The translations under genes and the position numbers were made by a program. A stretch of 64,000 nt of DNA, taken from positions 62,001-126,000 of the forward strand of contig NZ_JAAATY010000017.1 of the NCBI RefSeq assembly GCF_013280595.1, written 5' to 3'. The DNA is from Kibdelosporangium persicum. GTDB lineage: Bacteria; Actinomycetota; Actinomycetes; Mycobacteriales; Pseudonocardiaceae. Under the pieces are notes generated by a model. The model did no database searches and was not told the origin of the DNA. It was given only the letters and a program-made list of their open reading frames with translations. Positions 1 through 64,000 of the stretch are shown here, piece after piece; positions within the stretch are counted from its first letter, which is position 1; every line of letters starts with the position of its first letter.

Positions 1-300
1 TGCCGTGACCGCCGCCGGGGCAACGGGTCTTGGTCCGCATTGCCGAACAGCAACCGCGCCGGCGCCAACCGCGACTCGGGTGCTCGGTGATGTCGGTGAC
101 CCACAGCTAATTGGGGCCGCCACGTCGGAAGTCGCGCTTGACCAGATCGGTCACCGTGACCACGGCAGGCACGCGTTTGGTCTTGTGCCACAACGGTAAC
201 CCGGCTAAACCAGCCCGACACATCAGTAACGCCACCGTCTTTCGCGACACGGTCACGCCCCTGGCCGTGAACCAGCGGAAGAACTCGTCACATCTCCGTA
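1..300 (-). pseudogene. IS3-family transposase (orfB) remnant
   Basis: Reading the minus strand from about 290 downward gives an IS3-type integrase-core stretch: SRKTVALLMCRAGLAGL, then a Lys/Arg-rich linker, then LWVTDITEHP, which is the start of the rve catalytic domain. The codon that is normally Gln in the NQLWVTDITEHP motif is TAG at 107-109, and downstream of that point the frame no longer resembles the family. The element is therefore dead, and it is also cut by the window edge. No terminal inverted repeat was found on the right side. The family assignment rests on the motif only. Confidence 0.7.
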
Positions 301-373
301 AGGACCGTTAAGTCCCGTTTGGTCGGCGACTACGGCAAGATCGACGCCGATTAGTCACGGAGGTGGTGGTGGA

Positions 374-952
374 GTGTTCGGTCGACGGATCGGTGCGATG
401 CTGTTGGTGGGTGCACTGTCCAGCGTGGTCGCCGCGTGTGGCACAGACGCAGCCAGTCCGACGCCACCGGGAGGCAACCAACCCGCCCCGCCCTCGATGG
501 TGGATACCTCGGCGGCTGCATCAACACCTGTTGCGGCGCCGGTGCCGGAGCAGTTGAAGTTCACCGCGAAGACCGTCGACGGCCAGAACTTCACCGGGGA
601 GAGCCTGGCGGGGAAGGCGGTCGTGTTGTGGTTCTGGGCACCGTGGTGTCCTAAGTGCCGTGCGGAGGCGGGCAGGGTCGCCACGACCGCCCAGGCCAAC
701 AGCGGCAAGGTCACCTTCGTCGGGGTCGCCGCCCAGGACCAGGTGCCCGCGATGAAGAAGTTTGTCACCGACTACCAGGTCGGCGGCTTCCAGCACCTGG
801 CCGATCTCGACGCCGCCATCTGGACCAGGTTCGGAGTCACCCAGCAACCCGCCTACGCGTTCATCAGCCCGGACGGCAAGGTGGACGTGGTCAAGCAGCA
901 ACTCTCGGAGTCCGCACTGACCGAGCGGGTCGGCGCGCTGGCCAGGGCGTAA
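374..952 (+). CDS. TlpA/ResA-like thioredoxin-fold lipoprotein
   Basis: This 192-residue protein starts with a short Arg-containing signal peptide and a lipobox (VVAAC, Cys about residue 21), so it should be anchored on the outer face of the membrane. After a Pro/Ala/Ser-rich linker it carries a thioredoxin fold with the active site WCPKC (about residues 93-97) preceded by VVLWFWAP, and a cis-Pro region (TQQPAYAF) near residue 155. TlpA/ResA/MPT53-like proteins reduce or oxidise disulfides in exported proteins or in cytochrome c maturation. GTG start with GGAG just upstream. Its TAA stop overlaps the ATG of the CcdA-like gene by one base, so the two are translationally coupled; CcdA would supply electrons to this partner. 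Confidence 0.88.
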   Translation: MFGRRIGAMLLVGALSSVVAACGTDAASPTPPGGNQPAPPSMVDTSAAASTPVAAPVPEQLKFTAKTVDGQNFTGESLAGKAVVLWFWAPWCPKCRAEAGRVATTAQANSGKVTFVGVAAQDQVPAMKKFVTDYQVGGFQHLADLDAAIWTRFGVTQQPAYAFISPDGKVDVVKQQLSESALTERVGALARA

Positions 953-1821
953 TGGATTTCGACGCGTTGGGTTTCGCTCTCGCGGCAGGCATGGTGGCCG
1001 TGGTCAATCCGTGCGGCTTCGCGATGCTGCCTGCCTATCTGACCCTGGTGGTCGCGGGCGAAAGCCGGGCTCCGGTGCCCGCTGTGCTGCGTGCGCTGGC
1101 CGCGACCGGGTTGATGGCGCTGGGTTTTCTCGTGGTGTTCGGCGCCTTCGGACTGGTGGTGGCGCCGTTGGGTTCGTCGGTGCAGGAGTACCTCCCCGCG
1201 GTCACGGTGGTGATCGGTGCCGTGATGGTGGCCCTGGGTGCGTGGATGCTGGCCGGAAAGGAGGTCACGCTCCTGCTTCCGAAACCCCGTGCAGGCGCTC
1301 CGACCGCGCGGCTGAGCTCGATGTTCGGTTACGGCCTCGCGTACGCGGTTGTCTCGCTGTCGTGCACCATCGCGCCATTCCTGGCCGTGACCAGCACGAC
1401 CTTCCGCAGTGGCTCGGTGCTCACCGGGATAGCCGCGTATGTGGCATACGGGCTGGGGATGTCGCTGGTGGTCGGTGTGCTGGCCGTGTCGATCGCGGTC
1501 GCCAGCAAGGCCGTAACCACGTGGGTTCGCCGAATTCAGCCGTACATCGGCCGGATCGGCGGAGTCATTCTGGTCCTGGCAGGGCTCTACATCGCCTACT
1601 ACGGGGTGTACGAGCTGCGCCTGTTCCACGCCGACGGGCCGGCGGAGGACCCGATCGTGGACGCGGCGGGCGCGCTGCAGACAGCGCTGTCGACGTTGGT
1701 GGATCGGATCGGGCCGGTGCCGCTGGTGACAGGCTTGGTGGTGCTCATCGGCGCGGTCGCTCTGATCACCCGGCGCCGTGCGCGTGTGTCCTCCCGCGAA
1801 GACGAAGACACCTCGGCATGA
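952..1821 (+). CDS. ccdA: CcdA/DsbD-like thiol-disulfide electron transporter
   Basis: 289-residue integral membrane protein with about six to seven hydrophobic segments. The first segment contains the family signature NPCGFAMLPAY (Cys about residue 22) and the fourth contains SLSCTIAPFL, the second redox Cys. CcdA proteins pass electrons from cytosolic thioredoxin across the membrane to extracytoplasmic thioredoxin-fold partners. The ATG at 952 overlaps the preceding TlpA-like stop (TAATG), which fixes the start although the frame is open upstream. The C-terminus ends in a positively charged cytosolic tail. Operon with the thioredoxin-like lipoprotein; no cytochrome c genes are adjacent, so the exact client is unknown. 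Confidence 0.9.
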   Translation: MDFDALGFALAAGMVAVVNPCGFAMLPAYLTLVVAGESRAPVPAVLRALAATGLMALGFLVVFGAFGLVVAPLGSSVQEYLPAVTVVIGAVMVALGAWMLAGKEVTLLLPKPRAGAPTARLSSMFGYGLAYAVVSLSCTIAPFLAVTSTTFRSGSVLTGIAAYVAYGLGMSLVVGVLAVSIAVASKAVTTWVRRIQPYIGRIGGVILVLAGLYIAYYGVYELRLFHADGPAEDPIVDAAGALQTALSTLVDRIGPVPLVTGLVVLIGAVALITRRRARVSSREDEDTSA

Positions 1822-1894
1822 CGCGGCCGTAGTGCCGACTCGAACCGAGCCAGTTTCAGGCGCGTGAGTTCGGACGAGGTGCTCACGTGGGGCG

Positions 1895-2387
1895 TTGTGC
1901 ATGATCACCGCGGTGAGCGGGTGGCCTGAGGTTGGCGCCCCGCTCTTGCGATGTGACACTGCCCAGTACAACAACGGCGGCCGCGTGTTCATGGACGTTG
2001 ATCCGTGGATTCGATTCCGCTTGAGTAACCCATCGATGACTACTGCGGTCAAGCATATCTGGGACGCCCAATACGATATTGGAGCCACGAAGCCCGACTC
2101 CTCGAACACCAAAACCGCAGGTAGTCGACAAAGCACGGTCCCGCTCCACCGCATGTCGCCAGTTCACGAACCCGAACGATATTCGAGAATGTGATGAATA
2201 TCCGTTCCGGTCAACGTTCGAAAGGGCTGCATGGCAAGAAAACGGGGCGGATTCGCACGTGTGGAGCTACGCTGCGCGCGCCCTTAAGGCGGAACACAAC
2301 AGCAATGCGGGAAACGCGCTCGGTGTCTATTACGGTCGTGATCATATTATCCACACCGACAGGTTCTGGGTAGACGTCGTACCGTAG
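1895..2387 (+). pseudogene. NucA/NucB-like nuclease C-terminal relic, frameshifted
   Basis: Two adjacent forward frames together reconstruct the tail of an actinobacterial NucA/NucB-type DNase domain. Frame one (to about 2150) reads CDTAQYNNGGRVFMDV, then AVKHIWDAQ, then VPLHRM. Frame two (from about 2140) reads ECDEYPFRSTFERAA, then HNSNAGNALGVYYGRDHI and DRFWVDVVP. The CDEYPF...N.GG.LG.FY...RI..D.F.V pattern is the family core. A single frame change around 2130-2160 splits them, and no upstream secretion or repeat module is present. Base composition is less GC-rich than the flanks, consistent with an acquired polymorphic-toxin tip. It could alternatively be a sequencing indel in an intact small nuclease. 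Confidence 0.6.
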
Positions 2388-2400
2388 GCCACACGTTCAT

Positions 2401-2444
2401 CGGCTGGTAGGGTCGGCCTTTGCGGGCCCTGACCCTACCAGCCG
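2401..2444. terminator. Stem-loop with 14-bp perfect arms
   Basis: CGGCTGGTAGGGTC at 2401-2414 is the exact reverse complement of 2431-2444. The 16-base loop contains a further GGCC/GGCC pairing. It lies between the nuclease relic and the next small gene. There is no T-tract, which is usual for actinobacterial terminators; it could also act as an mRNA structure. Confidence 0.55.
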
Positions 2445-2460
2445 CTGCTGTAACGAGGAC

Positions 2461-2916
2461 GTGGACGTGGACAAGGAATACGATGGTCTAATATCCGTTG
2501 AATATGGCACATTCTATCTAATCAATTTCCCATTCGTTACAGTCGATGACCCTCGTGCATACGTCCGGCGGGAAGGTGAACGGCATTGGTCGACCACCAG
2601 CGGGGTAGGATTTCGTAGCGGCTACAGCGATCATCGCGCAGCAGTCCATATCATATGGAACACGACAAGGCCACCTGCGATCGACCAGCATCCGCGACAA
2701 ACCGAATCATTTATCATTAGTTCTCCACAGCTGGCCCTCATGACCACGTTAGGGCATCCGGAGTTTACCTTCCCAAGTCACCATACAGGGCGGGTCTCGG
2801 TCAGCATTCAGTCGGAGGGAACTGAAGAAATCATCAGAAAGGTTCAACAAGCGCCGTTCCTGTCGGTTGAAGGCGAGGAACGATGGGTAGTCAACATTTG
2901 GCCGGATCAAGACTGA
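2461..2916 (+). CDS. Hypothetical protein, possible immunity partner of the nuclease relic
   Basis: 151-residue soluble protein of unrecognised family, beginning MDVDKEYDGLISVEYG and ending VNIWPDQD. It has no signal peptide or membrane segment. Codon use is less GC-biased at third positions than in neighbouring genes (many AT-ending codons), like the nuclease relic before it, so both were probably acquired together. Its position directly downstream of a NucA/NucB-like toxin tip, its size and its mixed alpha/beta composition are what one expects of an immunity protein, but that is inference from context only; no sequence motif proves it. Confidence 0.5.
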   Translation: MDVDKEYDGLISVEYGTFYLINFPFVTVDDPRAYVRREGERHWSTTSGVGFRSGYSDHRAAVHIIWNTTRPPAIDQHPRQTESFIISSPQLALMTTLGHPEFTFPSHHTGRVSVSIQSEGTEEIIRKVQQAPFLSVEGEERWVVNIWPDQD

Positions 2917-3083
2917 TGCACATTACTTGACTACAACTGCCCGATCAGACTGAGAGCGTGCAGCTCCAGGTAAGCGATTGGAGTCCAGACTCCGGCACAG
3001 ATGAGTCACGTGCTGATCCGGCGAAGACGATTCCGCGGGTGTGGCAGGACGAGATCGAAGGCTGGCCGGAGCAGGGCGCGCTG

Positions 3084-3692
3084 CTACTTGCCGGTCTCAG
3101 GCCAGCGCAGCACGGTGAGTTCGGGCCATTGTTCGCGCCAGCGTCGGACCTTGGTCTCGTAGACGCTGCGGGGAGCAAGCACGGGGTTGGGGCGGACGAC
3201 GAGGTTGAACACGTCGGCAAGGCCGTGCGGCGCGTAGATGCGCCACCGCTCGTCGCTGTCGAGGCGAATGCCCAGGCAACACGTCGTTGCCGCGAACGAA
3301 TCGATGGCGGCTTCCGTGGAGGTGTAGGGCGCACACGGCACGCCGAAGTGGTTTTCGTACCACAGGTGCACGCGTGCCTCATTGCGGATCTCGACGACCG
3401 CTGGCAAGTCACGGAAGACGTTGTCACCGGCCTGGATAACGTCGTTCTCGGCCTCCCAGCTGAGGTCGGCGTCGTCGAAGTAGAACAGGTCGTAGTCCTT
3501 GATGCCCTCAGTCGGCGGCCGGCCGGTGACCACGTTCCACACGGTCTGGAACACGCACCCGGCGGTCAGGTACCAGCCTGGAAGGTCCAGCTTCGCGGCG
3601 CGGGCCAAGACCTCCGTCAACACCTCGTTGCGCGCGAGAGTCCCGCGCAGCGCGTCGAGTTGTTCGTCCACCGGGAGCCGGCCGATCAGCAT
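3084..3692 (-). CDS. Nucleotidyltransferase-fold protein (DUF925/NTP_transf_6 type)
   Basis: 202 residues with the signature GWYLTAGCVFQTVWNVVTG (about residues 39-57) followed by GIKDYDLFYFDDADLSWEAE. The D-x-D pair in KDYDLFYFDD is the metal-binding acidic motif of the nucleotidyltransferase superfamily. Family members are small stand-alone cytosolic proteins of unknown substrate. The gene stands alone on the minus strand between the small hypothetical gene and the P450, and 69 bases separate it from the P450 stop. ATG start. The fold assignment is firm; the biological role is unknown. Confidence 0.8.
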   Translation of the reverse strand: MLIGRLPVDEQLDALRGTLARNEVLTEVLARAAKLDLPGWYLTAGCVFQTVWNVVTGRPPTEGIKDYDLFYFDDADLSWEAENDVIQAGDNVFRDLPAVVEIRNEARVHLWYENHFGVPCAPYTSTEAAIDSFAATTCCLGIRLDSDERWRIYAPHGLADVFNLVVRPNPVLAPRSVYETKVRRWREQWPELTVLRWPETGK

Positions 3693-3761
3693 GCAGGATG
3701 TCTAGCACCAGTGCGACTTCGGCTGCGCTCACGGGTGTCGAGCGTGACCGTGGACCGACGG

Positions 3762-4964
3762 TCAGCCGTCACGACCGGCGACCACGAAGTCGAGCTGGCA
3801 GGAGACGATGCCGAGTTCCGGCATGCGGGCGCCTTCGCGTGAGCCGACGGCGGTGAACGACACCGTGCCTGCGAGCAACTCCTCCAGCGCGATCCGCAGC
3901 ATGAGCCGTGCCATCGGCGCACCCGGGCAGCGGTGGCGACCGCGCCCGAACGCGAGGTGGTCGGCGATGTTGGGCCGGTCGAGCCGGAACTCGTCCGGAT
4001 CGGCGAAGACGGTCGCGTCCCGGTTGGCCGAGGCGTAGGTGAGGGTCACCGGTTCCCCGGGCAGGATCTCTCGGCCGAGCACGACGGTCGGCTCGGCCAC
4101 CGTGCGCGCGAAGCCGCGGTAGGGCGCGTAGAGCCGCAGGAACTCCTCCAGGGCCAGGGGAATGAGTTCCGGCTCGGTCCGCAACCTGGCCTGCAGCTCC
4201 TGATCGGCGCCGAGGTGCGCGGCGATCGAGCCGATGACGATCGGCGGCGCGACCATGCCGACCACAAGTGACTGGCGCAGTGCGCCGACGATCTGCTCCT
4301 CCTCGAGTGGTTCGCCGTCGACGCGCTGCGCGAGCAGCGAGCTGGCTGGGTCCTCCTCGACGGGACGGGGGTGTTCGCGGCGGTCGGCGACCAGTGCGCG
4401 CGCCATGTCGTACATCCGGCCGCTCATGGTGTTCACCACCTCGGCGTCCTGCCGTCGCCACGCCCGCACCCACCGCGCCGCGGTCTCCGCGAGCCGCGGC
4501 GCGAGTTCGGCGTCGAGGTTCAGCCACTCGGTGGTGACCCAGGCCGGGAACAGGGCGCCGAACTCCTGCGCGATGTCACCGGACCCTCGCTCCAGCATCG
4601 GTGTGAGCACCCGCAGCGCGTGCTCGCGCAGCACGGGCTCCAGCCGGGACAGCCTGCGCCGGGACAGCGTGGCGTCCAGTGCGGTGCGGTATGGCGTGTG
4701 CCGGGGAGCGTCGAAGTTGAGCGGCGGCCGGCGCAGGCCGCGCGGGTCGCTGGGCACTACCGCCTTCACCGACGAGATGAAGCGGGAGTCGTCCAGTGCC
4801 GCCTTCTTCACCTCCGGATAGGTGGTCAGCGCCCAGAACCCGCCGTAGGCCGAGCTGTAGGCGACCGGGCAGCGCGACCGGAGCCTCCGGTAGAGCGCGT
4901 GCACTTCGTCGGGGTCGTCGGACGCGGCGGGGTCGAAGTCCTCGGGAATGTGCCTGGTGTTCAC
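3762..4964 (-). CDS. Cytochrome P450 (first of two related copies)
   Basis: 400-residue bacterial class I P450. The haem-binding loop is FGRGRHRCPGAP (Cys about residue 348), the K-helix ExxR is EEFLR, and LDRPNIADHLAFG precedes the haem loop. The start is set at GTG 4964 because GGGAGGAA lies eight bases upstream; a longer reading would begin inside that ribosome site. The I-helix, normally A-G-x-D/E-T, reads VVGMVAPPIVIG, so the acid-alcohol pair used for O2 activation is missing. It shares AYGGFWAL and the GMVAP I-helix with the P450 at 28307-29497, so the two are paralogues. No ferredoxin or reductase gene is adjacent. Substrate unknown; an aromatic acid or ether is plausible from the island context. 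Confidence 0.92.
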   Translation of the reverse strand: MNTRHIPEDFDPAASDDPDEVHALYRRLRSRCPVAYSSAYGGFWALTTYPEVKKAALDDSRFISSVKAVVPSDPRGLRRPPLNFDAPRHTPYRTALDATLSRRRLSRLEPVLREHALRVLTPMLERGSGDIAQEFGALFPAWVTTEWLNLDAELAPRLAETAARWVRAWRRQDAEVVNTMSGRMYDMARALVADRREHPRPVEEDPASSLLAQRVDGEPLEEEQIVGALRQSLVVGMVAPPIVIGSIAAHLGADQELQARLRTEPELIPLALEEFLRLYAPYRGFARTVAEPTVVLGREILPGEPVTLTYASANRDATVFADPDEFRLDRPNIADHLAFGRGRHRCPGAPMARLMLRIALEELLAGTVSFTAVGSREGARMPELGIVSCQLDFVVAGRDG

Positions 4965-5485
4965 TGCCGCGCTTCCTCCCACGCCGACTCGGGCCGGTCC
5001 CGGATATCGGCAAGACGCCGGGACACACCCTGCTCGGTGCGCACGCCCATGTGGTCACCTCTCGACGCCGTGACTCCCGTCGTGTCAGGAATCCTGACTA
5101 AGGTGCCCCGCCGACATGTGATTGTCAACTGGTCGACCGGAACGGTTCATGTCATATAACTGCGCGGCGGTGTGGCACCGTGTGAGCGCGGCAGGTGGGA
5201 GGTCGGGCGAACGGCCGGCCGACAGGTTACGAGTCTTTGCATGTCAGATCGGCCGACCGTGCCGAACGTCGAAGGTTGCTATTGACGACATATTCTGCGA
5301 CGCTCGACCACATTGAAGTCGTCAACACGTCACCTGGTCGATGAGGGCCTGCCTGGTCTGACCCAACAGGTGCTCGTCCGGCACGGGCCGACGCCGTCCG
5401 CGCCTCCTGCACCCACGGCCTGCGGTTGGTCCTGGTGACGATGCCGCCGCTCACACTCCGTGTCACCGAAGATCGGAGGATCTTG
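4965..5485. other. 521-base divergent intergenic region with palindrome
   Basis: Region between the leftward P450 and the rightward secreted hydrolase. It contains one clear 15-base palindrome, GTCAGGA-A-TCCTGAC, at 5084-5098, about 120 bases upstream of the P450 start, a likely operator. The ATG at 5486 is preceded by GGAGG. Short open frames in the interval show no convincing codon bias or family resemblance and were not called. Confidence 0.45.
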
Positions 5486-7264
5486 ATGCCCACTCCCCGT
5501 CGACGAAAGCTGCTCCTCGGCGGTCTCGCCGTCGTCGGGCTCGTCGCTGCCGTGCTCGTGACGACACTGACGATCTCCCGTCAGGACGACGGCGCGCCCG
5601 GGGCCTCCTTCGGTTCCTACCGGCCGCAGGCCCGCTTCACCGAGCGGGTCACCGAGTCGTTCTACCTGCCGATGCGTGACGGCACCCGGCTGGCCGTCCG
5701 GCTCGACCGCCCGGCCACGGGCGGCAGGCCGGCGCAGGGACGTTTCCCCGTGCTGTGGCAGCACAACCTGTCGATCGACGTCTCGCCGGAGGCCGTCACG
5801 GGCCCGGCGGCGAACGGCATCCAGGCGATTCCCTCCCTTACCGGCCACGGCTACGTGGTGGCGCAGGTGGCCCGGCGCGGCAATGGGCAGTCGTTCGGCG
5901 TCCGCCGCGGCTACAACGACCGGCTGGAGGCGTCCGACGCCTACCAGATCACCGAGTGGCTGGCCGCGCAGCCGTGGTCGGACGGGAACGTCGGTGTCTA
6001 CGGCTGCTCCAACACCGGCGACGCCGCGATGCACGCTCTGTCCGTGCGCCCGCCGCACCTCAAGGCCGTGCTGGCCGGGTGCTTCTCCTGGGACAAGTAC
6101 GACGCGTGGCGGGTCGGCGGGATCTCCGCGCAGTGGGGTTTCGGCCCGTCGCGCACGGTGGAACAGGACCTCGCCAACAAGCCTGTGGACGGCGACCCGG
6201 ACAAGACGATGCTGCGCGAGGCCGCGATCGAGCATCAGAGTTCCACCGTGCTGGCCGACATGTGGCGGGGAATGCCCTTCCGCGACAGCTGGTCGCCGCA
6301 GGTGGCCTCCCGATTCTGGTCCGAGGGCAGCGTCGGGACCTACGCCGACCAGATCCGTGCGGCGAACGTCCCCGTGTACGTGATCGGCGGCTGGCGTGAC
6401 GAACTGCGCGGACAGGGCATCGCCGCGTTGCTCAACGTGCCCGGGTCGCGGCTGCTCGTCGGCCCGTGGAAGCACTGCGAGAACGCCGGGCTCCAGCTGG
6501 TCGAGGAGGCCCATCGCTTCTTCGACCAGCACCTCAAGGGCATCGACACCGGCATCGGCGGCGAACCGCGAATCCGCTACGCGACCCCGGACTCCGACGC
6601 CACCGACGGCGCGGACCTGCACTGGCGCACCAGCGACACCTGGCCGCCCGCCGGAATCACCGCGACCACCACCGCGCTGGGCGGGGACGGAATCCTCGGT
6701 TCGGACGCGGCAGGTGCTCGCGGTTTCACCGTGAGCACGAAGGCGACGTGCCCGGCGAACGCCGGTTCGGGCCCTTTCGCCCAGCCCTGTTTCATCCCGG
6801 GCAGCGGTGTGAGCTGGGCGGGTGAGCCGCTGGCCGGCGACACCGAGCTCACCGGCACCCCGGTCGCGGACCTCACGGTGCGCGTCGACCGGTCCGACGC
6901 CCACGTCTTCGCCTACCTCGAGGACGTCGGGCCCGACGGTTCGGTCAGGGTGATCACGGAGGGCCGCCTGCAGGTATCGCTGCGAGCCGAACACCCCGCG
7001 CCGTACGCGCTGCCCGAGGGCGTGCCGTGGCACCGGGCCTACGCCCAGGACGCCGCACCCGTCGCGCCGGGAGAGACCGCGCGGCTGCGCTTCGCGATGC
7101 TTCCGACGTCGTACCTGGTGCGCGCGGGACACCGAATCCAGGTGACTGTGCGGGGTTACGACCCGCGCGAGACCGGTGTGCTGCCCGACGCGGAGGGCTC
7201 ACGCATCGAGGTGCTGTCGGGGCAGGCCACCCCGTCGTCGATCGTGCTGCCCCGGCGCCCGTGA
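5486..7264 (+). CDS. Secreted CocE/NonD-type (X-Pro dipeptidyl-peptidase S15) hydrolase
   Basis: 592-residue exported enzyme. The N-terminus (PRRRKLLLGGLAVVGLVAAV) is a signal peptide or membrane anchor. The alpha/beta-hydrolase domain has the S15/CocE nucleophile elbow GCSNTGDAA (Ser about residue 175) and a C-terminal beta-sandwich (X-Pro DAP C-terminal domain) with LTVRVDRSDAHVFAYLEDV and RAGHRIQVTVRG. These enzymes hydrolyse acyl esters or amides, or cleave X-Pro peptides. ATG at 5486 chosen over an upstream in-frame GTG because GGAGG sits six bases before it. First of three adjacent secreted hydrolases, but separated by 170 bases from the next. Substrate not predictable. Confidence 0.88.
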   Translation: MPTPRRRKLLLGGLAVVGLVAAVLVTTLTISRQDDGAPGASFGSYRPQARFTERVTESFYLPMRDGTRLAVRLDRPATGGRPAQGRFPVLWQHNLSIDVSPEAVTGPAANGIQAIPSLTGHGYVVAQVARRGNGQSFGVRRGYNDRLEASDAYQITEWLAAQPWSDGNVGVYGCSNTGDAAMHALSVRPPHLKAVLAGCFSWDKYDAWRVGGISAQWGFGPSRTVEQDLANKPVDGDPDKTMLREAAIEHQSSTVLADMWRGMPFRDSWSPQVASRFWSEGSVGTYADQIRAANVPVYVIGGWRDELRGQGIAALLNVPGSRLLVGPWKHCENAGLQLVEEAHRFFDQHLKGIDTGIGGEPRIRYATPDSDATDGADLHWRTSDTWPPAGITATTTALGGDGILGSDAAGARGFTVSTKATCPANAGSGPFAQPCFIPGSGVSWAGEPLAGDTELTGTPVADLTVRVDRSDAHVFAYLEDVGPDGSVRVITEGRLQVSLRAEHPAPYALPEGVPWHRAYAQDAAPVAPGETARLRFAMLPTSYLVRAGHRIQVTVRGYDPRETGVLPDAEGSRIEVLSGQATPSSIVLPRRP

Positions 7265-7327
7265 TCACGCCGGTTCTCGACCTCGTCGTGCACGAAATCA
7301 GTACGTCCTCAGGTAAATCCCTTACAT

Positions 7328-7367
7328 TTGACACTTGCATTGACGCTCGATAAGCGGTTCGCACATA
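7328..7367 (+). promoter_or_regulatory. Candidate promoter of the secreted hydrolase pair
   Basis: TTGACACTT at 7328-7336 and a second TTGACG at 7338-7343 precede CATAAT (7362-7367, 18-base spacing from TTGACG) upstream of the gene starting at 7435. The TTGACACTT word recurs in both orientations in the divergent region at 28139-28251. Confidence 0.4.
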
Positions 7368-7434
7368 ATGATGTGCTCTCGATGGGTGAGCGTCCGACGA
7401 GGCGCGACGGTGCCTCGGATGAGAGAGGCTGTCG

Positions 7435-8373
7435 ATGAAGACTTCCTTGCTGATGCCGTTGGCGGCCGCGGCGGTCGCCCTGGTGGCGACGGCCGCGGCC
7501 GTCGCGGCGCCTGACCGGCCGGCGCCTGAGCCTGCGGTCGTCGCCGTCGCGGCGCCTGACCGTCAGGCGATCGACGTGTTCCACCCCGTCGTGCGTGAAC
7601 CAGCGGCGCGGAATGGTCGGTACGACGTGGAGTACACCGTCTACCGGCCCGCCGACCTCGGCAAGATCCACGGCCGCCTTCCGGTGGTGGTCTTCGGGAA
7701 CGGCGCCTGCCGGCACCTGAGCAACGGCGAGTACACCGCCACCCACACTCTCCTTGCCGCGCACGGGTTCCTGGTCGTCGCCGTCGGCGCCTTCGACGAG
7801 CCCGTCACCGCCGAGCGCGGCAGCCCACAACCGAAGGTGATCACCGACGGGATCACCTGGGCCGAACGGGAGAACCACAGGCGAGGCAGCGAGCTGCGGG
7901 ACAGGATCGACACCGGCCGGGTGGCCGTCGCGGGCCACTCCTGTGGTGGCATCGAGGCGATGGTGGCCGGCAGTGACCCGAGAGTGAAGTCGGTGCTGTC
8001 CCTCAACAGCGGGTTCTTCGACGACGGGACGCTGGGCTACGGGCGGGAGAACCTCAAGAACCTGCACACGCCGACGCTGTTCCTCGACGGCGGTCCGGAC
8101 GACGTCGCGTACCCCAACAGCACAGCCAACTTCGCCCAGGTCACCGTGCCGACGGTGCAGGCGACGAACCCGGCGGCGGGGCACGGTGGTTTCTGGACCG
8201 GTCTCCGCAACGGGAACGGCGACGTGACCATGCAACAGGAGGCGGTCACGGTGATGGTGAACTGGCTCGACTTCACCCTCAACGGCAACCGGACCGCACG
8301 GGCCTACTTCCTCGGCCGGGACTGCGGATTGTGCACCACTCCCGGCTGGACCGTGGCCAGCAGGAACTTCTGA
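7435..8373 (+). CDS. Secreted alpha/beta hydrolase
   Basis: 312-residue protein with an N-terminal signal peptide (hydrophobic Ala/Val run to about residue 25, AAAVAAP cleavage region). The nucleophile motif GHSCGG (Ser about residue 164) lies in an alpha/beta-hydrolase core; LFLDGGPDDVAYP probably carries the acid and AAGHGGF the catalytic His. Several Cys near the C-terminus (DCGLCTTPG) could form a disulfide outside the cell. It resembles PET-hydrolase/dienelactone-hydrolase-like secreted enzymes only in general architecture. ATG with AGAGAGGCT upstream. It is followed 15 bases later by another secreted hydrolase in the same operon. Confidence 0.85.
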   Translation: MKTSLLMPLAAAAVALVATAAAVAAPDRPAPEPAVVAVAAPDRQAIDVFHPVVREPAARNGRYDVEYTVYRPADLGKIHGRLPVVVFGNGACRHLSNGEYTATHTLLAAHGFLVVAVGAFDEPVTAERGSPQPKVITDGITWAERENHRRGSELRDRIDTGRVAVAGHSCGGIEAMVAGSDPRVKSVLSLNSGFFDDGTLGYGRENLKNLHTPTLFLDGGPDDVAYPNSTANFAQVTVPTVQATNPAAGHGGFWTGLRNGNGDVTMQQEAVTVMVNWLDFTLNGNRTARAYFLGRDCGLCTTPGWTVASRNF

Positions 8374-8388
8374 CGACCGGAGACACGA

Positions 8389-9747
8389 ATGTCCACAGTG
8401 CGCATTCTCGGCGCCGTACTGGCCGTCGCGACGGCCCTGCTCACCGGTGTCCCCGCCGCGGGCGCCACACCGCCGGACACCGAACCGTGCCTCGGAACGG
8501 CGACCTGCACGTCGGGTCAGCTCGCGGACGGCACCCCGTACCAGTTCGCCAAACCCGGCCGGTGGAACGGCGTGGTGCTGGTCGACATGGACTTCGCCGC
8601 CGGTGGCCTGACCACCCCGCTGACCGCTCGGCTGCTTGACCGCGGGTACGCCGTCGGCGGCACCACCCGGACCGTCACCGGTTGGCGCATCGCGCAGGCG
8701 ATCGACAACCAGGCGGCCGCGCTCGCCCGCTTCGAGGCCGCGTTCGGCCAGGCCCGGTGGGCCATCGCGGAAGGCCGCTCGATGGGTGGCTTCGTCGCCG
8801 CCGGTGCCGCACAGGTGCACCACCGCGTGTTCGACGCCGCGGTGCCGATGTGCGGTGGTCTCGGCGGCTCGGTCGGGCAGTGGAACCAGAAGCTCGACAC
8901 CGTCTTCACGTTGAAGACGTTGCTGTTCGGTGACACCACGCTGCCTGTCACCGGCATCCCCGCCGACGTGCCGGGCGCGCAGCGGCAGTGGATCGCGGCA
9001 CTCACCGGGGCACAGTCCACAGCGGACGGACGGGCGCGCATCGCGCTCGCGGCCGCGATCGGCCAGCTGCCGGGCTGGGGGCTCGCGCCGGACGGCACGG
9101 CGACGCCGATGCCGGACCGGTGGGACGCGGCCGGTGTCGAGAACGGCATGTTCCTCGCGCTGGCCGGCGGTCCGTTGCCCTACATCGGCCAGGCGATGAG
9201 CAGCAGGCGCGCCATCGAGCAGCTGGCCGGCGGCAACCCGTCGTGGAACACCGGCGTCGACTACGCCCGGCAGTTCGCACTCGCTGACCCGAGCCAGCGG
9301 CACGCCGTCCTGAGGTTGTACGCGGAGGCGGGGCTGGACCTGCGTGCGGATCTGCGGACGTTGGCCGCGGCGCCACGGGTGGACGCGGACCCGGCCGCGG
9401 TGTCCTACCTCGCCAAGGGCATCGTGTTCACGGGTGACCTGCGCGTCCCGGTGCTCACCGTCAATGCCATCGGCGACCAGATCTCCACTGTGGCGCAACA
9501 GGATTCCTACGGTGCGTTGGCTCACCGGGAGGGCAACAGCAGGTTGTTGCGCCAGACCTACGTGCGCACCGCGGGGCACTGCACGTTCACGGTCGGGGAG
9601 CAGGTGGCCGCGATCGACGTGATGTGGCAACGGTTGCGGACCGGCCACTGGCCGGAGGTCTCACCGAGCGCGATGAACCGGCAGGCGGGCGACGGCCGGT
9701 ACCTGAGCTACGACCCGCTCCGGTTCAACCGGCCGTACTCGGGCTGA
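8389..9747 (+). CDS. Secreted alpha/beta hydrolase, peptidase/esterase-like
   Basis: 452 residues with a clear signal peptide ending GVPAAGATP (about residues 1-27). Two Cys shortly after (EPCLGTATCTSG) could form a disulfide. The nucleophile elbow is GRSMGG (Ser about residue 128), the probable acid is in VNAIGDQISTV and the catalytic His in TAGHCTFT. The family is annotated as secreted alpha/beta hydrolases without a defined substrate. Co-transcribed with the preceding hydrolase (15-base gap) and followed immediately by a strong terminator, so the two form one unit. Confidence 0.85.
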   Translation: MSTVRILGAVLAVATALLTGVPAAGATPPDTEPCLGTATCTSGQLADGTPYQFAKPGRWNGVVLVDMDFAAGGLTTPLTARLLDRGYAVGGTTRTVTGWRIAQAIDNQAAALARFEAAFGQARWAIAEGRSMGGFVAAGAAQVHHRVFDAAVPMCGGLGGSVGQWNQKLDTVFTLKTLLFGDTTLPVTGIPADVPGAQRQWIAALTGAQSTADGRARIALAAAIGQLPGWGLAPDGTATPMPDRWDAAGVENGMFLALAGGPLPYIGQAMSSRRAIEQLAGGNPSWNTGVDYARQFALADPSQRHAVLRLYAEAGLDLRADLRTLAAAPRVDADPAAVSYLAKGIVFTGDLRVPVLTVNAIGDQISTVAQQDSYGALAHREGNSRLLRQTYVRTAGHCTFTVGEQVAAIDVMWQRLRTGHWPEVSPSAMNRQAGDGRYLSYDPLRFNRPYSG

Positions 9748-9748
9748 C

Positions 9749-9797
9749 AAAAAAGGGGGTGTCCTTCGCCGCGGCGAAGGACACCCCCTTTTTTTTT
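9749..9797. terminator. Strong bidirectional intrinsic terminator
   Basis: A 16-bp perfect stem (9755-9770 pairs with 9773-9788) is flanked by A6 on the left and T9 on the right, so it serves both the rightward hydrolase operon ending at 9747 and the leftward gentisate operon ending at 9801. It is unusually canonical for a high-GC genome. Confidence 0.95.
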
Positions 9798-9800
9798 GGT

Positions 9801-10457
9801 TCAGAGCCAAGGCGGCAGCGCCGGCAGCGCCGGGAAGCGCCGTCGGCCGGTGAGCCAGGCCGCCAGCTCGGGCGCGGACATGGTGACGGACAGGGGATCG
9901 CCGTGACCCGTGACGTGCCAGGTCTGGCCCGCGCACGTCAGTGTGAGGGCCGGGCCGTTCGCTTTCTTGTCCCGCCACCGGGCGACGTCGGCCACGAGCG
10001 CCTCACAGACACCGTCGGGCAGATCGGCGAAGTCCGTGCCCGCGTCAAGGTCCACCGCGTGGACCGCTACCTCACGGGTGCGCAGCCACAGGATCTCGGA
10101 CGCCGGAACCGTACGGCCCTGCGCGGTCACCACCTCGGCCCGCCACCGGTCGCCAGGCAGGCTCGCGACGTCCTCGGCGAACGCTGTGGCCGTCGCACGG
10201 ACCTGTGCGCGCAGTTCCGCGGGCGGCCGGGCAGCGCCCAGTTCGATCTCCCTGGCCCGGTCGCCGGCCGAGGCGTACATCGGCGTCGGCACACCGGTCC
10301 TGGCCCACGCGATCAGCCGGCGCAGGGCGTCGGCGTTGGCCGCGACGTGGGCGACGACGTGGGCGCGCGTCCAGCCCGGGAGCACCTCGGCGGTGAACCC
10401 GTCGTCCGGCACCTTGTCCACAGTGGACAGGAACAGTCCGGTCGCCGCCTCGGTCAT
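9801..10457 (-). CDS. Mycothiol-dependent maleylpyruvate isomerase family protein
   Basis: 218 residues matching the DinB/MDMPI fold: an N-terminal helical domain with PGWTRAHVVAHVAANADAL (His residues that bind the metal, about residues 30-40) and TREVAVHAVDL, then a C-terminal domain with LTGRRRFPALPALPPWL. Actinobacterial members isomerise maleylpyruvate to fumarylpyruvate using mycothiol. It is third in the leftward gentisate operon, and its ATG (10457) overlaps the stop of the FAH-family gene. The longer open frame upstream lies inside that neighbour, so the short start is preferred. Confidence 0.9.
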   Translation of the reverse strand: MTEAATGLFLSTVDKVPDDGFTAEVLPGWTRAHVVAHVAANADALRRLIAWARTGVPTPMYASAGDRAREIELGAARPPAELRAQVRATATAFAEDVASLPGDRWRAEVVTAQGRTVPASEILWLRTREVAVHAVDLDAGTDFADLPDGVCEALVADVARWRDKKANGPALTLTCAGQTWHVTGHGDPLSVTMSAPELAAWLTGRRRFPALPALPPWL

Positions 10458-11293
10458 GCCGGCACCGGGGCGTACCCGCGGGCCACGTTGGTCAGCGTGC
10501 CGATCCCCTCGATCTCGGTGCTCACGGTCGACCCGTCCCGCAGGTACCGCCGCGGGTCCCTGGCATGGCCGACGCCGCCCGGAGTGCCGGTCGCGATGAC
10601 GTCGCCGGGGCGCAGGGTCACGATCGTGGAGACGTAGCGGACCAGCGCCACCGGGTCGAAGACGAGGTCCGCGGTGGTCGACTCCTGCACGACCTCGCCG
10701 TCGACCGTGCACCGCAGGGCCAGCGCGGGCCGCACGCCGCCCGGCAGTTCGTCCGGGGTGACCAGCACCGGGCCGAAGGGCGTGCTGCCCTCGAACGTCT
10801 TGCCCTGCAACCACTGCGGCGTCCGGTACTGCCAGTCCCGCATGGTGATGTCGTTGAGGGCCGAGAAGCCGGCGATCGCGGCCGCGGCCTGGTCCTCGGT
10901 CGCGTGGCGGACCGCCGCGCCGATGACGACCGCCAGTTCGGCCTCCCAGTCCACCGCGCCGGACGCCGGGTCGAGCGCGATGTCGTCCCGCGGTCCCACC
11001 AGCGCCTCGGCGTACTTGGCGAACAGCGTCGGGTGCGTGGGCAGCTCACGGCCCATCTCGAGGATGTGGTTGCGGTAGTTCAACCCGACGCACACGATCT
11101 TGCCCGGCCGGGGGACCGGCGGCGCCAGGTCTGTCACGGGCAGGCGGGCGCCGTCCCTGGCCGCGACCGCGCGCCAGTCGGCGCCGGCGAGCAGTGCGCC
11201 GAGGTCCGGTGCGGGCAGTTCGACCGCGGTCCGGTCGTCGAGCAGCCGGGCGGCCGTGGTCCTGCCGTCGACGCGCAGTGTCGCGAGCCTCAT
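10454..11293 (-). CDS. Fumarylpyruvate hydrolase (FAH family)
   Basis: 279 residues. The C-terminal FAH catalytic domain (from about residue 70) begins KIVCVGLNYRNHILEMG and includes the metal ligands in VDWEAELAVVIG (E-x-E) and ALNDITMRDWQ, and the late motif GDVIATGTPGGVGH. With gentisate dioxygenase upstream and maleylpyruvate isomerase downstream, the natural substrate is fumarylpyruvate, which is split to fumarate and pyruvate. ATG at 11293 overlaps the stop of the dioxygenase gene (ATGA); the open frame continues upstream but within that gene. Cytosolic. Confidence 0.92.
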   Translation of the reverse strand: MRLATLRVDGRTTAARLLDDRTAVELPAPDLGALLAGADWRAVAARDGARLPVTDLAPPVPRPGKIVCVGLNYRNHILEMGRELPTHPTLFAKYAEALVGPRDDIALDPASGAVDWEAELAVVIGAAVRHATEDQAAAAIAGFSALNDITMRDWQYRTPQWLQGKTFEGSTPFGPVLVTPDELPGGVRPALALRCTVDGEVVQESTTADLVFDPVALVRYVSTIVTLRPGDVIATGTPGGVGHARDPRRYLRDGSTVSTEIEGIGTLTNVARGYAPVPA

Positions 11294-12402
11294 GCCTGTC
11301 CCTCCTGGACGCGATGGGCGTGCAGTCCTTCGAAGATCGGTGTGTCGCTGAACCGGAACAGGTCGAGGTCGGTGTCCGCGGTGAACGAGCAGGGCACCCA
11401 CGAGGGCACGGCGACGAGGTCGCCGCGTTCCACCCGCCATTCGCGGTCGCCGAGTGAGACCCGGCCCGCGCCGTCGAAGACCTGCCACACCGACGACCCG
11501 ACCTCACGGCGGACCGTGGTGGCCGCGCCGGCCCGGAGGCGGTGCATCTCGGCGCGCACGGTAGGCAGCACATCGCCGCCCGTGGTGGGGTTGCTGAACC
11601 GGATCGCCGCGTGCCCCGGGGCCACCACGCCCGGCTGCCCCTCCGCTTCGAGTTCGAGCTGGGCCGACAGGGCGGCGTCGGTGTGCTCCCAGCGATAGGC
11701 GGTGATCGGGGACGACGGCGTGGGTCCCGGCTGGGAGACCGGGCGCAGTCCGGGGTACGCCCACAGCCGCTCGGCGTACGAGCGGTCCGGGGTCGCGCGG
11801 TTTTCGACCGCGTCCGGGCCCAGCTCGAAGAACGCCGAGCCCATGGCGTGCACGAACGGGATGTCCAGCCCGTCGAGCCAGGCCATCGGGGTGTCGCTCT
11901 GGTTGTGGTGGCCGTGGAAGCGCCAGCCCGGCGTGAGCAGCAGGTCGCCCCGGCGCATCGCCACGGCGTCGCCGTCCACGACGGTCCACACGCCCTCGCC
12001 CTCGACGACGAACCGGAAGGCGTGCTGGGTGTGCCGGTGGACCGGGGCGTCCTCGCGCGGGTTCAGGTACTGGATCGCGGCCCACAGGGTCGGCGTCGCA
12101 TAGGGCGCGCCGCCGAGACCGGGGTTGGCGAGTGCGATGGCCCGCCGCTCGCCGCCGCGCCCGACCGGGACCAGATCACCGGAGCGCCGGGCGATCTCCA
12201 GCAGCCGGGCCCACCGCCACACGTGCGCGGCCGCGGCCGGTTTGGGGCTCGCCGGCATCAGGTCGCCGATCTCGGTCCACAGTGGAACGAGCAGTTCGCT
12301 CTCGAAGTCGCGGTAGAGGCGCGCGAGTTCGGGGGAAGGCGCTGGCTGTCCGGGTGTGTCCGGCATCGCGAGCCGGACCGGGGACTCCGTCGTCGACGTC
12401 AT
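11290..12402 (-). CDS. Gentisate 1,2-dioxygenase
   Basis: 370-residue bicupin. The first cupin carries the iron ligands in APVHRHTQHAFRFVVEGEG (HRH, about residues 126-128) and GWRFHGHHNQSD (His near residue 167). The second cupin domain (about residues 270-365) is degenerate, as usual in the family. The N-terminal SPELARLYRDFES and WRWARL motifs also fit. It cleaves the ring of gentisate to maleylpyruvate. First gene of the three-gene leftward operon and divergent from the IclR regulator, with a 49-base gap that must hold both promoters. Start taken as ATG 12402; a GTG two codons upstream is possible. Confidence 0.93.
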   Translation of the reverse strand: MTSTTESPVRLAMPDTPGQPAPSPELARLYRDFESELLVPLWTEIGDLMPASPKPAAAAHVWRWARLLEIARRSGDLVPVGRGGERRAIALANPGLGGAPYATPTLWAAIQYLNPREDAPVHRHTQHAFRFVVEGEGVWTVVDGDAVAMRRGDLLLTPGWRFHGHHNQSDTPMAWLDGLDIPFVHAMGSAFFELGPDAVENRATPDRSYAERLWAYPGLRPVSQPGPTPSSPITAYRWEHTDAALSAQLELEAEGQPGVVAPGHAAIRFSNPTTGGDVLPTVRAEMHRLRAGAATTVRREVGSSVWQVFDGAGRVSLGDREWRVERGDLVAVPSWVPCSFTADTDLDLFRFSDTPIFEGLHAHRVQEGQA

Positions 12403-12451
12403 GGGCACCGACGGTACCGATGTTCTGCTGGGCGGTATCTATCATTCTGCT

Positions 12452-13198
12452 GTGCGGAACAAACCTGTCTACAGCATTGACTCGGTCGACCACGCGCTGC
12501 GCCTCGCCGTCCTTCTGCGGCAGGAAGGACCGCTGCGGGTCACGGAAGCCGCGCAGCGGCTCGGGGTGGCCAGATCGACGGCCCATCGCCTGCTCGCCAT
12601 GCTCGTGTACCGGGAGTTCGCCGTGCAGGATGAGGATCGGCGCTACGTCGCGGGCCCGGTGCTGCGGCCGGTCGCCGAGGAGCCGGTCGTGAACCTGCGC
12701 GAGGTGGCGCTGCCGCACCTGCGTGAGCTGGTCCGGCGCTGCGGGGAGACCGTCAACCTCACCGTGCTCGACGGCGCCGACGTGCGGTTCGTGGCGAGCG
12801 TGGAGTGCGACCGGGTCCTGCGCGTCGGGGACCGCGAGGGCCGGTTGCTGCCCGCCCGGCTCACCTCGGGCGGCCTGGCGATCCTCGGGGCCCGCGACGA
12901 GGAGGACCTGACGCCGTTCTGCGCCGAGGACACCGACCTTCCCGTGGTGCGCAGGGCGGTGCGCAAGGTCCGCCGCGAGGGCTTCGCGATCAACGACCAA
13001 CGCACCGAGGCGGGCGTGACCGCCGTCGGTCGCGCACTGCGGGACGCGGCGGGAAAACCCGTCGCCGCCGTGTCGATCGCCATGCCGACCGCACGCTATG
13101 ACCGGACGCGCCTGCCGGAATGGGTCGCCCTGCTGACCGCCACCGCTTCCGCGATCGAGCGGACCCTCGGTCTTGACACGACCCAGGGCGGACGTTAG
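12452..13198 (+). CDS. IclR-family regulator of the gentisate operon
   Basis: 248 residues. Winged helix-turn-helix at residues about 8-65 (SVDHALRLAVLL, then LRVTEAAQRLGVARSTAHRLLAML) and an IclR effector domain containing REGFAINDQRTEAGVTAVGRAL and AAVSIAMPTARY. IclR proteins bind aromatic or central metabolites and often act on the divergent catabolic operon, here gentisate dioxygenase 49 bases away. GTG start at 12452 is chosen because the protein's conserved N-terminus begins there; the frame is open further upstream inside the divergent promoter. Whether it activates or represses is not visible. Confidence 0.9.
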   Translation: MRNKPVYSIDSVDHALRLAVLLRQEGPLRVTEAAQRLGVARSTAHRLLAMLVYREFAVQDEDRRYVAGPVLRPVAEEPVVNLREVALPHLRELVRRCGETVNLTVLDGADVRFVASVECDRVLRVGDREGRLLPARLTSGGLAILGARDEEDLTPFCAEDTDLPVVRRAVRKVRREGFAINDQRTEAGVTAVGRALRDAAGKPVAAVSIAMPTARYDRTRLPEWVALLTATASAIERTLGLDTTQGGR

Positions 13199-13254
13199 AC
13201 ACTATTGCTCACGGCCGTAATTCAAACGCATGTATATGACCGGCGGGAGCACCG

Positions 13255-14160
13255 ATGCTCAAGTCCCGTAGAACCCTCCTCGTGCCCCTGGCCGCGGTGC
13301 TCGTCGCCGCGGCGGGCTGCGGGAGCGGCACGTCCGACGACCCTGGCCAGGCCCCCGCCGACCGCGCGAGCGCCGTCCACCACGACAAACTTCCCCAGCA
13401 GTTCAAGGACTCCGGGGTGATCCGCTTCGCCGGCGACTCACACCCGCCGTACCGGATCGTCGGCGGGGACGGCAAGACGGTCACCGGCGTCGACCAGGAC
13501 CTCCAGCGGGCGCTCGGCGCCGTGCTCGGTGTGCGGACCGAGATCACCATCGTGCCCGGCCTCCCCGCCGCGTTGTCCGGCATGCTCTCCGGCCGTTATG
13601 ACGGCTTCAACGGCCCGGTCAAGGACACCGCGGAGCGGGAGGAGAAGTTCGACGCCATCGTCTGGATGGTCACCCGGACCGCCTACCTCATCCCCGAGTC
13701 CGGGCCGCGCGACGTCAAGGCAAGCAGCGATCTGTGCGGCAAGCGGGTGGCCGCGGTGGACGGCAGCATCGTCCAGGACCAGCTCACCCGCCTGGCCCGC
13801 TGGTGTGCCGACAAGGGCAAGCCCGCCGTGCAGTTCGTCGGGTTCGCCGACACCAACGGCACCATCCTCGCCGCCAAGTCCGGCCGGGTCGACGCGGCGG
13901 GCATGACCGAGAGCGCCGCGCTCGACGCGATGGCCGCGGAGAAGGGCAAGTTCACCTACGTCACGCAGACCGACGAGCAGGGCGCCGGTGTCGACCAGCT
14001 GGCCATGCTCGTGCCGAAGTCCAGCGGTCTCGGCCCGGTCATGCTCGAGGCGTTCAAGGAGATCTTCGCGAACGGCCAGTACGCCAAGATCATGAAGCAG
14101 TACGGCCTGGAGAACGTCGCGGTGGACCAGCCCAAGCTCAACACGGCGGCCCAGCGATGA
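13255..14160 (+). CDS. ABC importer substrate-binding lipoprotein (polar amino-acid type)
   Basis: 301 residues with a signal peptide and lipobox (AAAGC, Cys about residue 22). The periplasmic-binding-protein family 3 fold is shown by GVIRFAGDSHPPYRIVG, GVDQDLQRALGAVLG and LSGRYDGFNGPVKDTAEREEKFDAI. It captures a small acidic or amino-acid-like ligand and delivers it to the adjacent permease. ATG with GGGAG upstream. First gene of the operon 13255-16976, and its stop overlaps the permease start (ATGA). Position beside the gentisate genes suggests the ligand could be an aromatic acid, but this family normally binds amino acids. Confidence 0.9.
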   Translation: MLKSRRTLLVPLAAVLVAAAGCGSGTSDDPGQAPADRASAVHHDKLPQQFKDSGVIRFAGDSHPPYRIVGGDGKTVTGVDQDLQRALGAVLGVRTEITIVPGLPAALSGMLSGRYDGFNGPVKDTAEREEKFDAIVWMVTRTAYLIPESGPRDVKASSDLCGKRVAAVDGSIVQDQLTRLARWCADKGKPAVQFVGFADTNGTILAAKSGRVDAAGMTESAALDAMAAEKGKFTYVTQTDEQGAGVDQLAMLVPKSSGLGPVMLEAFKEIFANGQYAKIMKQYGLENVAVDQPKLNTAAQR

Positions 14161-15038
14161 CCGCGACCACGACGGCGGCCGCACCGGACGTGGACGTCGC
14201 CACCGCACGCCCCCGGCCCCGGCCGTTGCGGTGGCTCGGCGGCGCCGTGCTCGCCGTGGTCGCGGCCCAGATCGCCTGGTTTCTGACCCACAACGACCGG
14301 CTCGAGTGGCCAGTCGTCGCCGAGTACCTGTTCGACGCCAACGTGCTGGCCGGGCTCGCGACCTCGATCGGGCTGACCGTCGCCGCGATGGTGGCCGGCT
14401 CCGCGCTCGGAGTGCTGCTCGCCACCGGGCAGCTGGCCGCCTTCGCGCCGGTGCGGTGGGCGTGCACGCTCTACGTGGGAGTGTTCCGCGGCATTCCGCC
14501 GCTGGTGCAGCTGCTGTTCTGGTTCAACCTCGCCTACCTGCTGCCCCGGCTGTCGATCGGCATCCCGTTCGGACCGACGTTCGAGTCGTGGTCCACCAAC
14601 GACGTGGTCACCCCGCTGACCGCCGCCCTGGTCGGGCTCACGCTGCACGAGTCCGCGTACATGGCCGAGATCGTCCGCGCCGGCATCCTCTCGGTGGCCG
14701 CCGGCCAGCGGGACGCGGCGATGGCGATGGGCTTCACCGGCGGGCAGGCGTTCGTCCGCGTGGTGCTGCCACAGGCGATGCGGGTGATCATCCCGCCGAC
14801 CGGCAGCCAGTTCATCTCGCTGCTGAAGGGCACGTCGCTGGTGAGCGTCATCGCGATGACCGACCTGTTGCACGCCGTCCAGTCCGTCTACAACCAGACC
14901 TACCAGATCGTCCCGCTGCTGATCGTCGCCTGCTTCTGGTACCTCGTGGTGGTCACCGCGCTCTCGTTCGGCCAGCAGCGCCTCGAACGGCGGTTCGGCC
15001 GTGGGCAACGATCCGCCACGGGGAGGTGGCCGGCATGA
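14157..15038 (+). CDS. ABC importer permease (HisMQ type)
   Basis: 293 residues with five to six membrane segments. The HisM/GlnP-type signature is present: VFRGIPPLVQLLFWF, then LHESAYMAEIVRAGILSVAAGQRDAAMAMGF (the EAA loop that docks on the ATPase) and IPPTGSQFISLLKGTSL. ATG at 14157 overlaps the upstream stop and its own stop overlaps the ATPase ATG at 15035, so the three transporter genes are tightly coupled. It forms the membrane pore, probably as a homodimer because no second permease gene is present. Confidence 0.92.
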   Translation: MTATTTAAAPDVDVATARPRPRPLRWLGGAVLAVVAAQIAWFLTHNDRLEWPVVAEYLFDANVLAGLATSIGLTVAAMVAGSALGVLLATGQLAAFAPVRWACTLYVGVFRGIPPLVQLLFWFNLAYLLPRLSIGIPFGPTFESWSTNDVVTPLTAALVGLTLHESAYMAEIVRAGILSVAAGQRDAAMAMGFTGGQAFVRVVLPQAMRVIIPPTGSQFISLLKGTSLVSVIAMTDLLHAVQSVYNQTYQIVPLLIVACFWYLVVVTALSFGQQRLERRFGRGQRSATGRWPA

Positions 15039-15850
15039 CCGGAAATCCGAACGGCCCGGTGCTGAGCATCAGGAACGTCCGGCGCAGCTTCGGCACGCAC
15101 GCCGCGCTTGACGGGGTGAGCCTCGACGTGGAGCAGGGCGAGGTGGTCGCGGTCATCGGGCCGTCGGGCTCCGGCAAGTCCACCCTGGTGCGCTGCGTGC
15201 ACCAGCTCGAGCCGATCGACAGCGGCGCCATGTACCTCGACGGTGAGCTGCTCGGCTACGAGCACCACGCCGGCAGGCTGCGCCCGCTGCCCGCCCGCCG
15301 GGTCGCCGACCAGCGCCGCCGGATGGGCATGGTGTTCCAGCAGTTCCAGCTCTTCGGTCACTGGACGGTGCTGCGCAACATCACCGAGGCGCAGGTGCGG
15401 GTGCACGGCCGCAGCCGGGAGCAGGCGCGGGAACGTGCCATGGAGCTGCTCGGCAAGGTGGGCCTGGCGGAGAAGGCGGACGCCCACCCCGGTCAGCTCT
15501 CCGGCGGTCAGCAGCAGCGGGTGGCGATCGCCCGGGCGCTGGCCACCCGGCCGCGGATCATGCTGCTCGACGAGCCGACCAGCGCGCTGGACCCGGAACT
15601 GGTCGACGAGGTGCTGACGGTGATCCGCGACCTCGCGGCGGCGGGCATGACGATGATCATCGTCACCCACGAGATCGCGTTCGCGCGCGAGGTGGCCGAC
15701 CGCTACGTGTTCATGGACCGCGGCCGGGTCGTCGAACAGGGCCCGGTCGCCGGCGTGCTCGGCGACGGCACCTCCGACCGGCTGCGTGCGTTCCTGTCCC
15801 GCTACACCCAGCAGCTCAGCGACTCGGGGGAGGCGCGGACCAGTGTCTGA
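15035..15850 (+). CDS. ABC importer ATPase (GlnQ/HisP type)
   Basis: 271 residues with Walker A GPSGSGKST (about residues 41-49), Q-loop VFQQFQLFGHWTVL, ABC signature LSGGQQQR, Walker B IMLLDEPTSALDPE, and switch His in VTHEIAFA. It powers the HisM-type permease encoded directly upstream. ATG at 15035 overlaps the permease stop. The last eight bases overlap the start of the CapA-like gene, so that gene is probably co-translated. Confidence 0.95.
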   Translation: MTGNPNGPVLSIRNVRRSFGTHAALDGVSLDVEQGEVVAVIGPSGSGKSTLVRCVHQLEPIDSGAMYLDGELLGYEHHAGRLRPLPARRVADQRRRMGMVFQQFQLFGHWTVLRNITEAQVRVHGRSREQARERAMELLGKVGLAEKADAHPGQLSGGQQQRVAIARALATRPRIMLLDEPTSALDPELVDEVLTVIRDLAAAGMTMIIVTHEIAFAREVADRYVFMDRGRVVEQGPVAGVLGDGTSDRLRAFLSRYTQQLSDSGEARTSV

Positions 15851-16976
15851 CGCGGTGACCATGCTCTCAGTCGGGGACCTCGTGCTCGATGAGCCGGACC
15901 CGGCGTCGTTCCTCGTGCCCGCCAGGCCCGTCCTGGCAGGCGGCGACGTCGTCGTCGGCCATGTCGAGGTGCCGCACAGCACCTCGGACGTCCAGGTCAG
16001 CACGGACATCCCGGCGCCACCGGCCGACCCGGCCGCGCTGCACGCCCTGGCGGACGCCGGTTTCCACGTCGTGACCCTGGCCGGCAACCACGTGTACGAC
16101 GTCGGCGACGTCGGCGTGACCGACACGATCGCGCACGCCCGGGCGGCCGGGCTCGCGACCGCGGGGGCGGGGCCGGACCTCGCCTCCGCCCGGGAGCCGG
16201 CCGTGCTGGAGCGCCACGGGCTGCGCATCGGGGTGCTCAGTTACAACCTCGTCGGTCCCCGCGAGTCGTGGGCCACCTCGCGCAAGGCCGGCTGCGCCTA
16301 CGTCCGGGTGCTCACGCACTACGAGCTGGACCACGCGAGCCCCGGCGGCCCGCCGAGCGTCTACACCTTCGCCGAGCCCGCGAGCCTGGCGGCGATGACC
16401 GACGACATCGCCGCGCTCGCCGAGCGGGTGGACGTCGTCGCGGTGTCGATGCACAAGGGCGTCGGGCACACGCCCGCGGTGCTGGCGATGTACGAGCAAC
16501 CGGTCGCGCGGGCGGCGGTCGACGCCGGCGCGCACGTCGTGTTCGGCCACCACGCGCACATCATGCGCGGTATCGAGGTCTACCGGGGACGGCCGATCTT
16601 CCACGGGCTCGGCAACTTCGTCACCGTCACCCACGCGCTCACCCCGACCGGCAACGACAGTGCCGAACGCGCCGCCTGGGCACGCAAGCGGGTCGAGCTG
16701 TACGGCTTCGCGCCGGACCCCGAAATGCCGTACTACCCGTTCCACCCGGAGAGCAGGAACACCGTCATCGCCGTCTGCCGGTTCGGCGCCGACGGCCTGG
16801 TGTCAGCCGGGTTCGTGCCGTGCTGGATCGACACCGCCGGCCGCCCGGTGCCACTGTCCCGTTCGGACGGTGGCGAGCAGGTCGCCGAGTACGTCCGGCG
16901 CATCGGTGTGCAGGCCGGGCTGGCCACCGAGTTCGCCTGGGACGGTGACTCCGTCGTCCTGCCCGGTGTCGGCTGA
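15843..16976 (+). CDS. CapA-family metallophosphatase-like protein
   Basis: 377 residues of the CapA/YwtB poly-gamma-glutamate synthesis family, a calcineurin-like fold. Motifs are MLSVGDLVLDEPD at the start, VTLAGNHVYDVGDVGVTDTI (GNH metal motif), VSMHKGV and FGHHAHIMRGIEVYRGRPIFHGLGNF. No signal peptide is seen, so it is probably cytosolic. The GTG at 15843 overlaps the ATPase gene by eight bases, tying it to the importer operon. No capsule synthase genes accompany it, so it may act on a phosphorylated or polymeric compound linked to the imported ligand. The stop is followed by a short hairpin (16970-16986) shared with the convergent PaaX gene. Confidence 0.85.
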   Translation: MSDAVTMLSVGDLVLDEPDPASFLVPARPVLAGGDVVVGHVEVPHSTSDVQVSTDIPAPPADPAALHALADAGFHVVTLAGNHVYDVGDVGVTDTIAHARAAGLATAGAGPDLASAREPAVLERHGLRIGVLSYNLVGPRESWATSRKAGCAYVRVLTHYELDHASPGGPPSVYTFAEPASLAAMTDDIAALAERVDVVAVSMHKGVGHTPAVLAMYEQPVARAAVDAGAHVVFGHHAHIMRGIEVYRGRPIFHGLGNFVTVTHALTPTGNDSAERAAWARKRVELYGFAPDPEMPYYPFHPESRNTVIAVCRFGADGLVSAGFVPCWIDTAGRPVPLSRSDGGEQVAEYVRRIGVQAGLATEFAWDGDSVVLPGVG

Positions 16977-16979
16977 GGC

Positions 16980-17888
16980 TCAGCCGGCGAAGTCACTGCC
17001 GTGCCCGCGCACCAGCGCGGCGACGTTCTTGTCGTACTGGCCGACCACCTGTTTCACGCGTTGCTCCGCGAGCAGTGCGAGCTCGTCGTACAGCTCCGTG
17101 AACAGCGCCCTGGCCTGTGCTCTCGGCCACGGCTGTGGCAGCAGCGCCGCCGGCAGTTCCGGGTCGAGGCCGGGGAAGCGGCGCCACGCGTCCATGAGTG
17201 CCGTGCGCAGCACCAGGGCCTCGGCCGTGCCGACCTGCCCGGTCAGCAACCGCTGCCGCACCGACGTGTACTCCTCGATCAGCGCGGTGTAGCGGCCGCG
17301 TAGCCCGTCGAGGTCCCACGCGTTGATGGGATGGCCGCCCGCCGGGCTGCCGTCGATCACCTCGGACCGCAGCACCGTCGCGGTGTCGATGGCGAGTTCG
17401 GCCAGCACCGAGGTGATGTCGGCGACCCGTTCGTGCGGGGACACCCACACGCCGTCGAACAGGGACGCGAAGCCGAGCCACGCCAGCCGGGTACGGAGGG
17501 CGTGGCGCAGGTCCCGCTGGTCCTCGGGCACCGAGAACACCGCGACCGTCCACTGGCCGGACCAGGGCAACTCCTCGGCGCCGAACGTGATGATGTGGCG
17601 CAGACCCTCCGCGAGCACCTGCGCCGCACGGCCGCTCAGCGCGTAGGACGTGTGCCGGCCGGTGCGGGACAGCTCCAGCAGGCCACGGCGGGACAGCCTG
17701 CTCAACGCCGCCCGCGCGCTGACCTCGGTGATGCCGAACTCGCCGAGCAGCGCGACGAGCGCGGCGGAGGGCAGCGGAGCCCGCTGGCCGTACCAGTAGT
17801 CGCCGAGCAGCGTGAGGAGCAGGTGCTGAGGGCTGCCGCCGGTCTGCATCCGGGGGAGCGCAGGCCGGTCTCGAGGGACGGCGATCAT
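16980..17888 (-). CDS. PaaX-family transcriptional repressor (first copy)
   Basis: 302 residues. N-terminal winged helix (LPSAALVALLGEFGITEVSARAALSRLSRRGLLE, about residues 40-75), the central PaaX domain with WTVAVFSVPEDQRDLRHALRTRLAWLGFASLFDGVWVSPHE, and a helical C-terminal domain. PaaX repressors respond to aryl-CoA thioesters such as phenylacetyl-CoA. The start ATG at 17888 is only five bases from a perfect palindrome, suggesting an autoregulated, leaderless transcript. It is divergent from the ADP-forming acyl-CoA synthetase, which is the probable target. Its paralogue is at 30898-31818. Confidence 0.92.
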   Translation of the reverse strand: MIAVPRDRPALPRMQTGGSPQHLLLTLLGDYWYGQRAPLPSAALVALLGEFGITEVSARAALSRLSRRGLLELSRTGRHTSYALSGRAAQVLAEGLRHIITFGAEELPWSGQWTVAVFSVPEDQRDLRHALRTRLAWLGFASLFDGVWVSPHERVADITSVLAELAIDTATVLRSEVIDGSPAGGHPINAWDLDGLRGRYTALIEEYTSVRQRLLTGQVGTAEALVLRTALMDAWRRFPGLDPELPAALLPQPWPRAQARALFTELYDELALLAEQRVKQVVGQYDKNVAALVRGHGSDFAG

Positions 17889-17893
17889 GCATT

Positions 17894-17905
17894 AACTGTA
17901 CAGTT
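17894..17905. promoter_or_regulatory. Perfect 12-bp palindrome, probable PaaX operator
   Basis: AACTGTACAGTT abuts the start codon of the PaaX-family gene (17888) and lies in the 143-base divergent region with the acyl-CoA synthetase. On the minus strand TACAGTTAATGCATG places a possible -10 (TACAGT) so close to the ATG that the mRNA would be leaderless or nearly so. Confidence 0.55.
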
Positions 17906-18031
17906 CTTCGCCCGCTCGACACGAGATACGTAGGTTGTTTCCTGGCCGACGGGCGCGGTGGAGACGGGGTTCGTGCAGCGATATATGACACTCGTCTTGA
18001 CGACCATCGAGAAAAAAGCAATACTCGGCGC

Positions 18032-20095
18032 GTGCATTTCGGTCCTCTGTTCCACCCGCGCGGCATCGCCGTCGCCGGTGCGAGCGACTCACCGGGCAAG
18101 GCCGGGAACGCGCTGGTCCGCACGCTGTCCTCCTTCGACGGTGACCTGTATCCGGTCAACCCGGCGGGCGGCACCATCGCGGGCAGGCAGGCGTATCCGA
18201 CCGTCGCCGAGATCGGCGCGCCGGTCGACCTCGCGGTGCTCGCCGTCCCGCCCCGGGCGGTCCCCGGTGTGCTGGCCGACTGCGGCAAGGCGGGCGTGGC
18301 CGCGGCGATCGTGTGCTCCGGCGGCTTCGCGGAGGCGGGCCCCGACGGCGCCGCCCTGCAGGACACCGTCACCGCTGTCGCGCGCGAACACGGCATCCGG
18401 CTGCTCGGGCCCAACACGTCAGGCTTCGTGAACCCGGTGGACGGCGTGTTCGCGTCGTTCGTCCCGGGCGTCGCCGACCTGCCGGCCGGCCCGGCGGCGA
18501 TCGTCGCGCAGAGCGGCGGCGTCAACCTCGCTCTGTGCTTCCTCGCGGCGGCCGAAGGACTGGGGGTCCGGCTCGGTGTCGGCCTCGGCAACGCCGTGGA
18601 CATCGGGTTCGCCGACGTGCTCGACTACCTCGCCGACGACGACAAGACCACCGTGATCGGCCTGCACGTCGAGGGTGTGTCCGACGGTAGGCGGCTCGTC
18701 GACGCCGTGGCACGTGCCGCGGCGCGCAAACCCGTCGTGGCGCTGAAGGTCGGCCGTACCGGCGTCGGCGACTTCGCCCGGTCGCACACCGGCGCCATCA
18801 CCGGGCCGTACGCCCTCACCCGCGCGGCGCTGGCGCAGGCGGGCGCGGTCGTCGTCGACGACCCGACCGGCCTGGTCGACGCACTGCGCGCGCTGGCGGC
18901 GCGACGCGTTCCGCCCACCGCGCGGCCCGGGGTCGGCGTGCTGACCGGGCAGGCAGGCCCAGGACTGATCATCGCGGACGCGTTGCACGCCGCAGGGGTG
19001 TCCGTGCCCGCGTTGACGCCGGCGAGCCGAGCACGGCTCCGGGAGTTGCTTCCGCCGTTGACCTATCAGGACAACCCGGTCGACACCGGCCGCCCGGCAG
19101 GCACCTTCCCGGAGGTGGCCGCCACGGTCGCCGCCGACCCGGGCGTCGACGCGTTGGCCGTCTACGCGCTGGACGAGCCGGGCGCACTCGACCTCGCCGC
19201 CACTGTGCGGGCCGTGGCGGACACCGTCCCGGTGCTCGTCGCGAGCGGTGGCCCCGCCGCCACGCTCGACGAGAGGCAGTCGGAACTGTCGGAGCTGTCG
19301 GTGCCGCTGTTCCGGTCGCCCGACCGGCTCGCGCGGGCGATGTCGGCGCTCGCCGACGATGCCGCCGCCGCCCACCGCCGCGCTCACCGGGCAGCGCCCG
19401 CCCGGCCGGCCGGGCGACTGCTCGGCCCGGAACCCGTCGACGAGCACCGGGCCAAGGAACTGCTCACGGGGTTCGGCGTCGCGGCACCCGCCCGGCGCGC
19501 GTGCGACACCCGTGCCGCCGCGCACCAGGCACTCACCGCGCTCGGCGGCCCGGTCGTGGTCAAGATCCGCGCCGCGAGCGTCATCCACAAGTCCGATGTG
19601 GACGCGGTGCGGACCGGCGTGCGGACGGCGGACGCCCTCGATGCCGCGCTCGACGCGATCGACCGGGCCGCGGCCGGGCTTGGCGTCGAGGCGCGCTACC
19701 TCGTGGAGCGGCAGGCGGCGCCAGGGCCCGAACTGATCGTCGGCGGCACCCGCGACCCCGTGTTCGGGCCCGCCGTGCTGCTCGGCGTCGGTGGCGTCGG
19801 CGTCGAGCTGGCGCCGGACCCGGTGCTGCGACTGGCCCCGCTGTCCGATGTGGACATCCAGGACATGGTCGCCGCGTTGCCGTCGCCACTGCTGGCAGGC
19901 TATCGCGGCGCGCCGCCGGTCGACCGGGCCGCCGTCGGCGCCGCGATCGGCTCGGTGGCCGCCTTGTTATTGCACTACGACGACATCGCCGAGGTGGAGG
20001 TCAACCCGTTGCGGCTGACGCGGGACGGCCCCGTCGCGCTGGACGCGGTGATCATGTTCGACCGGTCGGCAGGCGAGGAAGAGGTGGGTTCGTGA
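18032..20095 (+). CDS. ADP-forming acyl-CoA synthetase (ACD, fused alpha-beta)
   Basis: 687 residues. N-terminal CoA-binding and CoA-ligase domains (FHPRGIAVAGASDSPGKAGNAL, LGPNTSGFVNP, AIVAQSGG) with the phospho-His loop SHTGAITG (about residues 252-259), then an ATP-grasp beta part (ALGGPVVVKIRAASVIHKSDV, GVELAPDPVLRLAPL, DIAEVEVNPL). It makes acyl-CoA from an acid, ATP and CoA (or the reverse). GTG start. A rare TTA (Leu) codon at 19967-19969 implies dependence on the bldA tRNA if the organism has that control. The stop overlaps the next gene's GTG. It heads the operon of acyl-CoA and aromatic hydroxylation genes. Confidence 0.9.
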   Translation: MHFGPLFHPRGIAVAGASDSPGKAGNALVRTLSSFDGDLYPVNPAGGTIAGRQAYPTVAEIGAPVDLAVLAVPPRAVPGVLADCGKAGVAAAIVCSGGFAEAGPDGAALQDTVTAVAREHGIRLLGPNTSGFVNPVDGVFASFVPGVADLPAGPAAIVAQSGGVNLALCFLAAAEGLGVRLGVGLGNAVDIGFADVLDYLADDDKTTVIGLHVEGVSDGRRLVDAVARAAARKPVVALKVGRTGVGDFARSHTGAITGPYALTRAALAQAGAVVVDDPTGLVDALRALAARRVPPTARPGVGVLTGQAGPGLIIADALHAAGVSVPALTPASRARLRELLPPLTYQDNPVDTGRPAGTFPEVAATVAADPGVDALAVYALDEPGALDLAATVRAVADTVPVLVASGGPAATLDERQSELSELSVPLFRSPDRLARAMSALADDAAAAHRRAHRAAPARPAGRLLGPEPVDEHRAKELLTGFGVAAPARRACDTRAAAHQALTALGGPVVVKIRAASVIHKSDVDAVRTGVRTADALDAALDAIDRAAAGLGVEARYLVERQAAPGPELIVGGTRDPVFGPAVLLGVGGVGVELAPDPVLRLAPLSDVDIQDMVAALPSPLLAGYRGAPPVDRAAVGAAIGSVAALLLHYDDIAEVEVNPLRLTRDGPVALDAVIMFDRSAGEEEVGS

Positions 20096-21309
20096 CAGCG
20101 GACAGGCATGAGGCGCTCGTGGTCGGCGCCGGACCGGTCGGCATGACCGCGGCGCTGGCGTTGCGGGCGTTGGGCCGGTCGGTGACGGTGCTGGAGGCGG
20201 GTGCGCAGGACCGGTTGCGGCCCGGCAGCAGGGCGATCTTCGTGCACGGCGTCACCCTCGGGGTGCTGGACCGCTCGTGCCCCGGCCTTGCGGACACCCT
20301 CGCCGCGCACGGCGTGCTGTGGCACACCAAGCGCACGTTCTACGAGGGGCGTGAGGTGTTCCGGCGCAGTTACCCGCCGCCCGCGCCGGGGCGGCTGCCG
20401 CACTTCACGAGCCTGCCGCAGGTCGACACCGAGCGGCACCTGTTGCAGGCGTGCAAGGCGGCGGGCGTCGAGTTCGCCTGGAACAACGCCGTGACCGGTG
20501 CGGAGTCCACATCGGACGGCGTGGTGCTGACGACCGCCGAGGGAGCGCGGTGGCAGGCCGACTACGTCATCGCCGCGGACGGCGCGAGTTCTTCGGTCCG
20601 CAAGGCGATCGGCACGGTCATGGCGGGCGACCGGTCCGACGGCTGGTACATCGTCGTCGACACCGAGGAGGATCCGGCCGACCCGCTGCCGGTCGAACGG
20701 GTCTTCCACTACGGCCACCCGGCCGTCGACGGCCGCAACGTGCTGCTCGTGCCGTTCGCGGGCGGCTGGCGCGTCGACCTTCAGCTGCACGACACCGACG
20801 ACCCGGAGGAACTGCGGCAGGGCGACGGCCTGCGTAGCTGGTTGCGTGCCGTCATGCCGCCCGCATACGCCGAGCGGGTCACGTGGGCGTCGTCCTACCA
20901 GTTCCTGCAGGTGGTCGCGGACGACTTCGCCGACCCGCACCGGCGGGTCCTGCTCGTCGGCGAGGCGGCGCACCTGTTCGCGCCGTTCGGCGCCCGCGGC
21001 ATGAACTCGGGCGTGCCCGACGCCGACGCGGCCGCCACCGCGGTGCACCTCGCGCTGTCCACACCGGTCCGCGCCCGAGCCATCGCCGCGGTGGAGGACT
21101 TCGCCATCTCCCGGCGCCGGGCCGCCCTGTTCAACCGGGACGCGGCCGGGGTGTCGCTGGAGCACCTGCGGCCCGACGACGAGGTGCGTGCCAGGCAACG
21201 CGCGGCCGCCGAGGGCGCCGCCGACGACGAGAAGCTGGGGCACTGGCTGGACATCGCGCCGTACGGGCCGCGCGAGGCGCCCCCGGCGAACACGATCTAC
21301 CGCTACTGA
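20092..21309 (+). CDS. FAD-dependent aromatic hydroxylase
   Basis: 405 residues of the p-hydroxybenzoate-hydroxylase fold: GAGPVGMTAALALRALG (dinucleotide fold, residues about 13-30), YVIAADGASSSVRKAIG (DG motif) and VLLVGEAAHLFAPFGARGMNSG. In the last motif the usual GD is GE. Such enzymes ortho/para-hydroxylate phenolic acids or their CoA esters with NAD(P)H and O2. In an operon with two acyl-CoA-forming enzymes and near gentisate dioxygenase, a salicylate-type or salicylyl-CoA 5-hydroxylase giving gentisate is plausible (inference). GTG start at 20092 overlaps the upstream stop by four bases. Confidence 0.88.
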   Translation: MTADRHEALVVGAGPVGMTAALALRALGRSVTVLEAGAQDRLRPGSRAIFVHGVTLGVLDRSCPGLADTLAAHGVLWHTKRTFYEGREVFRRSYPPPAPGRLPHFTSLPQVDTERHLLQACKAAGVEFAWNNAVTGAESTSDGVVLTTAEGARWQADYVIAADGASSSVRKAIGTVMAGDRSDGWYIVVDTEEDPADPLPVERVFHYGHPAVDGRNVLLVPFAGGWRVDLQLHDTDDPEELRQGDGLRSWLRAVMPPAYAERVTWASSYQFLQVVADDFADPHRRVLLVGEAAHLFAPFGARGMNSGVPDADAAATAVHLALSTPVRARAIAAVEDFAISRRRAALFNRDAAGVSLEHLRPDDEVRARQRAAAEGAADDEKLGHWLDIAPYGPREAPPANTIYRY

Positions 21310-21318
21310 GGGGGACGC

Positions 21319-22941
21319 GTGCTTGGCACGATGGGACGGATGCCGCTGTCGCTGGCGATGGTGCTGCGGCGCGCCGTGGCGTTCGGCACGCACGCCCGCA
21401 TCGTCGGCGTCGACCCGGCGGGCAGGATCACCCGCTCGTGGCCGGAGGTGGCGGCGCGGGCACGCAGGCTCGCCGCCGCGCTGCGGTCGCTGGGAGTGGC
21501 GCCGGGGGAGCGGGTCGGCACGTTCTCGTGGAACCGGCTGCCTCACCTTGAGCTGATGTACGGCGTGCCGCTGGCCGGCGCGGTGCTGCAACCGCTCAAC
21601 GTCCGCTTGTTCTCCGAGCAGATCGCGTGGATCGCCCGGCACGCCGAGGACCGGGTGGTCTTCGTCGACGCGTCGCTCACCCACCGGCTGGCCGGGATCA
21701 GGCCGCTGCTGTCCACTGTGGAGCAGTACGTCGTCGTCGCGGACGGCACGGTGCCGCACCCCGACTTCGCGGACGCGGTCGACTACGAGCAGCTCGTGGC
21801 GTCCGCACCCGACGCCGAGCCTGCCGAGCCGGACGAGTGGGCCGCCGCCTGCCTCTGCTACACCAGCGGCACCACCGGCAACCCGAAGGGCGTCGTCTAC
21901 ACCCACCGCTCACTTACCCTGCACGCGATGAGCGCGCTGTTCGCCGACTCGTTCGCGGTCCGGGAACGTGACGTGCTCCTCCCGCTCACCCCGCTGTTCC
22001 ACGCCACCGCCTGGGGACTGCCCTACGCCGCCGCGCTCGCCGGGGCGTCGCTGGTGCTCGCCGGAGCGGACACGAGCCCGACGGCCGTTGTGGACCTCAT
22101 CCGCTCCGAGGGCGTGACCATGGCGGCCGGCGTGCCGACGTTCTGGCTCGCCGTCGACCAGCTCGCCGACGCGGATCTCGGTCGCCTGGAACGAATCCTG
22201 TGCGGCGGCTCGGCCATCCCGCTCGACCTCGTCCAGCGCTACCACCGCCGCGGTGTGGTGATGCAGCAGGGATGGGGCATGACCGAGATGTCGCCATCGG
22301 GCAACCTCACCAACGTCCGGGCCCGGCTGGAGACGCTGCCCGACGAGCAGCGGCTCGCGCTGCACGCCACGCAGGGGCTCACCACCGCGGGCGTCGAGCT
22401 GCGGGTCGTCGGCGACGACGGCACGCCTCAACCGCACGACGGGGTCTCGGCGGGCGAGGTGGAGGTACGCGGTCCGTGGGTGACCGAGTCCTACTACCGC
22501 CCCGACGACAACAGCAACGAGATCCGGTTCCGCGACGGGTGGCTGCGCACCGGCGACGTCGGCACCGTCGACGCCGACGGCTACCTGCGGGTGCTCGACC
22601 GCACCAAGGACCTCATCAAGTCCGGCGGTGAGTGGATCAGCTCGATCGAGCTGGAGAACCACCTCATGGACCACCCGGCCGTCGCCCGTGCCGCCGTCAT
22701 CGCGGTACCGCATCCGGAATGGGTCGAGCGGCCCGCCGCGCTGGTCGTGCGCGGCGGCGCGGTGACCACCGACGAGCTGCGTGACCACCTGCGCGAACGG
22801 GTCGCCCGCTGGTGGGTGCCCGAACTGGTCGAGTTCGTCGACGACCTGCCGCTGACCGCCACCGGCAAGTTCGACAAGCGCCGCATCCGGCAGGCATGGC
22901 AGAGCAGGCTCGCCGCGTCGGAGTCAAGGAGGAGTTCATGA
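21319..22941 (+). CDS. AMP-forming acyl-CoA synthetase
   Basis: 540 residues of the adenylate-forming superfamily. AMP-binding P-loop YTSGTTGNPKGV (about residues 181-192), GWGMTEMSP (A5), GWLRTGDVGTVDADGYL (A7), DRTKDLIKSGGEWISSIELE (A8) and the catalytic Lys motif PLTATGKFDKR (A10). It closely resembles medium-chain/aryl acyl-CoA ligases of the DMSP-demethylation (DmdB) and fatty-acyl type. It activates a carboxylic acid for the thiolase/MaoC pathway. GTG start with GAGGGGGA upstream; its stop overlaps the thiolase ATG. Confidence 0.92.
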   Translation: MLGTMGRMPLSLAMVLRRAVAFGTHARIVGVDPAGRITRSWPEVAARARRLAAALRSLGVAPGERVGTFSWNRLPHLELMYGVPLAGAVLQPLNVRLFSEQIAWIARHAEDRVVFVDASLTHRLAGIRPLLSTVEQYVVVADGTVPHPDFADAVDYEQLVASAPDAEPAEPDEWAAACLCYTSGTTGNPKGVVYTHRSLTLHAMSALFADSFAVRERDVLLPLTPLFHATAWGLPYAAALAGASLVLAGADTSPTAVVDLIRSEGVTMAAGVPTFWLAVDQLADADLGRLERILCGGSAIPLDLVQRYHRRGVVMQQGWGMTEMSPSGNLTNVRARLETLPDEQRLALHATQGLTTAGVELRVVGDDGTPQPHDGVSAGEVEVRGPWVTESYYRPDDNSNEIRFRDGWLRTGDVGTVDADGYLRVLDRTKDLIKSGGEWISSIELENHLMDHPAVARAAVIAVPHPEWVERPAALVVRGGAVTTDELRDHLRERVARWWVPELVEFVDDLPLTATGKFDKRRIRQAWQSRLAASESRRSS

Positions 22942-24119
22942 GGCTGGACAACGTGGCCATCACGCTGGGGTGGTCGTCACCGTTCACCCGCTGGCAGGGG
23001 CCGCTGTCGGAGTTGTCGAGCATCGACCTGGCCGTCGACGTCACCGGACGGGCCCTGGCCGCGCGCGGGTTCGACCCCGGTGAGGTCACCCACGCCGTCC
23101 TCGGTACCACGGTCCCGCAGGCCACCGGGTTCTACGGCGTCACGTCGGTGACCCCGCGCCTCGGCATGCTCGCGGTGACGGGCCCGTTGATCGCGCAGGC
23201 GTGCGCGACCTCGGCCGCGGTGCTGCAGACGGCGGCGGTCCAGGTCCAGCTCGGTGCGCACCGCACGGTCCTCGCGGTCGCCACCGACCGGACCAGCAAC
23301 GGGCCGCTCATGGTCTACCCGGCGCCGGCCCGTCCCGGTGGCGCGCCGCGCACCGAGCACTGGGTGCTCGACCCGATGGGCGAGGACCCGACGACCAACG
23401 ACTCGATGCTCGCCACGGCCGAGAACGTCGCCGCCGACGAGGGCTTCACCCGGCAGGAGTTGGATGACGTCACGCTGCTCCGGCACGAGCAGTACCGGTC
23501 CGCGCTGGCCGCCGATCGGGCCGTGCAGCGGCGCTACATGGTCGAGGTGCACGTGCCTGGACGCAAAGGTCACACGGTGGTCGCCGAGGACGTCGGCGTG
23601 CACCCGGCCACCCCGGCGGGGCTCGCGAAGCTCGCGCCGGTCAAGCCGGACGGCGTGGTGACCTACGGCTCCCAGACCCACCCCGGCGATGGCACAGCGG
23701 GCGCCGTCCTGTCCACAGTGGACGCGGCGCGGGCGCTGGGCGGCGGTGTCGTGCGGCTGAAGTCCGTGGCGTTCGCCAGGGTCGAGCCGGCCAGAATGCC
23801 CAAGGCGCCCGTTCCCGCCGCCTTGGCCGCCCTCGCCGACGCCGGGATGGACATCACCGGCATCGACGTGGTGACCACGCACAACCCGTTCGCCGTGAAC
23901 GATCTCTACTTCCACCGGCAGACCGGGTTCCCGCTCGACCGGATGAACCCGTACGGCTCCAGCATCGTGTACGGGCACCCGCAGGGCCCGACCGGACTGC
24001 GTGCCGTCGTCGAGCTGATCGAGGCCCTGCGCGCCCGCGGTGGTGGCCGGGGGCTGTTCACCGGCTGCGCCGCGGGCGACACCGCGGGCGCCCTCGTGGT
24101 CGAGGTCGCCGACAGGTAG
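22938..24119 (+). CDS. Thiolase-family acyl-CoA C-acyltransferase
   Basis: 393 residues with the three catalytic thiolase elements: nucleophilic Cys in QACATSAAVLQ (about residue 87), the THNPFAVND and SSIVYGHPQGPTG His regions, and the second Cys in TGCAAGDTAGA. It cleaves a 3-oxoacyl-CoA with CoA, completing a beta-oxidation turn with the SDR (29518) and MaoC hydratase (30426). GGAGG precedes the ATG at 22938. Last gene of the rightward operon that begins at 18032. The missing acyl-CoA dehydrogenase suggests the substrate already has a side-chain double bond (inference). Confidence 0.9.
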   Translation: MRLDNVAITLGWSSPFTRWQGPLSELSSIDLAVDVTGRALAARGFDPGEVTHAVLGTTVPQATGFYGVTSVTPRLGMLAVTGPLIAQACATSAAVLQTAAVQVQLGAHRTVLAVATDRTSNGPLMVYPAPARPGGAPRTEHWVLDPMGEDPTTNDSMLATAENVAADEGFTRQELDDVTLLRHEQYRSALAADRAVQRRYMVEVHVPGRKGHTVVAEDVGVHPATPAGLAKLAPVKPDGVVTYGSQTHPGDGTAGAVLSTVDAARALGGGVVRLKSVAFARVEPARMPKAPVPAALAALADAGMDITGIDVVTTHNPFAVNDLYFHRQTGFPLDRMNPYGSSIVYGHPQGPTGLRAVVELIEALRARGGGRGLFTGCAAGDTAGALVVEVADR

Positions 24120-24124
24120 TCCCG

Positions 24125-25273
24125 TCAGCCGTCCGCGGGGAGGATCAGGACGTCCGCCTCGCGGACGGTCACCGTGGTCTGCTCACCCTCGGCCACGTCG
24201 TGCTCGCCGAGCAGCCGGAACGAGTGCGCCCCCGCCTTGACGACCGTCTCGGTCTGCGCGCCGAGGAACAGTACCGCCGCCACCTCCGCCGGCCACGTGT
24301 TCCCGTTCCCGGAGGTGGCGTCGGCGCCGAGCCGGGTCCGCTCCGGGCGGAACACCGCCACGGCCTCGTCGCCCACCGCGAGGCCGGCCCGCACACCGGT
24401 CACCTCCCCGAGGCCGGTCCGCAGCGTCGTGGTGCCCTCGCCGTGCCGGACCACGGTCCCGACCAGTTCGTTGGCGGTGCCCACGAAGTTCGCGACGTAA
24501 CGGGAGACCGGACGGCGGTAGACCGTCGCCGGGTCCGCGAGCTGCCGGACCCGCCCGTCGCCCATCACCGCGATCCGGTGCGCCAGCTCCATCGCCTCGG
24601 TCTGGTCGTGGGTCACGTACACGGCCGCGAACCCCAGCTCCCGTTGCAGCGCGAGCAGTTCCAGCCGCAGCTGCTCACGCACCTTGGCGTCCACGTTGGA
24701 CAGCGGCTCGTCGAACAGCACGAGGTCGTCGCCGCCGACGATGGCGCGGGCGAGCGCGATCCGCTGCTGCTGGCCGCCGCTCATCTGGTTCGGGTACTGC
24801 CGCGCCAGCTCCGGCGTGCCGACCATCTCCAGGGCCGCCTGCACCCGCTTCTCGACCGTGGCGCGGTCGGGTCGTGGCCGGGCGTTGCGCAGCGGGTAGG
24901 CGATGTTGTCGAACGCGGTCATGTGCGGCCACAGCGCGTAGGACTGGAAGATCATGGACAGCCTGCGCCGCTCCGGCGGGAGGTCGATGCCGCGCTCGGC
25001 GGAGAACACTTCCACACCGCGCAGCGCGACGCTGCCCGTGTCGGCCCGCTCCAGGCCGGCGATGGTCCGCAGCAACGTGGTCTTGCCGCACCCGCTCGGG
25101 CCGAGCAGCACGAGGAACTCACCGGGCCGCACGTCGAGTGACACGTCGTCGATCGCTTTCGCGACCGATCCGTCGGCCCGGCGGAAAGCCTTGCCGAGCC
25201 CGGTGATCCGGACGACGGGTGTCTCGTCGCCCGCCGCCGGGCGGGTGGCCGGGTCCTGTGCCATGAGTGTCAT
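24125..25273 (-). CDS. ABC importer ATPase (PotA/FbpC type)
   Basis: 382 residues. Walker A GPSGCGKTT, Q-loop MIFQSYALWPHMT, signature MSGGQQQR, Walker B LVLFDEPLSNVDAKVRE, switch VTHDQTEAM, then a C-terminal TOBE regulatory domain (about residues 290-380). It belongs to the iron/polyamine/phosphonate class. Start taken as ATG 25273, which overlaps the permease stop; an upstream in-frame start would lie inside the permease gene. Third gene of the leftward operon 28075 to 24125. Confidence 0.92.
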   Translation of the reverse strand: MTLMAQDPATRPAAGDETPVVRITGLGKAFRRADGSVAKAIDDVSLDVRPGEFLVLLGPSGCGKTTLLRTIAGLERADTGSVALRGVEVFSAERGIDLPPERRRLSMIFQSYALWPHMTAFDNIAYPLRNARPRPDRATVEKRVQAALEMVGTPELARQYPNQMSGGQQQRIALARAIVGGDDLVLFDEPLSNVDAKVREQLRLELLALQRELGFAAVYVTHDQTEAMELAHRIAVMGDGRVRQLADPATVYRRPVSRYVANFVGTANELVGTVVRHGEGTTTLRTGLGEVTGVRAGLAVGDEAVAVFRPERTRLGADATSGNGNTWPAEVAAVLFLGAQTETVVKAGAHSFRLLGEHDVAEGEQTTVTVREADVLILPADG

Positions 25274-27042
25274 CGCGCTCCTGTCGGGGTCGTCGGAGCG
25301 CTCCACCGCGCGCTCCGGCGGCTCAGCACCATCACCACCAGCACGACTGTGCAGCTGATCACCGTGAGCACAGTGGACAGCGCGGCGAGCGTGGCGTACG
25401 AGCCGTTCTGGTAGATCTCGAGGATTCGGAAGCCCACCACCGGGTTGCCGGTCCCGGCGAGGATCGACGACGCGGTGAGGTCGCCGATCATCCGGACGAA
25501 CAGCAGCGCCCAGCCCGTGATCAGACCGGGCAGCATCAGGGGCAGGTAGATCCGGCGGAACGTGCGGGCCTCGCCCGCGCCGCCCACCCTGGAGGCCTCA
25601 GGCAGTTCGCCGCCGACCTGTGCCACCGCGGCGTCGGCCGCCACGGCCGCCTGCGGCAGGTACAGCGCGAGGTAGGCGAGCAGCAGGATGGTGAGCGTGC
25701 CGCCGAGCTCGAACGGCGGCCCGGCCAGCGCGAGCACGAACCCGACGGCGAGCACGATGTGCGACAGCGTCGACGGGAACTTGATCGCGCCGTCGAGGAA
25801 CCGGCCGAGCCTACCCGCCTTGCTCACGTACAGCGCCACGACAGCGGCCACGCCGATGCCGATGGTGGCGCCGAGCAGGCCGAGCCCGAGGCTGTTGAGC
25901 AGCGCCTCCTGCGTCGTCGAGTCCTGGATGATCGCGCGGCGCAGCGCGTCGAAGCCGAGCGCGCCCCAGTTGATCTTCGTCGTCCAGAACCCGGTCAGCG
26001 AGACGATCAGCAGGGCGACGAGTGGCAGTACGGTCGTGACCAGGAGATACAGCACCATGAGCGCGCGGACCGGCCCACGCCACCGGCCCAGCCGGATGCG
26101 GCTCACCCGCTGCCCCTTGCCGCCCACTGTCGCGTGCCTGCCGCGACCGACGACGAGCCGCTGCCCCCACCAGGCGAGCGCGACGAATCCCACGACGATC
26201 AGGCTCAGTCCGACCGCGACGCCGGTGCGCGGCGGGTACTCGGCGAGCGACTCGACGATCCGTACGGACAGGATGTCGATGTCCGCGCCGGTGCCGATGA
26301 CCGCCGGGATCGAGAACAACCCGAAGCCGCTCCACAGCATCAGCAGCACCGCGCCCGCGAGACTCGGCTTCACCCCGGGCATCGTGACCTTGCGCAGTGT
26401 CCGGAGCGGACCGGCGCCGCTGACCCGGCTCTGCTCCTCCAGGCTGGGGTCGAGGTTGCGCAGCCCGGCGGAGGCGAGCATGAACGCGTACGGCACCTGG
26501 TAGATCGTGTAGACCAGGATCAGGCCGTACCAGGAGTAGATGTCGAACGGGCCGTCGGACATGGTGATCCCGACCGTGCCGAGCAGGTCCCGCAGCACGC
26601 TGTTCACGTAACCCGCGCGAGGCGAGAGGAGCAGCACCCAGCCGATCGCGCCCGCGACCGGCGGCAGCAGGAACGGCACCATCGGCAGCGCGTCGGTGAG
26701 CACACCCATCCGCGCGTCGGTGCGTTCGTTGACCCACGCGAGCATCGTGCCGATCACCAGCGCGACGGCGGTGCTGGCGACGACCACGAGGACGGTGTTG
26801 ACCACCAGGCCGCCCAGTCCCGGCTCGGCGAGGGTCTCCTGGACCGGGCCGAGGTCGAAGCCGCCGCCGGAGAACAGGAGGCGGTGCACGACCGCGCCGA
26901 GCGGGTAGAGCGCGAGGATCGCGAACAGGATCGCGATCCCGATGCCGGCCCGGCCGAAGGCCGAGGACCGCCGCCCGCGTGGACGGCGGGCCGCGGGCCG
27001 CCGGACCGGGGCGGGGCGCAGGTCAGTCAGCACCGAGGGCAC
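25270..27042 (-). CDS. ABC importer permease, fused double-domain (FbpB type)
   Basis: 590 residues with about twelve membrane segments and two copies of the EAA loop (EQSRVSGAGPLRTLRKVTMPGVKPSL and EASRVGGAGEARTFRRIYLPLMLPGL). Such tandem-domain permeases carry ferric iron, thiamine or 2-aminoethylphosphonate. The N-terminus is Arg-rich and cytosolic. Its start overlaps the end of the binding-protein gene by 20 bases and its stop overlaps the ATPase start, so all three are one operon. Confidence 0.92.
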   Translation of the reverse strand: MPSVLTDLRPAPVRRPAARRPRGRRSSAFGRAGIGIAILFAILALYPLGAVVHRLLFSGGGFDLGPVQETLAEPGLGGLVVNTVLVVVASTAVALVIGTMLAWVNERTDARMGVLTDALPMVPFLLPPVAGAIGWVLLLSPRAGYVNSVLRDLLGTVGITMSDGPFDIYSWYGLILVYTIYQVPYAFMLASAGLRNLDPSLEEQSRVSGAGPLRTLRKVTMPGVKPSLAGAVLLMLWSGFGLFSIPAVIGTGADIDILSVRIVESLAEYPPRTGVAVGLSLIVVGFVALAWWGQRLVVGRGRHATVGGKGQRVSRIRLGRWRGPVRALMVLYLLVTTVLPLVALLIVSLTGFWTTKINWGALGFDALRRAIIQDSTTQEALLNSLGLGLLGATIGIGVAAVVALYVSKAGRLGRFLDGAIKFPSTLSHIVLAVGFVLALAGPPFELGGTLTILLLAYLALYLPQAAVAADAAVAQVGGELPEASRVGGAGEARTFRRIYLPLMLPGLITGWALLFVRMIGDLTASSILAGTGNPVVGFRILEIYQNGSYATLAALSTVLTVISCTVVLVVMVLSRRSARWSAPTTPTGAR

Positions 27043-28075
27043 CCAGGATCTCCTTCTCCTTCCGCACGGCGTCCGCGTGGGTGATCCGGGTGAACCTGGC
27101 GGGCATCTTCGCCTTGTCGTACGGCGACACCGAGCCCGGCTGGCTGTTGAGGATCCTGTTGCCCTCCTCGGACAGCACGAAGTGAGTGAACAGCCGTGCC
27201 GCGTGGGGGTGCTGGGCCTTCGTGGCGACCCCGGCGACGATCTCCGGGCCGTTGGTGAGGTCGGGGACGTTGATCGCGACCGGGGCGCCCTTGGCCGCGA
27301 CCGGCTGCACCGACGAGGTCACGTTCGGCACGGTGATCGCGCCCTCACCCGCCGCCATCGCCTCCGTGAGCGGCACCGTGCCGTCGTAGAAGCGGGCGAC
27401 CTGCCCGCGGAGATCCTGGAGGTAGTCGATGCCGTACTCCTTCTCGATCATGTACCAGAAGTCCACATAGGCCGGTGAGGATTTCGGGTTCGCCATCAGG
27501 ATCTTGCCCTTCCACTTCGGATCGAGCAGGTCCGGCCAGTCCTTCGGGGCGTCCTTTTCGGACACCATGTCGGTGTTGTAGCCGAAGCCGGACGGCTGCA
27601 CCTGCACCACGGCGGTGCCCGGGTCGGCGAGCACGAAGTCCGCGGGCAGCCCGCCCGGATAGCCGGGGATGCCCGCCTCCGGCAACGGGGTCAGCCAGTC
27701 CTTGGCGATGCCGTCGGCGTAGAACGGGGAGTTCGACACCATGATCACGTCCGCGCCGGGCCTGCCCGCCTGCGCCTCGGCGGAGAACCGCTGGGCGAGC
27801 GGCGCGGCGGTGAGCCGGACGAAGGTCGCGTCGATGCCGTACTTCTCGGTGAACGCGTCCGCGAGCGCCCGTGCGACGTCCTCGGGCGGCACCGAGTAGA
27901 ACGTGACGCCGCCTTCCTCGCGTGCCTTGGTGATGAGGTCGGACAAGGCCTTGTTGCCGGCCTTCGCCGCCGCGTCGGCCGCTGCCTCGCCGCCGTCGCC
28001 GCCACCGCAGGCGGTCACGGCGAGGAGGGCGCAGGCCGTCAACGCGGCCCTGAATCTGGTGCTTAGAGCCATCAT
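27023..28075 (-). CDS. ABC importer substrate-binding lipoprotein (iron/phosphonate type)
   Basis: 350 residues with signal peptide and lipobox (AVTAC, Cys about residue 22). Family 1/FbpA-like binding protein: GGVTFYSVPPEDVARALADAFTEKYGI, GADVIMVSNSPFYADGIAKDWL, GFGYNTDMV and NGPEIVAGVA. It lacks the obvious double-Tyr ferric site, so the ligand may not be iron. Start placed at ATG 28075, which gives a normal signal peptide; upstream codons to 28147 would spoil it and contain the promoter-operator. Divergent from the P450 at 28307, so substrate uptake and oxidation may be co-regulated. Confidence 0.9.
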   Translation of the reverse strand: MMALSTRFRAALTACALLAVTACGGGDGGEAAADAAAKAGNKALSDLITKAREEGGVTFYSVPPEDVARALADAFTEKYGIDATFVRLTAAPLAQRFSAEAQAGRPGADVIMVSNSPFYADGIAKDWLTPLPEAGIPGYPGGLPADFVLADPGTAVVQVQPSGFGYNTDMVSEKDAPKDWPDLLDPKWKGKILMANPKSSPAYVDFWYMIEKEYGIDYLQDLRGQVARFYDGTVPLTEAMAAGEGAITVPNVTSSVQPVAAKGAPVAINVPDLTNGPEIVAGVATKAQHPHAARLFTHFVLSEEGNRILNSQPGSVSPYDKAKMPARFTRITHADAVRKEKEILGALGAD

Positions 28076-28128
28076 TGCTCCCTGGCGAACTGGGCCGGCA
28101 CGGCTTGTCGGATCACATACACTGACGC

Positions 28129-28251
28129 TGACACAAAGAAGTGTCAAGAGCTCGCTGGACCGGTTGCGTGTCGTACGTGGACGCTCACCCTGTGCGGTCT
28201 ACGGGTAGATGGTTGCAGTCAACGGTCATATCGGCACGATACTTGACACTT
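28129..28251. promoter_or_regulatory. Divergent promoter/operator region with TTGACACTT sites
   Basis: TGACAC-6-GTGTCA is an inverted repeat at 28129-28146. The word TTGACACTT occurs on the minus strand at 28147-28139, toward the importer, and on the plus strand at 28243-28251, toward the P450; both can serve as a -35 box. A candidate rightward -10 (TGATGT) follows at 17 bases. The same word precedes the gene at 7435. Confidence 0.5.
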
Positions 28252-28306
28252 ATTGTTTCTAGTGGTGATGTATTAGTCGAATAAGACGACGACCACGGGT
28301 GGCCGA

Positions 28307-29497
28307 ATGCATGACCCCAGGCTCGACAACGACTTCGACCCGCTCGCGGCGGAGACGTTCACCAGCGCGCACAAGCTGTACCAGCGGATGCGTGCGGAGT
28401 GCCCGGTCGCGCACAGCACCGCCTACGGCGGCTTCTGGGCCCTGTTCCGCCACGAGGACGTGCTCCGCGTGCTGACCGACATCGACACGTTCACCACCTC
28501 GGTGCAGAACGTCGTGCCGAAGTTCGCGTTCACCGGCCGCCGCCCGCCCCTGCACTTCGACCCGCCGGAGCACACGGTCTACCGCCGCGTGATCAACCGG
28601 TCGCTCACCCCGCGCAAGGTCGCCGCCCTCGCGCCGAAGGTGCGTGAGCACTGCGTCGCCGTGCTCCAGCCGCTCATCGACGCGGGCGCGGGTGACGTCG
28701 CCGCCGACTACGCGCAGGTGTTCCCCGCGCACGTGTTCGCGGAGTTCTTCCACGTGCCGCTGCACCTGTCCGCGCGGATCAAGCGGATCAGCGCGGAGTA
28801 CGTGGCCGCCATCCAGGTCGTCGACGACGAGAACGTCAAGCGGCTTTCCCGGGTGCTCTACGACATCGCCGCCGACGTGATCGAGGCGCGCCGCGCCGAC
28901 GCCTGGGCCCCGGAGGACGACCTCACCACCGCGCTGCTCGCCGAGACCCACGAGGGCGAGCCGCTGCCACCGGAGCTCGTGCACGGCTGCGTGCGCCAGC
29001 TGCTGGTCACCGGCATGGTCGCGCCCAGCGTCTTCATCGGCACCATGCTCGCCCACCTCGCCGGGGACAAGGACCTCCAGCGCCTTCTACGGGCGGAGCC
29101 CGCGCGGATCGACGCGGCCGTCGAGGAGTACCTGCGGCTCTACACGCCCTACCGCGGGATGTCCCGCACCGCGCGCCGCGACGTCGAGATCGGCGGCAGG
29201 CTGATCCGCGCGGACGAGCCGATCGCGCTCGTCTACACCTCCGCCAACCGGGACGAGGCGGTGTTCGGCGACGGCGAGGAGTTCGTGCTCGACCGGCCCG
29301 CACTGCACCGCTCGATCGCGTTCGGCGCCGGCATCCACTCCTGCCCCGGCGCCCCGCTCGCTCGCCTCATGCTGCGCACGACCGTGGCCGAACTGCTCGC
29401 GCGGACCACCGACTTCGACGTCGCGGGCGAGATCGAGATGGCGCGGTGGGCGGAGTGGGGCACCCACCGCGTACCGATGACTTTCCAACCGGCCTGA
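28307..29497 (+). CDS. Cytochrome P450 (second related copy)
   Basis: 396 residues. Haem loop FGAGIHSCPGAPLAR (Cys about residue 346), ExxR in EEYLRLYTPYRG, and LDRPALHRSIAFG before the haem loop. The I-helix reads VTGMVAPSVFIG and, as in the copy at 3762, lacks the acid-Thr pair. Both share HSTAYGGFWAL-like N-terminal sequence and a similar K-helix region (YAPYRGFAR / YTPYRGMSR). It heads a rightward operon with an SDR and a MaoC hydratase and is divergent from an importer. Substrate unknown; O-demethylation or hydroxylation of an aromatic acid is plausible. No redox partner gene nearby. Confidence 0.93.
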   Translation: MHDPRLDNDFDPLAAETFTSAHKLYQRMRAECPVAHSTAYGGFWALFRHEDVLRVLTDIDTFTTSVQNVVPKFAFTGRRPPLHFDPPEHTVYRRVINRSLTPRKVAALAPKVREHCVAVLQPLIDAGAGDVAADYAQVFPAHVFAEFFHVPLHLSARIKRISAEYVAAIQVVDDENVKRLSRVLYDIAADVIEARRADAWAPEDDLTTALLAETHEGEPLPPELVHGCVRQLLVTGMVAPSVFIGTMLAHLAGDKDLQRLLRAEPARIDAAVEEYLRLYTPYRGMSRTARRDVEIGGRLIRADEPIALVYTSANRDEAVFGDGEEFVLDRPALHRSIAFGAGIHSCPGAPLARLMLRTTVAELLARTTDFDVAGEIEMARWAEWGTHRVPMTFQPA

Positions 29498-29517
29498 AAA
29501 CCAAAGGAGGAACACCC

Positions 29518-30429
29518 ATGGACCTGACCGGGAAGGTCGCGGTGGTGACCGGGGGCGGTCGCGGCCTCGGCGCCGCCTACGCCACCGCGCTGGCCGGCCG
29601 GGGAGCCGCGGTCGTGGTGAACGACGCGGACGCCACAGCCGCGCACGAGACCGCCGAGTCGATCAGGGCGGCTGGGGGACGGGCGGTCGGTGAGCCGGGG
29701 GCGGTCGGCACCGCCGCGGTCGCCGACGCGCTCGTGGACCGCGCCGTCAAGGAGTTCGGCAGGCTCGACGCCATGGTCACCAACGCGGGCGTGCTCCGCG
29801 ACCGGGTGCTGTGGAAGATGACCGACGACGAGTTCGACGCCGTCGTCAACGTGCACCTGCGTGGCACGTTCACCTGCGTGCGGGCGGCCGTGCTGCGGTT
29901 GCGTGAGCAGGGCGAGGGCGGCCGGGTGGTGGTGGTCGGTTCGCCCGCGGGCCAGCGCGGCAACTTCGGGCAGACCAACTACTCCGCCGCGAAGGCCGGG
30001 ATCGTCGGCATGGTCCGCACGTGGGCCCTTGAGTGCGCGAAGGCCGGCATCACGGTCAACGCGGTCATCCCTGTCGCCGCCACCGCGATGACGAAGACGA
30101 TCCCCGCGTTCACCGGGCACGTGGCGGCGTGGGAGGAACGCGGCGAGCCGCTGCCGGACTGGCTGCGGCAGGCCGAGGGCTTCGGCACTCCCGAGGACGC
30201 GGCCGGTCTCGTCGCCTTCCTCGTCTCCACCGAGGCCGCCGGCGTCACAGGACAGGCGATCGGCATCGGCGGCGACAAGCTCTCGCTCTGGTCGCACCCC
30301 GAGGAGGTGGCGGTCGCGTACCGGCCCGGCGGGTGGGACCCGGACGCCATCGCCGCGACGTGGCACACCTCGGTCGGCCGCGAACCGAGCACCTATGGCA
30401 TTCCCGCACCGGCGGAAGGACACGCATGA
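29518..30429 (+). CDS. Short-chain dehydrogenase/reductase (3-hydroxyacyl-CoA type)
   Basis: 303 residues. NAD-binding TGGGRGLGAAYATALAGRG (residues about 11-29), VTNAGVLRD, and catalytic Ser/Tyr/Lys in VVVGSPAGQRGNFGQTNYSAAKAG (Y-x-x-x-K). The order resembles the dehydrogenase part of peroxisomal-type multifunctional enzymes (MFE-2, HSD17B4), which also pair with a MaoC hydratase, exactly as here. It would oxidise a 3-hydroxyacyl-CoA to 3-oxoacyl-CoA. AAAGGAGG sits just before ATG 29518. Its stop overlaps the MaoC ATG. Confidence 0.92.
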   Translation: MDLTGKVAVVTGGGRGLGAAYATALAGRGAAVVVNDADATAAHETAESIRAAGGRAVGEPGAVGTAAVADALVDRAVKEFGRLDAMVTNAGVLRDRVLWKMTDDEFDAVVNVHLRGTFTCVRAAVLRLREQGEGGRVVVVGSPAGQRGNFGQTNYSAAKAGIVGMVRTWALECAKAGITVNAVIPVAATAMTKTIPAFTGHVAAWEERGEPLPDWLRQAEGFGTPEDAAGLVAFLVSTEAAGVTGQAIGIGGDKLSLWSHPEEVAVAYRPGGWDPDAIAATWHTSVGREPSTYGIPAPAEGHA

Positions 30430-30893
30430 CAACCGGGACAACGCGCACGGCGACCGGCATCGACGAACTGCTCGCACTGGCGGGCGCGGACCTCGGGCGG
30501 ACCGACTGGCGCGAGATCACCCAGGAGCAGGTGAACACCTTCGCGGACGCCACCGGGGACCACCAGTGGATCCACGTCGACCCGGAACGGGCGGCGAGCG
30601 GGCCGTTCGGTGGCACCATCGCGCACGGCTACCTCACGCTGTCACTGATCATCCCGATGTTCGGCGAGCTGCTCGTCATCGACGGCGTCAGCATGAGCGT
30701 GAACTACGGGCTCGAGAAGGTCCGGTTCCCGGCGCCGGTCCCGGTCGGCGGCCGGATCCGGCTGGCGGGCACGGTGGCCGCGGTCGAGCAGGTCAAGGGC
30801 GGGGTGCAGATGCTGCTCGACTTCACCGTCGAGCTGGCCGGCAGCGACAAGCCCGCCTGCGTGGCCCGCGCGGTCTACCGGCACCTGGCCTGA
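30426..30893 (+). CDS. MaoC-like (R)-specific enoyl-CoA hydratase
   Basis: 155 residues with the hydratase 2 motif FADATGDHQWIHVDPERAASGPFGGTIAHGYLTLSL (catalytic Asp/His about residues 40-45, hot-dog fold). It adds water to an enoyl-CoA; with the SDR upstream and the thiolase in the neighbouring operon this completes a beta-oxidation-like set. ATG at 30426 overlaps the SDR stop by four bases. Last gene of the P450-SDR-MaoC operon; it converges with the second PaaX gene, four bases apart. Confidence 0.93.
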   Translation: MTTGTTRTATGIDELLALAGADLGRTDWREITQEQVNTFADATGDHQWIHVDPERAASGPFGGTIAHGYLTLSLIIPMFGELLVIDGVSMSVNYGLEKVRFPAPVPVGGRIRLAGTVAAVEQVKGGVQMLLDFTVELAGSDKPACVARAVYRHLA

Positions 30894-30897
30894 GATG

Positions 30898-31818
30898 TCA
30901 GGGCAGCCGATGGGTGGTGTGGTGGCGGACCAGGTCGACGTCATCGGGATCGAGCTCGCGCACGACCTGCCGGACCCGGTGCTCGGCGAGCGGCCCGAGC
31001 CCGTCGTAGACCTCGACGAACTTCTCACGCGCGGCGTCCCGGGGCCAGTCGCCGGGCAGCAGCTCGTGCGGCAGGTCCGGGTCCTTCCACCGGAAGGTCC
31101 GCCACTGGTCCATGACCTCGGTGCGGGCCACCAGCGCCTCGGCGGCGGTGACCGCGCCGGCGCGGACCCGCTCGACGAGCGGGGACACGGTCTCGATGAA
31201 CTCGCCGTACAGCCCGCGCACCTCGTCGAGGTCCCACGCCTCGGTCAGCGGCCGTCCGCTGACCGGCCCGTCGCTGCGCATCACGACCGCGCTCGTCACC
31301 CCGAGCTCGTCGAGTTCGTGCACGGCCTCATCGGCCAAGGCGGTCGGGGAGATCCAGAACCCGTCGAAGATCGGCGCGAAGCCCAGCCAGCGCAGCCGCG
31401 TACGCAGCTGGTGGCGGATCTCCCGCTGCTCCTCGGGGATCGAGAAGGCGACGGTCGTCCAGGTGCCGTCCCACGGTTGCGGCGCGGCGCCGAACGCCAT
31501 CACCTTGCGAACGGCGTCGCGCAGCGTCGTCGCGGCCGTGCCGTCGACGCCGTAGAACGTGCGGCGGCCGTTGCGGTGCACCGTGATCATGCCGCGCCGG
31601 GACAGCCTGCTCAGCGCGGCCCGGCCACTGGCCTCGGTGATCCCGAACTCGGCGAGCAGGCGGACCAGTGCGGCCGAGGACACCCGGCCGTTCGTGGACA
31701 GCCAGTAGTCCGCGTAGAGCGTCATGAGCAGGTGCTGGGGCGCCCCGCCGTGCTGCTGCCGGGGCAGCGGGTCGGAGCGCCTGCCGCGCTGGGCGGCTGG
31801 TCGCGACATGGCCGTCAC
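30898..31818 (-). CDS. PaaX-family transcriptional repressor (second copy)
   Basis: 306 residues with the same architecture as the protein at 16980: winged helix (VSSAALVRLLAEFGITEASGRAALSRLSRRGMITV), PaaX core (WTTVAFSIPEEQREIRHQLRTRLRWLGFAPIFDGFWISPTAL) and C-terminal helical domain. It is divergent from the CoA-transferase/dehydratase-like operon, 68 bases away, which is its likely target. The first start is GTG 31818; ATG 31809 is an alternative. TATACACT lies eight bases before the GTG, again hinting at a leaderless mRNA. An aryl-CoA effector is expected from the family. Confidence 0.92.
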   Translation of the reverse strand: MTAMSRPAAQRGRRSDPLPRQQHGGAPQHLLMTLYADYWLSTNGRVSSAALVRLLAEFGITEASGRAALSRLSRRGMITVHRNGRRTFYGVDGTAATTLRDAVRKVMAFGAAPQPWDGTWTTVAFSIPEEQREIRHQLRTRLRWLGFAPIFDGFWISPTALADEAVHELDELGVTSAVVMRSDGPVSGRPLTEAWDLDEVRGLYGEFIETVSPLVERVRAGAVTAAEALVARTEVMDQWRTFRWKDPDLPHELLPGDWPRDAAREKFVEVYDGLGPLAEHRVRQVVRELDPDDVDLVRHHTTHRLP

Positions 31819-31886
31819 GACCCGCAGTGTATAGGTGCTATGCCGACCGTCATGGATTGTGACTGTCGTGCCGGAGGAGGTATCAC

Positions 31887-33119
31887 GTGGCCGAGCAACC
31901 GCTGGCCGGACGGACGGTCGTAGACCTGACGACCGCGCTCGCCGGGCCGTACGCCACCCTGCTGCTCGGGGGGCTCGGCGCGCGGGTGATCAAGGTGGAG
32001 AACCCGAGGACGGGCGGTGACTCGTCGCGGGGCAACGCGCCCTACCTCGGCCGGGACGGGCTGAGCCTGGGCCGGGTCAACGACGACGACATGTCGGTGT
32101 CGATGCTGCTGCGCGGGCGGAACAAGGAGAGCGTGACGCTCGACCTCAAACACCCCCGCGGCCGCGCGGTGCTGACCGACCTGGTGCGGCACGCCGACGT
32201 GCTGGTGGAGAACTACAGCGCCGGGGTGACCGCGCGCCTCGGCATCGACCACGCCGCGATGCGAGCCGTCAACCCCCGGCTGGTGTACACCTCCATCAGC
32301 GGGTTCGGCGCACAGGGCGGGCCTGCCAAGGCCATGGACACGATCATCCAGGCGCTGTCCGGGATCATGGGCACCGCGGGCAAGGAGGGCGACGACCCGG
32401 TCCGCAACGGACTGCCCGTCGGCGACCTCGTCGCGCCGCTGTTCGCCGTGATCGGCACGCTCGCCGCCGTCGTGCAGGCCGACCGCACAGGGGTGGGCCA
32501 GCACGTGGACGTCTCCATGCTGGGTGCGCTGACCTCACTGGTCGCGTGCGAGCCGTTCGACGCGTACGCGGCTGTCGGGCTCGCGCAGCGCACCGGCTCG
32601 TTCGTGCCGAGGCTCGCGCCGTTCGGGTTGTTCGAGGCCACCGACGGCTGGCTCGCGCTGTGCGGGCCGACCGACCGGTTCGCCGCGGGAGTCTTCCAGG
32701 CGATGGGGGAGCCCGCGCTGGCGGCCGACCCCCGGTTCGCCACCCGGGACGCCAGGGTGGCCAACGCGGGCACACTGCACGAGCTGATCGGGTCGTGGGT
32801 GGCCGGGCAACGGCGGGCGGACGTCGTGAAGCTGCTGACCGACAACGGCGTCCCGGCGGCCGAGGTGCGGGAACCGGCGCAGGCCGTGCAGGACCCGCTG
32901 GTCCGGGCGAGGGCCGAGGTGGTCGCGTTGTCGCACCCGAACCACGGCGCCACCGCGGACATCTCCGCGACCGGCGTGCCGATCGTGTTCTCCGGAGCGG
33001 CGGTCGGGTTCGACCGGCCTGCGCCCGCGCTTGGCGAGCACAACGACCGGGTGTACGGCGAACTGCTCGGCTACGACGGCGACCGGCTCGCCGCGCTGCG
33101 CGCGGACGGGGTCATCTGA
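31887..33119 (+). CDS. Family III (CaiB/BaiF) CoA-transferase
   Basis: 410 residues. N-terminal VVDLTTALAGPYATLLLGGLGARVIKVENP, NKESVTLDLKHPRGRAVLTDLVRHADVLVENY, and the catalytic Asp region GFGAQGGPAKAMDTIIQALSG (Asp about residue 152). These enzymes move CoA between carboxylic acids, commonly as the partner of a 2-hydroxyacyl-CoA dehydratase or an aryl degradation route. GTG start with GGAGG ten bases upstream. First gene of a three-gene operon with the dehydratase-like pair, so it probably supplies the CoA thioester for that pair. Confidence 0.92.
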   Translation: MAEQPLAGRTVVDLTTALAGPYATLLLGGLGARVIKVENPRTGGDSSRGNAPYLGRDGLSLGRVNDDDMSVSMLLRGRNKESVTLDLKHPRGRAVLTDLVRHADVLVENYSAGVTARLGIDHAAMRAVNPRLVYTSISGFGAQGGPAKAMDTIIQALSGIMGTAGKEGDDPVRNGLPVGDLVAPLFAVIGTLAAVVQADRTGVGQHVDVSMLGALTSLVACEPFDAYAAVGLAQRTGSFVPRLAPFGLFEATDGWLALCGPTDRFAAGVFQAMGEPALAADPRFATRDARVANAGTLHELIGSWVAGQRRADVVKLLTDNGVPAAEVREPAQAVQDPLVRARAEVVALSHPNHGATADISATGVPIVFSGAAVGFDRPAPALGEHNDRVYGELLGYDGDRLAALRADGVI

Positions 33120-33121
33120 GC

Positions 33122-34189
33122 GTGGGCACCACACCACTGGAGCGACTGATCGACCACTACGAGCGGCGGTACCCGGTCACGGCGGACGGTCCCGTGATCG
33201 GGTACGTCGGCCAGGACGTCCCGGTGGAGCTGGTGACGGCGGCGGGTGCGCTGCCGGTCCGGCTGGCGGGACGGCCGGGCACGGACGTGACGGCAGGCGA
33301 GACCTACCTCGGGCGCGGCGTCGACCGGTGGGTCGTGTCCGTGCTGACCCGGCTGCTGGGCGGGGAGTACGGCCGACTCGACCGGCTGCTGGTGTCCCGG
33401 GACTGCGAGGCCTCGCTGCGGTTGTTCTACGCGGTCCGCGAGCTGCGCAGGGTCGAGCCCGGGCTTGGGCTGCCCGAGGCGTACCTGGTCGACGTACTGC
33501 ACCTGCCGCACTGGACGACCACCCGATACGACCGGATTCGGTTCGCCGAGCTGGTCGCCGTGCTGGAGCGGTGGACCGGCACACGGCTCACCCCGGCGGC
33601 CGTCGCGGCGGCGATCGGGTTGCACGACGAGCGCCGCGAGCTGCTGCGCGCGGTGTCGGCCCTGCGTAGAGAGCTGCGGTTGACCGGCGTGCAGGCACTG
33701 GCGGTGTTCGGCGCCGTCCTCCCGGTGGCCGAGCACAACCAGCTGCTGCGCGACCTGATGGAGTCCAGTTTGGACGTCCACTCAGGACGCCGGGTGTTCC
33801 TCACCGGCAGTGCGCACGACACCCCGGACGTCTACCTCGTGCTGGAGAAGGCGGGCTTCGTCGTGGTCGGCGAGGACCACGACTGGGGCGACCTGCTCGC
33901 CTCCCGGCTCGTCGGCGAGCCGACACTGGACGCGCTCGTCGAGCGGTACCAGTACAACGGTCCCACCGCCGCGCGTGCGTCGATCGCGGACCGGGCGGCG
34001 TACACGGCGCGTGCCGCGGTCGAGTGCGGAGCCGAACTGGTGGTGTCCTACGTCCGGCGCAACGACGACGCCCCGCCGTGGGACTTCCCGGCACAGGCGG
34101 CGGCGCTGCGCGCGCACGGCATCCCGGCGGTGCTGGTCGATCGCCAGGAGTACGGCTCGATCGATCTCGCGGAGGTGCCCGTTGGTTGA
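33122..34189 (+). CDS. 2-hydroxyacyl-CoA dehydratase/benzoyl-CoA reductase-like subunit A
   Basis: 355 residues of the HgdB/BcrB-like family: IGYVGQDVPVELVTAAGALPVRL at the N-terminus, LLVSRDCEASLRLFYAVRELR (first Cys), HNQLLRDLMES, RVFLTGSAHDTPDVYLVLEKAGFVVVGEDHDWGD and GIPAVLVDRQEY. Normal members hold a 4Fe-4S cluster with three Cys. Here only two Cys remain, and the C-terminal position that is usually a cluster Cys in the kFC-D-P stretch is Asn (VRRNDDAPPWDFP). GTG start at 33122, two bases after the CoA-transferase stop. It pairs with the following gene. Activity on a 2-hydroxyacyl-CoA or an aryl-CoA is uncertain. Confidence 0.82.
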   Translation: MGTTPLERLIDHYERRYPVTADGPVIGYVGQDVPVELVTAAGALPVRLAGRPGTDVTAGETYLGRGVDRWVVSVLTRLLGGEYGRLDRLLVSRDCEASLRLFYAVRELRRVEPGLGLPEAYLVDVLHLPHWTTTRYDRIRFAELVAVLERWTGTRLTPAAVAAAIGLHDERRELLRAVSALRRELRLTGVQALAVFGAVLPVAEHNQLLRDLMESSLDVHSGRRVFLTGSAHDTPDVYLVLEKAGFVVVGEDHDWGDLLASRLVGEPTLDALVERYQYNGPTAARASIADRAAYTARAAVECGAELVVSYVRRNDDAPPWDFPAQAAALRAHGIPAVLVDRQEYGSIDLAEVPVG

Positions 34190-35426
34190 GAAGCTGCTGG
34201 CGTCGGCCACCGAGGCGACCCGCTATCAACGGGCGTGGTTCCGGGACCTGCGCGCGTCCGCCGCGGCAGGCGACCCGCTCGCCCTCGTGAACGCGGACGC
34301 ACCACAGGAGATCTTCCGCGCGATGGAGATCCCCTATGTCGTCAACCAGTGGTGGGCATCGGTGGTCGCCGCCAAGCGACGGGCGCCGCACCACCTGGAG
34401 CTGCTGCGCGAGCGCGGTTACCCGGACTACACCGAGCAGTACAGCTCGATCTCGCTCGCGTCGTTGTTCGAACCGGACCCGGACGCCGCACCGTGGGGCG
34501 GCCTGCCCCGCCCGACGATCGTGCTGGGCGAGACCGTCGGCGACGGCGGCCGCAAGATCTTCGACGTGTGGGGCCAGCAGCCCGGCATCACCTACTACGC
34601 ACTGGAAAGCGCCGCCGAGAACGCCGTCCCGGTGAACTGGTGGGACCTGATGCCGCACGACTGGGAGAAGGCGATCGGCACCGCGCGGCTCGACTTGATG
34701 GTGTCCGAACTGCACGGCCTGATCAGGTTCCTGGAGACGACGACCGGCCGGGTGTTCAGCGAACGCGCGCTGCGGCGGGTCCTCGATCTGGTCAACGAAC
34801 AGGCGGAGTGGAACCGGCGTACCCGAGATCTGATCGCGGGCACGACGCCGAGCCCGCTTGCCGTCACGGACAGCATCCCGAGCGTGATGATCCCCCAGTG
34901 GCACCGCGGCACCGAGTGGGCCCGCGACGCCGCACAGCGCTTCTACGAGGAAGTCGAGTCCCGCGTCCGGGCCGGGGCGGCGGTATGCGAGAACGAACGT
35001 GTCCGTCTCATGTGGATCGGCCGGGGCCTGTGGTACGACATGGACTTCTACCGCCGCTTCGAAGAACGCCACGGCGCCGTCTTCGTGTGGTCGATGTACC
35101 TGGCCGTGGCCGCCGACGGCTACCCACGATACGGCGACGATCCATTGAGGACACTGGCCGCCCGGTTCGCCGCCTTCACCGACCAGCTCTACACACCACC
35201 GTGGTCCTGCGAGTGGTATGTGAAGGAAGCGAAACTCCACGGCGTGGACGGCGTGGTGCACCTGGTGTCCGACGACGCCCGCGGCAGCTACTTCACCAAC
35301 CGAGCCCTGCGCGCGGCCGGTATCCCCGTGTACGAACTCCACGCGGACAACGTGGACACCCGCTCGTACCAGGAGTCGACAGAACAGGCACTGGGTGACT
35401 GGCTGGAACGAGAGGTAGTGCGCTGA
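34182..35426 (+). CDS. 2-hydroxyacyl-CoA dehydratase/benzoyl-CoA reductase-like subunit B
   Basis: 414 residues of the HgdA/BcrC-like family: GDPLALVNADAPQEIFRAMEIPYVVNQWWA, then ITYYALESAAENAVPVNWWDLM, RLMWIGRGLWYDMDFYRRFEE, LYTPPWSCEWYV and HGVDGVVHLVSDDARGSYFTNRAL. The Cys near DLCSYAR in typical members is replaced (EQYSSIS), and the C-terminal QACH-type motif reads SDDARG. Two Cys remain. Start is TTG 34182, with GGAGG seven bases upstream and an eight-base overlap with the partner's stop. No HgdC-type ATP-dependent activator or ferredoxin is nearby, although the classical reaction needs one. Confidence 0.8.
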   Translation: MVEKLLASATEATRYQRAWFRDLRASAAAGDPLALVNADAPQEIFRAMEIPYVVNQWWASVVAAKRRAPHHLELLRERGYPDYTEQYSSISLASLFEPDPDAAPWGGLPRPTIVLGETVGDGGRKIFDVWGQQPGITYYALESAAENAVPVNWWDLMPHDWEKAIGTARLDLMVSELHGLIRFLETTTGRVFSERALRRVLDLVNEQAEWNRRTRDLIAGTTPSPLAVTDSIPSVMIPQWHRGTEWARDAAQRFYEEVESRVRAGAAVCENERVRLMWIGRGLWYDMDFYRRFEERHGAVFVWSMYLAVAADGYPRYGDDPLRTLAARFAAFTDQLYTPPWSCEWYVKEAKLHGVDGVVHLVSDDARGSYFTNRALRAAGIPVYELHADNVDTRSYQESTEQALGDWLEREVVR

Positions 35427-35455
35427 CGGGGCCGCACGGGCAAGTTCTGAACTGG

Positions 35456-35570
35456 CAGCGAGGTAGACGCCCGCCTGGCGCAGACCGAGCGCTCGCTCCA
35501 GGTAGCGCCGCGCCGTCACCCTCGAAATGCCCATGACCGACGCCGCATCCACCGCGGACCCGTCGATGTC
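35456..35570 (-). pseudogene. Fragment of a DcuR/CitB-type response-regulator DNA-binding domain
   Basis: The minus strand encodes a short stretch reading SAVDAASVMGISRVTARRYLER, which matches the helix-turn-helix tail (ISRVTARRYLE) of citrate/C4-dicarboxylate response regulators. There is no receiver domain and the downstream part runs into the end of the dehydratase-like gene, so only a remnant is left. Confidence 0.5.
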
Positions 35571-35592
35571 GCTTCCCGCATCCCGGTGACGA

Positions 35593-36216
35593 CTAAATCT
35601 CACCGACCGCAGCGGCCTGGATCGCTTTGTGCAGGGCGGGGCCGATCGGTCCGCTGAGCTTGGTGAGTTCCTGGATGCGTTGTTTGTTGGCGCGTGTGGT
35701 CTTACGGTCGAGGACGAGCCTGAGGTCGCCGACGGCGATGATGGCCACGAGTGCGGCGTCGGCGGGGTCGATGCCGCCGATGGGTTTGTGCAGGGCGGTG
35801 TGGACCCGGCCGAGGAGTTCGTCGCGGACGCGGGGGTCGCGGACGGTCACCTTGGTGCTGGGGAACAGCCCGAGGATCTTGTGGGGTTGGAGGTGAACCC
35901 AGCCGCCATCGCTGAGCTGCCGGCGTACCGCTCCGACGGCGGCGTGCCGCCTGTGGCCGATCCAGGACTGCCATGTGTGTGGCTTGGAGCCGGCGATCTC
36001 TTCGAGGAGCGCGTCAAAAACGGGATCGTCGCAGGGGTGCCGGACGCCGATCACCGCGCGGCCGCGTTCGTCGGTGAGCAGGCCGCCCCGGTAGAGGTCG
36101 GCGAGGGCCGCGGCGCGGAGCATGGCGCCCAGGTTGGTGCCTGGGCCGACTCTGCCTTTGTCCGGGTCGTAAGCCAGCAGGAAGACGCGCTGGGGGAGGC
36201 TGTGCGGTACGGCCAT
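35593..36216 (-). CDS. GPP34 (GOLPH3/Vps74-like) family protein
   Basis: 207 residues of the GPP34 family, recognisable by LPQRVFLLAYDPDKGRVGPGTNLGAMLRAAALADLYRGGLL (about residues 7-48) and a helical C-terminal half. Eukaryotic relatives bind phosphatidylinositol-4-phosphate and Golgi glycosyltransferases; the function in actinobacteria is unknown but may be membrane-lipid binding. ATG start. It is downstream in the leftward operon of the GntR regulator and membrane protein, separated from the GntR stop by one base. Confidence 0.85.
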   Translation of the reverse strand: MAVPHSLPQRVFLLAYDPDKGRVGPGTNLGAMLRAAALADLYRGGLLTDERGRAVIGVRHPCDDPVFDALLEEIAGSKPHTWQSWIGHRRHAAVGAVRRQLSDGGWVHLQPHKILGLFPSTKVTVRDPRVRDELLGRVHTALHKPIGGIDPADAALVAIIAVGDLRLVLDRKTTRANKQRIQELTKLSGPIGPALHKAIQAAAVGEI

Positions 36217-36217
36217 G

Positions 36218-36622
36218 TCATGCTTCTCTCGGGTCGCTGGTGGCGGGGGATACGGCGATGCCCTTGGTCAGCGCTGCTTGCACGATGCGGATGGCCTCGT
36301 TGATGTCGATGCCGAGGCTGGCGATGACGGCGGCGTAGTCGGCGGCGGCGCGGCTCGCCCGTTCGCGTCCCTTCTCACCGGCCGCGGACACGAACGAGCC
36401 GGCCGATCCACGGGTCTCGATCAACCCTGCCTCCTCCAGTTCCCGGTAGGCCCGGCCGACGGTGTTGACGGCCAGGCCGAGGTCCGCGGCCAGACGGCGG
36501 ATGGTCGGTAGCCGGGTGCCCACGGCGAGCGTCTGGTCCTGGATCTGCCGGGCGAGCTGGGCACGGAGCTGCTCGAACGGCGGGACGGGCGAGGCCGCGT
36601 CGATGACGACCATTCGGTTCAC
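36218..36622 (-). CDS. GntR-family regulator (YtrA/YhcF type)
   Basis: 134 residues. An N-terminal winged helix (PPFEQLRAQLARQIQDQTLAVGTRLPTIRRLAADLGLAVNTVGRAYRELEEAGLIETRGSAGSFV by position, residues about 14-76; key HTH DLGLAVNTVGRAYREL) is followed by a short helical tail (EAIRIVQAAL), typical of the YtrA subgroup. These regulators usually control adjacent membrane or transport genes. GTG start at 36622 overlaps the stop of the upstream membrane gene. The inverted repeat at 37469-37512 upstream of that gene is the likely operator. Confidence 0.9.
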   Translation of the reverse strand: MNRMVVIDAASPVPPFEQLRAQLARQIQDQTLAVGTRLPTIRRLAADLGLAVNTVGRAYRELEEAGLIETRGSAGSFVSAAGEKGRERASRAAADYAAVIASLGIDINEAIRIVQAALTKGIAVSPATSDPREA

Positions 36623-37458
36623 GGTGCGCTCATGACGTGCCGCGCCACCGTGGCGCTTTGGGCGGTCCGCGCCTCGATCAGGGCCAGCGCGATGACGCTC
36701 AGGACGATGAAGGCGAGCCAGGCAGCGTTCCACCAACCGAAGGTGGTGCTGAACACCGACACGACCGGCAGCGACCACACCGACCACACCGCGGTCGGCG
36801 CGGCGCCGACTCGGGCGTCCTCCACCCGCATGATGACGTCGGCGGTCAGCGAGACCTCGTCGTCCGCCACCACCGGGTGCGTCAGAATATGGCGCAGCTG
36901 GACGACAATGCCGACGGCGAGCCCGCACAGTCCGATGAGCAGGATGCCCGCCGCGTACCTCGCGGTGGAGTCGGGCAGTGTCAGGGTGCCGATCGCCAGC
37001 GCCGCCGCGCCCGCGAACGTGGTGGCCGCGAACGCGGCACGCGGCCAGCCGAGCACGGTACGCCAGCCGAGCCGGACCGGGCAGGCCGCCCGTCGCAGCA
37101 ACGTCGCACCGGCGCGCCGGTCGACCCGCCGCACCCACCAGTCCAGCAACGACTGGGTCAGCACCAACCCGACCACCAGCGCCGTCAACACCAGCAGCGA
37201 CCAGCGCCGGTGCCCGGCCCCGTCAACCATGCCGCCGGTGTAGGTGAGGGCGACCGCGACGATGAACGTGGCCAGCAGGACAGATGCGGCCAGCCGGGTA
37301 CGCCGCCGGACCGCCAGCCGCGTCGCCAGCAACAGCGTCGGCCGGACGTCGGCCAGGCCGTGCCCGGCCAGCCACACGCCGGCCCGCTCGAGGTCCGCCG
37401 GACGTACCGGCGGGTCGGCGTTCGGCGGGGTTCCGTTCGGCGGGGTTCCGTTCGGCAC
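36619..37458 (-). CDS. Hypothetical membrane protein under GntR control
   Basis: 279 residues, with six hydrophobic segments in pairs (SVLLATFIVAVALTYTGG, LLVLTALVVGLVLTQSLLDWW, FAATTFAGAAALAIGTL, AGILLIGLCGLAVGIVVQL and two more near the C-terminus). No family is recognised. The N-terminus begins with a short tandem NGTPPNGTPPN repeat caused by a 15-base DNA duplication. Start set at GTG 37458 because GGAGG precedes it; a longer TTG reading would include that ribosome site. Operon with the YtrA-type regulator and GPP34 protein. Confidence 0.75.
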   Translation of the reverse strand: MPNGTPPNGTPPNADPPVRPADLERAGVWLAGHGLADVRPTLLLATRLAVRRRTRLAASVLLATFIVAVALTYTGGMVDGAGHRRWSLLVLTALVVGLVLTQSLLDWWVRRVDRRAGATLLRRAACPVRLGWRTVLGWPRAAFAATTFAGAAALAIGTLTLPDSTARYAAGILLIGLCGLAVGIVVQLRHILTHPVVADDEVSLTADVIMRVEDARVGAAPTAVWSVWSLPVVSVFSTTFGWWNAAWLAFIVLSVIALALIEARTAQSATVARHVMSAP

Positions 37459-37468
37459 GGCGCCTCCA

Positions 37469-37512
37469 TGTCGCAACTCTTGTCTTAACAGGGTGCGTCA
37501 AGAGTTGCGACA
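37469..37512. promoter_or_regulatory. 14-bp inverted repeat, probable GntR operator
   Basis: TGTCGCAACTCTTG (37469-37482) is repeated as its exact reverse complement at 37499-37512, with a 16-base spacer. It lies just upstream of the leftward membrane protein-GntR-GPP34 operon. On the minus strand TTGTCG and TGTTAA within it are 17 bases apart and could be the -35/-10, so binding would block transcription. The rest of the gap up to 37820 shows nothing else convincing. Confidence 0.6.
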
Positions 37513-37820
37513 AGTCAACCGGTGCGTAGTCGTTGGCCGGGCGGAGCGCCAGCGCCCAGCGACGACACGGTTCACGGCTGCCTGCCCGGCGGCGATCTGA
37601 CAGCCGTGGCCGCGGACGGTCCCCGGCCCGCCTCATTTTCCACCCTGTGCTTGCCAATCCGCCCCGAAAGTGTTCAAAGACCCAGGCATGACAAGCGATT
37701 CCCGGCAGCGGCACTTGTTCGGCCGCGGCGATCGCCCGGCGGGCGAGCTTGGGGGTGTACTCCTGGTACCAGCAACCGCAAGGTCTGGTTACCCGGTCAG
37801 GTCCCGCGGATCATGGCTCC

Positions 37821-38312
37821 ATGACCGATCGCACCACCGAACCCACGAGTGCCGTAGCCGCAGCGCATCTGCGTTGGCTGTGGGGCTGGGACCGCGCCGC
37901 TGACGACCCGCCGTTCGACTTCCGCGCGATCCAGGGCGAGTTCTACGACTGGACGGCCGAGGACGCCCTGTTGTATGACGACGCCGATCCAGAGCATCGG
38001 GTGGCGCGCAGCGCGGAGGAGTACCGGGCGCTGTGGGAGCCGGTGTTCAATCGCCTCACGATCGCCGAGCACCGCCTCGCCGACGGGCCGCACGTGCTTG
38101 CCTCCGGTGACCTCGCCGTCTCGCGGCTGGTGTTCGTGGCCCGATTGGTCGCCGCGGACGGTACCGAGACCGGCCTGCGCGCGACGAACTCCCTGACGTG
38201 GCGACGCCTCGCCGGGAAGTGGCAGATCACCTGGGACCACACCTCGTCGACAACTCTCGACTCGGCGACACTGGCCGACCTGATGGCCGCGCTTCCCGGC
38301 CCTCCCGACTGA
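37821..38312 (+). CDS. SnoaL/NTF2-like protein
   Basis: 163 residues with a cystatin/NTF2-like cone fold suggested by FDFRAIQGEFYDWTAEDALLYDD, SAEEYRALWEPVFNRLTIAEHRLADGPHVLASGDLAVSRLVF and GLRATNSLTWRRLAGKWQITWDHTSST. Family members bind small hydrophobic ligands or serve as ketosteroid-isomerase-like enzymes; this one resembles DUF4440-type ring-hydroxylation-linked proteins. ATG 37821. It stands alone, divergent from the GntR operon and convergent with the alpha/beta hydrolase. Confidence 0.75.
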   Translation: MTDRTTEPTSAVAAAHLRWLWGWDRAADDPPFDFRAIQGEFYDWTAEDALLYDDADPEHRVARSAEEYRALWEPVFNRLTIAEHRLADGPHVLASGDLAVSRLVFVARLVAADGTETGLRATNSLTWRRLAGKWQITWDHTSSTTLDSATLADLMAALPGPPD

Positions 38313-38357
38313 CGGCGCCTTGAACCCGGCTCCTGGACCGCTCTCAGGGCAACGACG

Positions 38358-39137
38358 TCACGAGGCCCGTCCGGTGCCGCCCGGGCCGCCAGGTGTGCTG
38401 ACCTGGGCCCAGAACTCGGTCAGCGCCCGGGCGCCCTGGCCTGGATCCTGCAGCATCCACCAGTGGCCGAGCCCTTCCAGCACCACCACCCGCGCGCCGG
38501 CGGTGGCGGCGGCGCGGGTCCGCAGCTCCACCGACCCCGTGAACTGATCAGCCGTCGCGACAAGGCACAGGCCGGGCCGCCGGGCTGCTCCGGCAAGTCC
38601 CTGACCAAGCTGGGCCATCACCGGCTGCGCGGCCGACCGGTAGAGCGGCAGCACCGCCGCGGCCATCTCGGCGGCCATCTCGGCGGCGAGCACTTCGGCG
38701 ATCTCGCGATCGTTGCCCCGCTGCACGAACAGGTCCACGCGTTCGGCGAAGGGCGCGCTGAACACGGCGACCGCTCGCTCGCGTTCCTCTGGGGTCTGCC
38801 AGATCTGGGCGAGCGGATGCCAGACATAGTCGGGCGCGAACAGGCCCACCGCGTCCGAAGCCCAGCTGCGCAACAGATCCGGCCTCGTCATGGCGACATT
38901 GACGACATGCCCGCCGCCCCAGTCGTGCCCCACCAGATCGACCGGCTCGCCGAAGTTTTCCAGCTCGCCGATCAGCCAGTCCCGGTACTCCAGCACGGTG
39001 GCGCCGAAATCGGGCGGAATCGGTGCCCCGAAGCCGGGCGGGGAGAGGCAGACGACGTCATCGCGGCCCAGTTCCGCCCGCAGGGGCGCCCAAACCGCTT
39101 CGGTCTCCGGGTTTCCGTGCACCAGAACGACAGTCAT
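38358..39137 (-). CDS. Alpha/beta hydrolase with Asp nucleophile (epoxide hydrolase/haloalkane dehalogenase type)
   Basis: 259 residues. Oxyanion HGNPE motif (LVHGNPETEAVW, about residues 6-17), nucleophile elbow GHDWGG (Asp about residue 71) and catalytic His in LEGLGHWWMLQDP. The Asp nucleophile distinguishes it from esterases and points to epoxide hydrolase, haloalkane dehalogenase or fluoroacetate dehalogenase chemistry. Start at ATG 39137. A small open frame (39134-39256) ends on this start codon and may be translated with it. The TetR gene diverges from it, so control by TetR through the palindrome at 39282 is likely. Confidence 0.85.
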   Translation of the reverse strand: MTVVLVHGNPETEAVWAPLRAELGRDDVVCLSPPGFGAPIPPDFGATVLEYRDWLIGELENFGEPVDLVGHDWGGGHVVNVAMTRPDLLRSWASDAVGLFAPDYVWHPLAQIWQTPEERERAVAVFSAPFAERVDLFVQRGNDREIAEVLAAEMAAEMAAAVLPLYRSAAQPVMAQLGQGLAGAARRPGLCLVATADQFTGSVELRTRAAATAGARVVVLEGLGHWWMLQDPGQGARALTEFWAQVSTPGGPGGTGRAS

Positions 39138-39256
39138 GGCAACACCACGGGAGTGGTCGCCCGCAGGGCGGCGTCGGTGCGCAGGGGGTGCGGGTCGTGG
39201 ACCATCCAGGCGAAGGCCAGGTTCTGTCCGGTGAACTCGGTCAACAGTCGCTCCAA
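39134..39256 (-). CDS. Candidate 40-residue leader ORF
   Basis: A minus-strand frame from TTG 39256 ends TGA at 39134-39136, overlapping the hydrolase ATG (CCATGA). It reads LERLLTEFTGQNLAFAWMV and on to TTPVVLP, with high GC third positions. A ribosome site GGAAGGAG lies about 13 bases upstream. No family is recognised; it may be a translational coupling peptide or chance. Confidence 0.3.
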   Translation of the reverse strand: MERLLTEFTGQNLAFAWMVHDPHPLRTDAALRATTPVVLP

Positions 39257-39281
39257 TCTCGGGTGGACTTCTCCTTCCTAT

Positions 39282-39309
39282 CTTATTTGCGTGCATGCTT
39301 GCAAGTAAG
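39282..39309. promoter_or_regulatory. 28-bp imperfect palindrome, probable TetR operator
   Basis: The sequence is centred on GCATGC and pairs CTTA-TTGC on the left with GCAA-TAAG on the right (24 of 28 positions match the reverse complement). It lies 12 bases before the TetR start and between TetR and the divergent hydrolase. Confidence 0.6.
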
Positions 39310-39321
39310 TATCCTGGGTGC

Positions 39322-39933
39322 ATGCCAGAGAGCACCGCCAGAACCCGCCGCACCCAGCAGGAACGCCGTGCCCGCGCGGAATCCGCGTTGCTCGCCGCCG
39401 CGGCGGAGCTGGTGGCGGAGTCCGGCACCAGGGCACTGACCCTCGCGAGCGTGGGCGAGCGCGCCGGCTACAGCCGGGGAATCGTGAATCATCACTTCGG
39501 GTCGATCCCGAGCCTGCTCGAAGTGCTCGCGCGGCAGGTGCAGGACCAGCTTGTGCCGGAGTGGGACGAGCTGCCGCCGGGGCTCGAACGCCTGCTGTTC
39601 ATCCTCGAGCGCTACCTCGACACCGTGGCGACGGGTGCTCCGATCACCCGGGCGTTTTTCGTGATGTGGGCCGAATCCGTCACCCGGCCCGAGCTGGCGG
39701 CCATTTTCCGCGAACGGGACCAGGCCTTCCGCGCGTCCATCGCGGCCGATGTCGTCCTGGGGATCGAGAACGGTTCGGTGCGCCCGGATCTCGACCCGCA
39801 CGACACCGCGGTCGCGATCGTGGGCGACCTGCGCGGGATCGCGATCCAATGGCTGCTCGACCGTGATTCGGCCGACCTCAGGCGGTTGCGGAAGGCACTG
39901 CCTGAGCTGTGGCGGCGCGCGCTCGCGGCCTGA
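39322..39933 (+). CDS. TetR-family regulator
   Basis: 203 residues. N-terminal helix-turn-helix RALTLASVGERAGYSRGIVNHHFGSIPSLLEVL (about residues 35-67) preceded by RRTQQERRARAESALLAAAAELVAESG. The C-terminal ligand domain is helical. Start at ATG 39322; an in-frame ATG at 39295 lies in the operator palindrome and is less likely. No clear ribosome site, so a very short leader is possible. Divergent from the Asp-type hydrolase, which it probably controls. Confidence 0.9.
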   Translation: MPESTARTRRTQQERRARAESALLAAAAELVAESGTRALTLASVGERAGYSRGIVNHHFGSIPSLLEVLARQVQDQLVPEWDELPPGLERLLFILERYLDTVATGAPITRAFFVMWAESVTRPELAAIFRERDQAFRASIAADVVLGIENGSVRPDLDPHDTAVAIVGDLRGIAIQWLLDRDSADLRRLRKALPELWRRALAA

Positions 39934-40110
39934 TCACCCTGCCCTTCATCCCACCGCCTGACGCCACCACGGTCACCGGCGTGTCGCCGACGTTGCCGGA
40001 CAGAGCCCTGAAAGGGTCGTTGACCAGCAGCGATGAGTATTTGAGCGGCACACGATCGGCGGCACCAGGACGCGCAGACCACAATGGCGGAAAACATCGG
40101 AGGGTGATGA

Positions 40111-41823
40111 GTGAGTGTGAGCGTGCAAGAGGAGACCGCGAGCTTCGGAGATCTGGCGTTGCGGCCCGAGCTGCTGCACTCGCTGTCGAGCCTGGGCTAC
40201 GAGGAGCCGACACCGATCCAGCGTGAGGCGATTCCGCCTCTGCTGCAGGGGCACGATCTGCTCGGCCAGGCCGCGACCGGCACTGGCAAGACGGCGGCGT
40301 TCGCGCTGCCCGTGCTGCAGCGCCTGCCCGGTGACGCGCCGGGCAAGGACCCGGCGGCGCTGGTGCTCGTGCCCACGCGGGAGCTGGCCGTGCAGGTGTC
40401 GCAAGCGTTTCACCGCTACGGCCGTGACCTTGGCGTGCGCGTGCTGCCCATCTACGGCGGGCAGCCGATCGGCCGCCAGCTCCAGGCGCTGGAGCGCGGG
40501 ATCGACGTCGTGGTCGCCACCCCCGGACGCGCACTCGACCACATCGGTCGTGGCACTCTCCGGCTGCACGCGATCGAGACCGTTGTGCTGGACGAGGCCG
40601 ACGAGATGCTCGACATGGGATTCGCCGAGGACATCGAGGCCATCCTCGAGGCCACGGCCGAGGACCGGCAGACCGTGCTCTTCTCGGCGACCATGCCCGC
40701 GCGCCTCGACCGAATCGTCCGGCGCCACCTGCGCGACCCGGTCCGCATCGAGATGGGCCGGTCGGCCGAGGCCGACGGCGGCAAGAGCCCGCTGGTGCGG
40801 CAAAGCGCGTATGTGGTCGCCCGCGCGCACAAGCCCGCCACGCTCGGCCGGGTGCTGGACGTGGAGGCGCCCACCGCGGCGATCGTCTTCTGCCGGACCC
40901 GGGAAGAGGTCGACCAGCTCACCGAGACCCTGAACGGGCGAGGTTACCGGGCTGAGGCGCTGCACGGCGGAATGGGACAGGAGCAACGGGACCGCGTGAT
41001 GGGACGGCTACGTGCCGGCACCGCTGATCTGCTCATCGCCACCGACGTGGCCGCACGTGGGCTCGACGTCGAGCAACTCACCCACGTCATCAACTACAAC
41101 GTTCCTTCGGCGCCTGAGGCGTACGTGCACCGCATCGGCCGGGTGGGCCGGGCAGGCCGGGAAGGCGTCGCGCTCACCCTGGCCGAGCCGCGTGAGCACC
41201 GGATGCTCAAAGCGATCGAGCGGGTGACAAAACAGCCGATCAGCATGGAAAAGGTGCCGACGACCGCCGACCTGCGCGCGCGTCGCCTGGAGTTGACCCG
41301 CGCGGCACTGCGGGAGAGCCTGCTCGTCGACGACCTGGAGCGGTTCCGGGTCGTGGTCGAGACGCTCACCGACGAGTTCGACGTCATGGACGTGGCACTG
41401 GCGGCGGTGAAACTGGCGCACGAGTCCAGCGGAATCGTCGCGGACGAGGAGGAGATCCCGGAAGTCCGCGAGGTGAGCGGACGCCGGAAACCGGAGCGTC
41501 GCGGTCCGGAGGGACGGCGGCGTGCGCCGGGCGGTGAGGTCGCACGCCTCTTCCTGGGCATCGGGCGCAATGCCGGGATCCGGCCACAGGATCTGGTCGG
41601 CGCGATCGCCGGCGAGTCCAGTCTCACCGGCCGCGACATCGGCGCGATCGAGATCGCCGACCGCTTCTCGCTGGTGGAGATCCCCGATGCGGCCGTGGAC
41701 GAGGTGATCGCGGCGTTGCGGCACAGCACCATCAAGGGACGGAAACCGGCTGTCCGGCGCGAACGCGACACAGCGAGCGGAGGCGGCCGGAAGAAAACCA
41801 CTGCCACTGGCAAGCGGAAGTAG
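40111..41823 (+). CDS. deaD: DEAD-box ATP-dependent RNA helicase (CsdA/DbpA type)
   Basis: 570 residues. Q motif FGDLALRPELLHSL...GYEEPTPIQREAIP, motif I ATGTGKT (about residues 55-61), PTRELAVQ, DEAD (VLDEADEMLDMGF), SAT, and HRIGRVGRAGREG. After the two RecA domains there is a DbpA-type RNA-binding domain (RLFLGIGRNAGIRPQDLVGAIAGES, about residues 470-545) and a basic tail (RKKTTATGKRK). It remodels rRNA or mRNA, usually in ribosome assembly or cold adaptation. GTG start with GGAGGG upstream. A 177-base gap before it may hold a long 5' leader, common for this family. A core gene, unrelated to the islands. Confidence 0.95.
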   Translation: MSVSVQEETASFGDLALRPELLHSLSSLGYEEPTPIQREAIPPLLQGHDLLGQAATGTGKTAAFALPVLQRLPGDAPGKDPAALVLVPTRELAVQVSQAFHRYGRDLGVRVLPIYGGQPIGRQLQALERGIDVVVATPGRALDHIGRGTLRLHAIETVVLDEADEMLDMGFAEDIEAILEATAEDRQTVLFSATMPARLDRIVRRHLRDPVRIEMGRSAEADGGKSPLVRQSAYVVARAHKPATLGRVLDVEAPTAAIVFCRTREEVDQLTETLNGRGYRAEALHGGMGQEQRDRVMGRLRAGTADLLIATDVAARGLDVEQLTHVINYNVPSAPEAYVHRIGRVGRAGREGVALTLAEPREHRMLKAIERVTKQPISMEKVPTTADLRARRLELTRAALRESLLVDDLERFRVVVETLTDEFDVMDVALAAVKLAHESSGIVADEEEIPEVREVSGRRKPERRGPEGRRRAPGGEVARLFLGIGRNAGIRPQDLVGAIAGESSLTGRDIGAIEIADRFSLVEIPDAAVDEVIAALRHSTIKGRKPAVRRERDTASGGGRKKTTATGKRK

Positions 41824-41836
41824 TCTCCCGCTCGGG

Positions 41837-43012
41837 TCAGGACACCTGGTGGCTTGTCTGGAACCTCGCAGGGACGCGGCGGAAGGCGTCGGCGACGTCG
41901 CAGAGGAAGGCGATGTCGCTGTCGAGGTCGCGACCGCCGGGGGCGGCTGCGGGCGACGGAGGCTGAGTCGGGGCGGCTCCTGTCGCGGCGGCTTGGATCG
42001 CGGCTGCCAGGGTGGCTGCTTCCACCGCCGCATCCAGTTTCCGGCCAGTAAGGCCGGATTGGACGGCCGCGTGTCGTGCGTCGGCCGCCACTTCAGGGTC
42101 GATGTGGTCGCGGAGAGCCAGGCGGCCGTCGCGGATCTCGACCGCCCGGCGGTAGAGGCGCAAGTCGAGGTCTCGCATGTCCAGCAGTTCGTACCACCGT
42201 GGTTTCGGTGGTACGAGGGCGATCGACGGGTTCATCCGGTACAGCGCCAGCCAGAGTGGACGCAACCGCTGGTACTTCCGGTAGTTGCTGATCGGCGGTG
42301 GTGTCCGCCAGTTCGGCAAGGCCAGTCCGGCCAGGATCAGCACCGCCGCCGCGAGCGTGAGATACCTGTCCAGCAGGATGTTCAACGCCCTCGGGTAGTC
42401 CGTTCCGGTCCTGCGTGCGACGAAGTACGCCGCTTTGTGGAAGTGGTACGTCACCGAGCAGAGCATGCCGGTCGCGATCAGCCGTAAACCCATTCGTACC
42501 GCTGGATCCGTGGTCATCGAGGCGTAACGGATGCTCAGCGTGGCCGCGGTGAGGAACGCCGGGAGCAATCCGGCGGTGTAGACGAGCCAATACTCGAGCA
42601 CGCCGGGAGTCGCGCCGTACCTGCCCGCGAAGCGCACATTGTCCACTGGTGCCTTGGTCATCACGAACAGGACGCACATTCCGGTGAACGCCGCCGAGAT
42701 CCAGATCGCGTGCCGTAGCGACCGTCGGCGGGCGTCCTCGGGATGGTGGATCTGCAACAGCATTGTCAGGCCGCCCCATCCCGCGACGAGGAAACAGCCG
42801 TGGTCGACCAGTCTGCCGACGTTCGGTATCCCGGTCAGCACGCTCAGCCCGTGGTAGACCGGTGGGACCTTCGCCGTCAGCGTCGCCGCGATGGTCAGCG
42901 TGACCACCCAGCTCATCGCGTTGGTGGGGCCGCGCGGGTGCACGGCCAGTCGTGTCACCACGACGGTGCACGCCAGCAACGCGGGCCCGTAGTGCCGGAT
43001 CAGTTCACCCAT
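41837..43012 (-). CDS. MAB_1171c-like (DUF6545) membrane protein
   Basis: 391 residues: six to seven membrane segments in the first 220 residues (LLACTVVVTRLAV, WVVTLTIAATLTAK, ISAAFTGMCVLFVM, VYTAGLLPAFLTAATLS, LNILLDRYLTLAAAVLILAGLALP) and a soluble C-terminal half containing RLRPLWLALYRMNPSIALVPP and DLRLYRRAVEIRDGRLAL, which are characteristic of the family. The family is called a putative transporter, without proof. It overlaps the ImmA/IrrE gene by eight bases, so both are translated together; the XRE gene lies 116 bases further up. This triad recurs in actinomycetes (from memory of the family). Confidence 0.82.
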   Translation of the reverse strand: MGELIRHYGPALLACTVVVTRLAVHPRGPTNAMSWVVTLTIAATLTAKVPPVYHGLSVLTGIPNVGRLVDHGCFLVAGWGGLTMLLQIHHPEDARRRSLRHAIWISAAFTGMCVLFVMTKAPVDNVRFAGRYGATPGVLEYWLVYTAGLLPAFLTAATLSIRYASMTTDPAVRMGLRLIATGMLCSVTYHFHKAAYFVARRTGTDYPRALNILLDRYLTLAAAVLILAGLALPNWRTPPPISNYRKYQRLRPLWLALYRMNPSIALVPPKPRWYELLDMRDLDLRLYRRAVEIRDGRLALRDHIDPEVAADARHAAVQSGLTGRKLDAAVEAATLAAAIQAAATGAAPTQPPSPAAAPGGRDLDSDIAFLCDVADAFRRVPARFQTSHQVS

Positions 43013-43508
43013 GTGTGCGGCGTGGCCAGTCGAACGCTGCCCTGATCCTCCGGCCGACGTCGTTGGGCGTCAGCCGTTCCGCCTGGTGCCGGATGATCGA
43101 GGCGAGCAGTTCTGCCTCCTGTTCCTCTGCGGCCTGGTACGAAGTGCGGGCCAGCATGGTGCGGATGACTTTGAAGTCCAGGTGCGGCAGCAGGGACCGG
43201 ATGTGTTCGGCTTCCGGGATACCGGCCCGGTAGTGCCCGCACAACAGGTGGCTCAGTTCGTGCAGGATGATGTGTTCCTGGTGCGGCAGCGCGGTTCCGT
43301 CCTCGTAGAAGATCAGGTCCGCGGTGTCGGTGGACAGCCACACCCCATGGGCTTCCGACAATCCTGTCACGGGCATGAGGTGGATGGGCCGTCCGCGCTG
43401 CTCGGCCACTCGCCGGCACAACTCGTGCACGTCGAACGGGTGCATCAGGGGCAACTGCCCCGCGATGGCTTCACATCGGCGTCGCAGCCGTTTGAGCTCG
43501 GCGGTCAT
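43005..43508 (-). CDS. ImmA/IrrE-family metallopeptidase
   Basis: 167 residues. Zinc site HELSHLLCGH (HExxH plus a further His; about residues 80-89) in an ImmA/IrrE fold, preceded by the helical LRRRCEAIAGQLPLMHPFDVHELCRRVAEQRGRPI. Such peptidases cleave partner XRE regulators to switch on target genes. Its stop overlaps the DUF6545 gene. The XRE gene immediately upstream on the same strand is the natural target. Confidence 0.9.
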   Translation of the reverse strand: MTAELKRLRRRCEAIAGQLPLMHPFDVHELCRRVAEQRGRPIHLMPVTGLSEAHGVWLSTDTADLIFYEDGTALPHQEHIILHELSHLLCGHYRAGIPEAEHIRSLLPHLDFKVIRTMLARTSYQAAEEQEAELLASIIRHQAERLTPNDVGRRIRAAFDWPRRTHG

Positions 43509-43624
43509 CGCACCTCCCGAGAGGGGCAAGGTCGTGGTCGTCACGGCCGCATGCCACGTATCTTGCCCGAATCCCGTTGGTGCGTGTCGAAAATGGACCG
43601 TTTGCGGCGCCGGCCGGGATTCGG

Positions 43625-44068
43625 TCAGGACTCGGGGTTGTCCTGGTCGTCCGGCAGGCCTTCGATCTCGCGCGCCCGCTCCACCATCTCGGTGATCGCA
43701 CCGAGGCTCCGGGCGGACAGGCCGGACGCCCGCAACGCGATCTGCCGCACCGAGGCGTCCCGCAACGCCGCGAGCAGCGCCAGTTCCGCGTCGACCTGGC
43801 TGGTCGTGGTGGCGTCGAAGAAGTACGCGGGCGGGACGCCGAAGAACCCGGCCAGTGCCTCCAGGTGCCGCCGGGTAGGGTTGTCCCGCAAGCCTTTGCG
43901 CAACTGCCAGAGGTAGGTGGCCGAGATCGTCGGCCCGCCGCCGGACCGGATGGTCTCGGCGACCTCTTCGAAGCTGTACTCCTTGCCACTGCTCGGCCGG
44001 ACGGTGCGGAAGAGGTGATCCACCTTCGCCGCAAGGGTTCGTTCGCTCGACGACGAAGCGTCCGGCAT
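43625..44068 (-). CDS. XRE-family regulator
   Basis: 147 residues. Helix-turn-helix in EYSFEEVAETIRSGGGPTISATYLWQLRKGLRDNPTRRHLEALAGFFGVPPAYFF (about residues 30-85), the SinR-like form used by ImmA-regulated repressors; the C-terminal part is helical with ARSLGAITEMVERAREIEGL. ATG 44068 with GGGAGGAGG upstream. Divergent from the LmbU-family gene, so it may control that promoter as well as the ImmA-DUF6545 genes. Confidence 0.88.
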   Translation of the reverse strand: MPDASSSSERTLAAKVDHLFRTVRPSSGKEYSFEEVAETIRSGGGPTISATYLWQLRKGLRDNPTRRHLEALAGFFGVPPAYFFDATTTSQVDAELALLAALRDASVRQIALRASGLSARSLGAITEMVERAREIEGLPDDQDNPES

Positions 44069-44151
44069 CTCCGCCTCCTCCCACACAACGGTCCAGCATA
44101 GTGGCCTGTCAACTGGCCTGAAGCAGGTTCCGGCAAAAGCGTTCACCACAG

Positions 44152-44181
44152 TTGACGCCCTCATTTATATCTGCTTATGCT
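44152..44181 (+). promoter_or_regulatory. Promoter of the LmbU-family gene
   Basis: TTGACG (44152-44157) and TATGCT (44176-44181) are 18 bases apart and well matched to the actinobacterial vegetative consensus. They lie about 60 bases upstream of the GTG at 44239, in the divergent region shared with the XRE gene. Confidence 0.6.
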
Positions 44182-44238
44182 CGCCTTACCGCCATAAACT
44201 CATGTGAATGGCTTGGGGCTACACCATTGGGAGGAAGG

Positions 44239-44919
44239 GTGGATACCCGCAGCAAACACCAGCCTGCCGCCGAAGGACTTCAGCGGCGGTCGCGTCCGCG
44301 CGAATCCGGGGAGGGTGCCGGTTCGGGGCCGTTACCCGGTGTCGGGCTCACCAAACGCACCAGTTTCACCTTGCCGCCCGGCGTCCCGTTGGACGAGTGG
44401 AGCAGGATCGGACGGCAGATCGACACCATCGCCGCCTCGTCGTCGTGGTGGCTGGGGGACTGGCTGATCTACGGCCAGTCGCAGTACCCGGACCTGTACA
44501 AACGGGCCGTCGAGCAGACGTCGCTGGACTACCAGACGCTGCGTAACTACGCCTGGGTGGCGCGCCAGTACCCGGTCGCCCGGCGCCGGCCCGCGCTGAG
44601 CTTCCAGCACCACGCCGAACTCGCCTCGATGACCGCGGCCGAGCAGGACCAGTGGCTGGACCGGGCCGAGCGGTTCGGCTGGTCCCGCAACGAACTGCGC
44701 AACCGGGTCAGAGCCAGCAGGCGGGTCAACCGCTCCGGCGAGGCCGGGACCGACCGTATTCTCAAGATTCACATGACGGTTCCGCCAAGCCAGAAACAGC
44801 GGTGGATGCGGGCCGCCGCGTCGGAGTCCGAACAGGACTTCGTGAACTGGATGGTCTCTGTGCTCGACAACGCGGCGGCGGCGACGCTGCGGACCGCCAC
44901 GCCTCAGCTCGGGGGCTGA
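44239..44919 (+). CDS. LmbU-family cluster regulator
   Basis: 226 residues of the LmbU family: GLTKRTSFTLPPGVPLDEWSRIGRQIDTIAASSSWWLGDWLIYGQ, DLYKRAVEQTSLDYQTLRNYAWVARQYPVARRRPALSFQHHAELASM, then a WSRNELRNRV helix and a C-terminal VPPSQKQRWMRAA segment. LmbU activates lincomycin biosynthesis, and relatives lie in many actinomycete antibiotic clusters. GTG 44239 with GGGAGGAAG upstream. It sits at the left edge of the glycosyltransferase cluster and overlaps the end of the convergent PH-domain gene by 16 bases, so it is a good candidate pathway-specific regulator. Confidence 0.85.
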   Translation: MDTRSKHQPAAEGLQRRSRPRESGEGAGSGPLPGVGLTKRTSFTLPPGVPLDEWSRIGRQIDTIAASSSWWLGDWLIYGQSQYPDLYKRAVEQTSLDYQTLRNYAWVARQYPVARRRPALSFQHHAELASMTAAEQDQWLDRAERFGWSRNELRNRVRASRRVNRSGEAGTDRILKIHMTVPPSQKQRWMRAAASESEQDFVNWMVSVLDNAAAATLRTATPQLGG

Positions 44920-46427
44920 GGATCGAGGAACTGTGCGATCAGGCCTGGCACGCACGTGTCTGCGAATGCCAGGCCTTTGTGCTCTTCCACGTCGTAGACC
45001 GAGTAACGCTTGCGTCCGGCGGACGTGGTCGCGGTGAGCGTGACCAAACCTTTGCGGCGCTGGAAAACCGATTGGCTGATGGTCCAGCCGATGACGCCGT
45101 CGCGCTGTAGCGCCACGGTCTTGCGCCACAACCCGCCGTGCCGGGACACCAGATAACGGCCGCTGATCGCGTGCCCCAGGTTGCGGTATGCGTCCACGGC
45201 CGCGGGCAACCCGATCCCGAGCGCCACCAGTGCCCAGCTCCACGCGATGTGCAGCAACACATCCGTGAGCAGCAACCCGAGTACGGCCAGCACGGTCGCG
45301 GGAACCAACGCGATCATCGTGGCCCAGGTGAGCCGCCGGTTTCGTGCCGCCGTCACGTGTCCACACAGGATCGACGGGTCGGTGGGGGAGGTAGCCGCGT
45401 TCACCACGGAAGCGGCTACCTGGTGCGCCAGCTCGGCCGGCGCGTTCGGCAGCAGCGTTTTGTGGTCGCTCTCCTCGCCGTGTTCCTCCTCGGCGAGTCC
45501 TGTCGCGACAGCATCGACCTTGGCTGCTCCCAACAGGCGGTGTCCCAGGGTCTCGACAACCTGCACCCCACGCAAGCGCTCCTCGGTCAGGGACACCGAA
45601 TGCGTCGTCATGAGTCCACGTCGGACCCTGAGCGTGCCCGCGGATTCACGGTCCAGGCGGTAATCCCACCAGGTCGTCACGAACAGCAGCAGCGCGCCGA
45701 CCGCACCGACGACTCCGCCTACGACGACGACAATCAGGATGGCCACGGCCAGCGGCATGCTGTCCAGGAAGTTGTAGGTCCAGGTCAGCACATCGGCCTC
45801 GAACCCGAACAACTCGGCCACGCTCAGCAGCCCGCCGAACGCCCCGGAGCCCAGGACGAACGCCTCCACCGACAGCGGCGCGTACCAGACCCAGCGCCGG
45901 TCGAGTTCCGCGAGCACCTGGTCGTCCGACTCGCCGGCGGGCCCCTGGCCGAGCAGTTCACGCCGTAGCCGGTCGGCCTCCGCCCGGCTGACCGCGTCCA
46001 GTTCCAGCGAGGTCTTGTCCTTGTCGACGTGCTCCCCGGTGCCGATCTCCACCTTGGCCATCCCGCAGAGCCGCAGCATGATCCCCGCGCTGATGTCGAC
46101 GCTGCGAATCCGGTCACGCGGCAGCGAACGTTGCTTGCGCACGAAGACACCGGTGTGCATCTCGAGCCGATCGGCCGAGAGCCGGTATCGGGTCCTGGTC
46201 CAGCGCAACCAGTCTCCGACGAACCCGGCCGCCACGATCAGCACGACGCCAGGCACCAGCCAGGCGAGCACGCTCGCCAGCGACCAGCCGAAGATCCAGG
46301 AGACGACGGACGCCAGCGAGAAACCCGAGACACCGGTGAAGCCGACGAGCGTCGCGGTGGTGATGGCGATCGTGCGCCAGTCCAGCCTGCGCCACTGGTC
46401 CGAAGTTCGAGTCAGCACGGCGGTCAT
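44904..46427 (-). CDS. Bacterial PH-domain membrane protein, long (YdbT-like)
   Basis: 507 residues with two to three pairs of membrane helices and repeated bPH2 domains (TRYRLSADRLEMHTGVFVRKQRSLPRDRIRSVDIS, RRGLMTTHSVSLTEERLRGVQVVETL, GRYLVSRHGGLWRKTVALQRDGVIGWTISQSVFQRRKG). It forms a pair with the short bPH2 protein encoded upstream; start ATG 46427 overlaps that stop. In Bacillus subtilis the homologous ydbST pair belongs to the sigma-W envelope-stress/antimicrobial-resistance regulon. Here the pair follows the glycosyltransferase operon on the same strand with a 43-base gap, so a role in self-protection is possible (inference). Confidence 0.85.
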   Translation of the reverse strand: MTAVLTRTSDQWRRLDWRTIAITTATLVGFTGVSGFSLASVVSWIFGWSLASVLAWLVPGVVLIVAAGFVGDWLRWTRTRYRLSADRLEMHTGVFVRKQRSLPRDRIRSVDISAGIMLRLCGMAKVEIGTGEHVDKDKTSLELDAVSRAEADRLRRELLGQGPAGESDDQVLAELDRRWVWYAPLSVEAFVLGSGAFGGLLSVAELFGFEADVLTWTYNFLDSMPLAVAILIVVVVGGVVGAVGALLLFVTTWWDYRLDRESAGTLRVRRGLMTTHSVSLTEERLRGVQVVETLGHRLLGAAKVDAVATGLAEEEHGEESDHKTLLPNAPAELAHQVAASVVNAATSPTDPSILCGHVTAARNRRLTWATMIALVPATVLAVLGLLLTDVLLHIAWSWALVALGIGLPAAVDAYRNLGHAISGRYLVSRHGGLWRKTVALQRDGVIGWTISQSVFQRRKGLVTLTATTSAGRKRYSVYDVEEHKGLAFADTCVPGLIAQFLDPQPPS

Positions 46428-46927
46428 GTGGCGTCCTGGGGGATGAGCTTGGTGATGTCGGCGAGGCGGTGCGCCAGTTCGGCCGCCACCTCGCCGTCGA
46501 GGCCTTTGACCGTCACCGCGCCCGCCGACGACGCCGTGGTGATGATCAGCGTCGCCAGGCCGAACCGCTGTTCCAGCGGGCCGCGTTCGGTGTCGACGGT
46601 CTGGATCCTCGACATCGGCGCGATTCGCGACTCCTGGAAGAAGTACCCGGTCCGGGTGTACACGGCGGTCCCGGTGACCTCCCACCGGTGCACCCGGTAC
46701 CACCAGAGCGGCAACAGGACGGCCAGCGGAACGGCGATCACGACGACCACGATCGCGGCGAGCACGAGCCAGAAACGCGCCGGGGGGATGAAGATCCCCG
46801 GCACGACGAGCAACACGGCCAACGTGGCGGCGGTCAGCACGAGCTGCCACCGCCACCACGGGATCGCCCGCTGGTCGACCCGGTTGCCTGGCGGGCGCAG
46901 CCGGATCGGGGTGGCCTGGGTGGTCAA
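46424..46927 (-). CDS. Bacterial PH-domain membrane protein, short (YdbS-like)
   Basis: 167 residues: a hairpin of two membrane helices (WQLVLTAATLAVLLVVPGIF, FWLVLAAIVVVVIAVPLAVLLPLWW) and one bPH2 domain (HRWEVTGTAVYTRTGYFFQESRIAPMSRIQTVDTERGPLEQRFGLATLII). Start taken as TTG 46927 because GGAGGAG precedes it by six bases; an upstream start would cover that site. Co-translated with the long PH-domain protein (ATGA overlap). Directly downstream of the first glycosyltransferase stop. Confidence 0.85.
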   Translation of the reverse strand: MTTQATPIRLRPPGNRVDQRAIPWWRWQLVLTAATLAVLLVVPGIFIPPARFWLVLAAIVVVVIAVPLAVLLPLWWYRVHRWEVTGTAVYTRTGYFFQESRIAPMSRIQTVDTERGPLEQRFGLATLIITTASSAGAVTVKGLDGEVAAELAHRLADITKLIPQDAT

Positions 46928-46970
46928 CGGATTCTCCTCCTCGACTGTGCGTGTCCCGCCGGCGAGATGA

Positions 46971-48239
46971 TCACTGCCGGTACTTGTCGGTGAGCTCTTC
47001 CAAGTGTGGGACGAGCTCGTTGGGCGTGGGCATCGCGAGCATCTCGTCCCGCAGGGCACGGGCGCGCTCGCCGAACGACGGCTCGTCGAGCAGTCTGAGC
47101 AGGCACTCCCGGACGCCCGCGCCGGTCGCCTCGGTCGCGTGGATCTCCAGACCGGCGCCGTACTCGGCGAGTTTCCTGGCCAGCGCGGGCTGGTCGGAAT
47201 CCCACGGCAGGGACAGCTGGGGCACGCCGTGCAGCGTCGTCGTGGCCATCGTGCCGATGCCCGCGTGGTGGATCACGGCTGTGCAGGTCGGGGCGAGCGC
47301 GTCGACCGGCGCGAAGTGCACCAGCCGCGCGTTGTCCGGCACCTCGCGAAGCTTCGCCTGCTCGGCGCGGTCGATCGTGGCGACGACCTCGATGTCCAAG
47401 TCCGCCAACGAAGTCAGGATGTCCTGGACGTCGACGATGTAGCCGTCCGGGCGTTCGGCGATGATGCTGCTGCCGAGCGTCAGCCCGACCCGTGGCCTGG
47501 CCGGAGGTGTCCACAGCCAGTTCTCCACAGTGGCCGTGCCGTTGTACGGGACGTACCGCAGCGGCACGTTGTGCACGTCGCCGATCACGCGCAGCGGGTC
47601 CGGCAGTTGGTCGATGGTGAAGTGGCCGGTGATCAGGTCCTCGGAGAACTCGACGCCGTACCGGTTGACGTTGCTGGTGATCCACTCGGCCAGCGCGTCG
47701 CCGCGGTCCTCGGGTGGCTGCCGCTCCTTGAGGTTGAGGTAGTGCGCGCGGGTGACGCTGAAGATGTCGACGCTCCACAGCAGACGCGCGTGCGCCGCGC
47801 CGACGACCTTGGCCGCGATCGAACCGGCGAACGCGGCGGTCTCCCAGATCACCAGATCCGGCTGCCACTGCCTGGCGAACACCACCAACTGGTGGATCAT
47901 CGGCACGTTGACGGCCTTGTACCACCACTCGACGTGGTTGTCGTAGCCGGACTTCATGTACTCCCACGTGATCCGCTCGGGGAAGTCGACCACGTCGTAC
48001 GGGCGCGGGAAGCCGGGCTCGTCCTCTTCCTCGTCCCCGCCGTCGTCGAAATCGGCGGTGCGGCCGTAGTTGCGGCTGCCGACCGGGACGGCGGTCAGCC
48101 CGGCCTGGGTGATCGTCTCGGCGAAGTCGGGCTGGCTGGCCACGGCGACCTCGTGCCCGGCCGTGCGCAGCGCCGAGGCCAGCGGGACCATGAAATGGAA
48201 GAGCGTTTTGGCCGGTTCGGTGACGAACAGGACTCGCAT
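46971..48239 (-). CDS. Glycosyltransferase 1 of 8 (EryCIII/DesVII-like, GT1 fold)
   Basis: 422 residues. N-terminal acceptor domain MRVLFVTEPAKTLFHFMVPLASALRTAGHEVAVASQP; NVPMIHQLVVFARQWQPDLVIWE; C-terminal NDP-sugar domain RPRVGLTLGSSI and the HHAGIGT donor motif (about residue 335). The overall sequence follows macrolide/polyketide deoxysugar transferases. An acidic low-complexity insert (DFDDGGDEEEDEPGF, about residue 66) lies after the first domain's strands. ATG 48239, AAGGAG upstream. Last glycosyltransferase of the leftward operon. Donor and acceptor sugars cannot be read from sequence; no P450-like auxiliary partner is visible. Confidence 0.92.
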   Translation of the reverse strand: MRVLFVTEPAKTLFHFMVPLASALRTAGHEVAVASQPDFAETITQAGLTAVPVGSRNYGRTADFDDGGDEEEDEPGFPRPYDVVDFPERITWEYMKSGYDNHVEWWYKAVNVPMIHQLVVFARQWQPDLVIWETAAFAGSIAAKVVGAAHARLLWSVDIFSVTRAHYLNLKERQPPEDRGDALAEWITSNVNRYGVEFSEDLITGHFTIDQLPDPLRVIGDVHNVPLRYVPYNGTATVENWLWTPPARPRVGLTLGSSIIAERPDGYIVDVQDILTSLADLDIEVVATIDRAEQAKLREVPDNARLVHFAPVDALAPTCTAVIHHAGIGTMATTTLHGVPQLSLPWDSDQPALARKLAEYGAGLEIHATEATGAGVRECLLRLLDEPSFGERARALRDEMLAMPTPNELVPHLEELTDKYRQ

Positions 48240-48253
48240 CGGTGTTCTCCTTG

Positions 48254-49501
48254 TCAGTACTCGGCCAGCCGCGCGGCCACCTGGCTGGGATCGGGCATGG
48301 CGAGCATCTCGTCGCGCAGCCGTCGCGCGCTGTCGCGGAAGGCCGGCTCGTGCAGCAGGCGCAGCACGCCCTGCCGGACGGTGTCGCCCTTGGCTTCGCT
48401 GGGATCCATCGCCAGCCCGGCGCCCTGCTCGGCGAGTTTCCGGGCCAGGGCGGGCTCGTCGAAGTGCAACGGCAGCGCCAGCTGCGGCACGCCCTGCAAC
48501 GACGTGGTAGCCAGCGTGCCGATTCCGGCGTGGTGCACCACCGCGCTGCATGACGGGACAAGCGCCTGCAATGGGACGTACGGAACCACGGTCGTGTTCG
48601 CCGCGACATGGCTGAGCTTGCGCTGTTCGCTCTCGGCGACCGTGGCCACGACGTCGATGTCCAGATCCGCCAGTGAATCGAGGATGTCCGGCACACTGAC
48701 GACGTAGCCGTCGAACGCCTCGGTGGCCGTGATGCCGAACGTGATCGCGATTCGCGGTCGTTCGGCGGCCGGCCAGAGCCAGCGGGGGACCGTCGCCGGG
48801 CCGCCGTAGGGGACGTACCGCATCGGTACGTAGTCCAGATCCGCCGCGACCCGCAACGAATCCGGTAGCTGGTCGATGGTGGCCTGGCCGGTGATCATGT
48901 CCTCGTCGAACGCCGCGCCGTACTTGCGGGCGTGCGCGTCCAGCCATTCGGCGAGCGCGTCACCGCGGTCGTCCGGTGGCTGGTGTTCTTTGAGGCTCAG
49001 GTAGTGCGAGCGGGTGACGCCGAAGACGTCCACGCTCCACAACAGACGCGCGTGCCTGGCACCGACCGCCTTGGCCGCGATCGGCCCCGCGTAGACCGAC
49101 GGTTCCCAGATGACCAGGTCCGGCCGCCAGTGCCGGGCGAAGGACACCAGGTCGGGGATCATCGGCTGGCTGTCGATCTTGTGCCACCACGTGACGTGGT
49201 AGTCGTACCCGGACTTCAGGTACTCCCAGCTGATCCGCCCGGGGTGGTCCACCACGTCGTACGGCCTGAACAGTCCGGTCCGCGCGGCCGTGCCGGGCTG
49301 GGGTTCCATGCCGGCCAGCCGTTTGTGGTTGTGGTCGCGGCCGACGGGCACAGCGGTCAGGCCGGATCGGGCGATCGTGTCGGCCATCCTGGGCTGGCTG
49401 GCCACGCGCACCTCGTGCCCGGCCGTGCGCAGCGCCCAGGCCAACGGCACCATCGACTGGAAGATGCTCCGGTCGGGGCAGGTGGTGAACAGAACGCGCA
49501 T
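48254..49501 (-). CDS. Glycosyltransferase 2 of 8 (EryCIII/DesVII-like)
   Basis: 415 residues with the complete family pattern: MRVLFTTCPDRSIFQSMVPLAWALRTAGHEVRVASQP, SYDYHVTWWHK-type region (SGYDYHVTWWHKIDSQPMI), HWRPDLVIWEPSVYAGPIAAKAVG, RPRIAITFGITATEAFDGYVV, VPDILDSLADLDIDVVAT and the donor motif HHAGIGTLATTSLQGVPQLALP. ATG 49501. It is 14 bases upstream of glycosyltransferase 1 and nine bases downstream of glycosyltransferase 3, so it is in the same operon. Intact in length and motifs; expected to be active. Confidence 0.93.
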   Translation of the reverse strand: MRVLFTTCPDRSIFQSMVPLAWALRTAGHEVRVASQPRMADTIARSGLTAVPVGRDHNHKRLAGMEPQPGTAARTGLFRPYDVVDHPGRISWEYLKSGYDYHVTWWHKIDSQPMIPDLVSFARHWRPDLVIWEPSVYAGPIAAKAVGARHARLLWSVDVFGVTRSHYLSLKEHQPPDDRGDALAEWLDAHARKYGAAFDEDMITGQATIDQLPDSLRVAADLDYVPMRYVPYGGPATVPRWLWPAAERPRIAITFGITATEAFDGYVVSVPDILDSLADLDIDVVATVAESEQRKLSHVAANTTVVPYVPLQALVPSCSAVVHHAGIGTLATTSLQGVPQLALPLHFDEPALARKLAEQGAGLAMDPSEAKGDTVRQGVLRLLHEPAFRDSARRLRDEMLAMPDPSQVAARLAEY

Positions 49502-49510
49502 GGTCGTCTT

Positions 49511-50809
49511 TCAGTCCGTGCCGCGGTGCTTGGCGGTGAGTTCTTCCAGGTGCGGGACGAGTTCGTTCGGGGTGGGCATCGCGAGCATCTCGTGACGCAG
49601 CCGCTGGGCGGACTCGCGGAAGGACGGTTCGTTCAGCACGCGCAGCAGCAACTCCCGGACCTGTGGACCGGCCGACTCGGACGAGTGAATGGTCAGTGCC
49701 GCGCCCTGCTCGGTGAGTTTGCGCGCCAGCGGCGGCTCGTCGAAGTCCGTCGGCAGCGCCAGCTGCGGCACGCCGTGCAGCGACGTTGTCGCCAGCGTGC
49801 CGAATCCGGCGTGGTGGATGACCGCCGCGCACGTCGGAGCCAACGCCTGCAACGGCGCGTAGCTGACCATCCTGACGTTCTCGGGCACCCGGCTGATTTT
49901 CTTCTGCTCGTCCGCGTTGATCGTCGCGACGATCTCGATGTCCAGGTCCGCCAGCGAGTCGAAGATGCCCTGGACGCCGACGGCGTAGCCGCCGAACCGT
50001 TCCGCCGCCGTGATGCCGAGGGTGATCGCGACCCGTGGCCGCTTCGGCTTCTCCCACAGCCATGGCTCCACAGTGGACGGACCGCCGTACGGCACGTACC
50101 GCATCGGGACGTAGTCCAGGCCGGCGGGCAACCGCAACGACTCCGGCAGCTGGTCGATGGTGAACTGACCGGTGACCATGTCCTCGGTGAAGCGGCCGCC
50201 GTTGCGCTTGGCAGCCGCGCCAAGCCAGTCCGCGAGCATGTCGCCGCGCGCCCGGCGGGGCTGCTGCTCCTTCAGGCGCAGGTAGTGCTCACGGGTCACG
50301 CCGAAGACGTCCTGACCCCACAACAGGCGAGCGTGTGTCGCGCCGACGGCTTTCGCGGCGATCGGGCCCGCGAACGCGATCGGGTCCCAGATGACCAGGT
50401 CCGGCCGCCACCACTTGGCGTACGCCACCATCCGGTTGATCATCGGGACGCTGTCGGTCTTGTGCCACCAGGTCACGTAGAAGTCGAAGCGGGCCTTGAG
50501 GTCCGTCCAGCTGATGTCCGGCTCCGGCTTGGCGGCGACGTCATAGGGCAACGGCAACACGTCGTCGTCGTCATCGTCGTCCTCCTCCTCGTCGGCCTCG
50601 GCGGCCGCGAGTAACGCGTCCGCGTCAGCGTCCTCGGGATCGTCCCGGCCGACCGGGACAGCCGTGAGCCCGGCCTGGTTGATCGTCTTGGCGAACTTGC
50701 CGAGGCTGGCGACGCGGACCTCGTGGCCCGCCGTGCGCAAGGCCCACGCCAGCGGCGTGAGTGACTGGAAGATGCTCTTGTCCGCGGACGTGGCGAACAG
50801 GACACGCAT
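49511..50809 (-). CDS. Glycosyltransferase 3 of 8 (EryCIII/DesVII-like, acidic insert)
   Basis: 432 residues, slightly longer than its neighbours because of an acidic insert (ADALLAAAEADEEEDDDD, about residues 64-81). The rest is canonical: ATSADKSIFQSLTPLAWALRTAGHEVRVAS, WWRPDLVIWDPIAFAGPIAAKAVGATHARLLWG, RPRVAITLGITAAERFGGYAVGVQGIFDSLADLDIEIVAT and donor motif HHAGFGTLATTSLHGVPQLALP. ATG 50809 with AAGGAGG upstream. Member of the leftward glycosyltransferase operon; expected to be active. Sugar specificity unknown. Confidence 0.93.
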   Translation of the reverse strand: MRVLFATSADKSIFQSLTPLAWALRTAGHEVRVASLGKFAKTINQAGLTAVPVGRDDPEDADADALLAAAEADEEEDDDDDDDVLPLPYDVAAKPEPDISWTDLKARFDFYVTWWHKTDSVPMINRMVAYAKWWRPDLVIWDPIAFAGPIAAKAVGATHARLLWGQDVFGVTREHYLRLKEQQPRRARGDMLADWLGAAAKRNGGRFTEDMVTGQFTIDQLPESLRLPAGLDYVPMRYVPYGGPSTVEPWLWEKPKRPRVAITLGITAAERFGGYAVGVQGIFDSLADLDIEIVATINADEQKKISRVPENVRMVSYAPLQALAPTCAAVIHHAGFGTLATTSLHGVPQLALPTDFDEPPLARKLTEQGAALTIHSSESAGPQVRELLLRVLNEPSFRESAQRLRHEMLAMPTPNELVPHLEELTAKHRGTD

Positions 50810-50836
50810 GGGTTTCCTCCTTCGGTGGGCGGCGGT

Positions 50837-51799
50837 TCACGCCCGGTACTTGTCGGCCAGTTCGACCAGGTGGGGGACGATCTCGTTGGCTGGTGGCATG
50901 GCGAGCACCTCGTCGCGCAACCGGCCCGCCGCTTCCTGGAACGACGGTTCGTCCAGCAACCGGAGCAGGGCCGCGCGAACCTCGTCGCCGCTGCGCTGCT
51001 CGGCGCTGATGTGCAGACCGGCGCCGGATTCGGCGATCTTCTCCGCCAATGCGGACTGGTGCGGCCGTGACGGCAGCGCGAGGTGCGGCACGCCGTACAG
51101 ACTCGTGGTGGCGACGGTGTCGGCGCTGCCGTCGTGGATGACCGCCGCGCAGCCGGACACGATCGTGTCGAGCGGTGCCGCCGTGCCCAGCCGGACGTTG
51201 TCGGGGAACACGATGTGCTGACCGGCGTCGGTGTCCGTCGCGACGATCTCGATGTCCAGGTCCGCGAGGGATTCCGTCAGACCGGCGAGGACACCGCTGC
51301 CGGGAACGAGACCGACCCGGGGCCGCCGCGGCGGTGACCACAGCCACGTGTGGATCGTCACCGGCCCGCGGTACGGCGTGTGCCGCACGTCCACCGAGTG
51401 GACATAGTCCTTGGTGCGCAACGAAGTCGGCAACTGCTCGATCACGAAGTGCCCGTCGGCGTCGTCGTGCGTCCCCTGCCAGAGCACCTGTGCGTGCGCG
51501 GCATCGGTCGCCTTGGCCGCTGCCGGGCCCGCCGCGGCCGACGGTTCGCCGACCACCAGGTCCGGCCGCCAGTACTCGGCGAACCGGACCGTCTCAGCCG
51601 TGTCGGGACTGTCCATCTTGGTCTGTGGATCACGGTCGCCGAGCGGCAGGGCGGTCAGGCCGGCGGACGAGATGGTGCGGGTGAACGCCGGATGGGCGGC
51701 GATCCGCACCTCGTGGCCCGCTGTGCGCAGGGCACCGGCCAGTGGGGCCATCGCGTAGAAGGCCTTCTTCTTCGGCGGGGTAACGAATAACACGCGCAC
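50837..51799 (-). CDS. Glycosyltransferase 4 of 8, internally deleted
   Basis: Only 320 residues against about 420 in the paralogues. The N-terminus (VLFVTPPKKKAFYAMAPLAGALRTAGHEVRIAA) and C-terminus (RPRVGLVPGSG, SLADLDIEIVATDTDAG, DEPSFQEAAGRLRDEVLAMPPANEIVPHL) are family-like. Two in-frame gaps of roughly 45-60 residues remove the ITWEYLKSGYDYHVTWWHK region and the DALAEWI...DMITG region. The donor-binding HHAG motif is HDGS, so normal catalysis is doubtful. The frame and its ribosome site are intact, which argues for a retained role (regulatory or scaffolding partner) or a recent decay. In the same operon as the intact copies. Confidence 0.85.
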   Translation of the reverse strand: MRVLFVTPPKKKAFYAMAPLAGALRTAGHEVRIAAHPAFTRTISSAGLTALPLGDRDPQTKMDSPDTAETVRFAEYWRPDLVVGEPSAAAGPAAAKATDAAHAQVLWQGTHDDADGHFVIEQLPTSLRTKDYVHSVDVRHTPYRGPVTIHTWLWSPPRRPRVGLVPGSGVLAGLTESLADLDIEIVATDTDAGQHIVFPDNVRLGTAAPLDTIVSGCAAVIHDGSADTVATTSLYGVPHLALPSRPHQSALAEKIAESGAGLHISAEQRSGDEVRAALLRLLDEPSFQEAAGRLRDEVLAMPPANEIVPHLVELADKYRA

Positions 51800-51811
51800 G
51801 TGGCTTGCTCC

Positions 51812-53062
51812 TTAGCTTTGGTGTGCGGCGGTGAGCTCCTCGAGTCGCGGGACGATCTCGTTGGGGGAAGGCATGGCGAGCATCTCGTCGCGGATCTTCT
51901 GGGCGTTGGCGCGGAAGTGTGGCTCGTTCAGCAGCGCGAGCACGGCTTCCCGGACGGCTGGGCCGGTGGCTCGCGCCGAGTCGATGGCGAGGCCGGCACC
52001 GTGTTCGGCGAACCGGGTGGCGAGGGCGGGTTGGTCGAAGTGGTACGGAATGGACAGTTGCGGTATGCCGTGCAGGCTTGTGGTGGCCATCGTGGCCGCA
52101 CCGGCGTGGTGGATGACCGCGGTGCAGGTCGCGGCCAGGTCCTGTAGTGGCACGTACGGCACGATCTTGGTGTTCTTGGGAATCCGGGGCAGTGCGGCTC
52201 GGGTCTTGTCGGTCAGGGTCGCGACGAGCTCGATGCGCAGGTGGCCGAGCGCGTCCAGTATTTGTCCTATGTCGACGGTGTAACCGGCGAACTTCTCCGT
52301 GGCGGTCAGGCCGAGGGTCAGTGCGACGCGCGGCTTGCGTGGCGGTGTTCGCAGCCAGGACGGGACAGTCGCCGGTCCGCCGTAAGGAGTGTGACGCATC
52401 GGAACGTACTGCAGATCGGCCGCGATGCGAAGCGAAACGGGCAACTGGTCGATGGTGAACTGACCGGTGACCATGTCCTCGCTGAAGTCCGCGCCGTACT
52501 CGCGGGCGTGGCGGGTGAGCCACTCGGCCAACGGATCCGGTCCCGGTGCGTCGAGTTGCCGGTACAGCTGCCGCGTGACGCCGAAAACGTCCATGCTCCA
52601 CAGCATCCGGGCGTGCGCGGCGCCGATGGCCTTCGCGGCGATCGATCCGGCGAACGTCCGCGGCTCCCAGACGATCAGGTCCGGCCGCCAGTGCCGGGCG
52701 TACGCGACCAGCTGGGAGATCAACGGCAGGTTGTCCATCTTGTGCCACCACGTGACGTGGTGGTCGTACCCCGCCCGCAGGTGCTCCGGTGTGGCCAGCG
52801 AGGGGTCGATCGCCGCGTCATAGGGCCGGGGGAGCCCGGCGCGGGCGGAAACCTGTTCGCCTGGCGCGTTTTCCAGCGCACGGTGGATGTCGCTGTCCCG
52901 GCCGACCGGGACGGCGGTGAGCCCGGCCTGGGTGATCACGCCGGCGAAGCGGGGCTGGCTGGCGACGCGGACGTCGTGCCCGGCGGTGCGCAGCGCCCAG
53001 GCCAGCGGCACCAGGTACTGGAAGGTGCTCTTGTCCGGGCAGGTCGCGAACAGCACGCGCAC
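51812..53062 (-). CDS. Glycosyltransferase 5 of 8 (EryCIII/DesVII-like)
   Basis: 416 residues. RVLFATCPDKSTFQYLVPLAWALRTAGHDVRVASQPRFAGVITQAGLTAVPVG at the N-terminus, HWRPDLIVWEPRTFAGSIAAKAIGAAHARMLWSMD in the middle, RPRVALTLGLTATEKFAGYTV and donor motif HHAGAATMATTSLHGIPQLSIP. GTG start at 53062. A 124-base segment at its 5' end (52901-53024) is identical to the corresponding part of glycosyltransferase 6. Twelve bases separate the two genes. All catalytic motifs are present. Confidence 0.93.
   Translation of the reverse strand: MRVLFATCPDKSTFQYLVPLAWALRTAGHDVRVASQPRFAGVITQAGLTAVPVGRDSDIHRALENAPGEQVSARAGLPRPYDAAIDPSLATPEHLRAGYDHHVTWWHKMDNLPLISQLVAYARHWRPDLIVWEPRTFAGSIAAKAIGAAHARMLWSMDVFGVTRQLYRQLDAPGPDPLAEWLTRHAREYGADFSEDMVTGQFTIDQLPVSLRIAADLQYVPMRHTPYGGPATVPSWLRTPPRKPRVALTLGLTATEKFAGYTVDIGQILDALGHLRIELVATLTDKTRAALPRIPKNTKIVPYVPLQDLAATCTAVIHHAGAATMATTSLHGIPQLSIPYHFDQPALATRFAEHGAGLAIDSARATGPAVREAVLALLNEPHFRANAQKIRDEMLAMPSPNEIVPRLEELTAAHQS
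52901..53024 (-). repeat. 124-bp direct repeat, copy 1 (glycosyltransferase 5)
   Basis: Exactly identical to 54197-54320 in glycosyltransferase 6, encoding the first-domain strands (CASQPRFAGVITQAGLTA region). Identity stops abruptly on both sides. It indicates recent duplication or gene conversion. Confidence 0.9.
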
Positions 53063-53074
53063 GTCGTGTCTCCT

Positions 53075-54358
53075 TCAGTGTTGTGCGATGCGGCGGTGTG
53101 CGATGCGGTGGTGTGCCACGAGGCTTTCCAGCCGCGGGACGATCTCGTTCGGCGTGGGCATGGCGAGCACTTCGTCACGCAGCCGCCGCGCCCCTGCCCG
53201 GAACCGCGGCTCGCCGAGCAGCCGGAGCAGGTCCCGCCGGACGTCCGCGCCGGTGGCCATGGTCGAGTGGATGTCCAGCCCGGCGCCCTGCTCGGTGAGC
53301 TTGCGCGCCAGCGCGGGCTGGTCGAAGTGGTACGGAATGGACAGCTGGGGCACGGCGTGCAGGCTGGTGGTGGCCAATGTGGCCGCGCCGGCGTGGTGGA
53401 TCACGGCACTGCACGTCGCGGCGAGGTCGTGCAGCGGCACGTACGGGATGACCCGGGTGTTCGGCGGAATCCTGCTGAGGTTCTGCTTCGCCTTGTCGGT
53501 CAGCGTGGCCACCAGTTCGATGTCCAGGTCGGCCAGGGCGTCGAACACATCCTGGACGTCCACGGTGTAGCCGCCGAACCGCTCGGTGGCGGTCAGCCCG
53601 AGGGTGAACGCCACCCTCGGCCTGGCCGGTGCTGTCCGCAGCCAGGCCGGAACGGTGGCAGGCCCGCCGTACGGGACGTACCGCATCGGGAGGTAGTCCA
53701 GATCCGCGGTGATCCGCAACGACTCCGGCAACTGGTCGATGGTGAAGTGGCCGGTGATCATGTCCTCGCTGAAGCTGGTGCCGTACTTGGTGGCGTAGCC
53801 GGACAGCCACTCGGCGAGCGGATCTTCCCGGTCCTCTTGCCCGTCTTTCAGGCGCAGGTAGTGGTCGCGGGTGACGCCGTAGATGTCCAGGCAGTACATC
53901 AGACGGCCGTGGGTCGCGCCGATGGCCTTCGCGGCGATCGATCCGGCGTAGCTGGTGGGTTCCCAGAGGATCAGGTCCGGCCGCCAGTGCCGGGCGTACG
54001 TGACCAGCTGGGCGATCATCGGGAAGTTCTTCATCCGGTGCCACCAGGTGACCTGCGTCCGGTAGCCGTCACGCAGGTAGTCCCAGCTGGCTTTCTCCGG
54101 TGCGTCGGCCACGTCGTACGGCGGGGGCAGGCCCGCACGCGACGCCTCGACCTGCTCCGGTTTGCCCTCGGCGACACGCCAGATCTCCCGGTCACCGCCG
54201 ACCGGGACGGCGGTGAGCCCGGCCTGGGTGATCACGCCGGCGAAGCGGGGCTGGCTGGCGACGCGGACGTCGTGCCCGGCGGTGCGCAGCGCCCAGGCCA
54301 GCGGCACCAGGTACTGGAAGATCGTCTTTTCCGGGTAGGTGACGAACAGCACGCGCAC
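53075..54358 (-). CDS. Glycosyltransferase 6 of 8 (EryCIII/DesVII-like)
   Basis: 427 residues. RVLFVTYPEKTIFQYLVPLAWALRTAGHDVRVASQPRFAGVITQAGLTAVPVG, HWRPDLILWEPTSYAGSIAAKAIGATHGRLMYCLDIYGVTRDHYL, RPRVAFTLGLTATERFGGYTV and donor motif HHAGAATLATTSLHAVPQLSIP. GTG start at 54358, next to the 124-base identity with glycosyltransferase 5. It also shares a 63-base exact stretch (53759-53821) with glycosyltransferase 7. The C-terminus has a short repeat HHRIAHRRIAQH from a 15-base duplication. Intact; expected active. Confidence 0.93.
   Translation of the reverse strand: MRVLFVTYPEKTIFQYLVPLAWALRTAGHDVRVASQPRFAGVITQAGLTAVPVGGDREIWRVAEGKPEQVEASRAGLPPPYDVADAPEKASWDYLRDGYRTQVTWWHRMKNFPMIAQLVTYARHWRPDLILWEPTSYAGSIAAKAIGATHGRLMYCLDIYGVTRDHYLRLKDGQEDREDPLAEWLSGYATKYGTSFSEDMITGHFTIDQLPESLRITADLDYLPMRYVPYGGPATVPAWLRTAPARPRVAFTLGLTATERFGGYTVDVQDVFDALADLDIELVATLTDKAKQNLSRIPPNTRVIPYVPLHDLAATCSAVIHHAGAATLATTSLHAVPQLSIPYHFDQPALARKLTEQGAGLDIHSTMATGADVRRDLLRLLGEPRFRAGARRLRDEVLAMPTPNEIVPRLESLVAHHRIAHRRIAQH
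54197..54320 (-). repeat. 124-bp direct repeat, copy 2 (glycosyltransferase 6)
   Basis: Exact copy of 52901-53024. A second shared exact stretch of 63 bases links glycosyltransferases 6 and 7 (53759-53821 and 54907-54969). Confidence 0.9.
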
Positions 54359-54369
54359 GTCGTGTCTCC

Positions 54370-55503
54370 TCAGCGGTGTGTGGCCGCGAGCTCTTCGAGG
54401 CGCGGGACGACCTCGGCGGGAGCGGGCATGGTCAGCATCTCGTCGCGGAGCTTCGCCGCACTGTCGCGAAAGGACGGTTCGTGCAGCAGCCGGGAAACAC
54501 TGTCCCGGACGGCCGCCGCGGTCACCGTGTGCGGGTGGATGTGCAGCCCCGCACCGCATTCCACGATCCGGTCGGCCAGCGGCGGCTGGTCGACGTACAC
54601 CGGCAGGACCAGCTGCGGTAGGCCGTGGCGGACCGCGTCGAGGAACGTGGCGAGGTCGCCGTCGTGCACGACCGCGGCGCACTCGCCGGAATCCGGCTGC
54701 GCCACGGCGGCGGTGATCTCGTCGACGGTGAGCCGGTAGCCGCCGAACCGGACGGTCGGCTCGATGTCCATCACCACTGCGACGCGTTGCCGGCCGAACC
54801 GCTGGGACGTTTCCCGCCACGGGGTGTGGCGCATCGGCAGGCTGGGCAGTCCCGTGTCGAGCCGCAGGGAACCGGGCAGCTGGTCGATAGTGAGCTGACC
54901 GGTCACCATGTCCTCGCTGAAGCTGGTGCCGTACTTGGTGGCGTAGCCGGACAGCCACTCGGCGAGCGGGTCGTCCTGCCGCCGTTGCCCCAGCCTGAGG
55001 AAGTGCCCGCGGGTCACGCCGTGAATGTCCAGACTGGACAGCAGACGGGCGTGCGCGGCGCCGACAGCCTTCGCGGCGACAGGTCCGGCGTAGCTCGTCG
55101 GCTCCCAGATCACCAAGTCGGGCCGCCAGTCCTGGGCGTGTGCCACGAGCTGCGAGATCACCGGCAGGTTGTCCATCTTGTGCCACCAGGTGACGTGGTA
55201 CTCGTACCCGGACCGCAGGTATTCCCACGTGATGTACCGCTCGTCCTGGCCCACCACGTCGTACGGCTCCAACATCGCGGCCCGCAGTGCCGCGCGTTCG
55301 CCGGGCTCCACACCGAATGCCTGCCACACGTCGTGATCGCGGCCGACCGGGACGGCGGTGAGCCCGGCTTGGGTGACCACGTCGGCGAACCGGGGCCGGC
55401 AGGCCACCCGCACCTCGTGCCCGGCGGCGTCCAGCGCCTGGGCCAGCGGAACCATGGAGGGAAAGGCGCTTTCGTCCGGACAGCTCGTGAACAGGACGCG
55501 CAT
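54370..55503 (-). CDS. Glycosyltransferase 7 of 8, C-domain deleted
   Basis: 377 residues. The N-terminal half is normal (RVLFTSCPDESAFPSMVPLAQALDAAGHEVRVACRP, DWRPDLVIWEPTSYAGPVAAKAVGAAHARLLSSLD, EDMVTGQLTIDQLP). In the C-terminal half about 45 residues are missing between FGGYRLTVDEITAAVAQ and AAVVHDG, removing the central strands and the HHAG donor motif, which is HDGD. The start ATG overlaps the ketoreductase stop (TGATG). Probably inactive as a transferase; a non-catalytic partner role is conceivable. Confidence 0.85.
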   Translation of the reverse strand: MRVLFTSCPDESAFPSMVPLAQALDAAGHEVRVACRPRFADVVTQAGLTAVPVGRDHDVWQAFGVEPGERAALRAAMLEPYDVVGQDERYITWEYLRSGYEYHVTWWHKMDNLPVISQLVAHAQDWRPDLVIWEPTSYAGPVAAKAVGAAHARLLSSLDIHGVTRGHFLRLGQRRQDDPLAEWLSGYATKYGTSFSEDMVTGQLTIDQLPGSLRLDTGLPSLPMRHTPWRETSQRFGRQRVAVVMDIEPTVRFGGYRLTVDEITAAVAQPDSGECAAVVHDGDLATFLDAVRHGLPQLVLPVYVDQPPLADRIVECGAGLHIHPHTVTAAAVRDSVSRLLHEPSFRDSAAKLRDEMLTMPAPAEVVPRLEELAATHR

Positions 55504-56522
55504 CACGCGGAGGTGGCCGCGTGTGTGCGCTCCGCGTGGTCGGCGATGGCCACGGCGGTGCGCTTCAAGGCCTCCGCCAACGGAATCCGTGCCCGCCAGC
55601 CGGTCGCTCGCTCGAACGGGCCCGGGTCGAGCACGAAGTCGAGCTGGTCGGTCTGCAGCGACTGCTCGGCCGGTTGGGTGGAGATCACCGGCACCGGTGG
55701 CTTGCCGGTCGCGGCGGACATCGCTTCGGCGATGCTGCGGAACAGGTCGGCGATCGACGTGGCCAGGCCGGTGCCGACCAGCCAGTGCCCGCCGGCCAAC
55801 CTGTCCGCGTGGTCGAGCGCGTCCGCGAACGCGGCCGCCGCGTCGTCCACGCACAGCAGATCGCGTTTCACCGTGCCGTCGTGCCACATCGTCAGCGGCT
55901 CACCCGCCCACGCGCGGCGGGCCATCGCGCTGACCACACCCCGGTCCAGCGCGATGGAATCCGTGCCCTGGCTGAACAGTGTCGCCAGGCGGAGCGTGAC
56001 GCCCCGCAGGACACCTTCGGCCGTGGCGGCCTTGAGCGCGTTCTCCGCGGCCTGCTTCTGACGGTCGTACGTGGTCAGCGGGTTGTCCGGCTCGGTGCCG
56101 TCGATCCGGCCGCCGGTCGGGTGCCCGACCTGCGACATGGAACCGGCGAACAGGACCACCGGCGGCGTCGCTCGGCGCTGGGCCCGCAGCACCGAGATCA
56201 GGTCGTGCACGAGACCGAGGTTCACGCGCTCGGCCACCGCGTCGCCCGCACTCACCCGCCACGTGGCCGGGCCCGCGATGTGCGCGACGAGGTGGATGAT
56301 CGCGTCCGCGCCGGCGACCGCGCGGGCGAGTTCGTGCGGCTCGGTGAGGTCGGCGGTCCGGACTTCGACGTCGGCGACCGGCCGCTCAGGGACGTTGGTC
56401 AGCCTGCGCCCGACCACGCGCAGTTCGATGGGCAGTCCGGCCAGTTCCCTGGTGACCGCGGTGCCGAGCAGGCCAGAGGCGCCGAGCACGACGACCGACC
56501 GCCGGGACGAGTTGCTGCTCAC
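55503..56522 (-). CDS. NDP-sugar 4-ketoreductase/epimerase-like SDR
   Basis: 339 residues of the extended SDR family. Rossmann motif VVVLGASGLLGTAV (about residues 10-23), HLVAHIAGPATWR, SMSQVGHP catalytic Ser region and the Y-x-x-x-K in TYDRQKQAAENAL. The RLATLFSQG and DLLCVDDAAAAFADAL segments are typical of NDP-hexose 4-ketoreductases in deoxysugar pathways. It would reduce a keto-NDP-deoxysugar used by the transferases. Follows the ACP gene by 33 bases in the same operon. Confidence 0.88.
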   Translation of the reverse strand: MSSNSSRRSVVVLGASGLLGTAVTRELAGLPIELRVVGRRLTNVPERPVADVEVRTADLTEPHELARAVAGADAIIHLVAHIAGPATWRVSAGDAVAERVNLGLVHDLISVLRAQRRATPPVVLFAGSMSQVGHPTGGRIDGTEPDNPLTTYDRQKQAAENALKAATAEGVLRGVTLRLATLFSQGTDSIALDRGVVSAMARRAWAGEPLTMWHDGTVKRDLLCVDDAAAAFADALDHADRLAGGHWLVGTGLATSIADLFRSIAEAMSAATGKPPVPVISTQPAEQSLQTDQLDFVLDPGPFERATGWRARIPLAEALKRTAVAIADHAERTHAATSA

Positions 56523-56555
56523 GCATTCTCCTAGGTGTGGATCGTGGGGCCGGGT

Positions 56556-56819
56556 TCATCCCATGTTCTGACTGCGTGCGGCGCTTTCCACGATGATGTC
56601 GGCCAGTTCGCTGAATTCGGCGCCGTCGAACTCCTCCAGCGACTCGAGCAGCCGGACGTGGTAGATGTTCTCCAGCTCGAGAATGATCTGGACCATCGAG
56701 AACGAGTCGAGGTCGGCGACGGAATTCGGCTCCGGCACATCGGGCTGCTCGGCGCAGATCATCCGGGCGGTGGCCGCGACGGTCTCGGTCACGGCGCCTT
56801 TGTCGAGCGTTTCGTTCAT
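56556..56819 (-). CDS. Acyl carrier protein
   Basis: 87 residues. Phosphopantetheine site DLDSFSMVQIILELEN, with Ser39 in DSF. The N-terminal helix (VTETVAATARMICAEQ) and the C-terminal ELADIIVESAARSQ helix complete an ACP fold. ATG 56819 (MNETLDKG) is chosen; a longer in-frame reading would contain the inverted repeat upstream. No polyketide or fatty acid synthase genes are near, so the ACP probably carries an activated acid made by the adenylating enzyme at 61754, such as a cinnamoyl group (inference). Confidence 0.9.
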   Translation of the reverse strand: MNETLDKGAVTETVAATARMICAEQPDVPEPNSVADLDSFSMVQIILELENIYHVRLLESLEEFDGAEFSELADIIVESAARSQNMG

Positions 56820-56843
56820 CGGGCATGCGCCTTTCCTGTCAGG

Positions 56844-56858
56844 TTGTCGGCACGACAA
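56844..56858. promoter_or_regulatory. 6-bp inverted repeat upstream of the ACP gene
   Basis: TTGTCG-GCA-CGACAA lies 25 bases before the ACP start in the 150-base gap between the aldo/keto reductase and ACP genes. It could be a regulator site or an internal mRNA hairpin. The remainder of the gap shows nothing clear. Confidence 0.35.
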
Positions 56859-56969
56859 GGACTGCGGAGCCTTGTGTGTTGACCGGCGAGCAGAACGTCG
56901 TCGCCGTGAATCCGCGGGGAACGTCGGTCCCGCCGGCGAGACGAATCATATGGCGAAAACGCCCACCGA

Positions 56970-57956
56970 TTAGCGGTCACCGGCCGGCGAATCGCCGGTC
57001 ATGCGCCAGCGGTCCCAGTTCATCCGGCCGGTCGTCGCCGGTAAGGCGTCCAGTTCGCGCAGATCCTCGCGGCTGAGCCGGAGGTTGAGCGCGGCGAAGT
57101 CCTCCTGCAGCCAGCGCAGCCGCCGCGTACCCGGCAGCGCGACCACCCGCTCGTCCTGCGCGAGCGTCCAGGCGATCGCCACCTGGGCGGGCGTCGCGCC
57201 GAGCCGGTCGGCGACCGACCGCACGCCCTTCACGATGATCTCGTTGGCCGCCATGGCGTCCGCGGTGAACCGCGGGTCACGCGACCGGGAGTCCTCCGCG
57301 CCGAGACCGCCGGCCACGTTGCCCGACAGGTAACCGCGGCCCAGCGGCGAGAAGGCCACGTAGTCCACGTCGTTCTCCCGGCACCACGGCAGGACGTCGG
57401 CCCGGTTGTCCGCCGCCCAGATGGACAGTTCGTACTGCACGGCGGCCATCGGGAAGATCGCGTGCACCGCGCTCAGTTCGTCCACTGTGGCGTGGGAGAT
57501 GCCCAGCGCCCGCACTTTGCCCTCGGTGACCAGTTCGGCCATGGCGCCCCACGTCTCCTCGAGCGGGACGGCGGGGTCCACCCGGTGCAGCTGGTAGAGG
57601 TCGATGACGTCGGTCTGTAGCCTGCGCAGCGAGCCCTCGCACGCGGTGCGGATGTGCTCGGGCCGCCCGTTGCGGCTCAGCATGCCGTCCGGGCCCGCGA
57701 CCAGCCCGCATTTGGTGGCGATGACAGCCGAGTCGCGGCGTCCCTTCAGCGCCTGGCCGAGCAGTCGTTCGTTGCTGAACGGGCCGTAGACGTCCGCGGT
57801 GTCGAAAAGCGTGATGCCCAGCTCGATGGCGCGGTGAATGACGCGGACCGACTCGGCGTCGTCGCGATTCTCCGGCGCGTATCCACCGGACATGGTCATA
57901 CAGCCGAGGCCGACCCGGCCCATTTTGAGCCGTTCGGCGATCAGAGTTTTCCGCAT
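56970..57956 (-). CDS. Aldo/keto reductase (NDP-hexose ketoreductase/enoyl reductase type)
   Basis: 328 residues. VGLGCMTMSGGYAPENRDDAESVRVIHRAIELGITLFDTADVYGPFSNERLLGQAL, with the catalytic Asp and Tyr in DTADVYG (about residues 48-54), Lys in ATKCGLV and His in YQLHR. NADPH site VKGVRSVADRLGATPAQVAIAW. AKRs of this group act on keto-deoxysugar nucleotides (TylCII/EryBII-like) or generic aldehydes. In this cluster a sugar role is expected. ATG 57956. Operon-mate of the ACP and ketoreductase genes. Confidence 0.88.
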   Translation of the reverse strand: MRKTLIAERLKMGRVGLGCMTMSGGYAPENRDDAESVRVIHRAIELGITLFDTADVYGPFSNERLLGQALKGRRDSAVIATKCGLVAGPDGMLSRNGRPEHIRTACEGSLRRLQTDVIDLYQLHRVDPAVPLEETWGAMAELVTEGKVRALGISHATVDELSAVHAIFPMAAVQYELSIWAADNRADVLPWCRENDVDYVAFSPLGRGYLSGNVAGGLGAEDSRSRDPRFTADAMAANEIIVKGVRSVADRLGATPAQVAIAWTLAQDERVVALPGTRRLRWLQEDFAALNLRLSREDLRELDALPATTGRMNWDRWRMTGDSPAGDR

Positions 57957-58123
57957 GGGTACCTGCACATCTATCGAATGGGGATGGAGGTGCACCTCGT
58001 GAATGCGGCTCAGCGGTGCGAACCCGACCACAAGAGCCGGTGCTGCCCCGAATGATGTCCCAGCCGGCCGGATGCTCGCAACAATTCAACCGGGAAACCC
58101 GCCGGAGAATGTCCGTGCCATTA

Positions 58124-58168
58124 CGGGCTCGTTGATATCACGGCAAGCCGTGCCACCACACGAGCCCG
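58124..58168 (-). terminator. Nested stem-loop after the TIM-barrel gene
   Basis: CGGGCTCGT (58124-58132) pairs with ACGAGCCCG (58160-58168), and inside it CACGGC-AA-GCCGTG (58139-58152) forms a second hairpin. It is 25-69 bases after the leftward gene's stop at 58193. A further 11-bp hairpin (58195-58218) covers the gene's last codons. No U-run, as is usual in actinobacteria. The 57957-58192 gap otherwise holds only the aldo/keto reductase promoter region. Confidence 0.5.
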
Positions 58169-58192
58169 CATGTCCCGCTTCCCGGCGGGCGC

Positions 58193-59206
58193 TCAGCCGT
58201 CCCGCTGGCGGGACGGCTCGCTCTGCGGCCGCGCGGCGTAGATCCGCGCGATTTCGTGGAAGGCCGCCTTGGGTGCCCACCGCTGGCCGCTTCGCTGGGT
58301 CACCTTCGTGATCGCGTATCCGGCCATGTCGAGGTCCCGCGCCGCCCGGCCGGAATGCAGCCGGGTGCGGTCGACGAACTCGAACACGAACGCGCCGTCG
58401 ACGTCTTCATCGCGGTAGATCCCGAGCAGTTCGGCCAGATACCTGGCCTGTGTGCCCTCGTCTCTGGTGAATCCGGGGCGCACCCGCGGCGGGTCGGTGC
58501 GCCAATCGACGATCCCGTGTGTCGCCGGTCCGTCGTCGTCCGCGCCCACATAGCTCCCGCAGCCGAATTCCAGAATGACGACGGGCTTGCCGTGCCGGTG
58601 CTGACGGCGCAGTTCCGCGCGGTATCCGACGCGGTTGTGCCGGTGCCGGTAGTAGTTCACGCCGACGATGTCGAACGCGGTCCAGTCGACTTTCTCCCAG
58701 AAACCCGACGCGTACGTGATCCGGCCGTGGAAACCCGCGCGGGCGGTCGCCGCTGCCTGTCCGAGAAACACGTTCAGCCGCCTGTTGAACAGCGGGAGCA
58801 GTGCCCACCAGCGGGGTGACTCCAGCGGGAATCCCTTGTCCGCCGCGGTGCGGCCGGGAATGATCCCGTCGGTGTAGAGCGAGTACTCGCAGCCCACGTT
58901 GAGCACGATCGCCGGGTGTTCCCGCCGCAGCTGCTCGGCGGCGTGCGCGGCTTCGCCCAGGTGGGCGAGCACTTCGGCGGGTGCCGCGTCGGGCAGCCGG
59001 GGTTGCAGCCAGACTTCGAGGCCGAGTTCGAGCGCGACACGGGCGGCTTCGGCCAGCTGCCGCACATCGCGGCCGTAGATGTTCACCGCGTTGCAATACA
59101 ACTCGTCGCGAATGGCGATAAGGTCTTGCCGTACGATGTCCGCGCCGTCCGTGTACCAGTAGTCGGACTCGATTCGATAATTGATGCCCCGGTGGACAAG
59201 GCTCAT
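58193..59206 (-). CDS. TIM-barrel glycoside-hydrolase-like protein
   Basis: 337 residues. (beta/alpha)8 pattern with HRGINYRI, AVNIYGRDVRQL, GLEVWLQPRLP, VLNVGCEYSLYTDG (likely acid/base Glu about residue 108), TYASGFWEKVDWTAFDIVGVNYYRH and VVILEFGCGSYVG (likely nucleophile Glu about residue 215), as in glycoside hydrolase clan A. Relatives are often labelled 'abortive infection protein', a label not supported by these motifs. No signal peptide, so cytosolic. It could trim or recycle the oligosaccharide, hydrolyse an intracellular glycoside or act in glycosyl transfer. ATG 59206 overlaps the stop of the upstream 54-codon ORF. Confidence 0.8.
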   Translation of the reverse strand: MSLVHRGINYRIESDYWYTDGADIVRQDLIAIRDELYCNAVNIYGRDVRQLAEAARVALELGLEVWLQPRLPDAAPAEVLAHLGEAAHAAEQLRREHPAIVLNVGCEYSLYTDGIIPGRTAADKGFPLESPRWWALLPLFNRRLNVFLGQAAATARAGFHGRITYASGFWEKVDWTAFDIVGVNYYRHRHNRVGYRAELRRQHRHGKPVVILEFGCGSYVGADDDGPATHGIVDWRTDPPRVRPGFTRDEGTQARYLAELLGIYRDEDVDGAFVFEFVDRTRLHSGRAARDLDMAGYAITKVTQRSGQRWAPKAAFHEIARIYAARPQSEPSRQRDG

Positions 59207-59367
59207 TGTGTATCCTCGTTCGACAGGTGCTGAATAATACGTTCGAACACGTCCGTCATAGGTATGCCGATAGCTTTCGCCTCGTTCACCATGGGCTCGA
59301 GGTAGGTCGCGAAGAACGTCTCCCTTCGTTCCGCGCGCCCGCCCTCCTGCCGCAGGTCAAAGGACAT
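59203..59367 (-). CDS. 54-residue helical protein (GntR-tail-like)
   Basis: The frame runs from ATG 59367 to TGA 59203-59205 and is coupled to the TIM-barrel gene (ATGA). Sequence begins MSFDLRQEGGRAERRETF and ends FERIIQHLSNEDTQ. The central MVNEAKAIGIPMTDVFERI resembles the short dimerisation tail (EARRLGLSxDEL) of YtrA-type GntR regulators, but there is no winged helix. GAGG lies nine bases upstream of the start. A TIM-barrel chaperone, subunit or regulator role is possible; no function is claimed. Confidence 0.6.
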   Translation of the reverse strand: MSFDLRQEGGRAERRETFFATYLEPMVNEAKAIGIPMTDVFERIIQHLSNEDTQ

Positions 59368-59550
59368 GCCGATGCCTCATTTCACGTGGTTGTCATTGCT
59401 CGATCCGCGTAATAGATTGCGGAGAGCGGTGAACATCATCCTACGTCGTGGCGTGCCGGGCTGACTACCCTCGGTGAACTGTCCACGGCGGCAAATCCCT
59501 TGTTGTGCTCCGGCCGTCGTGCCAGGCCGTCCGATGCGGAGAGGAATTCG

Positions 59551-60888
59551 ATGCGGGTTCTGTTCGCCACATATGCGGTGAAAACGCATTTCCAGGCGAT
59601 GGTGCCGCTGGCGTGGGCGTTGCGTAACGCGGGCCACGAGGTCAGGGTGGCCAGCCAGCCTGAGCTGGCCGACGTCATCACCAGCGCCGGCCTGACGGCG
59701 GTGTCCGTCGGCCAGGACCACACGCTGTGGCGTACCGCCAACCGGTTTCTGACCAAGCGGTACGCGGAGTCCAACCCGGCGGTGTACAAGTCCGTCCGTG
59801 AGGCCAAGGTGCTGCCGTTCGACCAGGCCGAGCGCGCGCCGGAACAGCTGACGGTGGACGACCTGGCGCCGGCCTACGACAACCTGGTGCGGTCCTGGTA
59901 CCGGATCGTCAACAACACCATGGTCGCCGACCTGGTCGACTTCGCCCGGCACTGGCGGCCGGACCTGGTCATCTGGGAGCCCAACAGCTACGCGGCGGCG
60001 ATCGCGGCCGAGGTGTCCGGCGCCGCGCACGCCAGGATGCTGTGGGGCGCCGACATTTTCGCCGTCACCCGGGCCCGGTTGCTCGACCTGCGAGCGGGAC
60101 GACCCGACGCGCTGGGGGAGTGGCTCGCCGGGCTGATCGAGCCGTACGGCCACGACTTCACCGAAACCCTGGTCACTGGGGACTTCACGATCGACCAGCT
60201 GCCCGGCCCGCTGCGGATGACAGCCGATCACGTGCACTACGTGCGGATGGGATACGTGCCGTACAACGGCGTGGCCACCGTGCCAAAGTGGTTGTGGGAG
60301 CAGCCGAAACGGCCACGAGTCGCGCTGACCCTGGGTGTGTCCGCCGCGGAGAGCTTCGGCGGATACGGCGTCAGCGTCCAGGACGTGCTGGACTCGTTGG
60401 CGGACCTGGACATCGAGATCGTGGCCACAGTGGCCGAACGGGAACAAGACAAGCTCCGGCAGATCCCGGAGAACACCAGGGTCGTTCCGTCCGTGCCGCT
60501 GCATGCGCTGCTGCCCGGCTGCTCGGCGGCCATCCACCACGCGGGGTTCAACACGTTGTGCACCACCCTGTTCTACGGCGTGCCGCCGATGTCACTGCCG
60601 GAACGGTTCGACGAACCGCTGCTCGCACGACGAGTCGAGCAACAGGGCGCGGGGCTCTCGGTGCACATGGCGGAGGCGACCGGCGAGCAGGTGCGTGCCG
60701 GAGTGCTCCGGCTGTTGACCGAACCGTCGTTCCGGCAGGCGGTGCAGCCGCTGACCGCCGAGATGACCGCCATGCCGTCACCGGCGGATCTGGTGGCATA
60801 CCTGGAAGAACTCACCGACGGCTATCGCCGTCACCCCAGCCCAGCTGTCCGGCAAGTCGCCGCACTTCACGGAAACGGATCATCATGA
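59551..60888 (+). CDS. Glycosyltransferase 8 of 8 (EryCIII/DesVII-like)
   Basis: 445 residues and on the opposite strand from the other seven. RVLFATYAVKTHFQAMVPLAWALRNAGHEVRVASQPELADVITSAGLTAV, RSWYRIVNNTMVADLVDFARHWRPDLVIWEPNSYAAAIAAEVSGAAHARMLWGAD, RPRVALTLGVSAAESFGGYGVSVQDVLDSLADLDIEIVAT and donor motif HHAGFNTLCTTLFYGVPPMSLP. ATG 59551 with GAGAGGA upstream. Its stop overlaps rfbA by four bases. Since it is translationally tied to dTDP-sugar supply, it may add an early sugar to the aglycone (inference). Confidence 0.93.
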   Translation: MRVLFATYAVKTHFQAMVPLAWALRNAGHEVRVASQPELADVITSAGLTAVSVGQDHTLWRTANRFLTKRYAESNPAVYKSVREAKVLPFDQAERAPEQLTVDDLAPAYDNLVRSWYRIVNNTMVADLVDFARHWRPDLVIWEPNSYAAAIAAEVSGAAHARMLWGADIFAVTRARLLDLRAGRPDALGEWLAGLIEPYGHDFTETLVTGDFTIDQLPGPLRMTADHVHYVRMGYVPYNGVATVPKWLWEQPKRPRVALTLGVSAAESFGGYGVSVQDVLDSLADLDIEIVATVAEREQDKLRQIPENTRVVPSVPLHALLPGCSAAIHHAGFNTLCTTLFYGVPPMSLPERFDEPLLARRVEQQGAGLSVHMAEATGEQVRAGVLRLLTEPSFRQAVQPLTAEMTAMPSPADLVAYLEELTDGYRRHPSPAVRQVAALHGNGSS

Positions 60889-61757
60889 AGGGAATCATCC
60901 TCGCAGGCGGAAGCGGGACCCGGCTCTACCCGCTGACCGCCGCGACCTCGAAGCAACTGCTGCCCGTCTACGACAAGCCGATGGTCTACTACCCGTTGTC
61001 GGTGCTGATGCTCGCCGACATCCGGGACGTGCTGATCATCTCGACGCCCACGAGCGTGCCCGCGATGCGGTCGTTGCTCGGCGACGGCACGCACCTCGGG
61101 ATGAACATCACCTACGCCGTCCAGCCCGAGCCCAACGGCATCGCCGAGGCGTTCCTGATCGGCGCGGACCACATCGGCGGTGAGGACTCCGCGCTCATCC
61201 TGGGAGACAACATCTTCCACGGGACCGGGTTCCCCGGCCTGTTGCGGGACACCCGCAAGAACCTCGACGGCGCCACGCTGTTCGGCTACCCGGTCTCCGA
61301 TCCGGAGCGCTACGGCATCGGCGAGCTCGACGAGCGCGGGAACCTCGTCTCCCTTGAGGAGAAACCGAAGCAGCCGCGCTCGGACAACGCGATCACCGGG
61401 CTGTACTTCTACGACTCCGACGTCGTCGAGATCGCCAAGGGCCTCACGCCGTCCGCCCGCGGCGAGCTGGAGATCACCGACGTCAACAAGGAGTACCTGC
61501 GTGCGGGCCGGGCCCGCCTGGTCCGCCTCGGCCGCGGCTTCACCTGGCTGGACGCCGGGACGCACGAGTCGCTGCTGGAAGCGAGCCAGTACGTGCACGT
61601 GCTGGAGAACAGGCAAGGCGTGCGGGTGGCGTGCCTGGAGGAGATCGCGTTGCGGATGGGCTTCATCAACGCCGACGAGTGCTACTCGCTCGGCGAAAGG
61701 ATGACCAATTCGCAGTACGGGCGCTACGTCATGACTGTGGCGCGGTCGGCGGCATGA
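60885..61757 (+). CDS. rfbA: Glucose-1-phosphate thymidylyltransferase (RmlA/RfbA)
   Basis: 290 residues. MKGIILAGGSGTRLYPLTAATSKQLLPVYDKPMVYYPLSVLMLA (nucleotide-binding G-x-G-T-R loop), GDNIFHG (Asp metal site), EEKPKQPRSDNAITGLYFYD and ITDVNKEYLRAGRARLVRLGRGFTWLDAGTHESL. It makes dTDP-glucose, first step of all dTDP-deoxyhexoses used by such transferases. ATG overlaps the preceding glycosyltransferase stop; its own stop overlaps the adenylating-enzyme start. RmlB and other deoxysugar genes are not in the window and presumably lie beyond its right edge. Confidence 0.97.
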   Translation: MKGIILAGGSGTRLYPLTAATSKQLLPVYDKPMVYYPLSVLMLADIRDVLIISTPTSVPAMRSLLGDGTHLGMNITYAVQPEPNGIAEAFLIGADHIGGEDSALILGDNIFHGTGFPGLLRDTRKNLDGATLFGYPVSDPERYGIGELDERGNLVSLEEKPKQPRSDNAITGLYFYDSDVVEIAKGLTPSARGELEITDVNKEYLRAGRARLVRLGRGFTWLDAGTHESLLEASQYVHVLENRQGVRVACLEEIALRMGFINADECYSLGERMTNSQYGRYVMTVARSAA

Positions 61758-62824
61758 GCCGTCCCGCCAGCGAGACATCTGCGGGGACCAGAGGATTCCC
61801 CGCGATACCACCGGATGAGCTGCTGTCAGCCGGGTTCGACGCGATCACCGACCGGCCGTGGCGTACACAGTGGACATCCGGCGCCGCGGACCTGGTGCGC
61901 GACTTGCTGCCGGAGACGGTGGTGACGCGCACGTCCGGGTCCACCGGTCCCAGCCAGGAATGGCCACGCACACGCGAGCAGTTGTGGGCGGAAGCAGGCC
62001 TGCTGGCGGATCTGCTGCGTCCCCATCGGCCGGACGCGGTGGTGTCCTTCGCGCCGCCGAGGCACTTGTTCGGTGCGCTGGCCAGCGTGCTCGTGCCGGC
62101 CCGGCTGGGTGCCGAGGCCTGGTACCGGCCGGGGTTCTTCGGTTCCCTGCCCCCGGTGGCCGGCCGGCGCGTGGTCGTCGTTGCGGTGCCGTGGATCTTC
62201 CGGCTCCTGCTGGAACATCCGGACTGGGTGCGTTCGCTGGCCGACCTGACGGTGTTGCACAGCACCGCGCTGCTGCCCGCCACCGCCGGGGACTTCCTGG
62301 CGAGCGCGGAGCAGGCGCGCATCGTCGAGGTCTTCGGGGCCACGGAGACGGGGGGCGTGGCGTATCGGTGGTGGCGTGGTGGAAACCCGCCGTGGCAGCT
62401 GTTCGACGACGTCACAGTCGATTTCCCCGGGCCGGGTGAGCACCCGCTGGTGGTGCGCGGCCCTCGGCTGGCCGGGAATGCACGGAGCCGGCAGCTGGAC
62501 GACTTCGTCGAGCCGGTCGGCGACCGGCGGTTCCGGTTCACCGGCAGGCGGAGCCGGTTGGTGAAGGTCAACGGGCGACGGTTGAACCTCGACGAGCTGG
62601 AAGTGGCACTGCGCGCGGTGGTCCGGTGTGCCGACCTGGCGCTCGTGCCCAGCGCGGACGCCATGACCGGCGAACACCTGGAGTTGCTGATAGTCCCGCC
62701 CGACGGCGGCCGGCACGACCTCAGCCCGGTTGTCGACGTGCTGGGGTTGCGGCCGAGGCGTGTGCACGTGGTCGATCGGATCGACCGGACCGAGACGGGC
62801 AAACTCCGGCGAGCCGTGTCATGA
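61754..62824 (+). CDS. Short adenylate-forming enzyme (AMP ligase)
   Basis: 356 residues, well below the usual 500 or more. P-loop TSGSTGPSQEW (residues 60-70), FGATETGGVAYRWW (A5), a FTGRRSRLVKVNGRRLNLDELEVAL segment (A8) and ETGKLRRAVS (A10 Lys). The N-terminal lid strands (A1-A2) before the P-loop are absent. Such short forms occur in natural product clusters, where they load carboxylic acids onto carrier proteins. Coupled to rfbA and to the ammonia-lyase (both overlap by four bases), it most likely activates the cinnamate made by the lyase, perhaps onto the ACP at 56556 (inference). Confidence 0.85.
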   Translation: MSRPASETSAGTRGFPAIPPDELLSAGFDAITDRPWRTQWTSGAADLVRDLLPETVVTRTSGSTGPSQEWPRTREQLWAEAGLLADLLRPHRPDAVVSFAPPRHLFGALASVLVPARLGAEAWYRPGFFGSLPPVAGRRVVVVAVPWIFRLLLEHPDWVRSLADLTVLHSTALLPATAGDFLASAEQARIVEVFGATETGGVAYRWWRGGNPPWQLFDDVTVDFPGPGEHPLVVRGPRLAGNARSRQLDDFVEPVGDRRFRFTGRRSRLVKVNGRRLNLDELEVALRAVVRCADLALVPSADAMTGEHLELLIVPPDGGRHDLSPVVDVLGLRPRRVHVVDRIDRTETGKLRRAVS

Positions 62825-64000
62825 GCGGACTGGCTTCGCTGGTGCGGCAGGCAGGCTGGGACGCCGTGCTGCCCGACTGCGGTCCGGACGACATCGACCG
62901 GATGGCCGAGAGCACCGCGACCGTGGACAAGGCACTGGCCGCCGGAGTGCGGATCTACGGCCTCACCCAGGGCTTCGGGCCGCTTGTGGAGTTCACCGCG
63001 GCGTCCGAGGCCGAGCAGGGCACGAGCCTGATCGCCCACCTGGGCAGTGGCCAGGGCCGCCCACTGGACCCGGACGTCTGCCGGTTGATCGTGTGGCTGC
63101 GGCTGGTGAGCATGCGCAAGGGGTATTCGGCGGTGTCGCCGGAGTTCTGGCACGTGCTCGCGGACCTGTGGAATCGCGGGTTCACCCCGGCGATTCCCCG
63201 CGACGGCACGGTCAGCGCGAGCGGCGACCTGCAACCGCTGGCACATGCGGCTCTCGCGTACGCCGGTCACGGCGACGCGTGGGTGCGGGTCGAGAACGAA
63301 TGGACACTGCGCCCCGCCGCCGAAACGCTCGCGGCACTGTCGGCCGAACCCGTCGAATGGCCGGTCCGGGAGGCGTTGGCGTTCGTCAACGGGACCGGTG
63401 CCAGCCTCGCCGTCGCGATCGTGAACCAGCAGTCGGCGACACGGCTCGTACGCGCGGTCACCCTGCTGACGGCCCGTATTGTCTTCCTGTTGCGCGCCAA
63501 CAGGGAGCACTACCACCCGGGTGTCGCGGTCGCTCGTGGCCAACCTGGACAGTCCACTGTGGCGCGCTGGTTGCGTGAGTCGCTGCCGCCGGACACGGCC
63601 AGGGACCCGGCACGGCCGCTGCAGGAGCCGTACAGCCTGCGGTGCGCGCCGCAAGTGCTCGGCGCGGTACTCGACCAGCTCGACTCGGCGGGCAACGTCC
63701 TGCTGAACGAGGCGTTCGGCTGTACGGACAACCCGCTTACCTACGAAACGGAGGTGCTGCACGGCGGCAACTTCCACGCGATGCCGGTCGGCCTCGCCTC
63801 CGACCAGATCGGGCTGGCCCTGCACCAAGCCGCCTACCTGGCGGAACGACAGCTGGCCCTGATCTGCGACCCCGGCACCAACGGCGGACTGCCGCCCATG
63901 CTCACCCCGCGCCCGGGACGTGGCTGCGGCCTGGCGGGGGTGCAGATCAGCGCGACCTCGTTCGTGTCCAGAATCAGGCAGTTGGTGTACCCGGCGTCGC
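62821..64000 (+). CDS. Tyrosine ammonia-lyase (Sam8-like), 3' end beyond window
   Basis: 393 residues visible, cut by the window edge before the C-terminus. MIO prosthetic group Ala-Ser-Gly in VSASGDLQPLAHAALA (residues 133-135), catalytic Tyr in IYGLTQGFGPL (Tyr46), His in LIAHLGSGQG (His73, the position that selects tyrosine in bacterial lyases), and FVNGTGAS and GGNFHAMPVGLASDQI. By memory it is clearly homologous to Sam8 of Saccharothrix espanaensis (saccharomicin pathway), with many conservative differences, so it is an orthologue from another strain. It forms p-coumarate from tyrosine. An aminomutase is the alternative. ATG overlaps the upstream stop. Confidence 0.9.
   Translation, partial: MSGLASLVRQAGWDAVLPDCGPDDIDRMAESTATVDKALAAGVRIYGLTQGFGPLVEFTAASEAEQGTSLIAHLGSGQGRPLDPDVCRLIVWLRLVSMRKGYSAVSPEFWHVLADLWNRGFTPAIPRDGTVSASGDLQPLAHAALAYAGHGDAWVRVENEWTLRPAAETLAALSAEPVEWPVREALAFVNGTGASLAVAIVNQQSATRLVRAVTLLTARIVFLLRANREHYHPGVAVARGQPGQSTVARWLRESLPPDTARDPARPLQEPYSLRCAPQVLGAVLDQLDSAGNVLLNEAFGCTDNPLTYETEVLHGGNFHAMPVGLASDQIGLALHQAAYLAERQLALICDPGTNGGLPPMLTPRPGRGCGLAGVQISATSFVSRIRQLVYPAS

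Follow-up and report, generated by a model that had tools for sequence, protein, structure and literature searches.

A gene cluster of Kibdelosporangium persicum predicted to direct a coumarate-primed oligosaccharide related to, and distinct from, saccharomicin

Saccharomicin is a sulfated heptadecaglycoside of caffeoyl-taurine. Does a cluster of Kibdelosporangium persicum that joins a Sam8-like tyrosine ammonia-lyase to an array of glycosyltransferases direct the same compound or another one? The window (the whole stretch of 64,000 nucleotides analysed) lies within a contig of 201,717 bp, from which the right flank past position 64,000 was also read. The eight transferases, rfbA, NDP-sugar reductases, ACP, short adenylating enzyme and lyase listed together in the original prediction are all found (Table 1). 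Gene content, homology, active-site motifs, synteny and selection, which are direct observations, lead us to conclude with good confidence that this cluster is intact and that its product would be a coumarate-primed member of the saccharomicin superfamily, an oligosaccharide distinct from saccharomicin.

The cluster extends from about 41,837 to 71,594. As had been anticipated, it runs past the window's right edge (by 7.6 kb), the lyase gene ending at 64287. Its left edge had been placed at 46971, too far to the right: the start is further left, near 41,837, because related clusters too have the LmbU/HTH/M78 block (43005-44919) and the bPH_2 pair g043/g044 (44904-46927). The right border near 71,594 is the point where synteny with two same-genus genomes ends. 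Genes g039 to g067 show dN/dS values of 0.06-0.39 against their same-genus counterparts. A flavin monooxygenase gene, g068 (71745-72938), lies just outside. As a candidate sugar nitrososynthase or coumarate hydroxylase it was rejected: the eight solved structures that it matches at 1e-15 are Rv3094c, HsaA-type hydroxylases, XiaF and two acyl-CoA-dehydrogenase-type proteins, with no nitro-sugar N-oxygenase named among them. It is placed outside the cluster because of these matches and because it is not seen at the corresponding place in the same-genus genomes G216 and G218 (G numbers are our designations of genomes). g068 could nevertheless hydroxylate something, which counts against our main explanation.

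Table 1. Features of the cluster (gene starts from a codon-based caller made for this analysis)
Gene	Product	Position	Strand	Evidence
g039	DUF6545 protein	41837..43012	-	PF20182 137.6 bits; left edge of cluster block
g040	ImmA/IrrE-like (M78)	43005..43508	-	weak PF06114, under gathering cut-off
g041	HTH regulator	43625..44086	-	weak HTH matches, under cut-off
g042	LmbU-family regulator	44239..44919	+	NF038070 222 bits, cut-off 125
g043	bPH_2 membrane protein, Sam23 counterpart	44904..46427	-	PF03703 103.5 bits
g044	bPH_2 membrane protein, Sam24 counterpart	46424..46927	-	PF03703 66.8 bits; sam counterpart labelled
g045	intact glycosyltransferase	46971..48239	-	TIGR04516 494.8 bits
g046	intact glycosyltransferase	48254..49501	-	TIGR04516 490.1 bits
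g047	intact glycosyltransferase	49511..50809	-	TIGR04516 509.9 bits
g048	degenerate glycosyltransferase, 320 aa	50837..51799	-	253.8 bits, below 440 cut-off
g049	intact glycosyltransferase	51812..53062	-	TIGR04516 478.3 bits
g050	intact glycosyltransferase	53075..54358	-	TIGR04516 491.9 bits
g051	degenerate glycosyltransferase, 378 aa	54370..55506	-	346.7 bits, below 440 cut-off
g052	NAD-dependent epimerase-type reductase, Sam21 counterpart	55503..56522	-	PF01370 144.6 bits
g053	carrier protein, Sam25 counterpart	56556..56819	-	LDSFSMVQ site
g054	aldo/keto reductase, Sam22 counterpart	56970..57956	-	62% to sam gene
g055	GH113-like TIM-barrel, AcvX family	58193..59206	-	profile match PDB 7y4h AcvX E=1.5e-85
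g056	54-aa protein	59203..59367	-	counterparts in G216 and G218
g057	glycosyltransferase leading RmlA-ligase-lyase operon	59551..60888	+	TIGR04516 490.1 bits
g058	RmlA (glucose-1-phosphate thymidylyltransferase)	60885..61757	+	TIGR01207 429 bits, cut-off 361
g059	short adenylating enzyme, 4-coumarate-ligase-like, Sam7 counterpart	61754..62824	+	best family TIGR02372 79 bits
g060	tyrosine ammonia-lyase, Sam8 counterpart	62821..64287 (window edge 64000)	+	MIO triad, His-Leu pair

The lyase is similar to Sam8 and different from it, as first noted (70% identity). Both the MIO triad ASG and the His-Leu pair are conserved in 18 of 18 lyases (two of them read by eye). The adenylating enzyme scores far below the TIGR02372 coumarate-ligase cut-off (79 versus 334.7 bits), so that its substrate is assigned from the neighbouring gene. 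The carrier-like protein g053 matches no Pfam family; the DSF serine is present in all 17 carriers. By its distribution the carrier is part of the core (16 of 17 other clusters), and in those clusters that were read its gene is not a neighbour of the ligase's. It would bear a coumaroyl group or another acyl group, and might indeed serve the latter. Assignment of the carrier to the aminosugar branch, based on a common distribution, became less convincing once the regions had been extended and nearly every cluster proved to hold both. The NRPS alongside the carrier gene in G138 and G260 has a condensation domain at its start (82.6 and 52.1 bits). Since no HHxxxDG motif could be located in this first domain and the G332 NRPS begins with an adenylation motif, the comparison gives the coumaroyl-carrier model little help.

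The transferases are paralogues of the EryCIII/DesVII type, seven in a run on the minus strand (46971-55506) plus one on the plus strand (59551-60888). The predicted number of eight holds for paralogues, but only six are intact, with 478-510 bits against a TIGR04516 cut-off of 440. g048 and g051 fail this cut-off; both are shortened and have lost the donor-motif His and internal segments. Although degenerate, they appear constrained: dN/dS is 0.16 and 0.18 for g048, values that indicate purifying selection, and 0.21 and 0.39 for g051. A tree was built from 169 sequences, comprising these eight and 161 of the 163 labelled transferases of 17 other clusters (fragments of 118 and 78 aa were omitted). 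It shows no one-to-one relative of Sam11-20 among the eight, whose best identity to sam transferases is 54-61%. g057 falls in a one-per-cluster group of 8 (support 1.0) and is a candidate first (aglycone) transferase. TIGR04516 describes 'activator-dependent' glycosyltransferases, yet the P450-type activator (TIGR04515) is absent from the cluster and exceeds the cut-off in this genome only at contigs C10 and C46. None of 10 other genomes searched gave a match above the curated cut-off, with many weaker ones among the matches listed.

The right flank holds genes for RmlB, a 2,3-dehydratase (g064), an aminotransferase, an RmlC-type protein and a sugar C-methyltransferase (g061). The original prediction looked there for RmlB, deoxysugar genes and a coumarate 3-hydroxylase; the first two are in place, but the last is not in the cluster and was found nowhere in the genome (no match to Sam5 at 1e-10 genome-wide, in a search that matches 8 of 11 genomes). 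At 1e-20, g064 has EvaA as its sole match of solved structure (E=1e-125), g061 matches TcaB9 at 7e-186 versus 1e-88 for a mycarose methyltransferase, and the RmlC type is just below its cut-off (144.9 versus 155.75 bits). These genes form a 4-epi-vancosamine-type set; the sugar made is probably L-4-epi-vancosamine or a close relative, and g052 is likely a 4-ketoreductase. Literature pairing tyrosine ammonia-lyase with vancosamine includes PMC8234114.

The GH113 match of g055 is found only below cut-off. In its family E107 and E213, two candidate Glu residues, are invariant in 9 of 9 members. A role of the AcvX-like protein as replacement for an amidase or NRPS was discarded, as G111, G149 and G128 lack all three by label. 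No title among the AcvX literature matches listed concerns this protein, and 7Y4H likewise gave no papers in a search outside which most subscription papers lie. The small protein g056 has two matches of 41-50% in G088.

Relatives of g039 (51-55%) occur at G149 and G128, besides the same-genus ones. The g040 type is labelled at these two and at G058, G214a, G216 and G218. g040 is possibly a regulatory partner of g041, which has relatives of 82-97% at four related clusters. The membrane protein g043 is 41% identical to its sam counterpart and is a candidate for self-immunity or export.

A search of 390 same-family genomes gave 17 further places with the core, each holding between 3 and 17 labelled transferases (10 in sam). 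RmlA, ligase, lyase and the g052 type are found in all 17; the carrier, aminotransferase, dehydratase, RmlC type, C-methyltransferase and LmbU in 16, the exception (G088) being at a contig end. What surrounds the lyase's relatives had been proposed as a check: at all 17 places, where the lyase is at least 68% identical, the stretch includes RmlA, transferases and the ligase type as well. At 50-51% lyase identity the surroundings compared were those of G072, G045 and G186, which later counts leave out; G071 has a further lyase of 51%. Seven of 39 named loci have no transferase within the fetched stretch, in a comparison that omits the archaeal L130 (34% match). In relatives, 12 to 16 transferases can stand in one same-strand run.

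Gene order in the sam locus of Saccharothrix espanaensis DSM 44229 was read directly and agrees with the published Sam29 (Asp_decarbox 162 bits) and Sam36 (Penicil_amidase 690 bits). It was compared gene by gene with the called genes of a 139.7-kb stretch at 1e-6. Identities reach 75% for RmlA, 64% for g052 and 55% for the Sam7-type ligase. Sam5, Sam9, Sam10, Sam27, Sam29, Sam33, Sam35 and Sam36 have zero matches in this stretch, which leaves the taurine branch and its coupling (Sam27, Sam29, the Sam36 amidase) and sulfation (Sam10, Sam35) without counterparts. Among the 17 other clusters, Sam27, Sam29, Sam10 and Sam35 are found only in G062 and G077, and Sam36 in G088 too. The kinship with sam is thus borne out and the cluster is distinct. 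The missing genes and the non-orthologous transferases imply that it is not a saccharomicin cluster. The gene content supports the original suggestion of a related cluster with a possibly new glycoside; the product itself, predicted from sequence, would be a non-sulfated p-coumaroyl oligoglycoside.

That the locus is simply another strain's saccharomicin A/B cluster, with an identical caffeoyl-taurine heptadecaglycoside as product, is hardly credible: the core genes and the tandem array are the same, but eight sam genes are unmatched in the 139.7-kb stretch, Sam5 genome-wide, and six intact transferases stand against ten. A short p-coumaroyl glycoside amide, similar to cinodine or coumamidine, with amine and coupling enzyme encoded elsewhere and no long oligosaccharide, appears improbable. 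Some relatives carry only 3-4 labelled transferases and some have NRPS genes beside the same core; against this, six intact transferases are encoded here, and no gene for acyl release, amide formation, a polyamine or other amine partner was recognised within the cluster. The literature found on cinodine-type antibiotics concerns synthetic chemistry, judging by titles.

The two transferases without donor-site motif and internal segments might indicate a decaying remnant whose product is no longer made. This is very unlikely, as three species retain counterparts of both degenerate forms, with dN/dS 0.16-0.39, and the remaining genes of g039-g067 show 0.06-0.37. Still less probable is that the transferases decorate a polyketide or glycopeptide made elsewhere, with an unrelated lyase branch. 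Their nearest solved structures are 7yp3, 2yjn, 4ldp (forosamyltransferase) and 3wad, several of which act on macrolides. However, the RmlA-ligase-lyase genes and the transferases travel together across many genera, and G216 has exactly six TIGR04516 family members above cut-off, all within this type of cluster. A broader proposal is speculative and rather doubtful: a large unrecognised family of oligosaccharide antibiotics primed by p-coumarate on a dedicated carrier, built without activator by transferases of the 'activator-dependent' family, whose arrays can reach 16 consecutive genes, with saccharomicin as one branch. Here g048 and g051, retained by selection, would be non-catalytic partners of the intact transferases, replacing the P450-type activator. 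The weakened NRPS support led us to lower our estimate for it slightly.

For the coumarate-primed oligosaccharide cluster that we favour, every chemical step, the chain length, the order and the activity are deduced from the genes. g060 would deaminate tyrosine to p-coumarate, which g059 would adenylate and load onto the carrier g053 or CoA, the carrier being favoured. The phenol would receive its first sugar from g057, and the five intact enzymes g045, g046, g047, g049 and g050, some perhaps iterative, would lengthen the chain. Sugar nucleotides would arise via RmlA/RmlB, the EvaA-type 2,3-dehydratase, the aminotransferase, the TcaB9-type C-methyltransferase, the RmlC-type epimerase and g052/g054; taken as a whole, this set would fit L-4-epi-vancosamine or a close relative. 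The product would lack caffeate hydroxylation, taurine and sulfate, and probably digitoxose. g043/g044 may shield the membrane or export the product, and LmbU-type regulators may control the cluster.

This soil actinomycete carries genes that probably assemble rare sugars into a chain on coumaric acid, giving a compound that would be new and akin to saccharomicin, itself a rare antibiotic. Many other actinomycetes have comparable gene sets. Only two saccharomicins are listed in a passage of a 2021 review (PMC8234114), and a passage of the 2012 genome paper states that no other cluster then known equalled sam, with its ten, in number of glycosyltransferase genes (PMC3469384). A search outside which most subscription papers lie found no literature on coumaroyl-ACP or on a Kibdelosporangium 'oligosaccharide antibiotic'. 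The shared core provides a means to recognise further family members. The comparison separates saccharomicin-specific traits (catechol, taurine, sulfate) from common ones, and opens three questions to testing: whether a carrier protein bears the acyl starter, how the transferases function in the absence of an activator, and what shields the producer.

YdbST-like PH-domain membrane pairs are described in PMC8144471 and PMC10311245, with a table that reports protection against amylocyclicin; YdbS/YdbT are akin to g043/g044 by bPH_2 family only, and a similar role here is putative. The EvaA (epi-vancosamine) and TcaB9 (tetronitrose) enzymes are the closest solved relatives of the dehydratase and 3-C-methyltransferase, whose genes here sit in a coumarate-glycoside cluster. 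The clusters of G216 and Actinosynnema sp. ALI-1.44 (G218) are syntenic from g039 to g067 (70-97% identity) and contain counterparts of the same two degenerate transferases, but their right-hand flanks differ. Kibdelosporangium banguiense DSM 46670 (G214a) and G058 follow the same plan, with carrier, AcvX-like protein, operon-leading transferase and 11 transferases each (a far 78-aa piece in G058 being uncounted); unlike here, the bPH_2 pair is not labelled. With sam (PMC3469384, PMC8234114) the cluster shares the RmlA-ligase-lyase core, tandem EryCIII-type transferases, the g052/g054 types, the bPH_2 pair, the carrier protein, the Sam21-25 counterparts and the epi-vancosamine-type genes, whereas its own RmlB, the AcvX-like protein, the HTH/M78 block and eight transferases of a separate group, six of them intact, set it apart.

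Taken singly, the genes of the Kibdelosporangium persicum cluster are ordinary; their combination is new, and the cluster is a distinct branch of a family that includes saccharomicin, to our knowledge the sole member with a known product. The genome comprises 10.35 Mb in 89 contigs, the cluster contig (C17) measuring 201,717 bp, of which the window spans 62001-126000. DNA was read from the window through the right contig end, genes were called by a codon model over 139.7 kb and the proteins of g038-g106 were inspected (see table; extended coordinates are the position in the fetched locus L002 plus 62,000).

Genes of the K. persicum cluster, in order; coordinates continue past the right edge of the window (64000)
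Gene	Assignment	Coordinates	Strand	Remark
g039-g042	DUF6545; M78-like (weak); HTH (weak); LmbU			left block, left to right
g043/g044	bPH_2 pair			after g042
g045-g051	seven transferases			array after bPH_2 pair
g052-g054	reductase; carrier protein; aldo/keto reductase			right of array, in that order
g055	AcvX-like	58193-59206		after g054
g056				after g055
g057-g059	transferase; RmlA; ligase-like		+	after g056
g060	lyase	62821-64287	+	crosses window right edge
g061	C-methyltransferase	64402-65631	+	past window
g062	LmbU	65695-66240	-	past window
g063	aminotransferase	66784-67893	+	past window
g064	2,3-dehydratase	67932-69278	+	past window
g065	RmlC type	69480-70097	+	past window
g066	RmlB	70115-71131	+	past window
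g067	68 aa	71388-71594	+	past window

Searching 390 same-family genomes with the lyase identified 18 places in 17 genomes (K. persicum included) at 68% identity or more, below which there is a gap down to 51%. The resulting 17 other clusters were labelled by BLAST at 30% identity or more, which shows relatedness and not function. The RmlA, ligase, lyase and g052 types occur in all 17, and the carrier, LmbU, aminotransferase, dehydratase, RmlC type and C-methyltransferase each in 16, the exception (G088, A. anabasis) sitting at a contig end. Less widespread are the g054 type (12 of the 17), the g043 type (10) and the AcvX-like protein (8). This last protein, g055, belongs to the same family as PDB 7y4h ("AcvX"), on which no paper was found in a literature search, and no Pfam family reaches its gathering score. 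Two of its glutamates are invariant and could be a retaining glycosidase pair.

Genes of the saccharomicin (sam) cluster of Saccharothrix espanaensis were numbered by their order in its locus, the HpaB-like gene (our own reading) being set as Sam5. On this count Sam29 falls on an aspartate decarboxylase gene (162 bits) and Sam36 on one for a penicillin amidase (690 bits), in agreement with PMC3469384. Ten sam queries, among them Sam5, Sam27, Sam29, Sam33, Sam35 and the amidase, gave no match at 1e-6 among the genes called in the 139.7-kb K. persicum stretch. Sam5 found no match across the whole K. persicum genome either; the same search was positive in 8 of 11 genomes, the same-genus G216 among them, with many matches corresponding to general relatives distant from the cluster. 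Only two of the 17 other clusters, those of S. espanaensis and S. tamanrassetensis CECT 8640 (G077, L098), carry the Sam5 and sulfotransferase labels and the Sam27, Sam29 and Sam35 matches; the amidase occurs in these and in G088, and Sam33 in 8 of the 17. The S. tamanrassetensis cluster is a near relative of sam (Sam5 95%, sulfotransferase 84%), with 12 transferases against 10, and is the likeliest second saccharomicin-type producer among the clusters read. Two genes away from Sam29, the S. espanaensis locus has a gene resembling PLP-dependent synthases (PF00291; L076:2901-5285), and the pair could supply taurine via cysteate.

Sam33 is, by our own assignment, the digitoxose ketoreductase; since its counterpart is missing from the 139.7-kb stretch, digitoxose is not expected in the K. 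persicum product. EvaA is the only solved match of g064 at 1e-20, g061 is much nearer TcaB9 than the mycarose enzyme, and g063 matched several sugar transaminases. Following the EvaA-E step order, this set fits 4-epi-vancosamine.

In a midpoint-rooted FastTree phylogeny of 169 transferases, all seven array members share a 44-sequence group (support 0.93) with array members of G216, G218 (Actinosynnema sp. ALI-1.44), G058 and G214a (one of two K. banguiense clusters) and three others; this group includes no Sam member. The smallest group enclosing Sam11-20 has 83 members, none from K. persicum. The arrays have thus multiplied independently, and sugar specificities are not transferable between them. 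The remaining transferase, g057, is one of eight sequences, each from a different cluster, that group together with support 1.0 and precede RmlA in those clusters; it is a candidate for attaching the initial sugar. In the HHAG-like donor motif, only 7 of the 169 sequences do not show His at the third position, namely g048 and g051, the counterparts of both in G216 and in G218 (four in all) and a single masked row. Both g048 and g051 also lack internal segments, but their pairwise dN/dS values (Nei-Gojobori, uncorrected for codon bias) are 0.16/0.18 and 0.21/0.39 respectively. G058 and G214a hold g051 counterparts (support 0.96) of full length whose motif is altered, so that the loss looks stepwise.

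Activator genes were sought with TIGR04515 in K. persicum and 10 other genomes, a set that leaves out clusters G088, G138, G260, G111, G151 and G332. Matches above cut-off were confined to two places in K. persicum, on C10 and C46, with none in the 10 others; below cut-off, the matches listed include many P450-like ones. The transferase model TIGR04516 gave exactly ten matches above cut-off in the S. espanaensis genome, all within sam, and exactly six in G216, all within its cluster. Since saccharomicin is made, sam-type transferases either work without an activator or use one invisible to the TIGR04515 model. The C10 and C46 loci, where TIGR04516-family transferases adjoin the P450-type activator, probably specify other glycosylated products.

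The DSF serine is conserved in 17 of 17 carriers. We lean towards g053 carrying a coumaroyl group, since no acyl-activating gene other than the ligase was recognised in the cluster; a literature search for coumaroyl-ACP and like terms found no mention. The lyase-ligase-carrier core also lies beside large NRPS genes in G138 (L086), G332 (L069, L087) and G260 (P. cavernicola; L078, L061), as judged from Pfam domains in G138 and at the beginning of G260, and from motifs elsewhere. The carrier gene is co-directional with the NRPS genes in both G138 and G260, where the first NRPS protein has a condensation domain at its start (82.6 and 52.1 bits, respectively), ahead of the first adenylation motif at residues 570 and 544. 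However, HHxxxDG was found neither in this first domain of either protein nor anywhere in the 4,183 residues read for G138, and the first NRPS protein of G332 starts with an adenylation motif at 157, both of which count against the comparison as support for a coumaroyl carrier. The G260 cluster additionally includes a PALP-family gene. The products of these three clusters are perhaps glycosylated N-coumaroyl peptides.

At a wider scale, a pattern scan of the species-genome collection, which detects close relatives only, gave 40 named loci. Among the 39 counted (the archaeal one being left out; 8 are clusters already included here), a ligase type lies at most two genes upstream of the lyase in 35, RmlA within five genes in 30 and a transferase inside the fetched stretch in 32. 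Ten loci, mostly from Nocardiopsis (L111, L113-L119, L127, L128), have consecutive RmlA, RmlB, ligase and lyase genes and few transferases within the fetched stretch. The myxobacterium Hyalangium versicolor (L124) carries a lyase relative at 58%, with neither ligase nor transferases found within its fetched stretch. A class-wide draw of 394 genomes gave 10 that match at 1e-150 (K. persicum included); within the genus the lyase occurs at 80% or more in 4 of 8 genomes searched (K. persicum included).

K. banguiense (G214) has two different family clusters (C1:10.36-10.40 Mb and 11.18-11.22 Mb). One of them (G214b; L052, L053, L083) holds a same-strand run of 14 transferases (labelled total 15), that of A. 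suaedae (G157; L054, L055, L080) a run of 15 (total 16), and those of G146 and G151 (L064-L067, L081, L082) runs of 16 and 16 (totals 17 and 17). Each of these four clusters has counterparts of Sam33 and of the AcvX-like gene; the taurine and sulfation genes are unmatched in all of them. Their transferase runs exceed the ten of saccharomicin.
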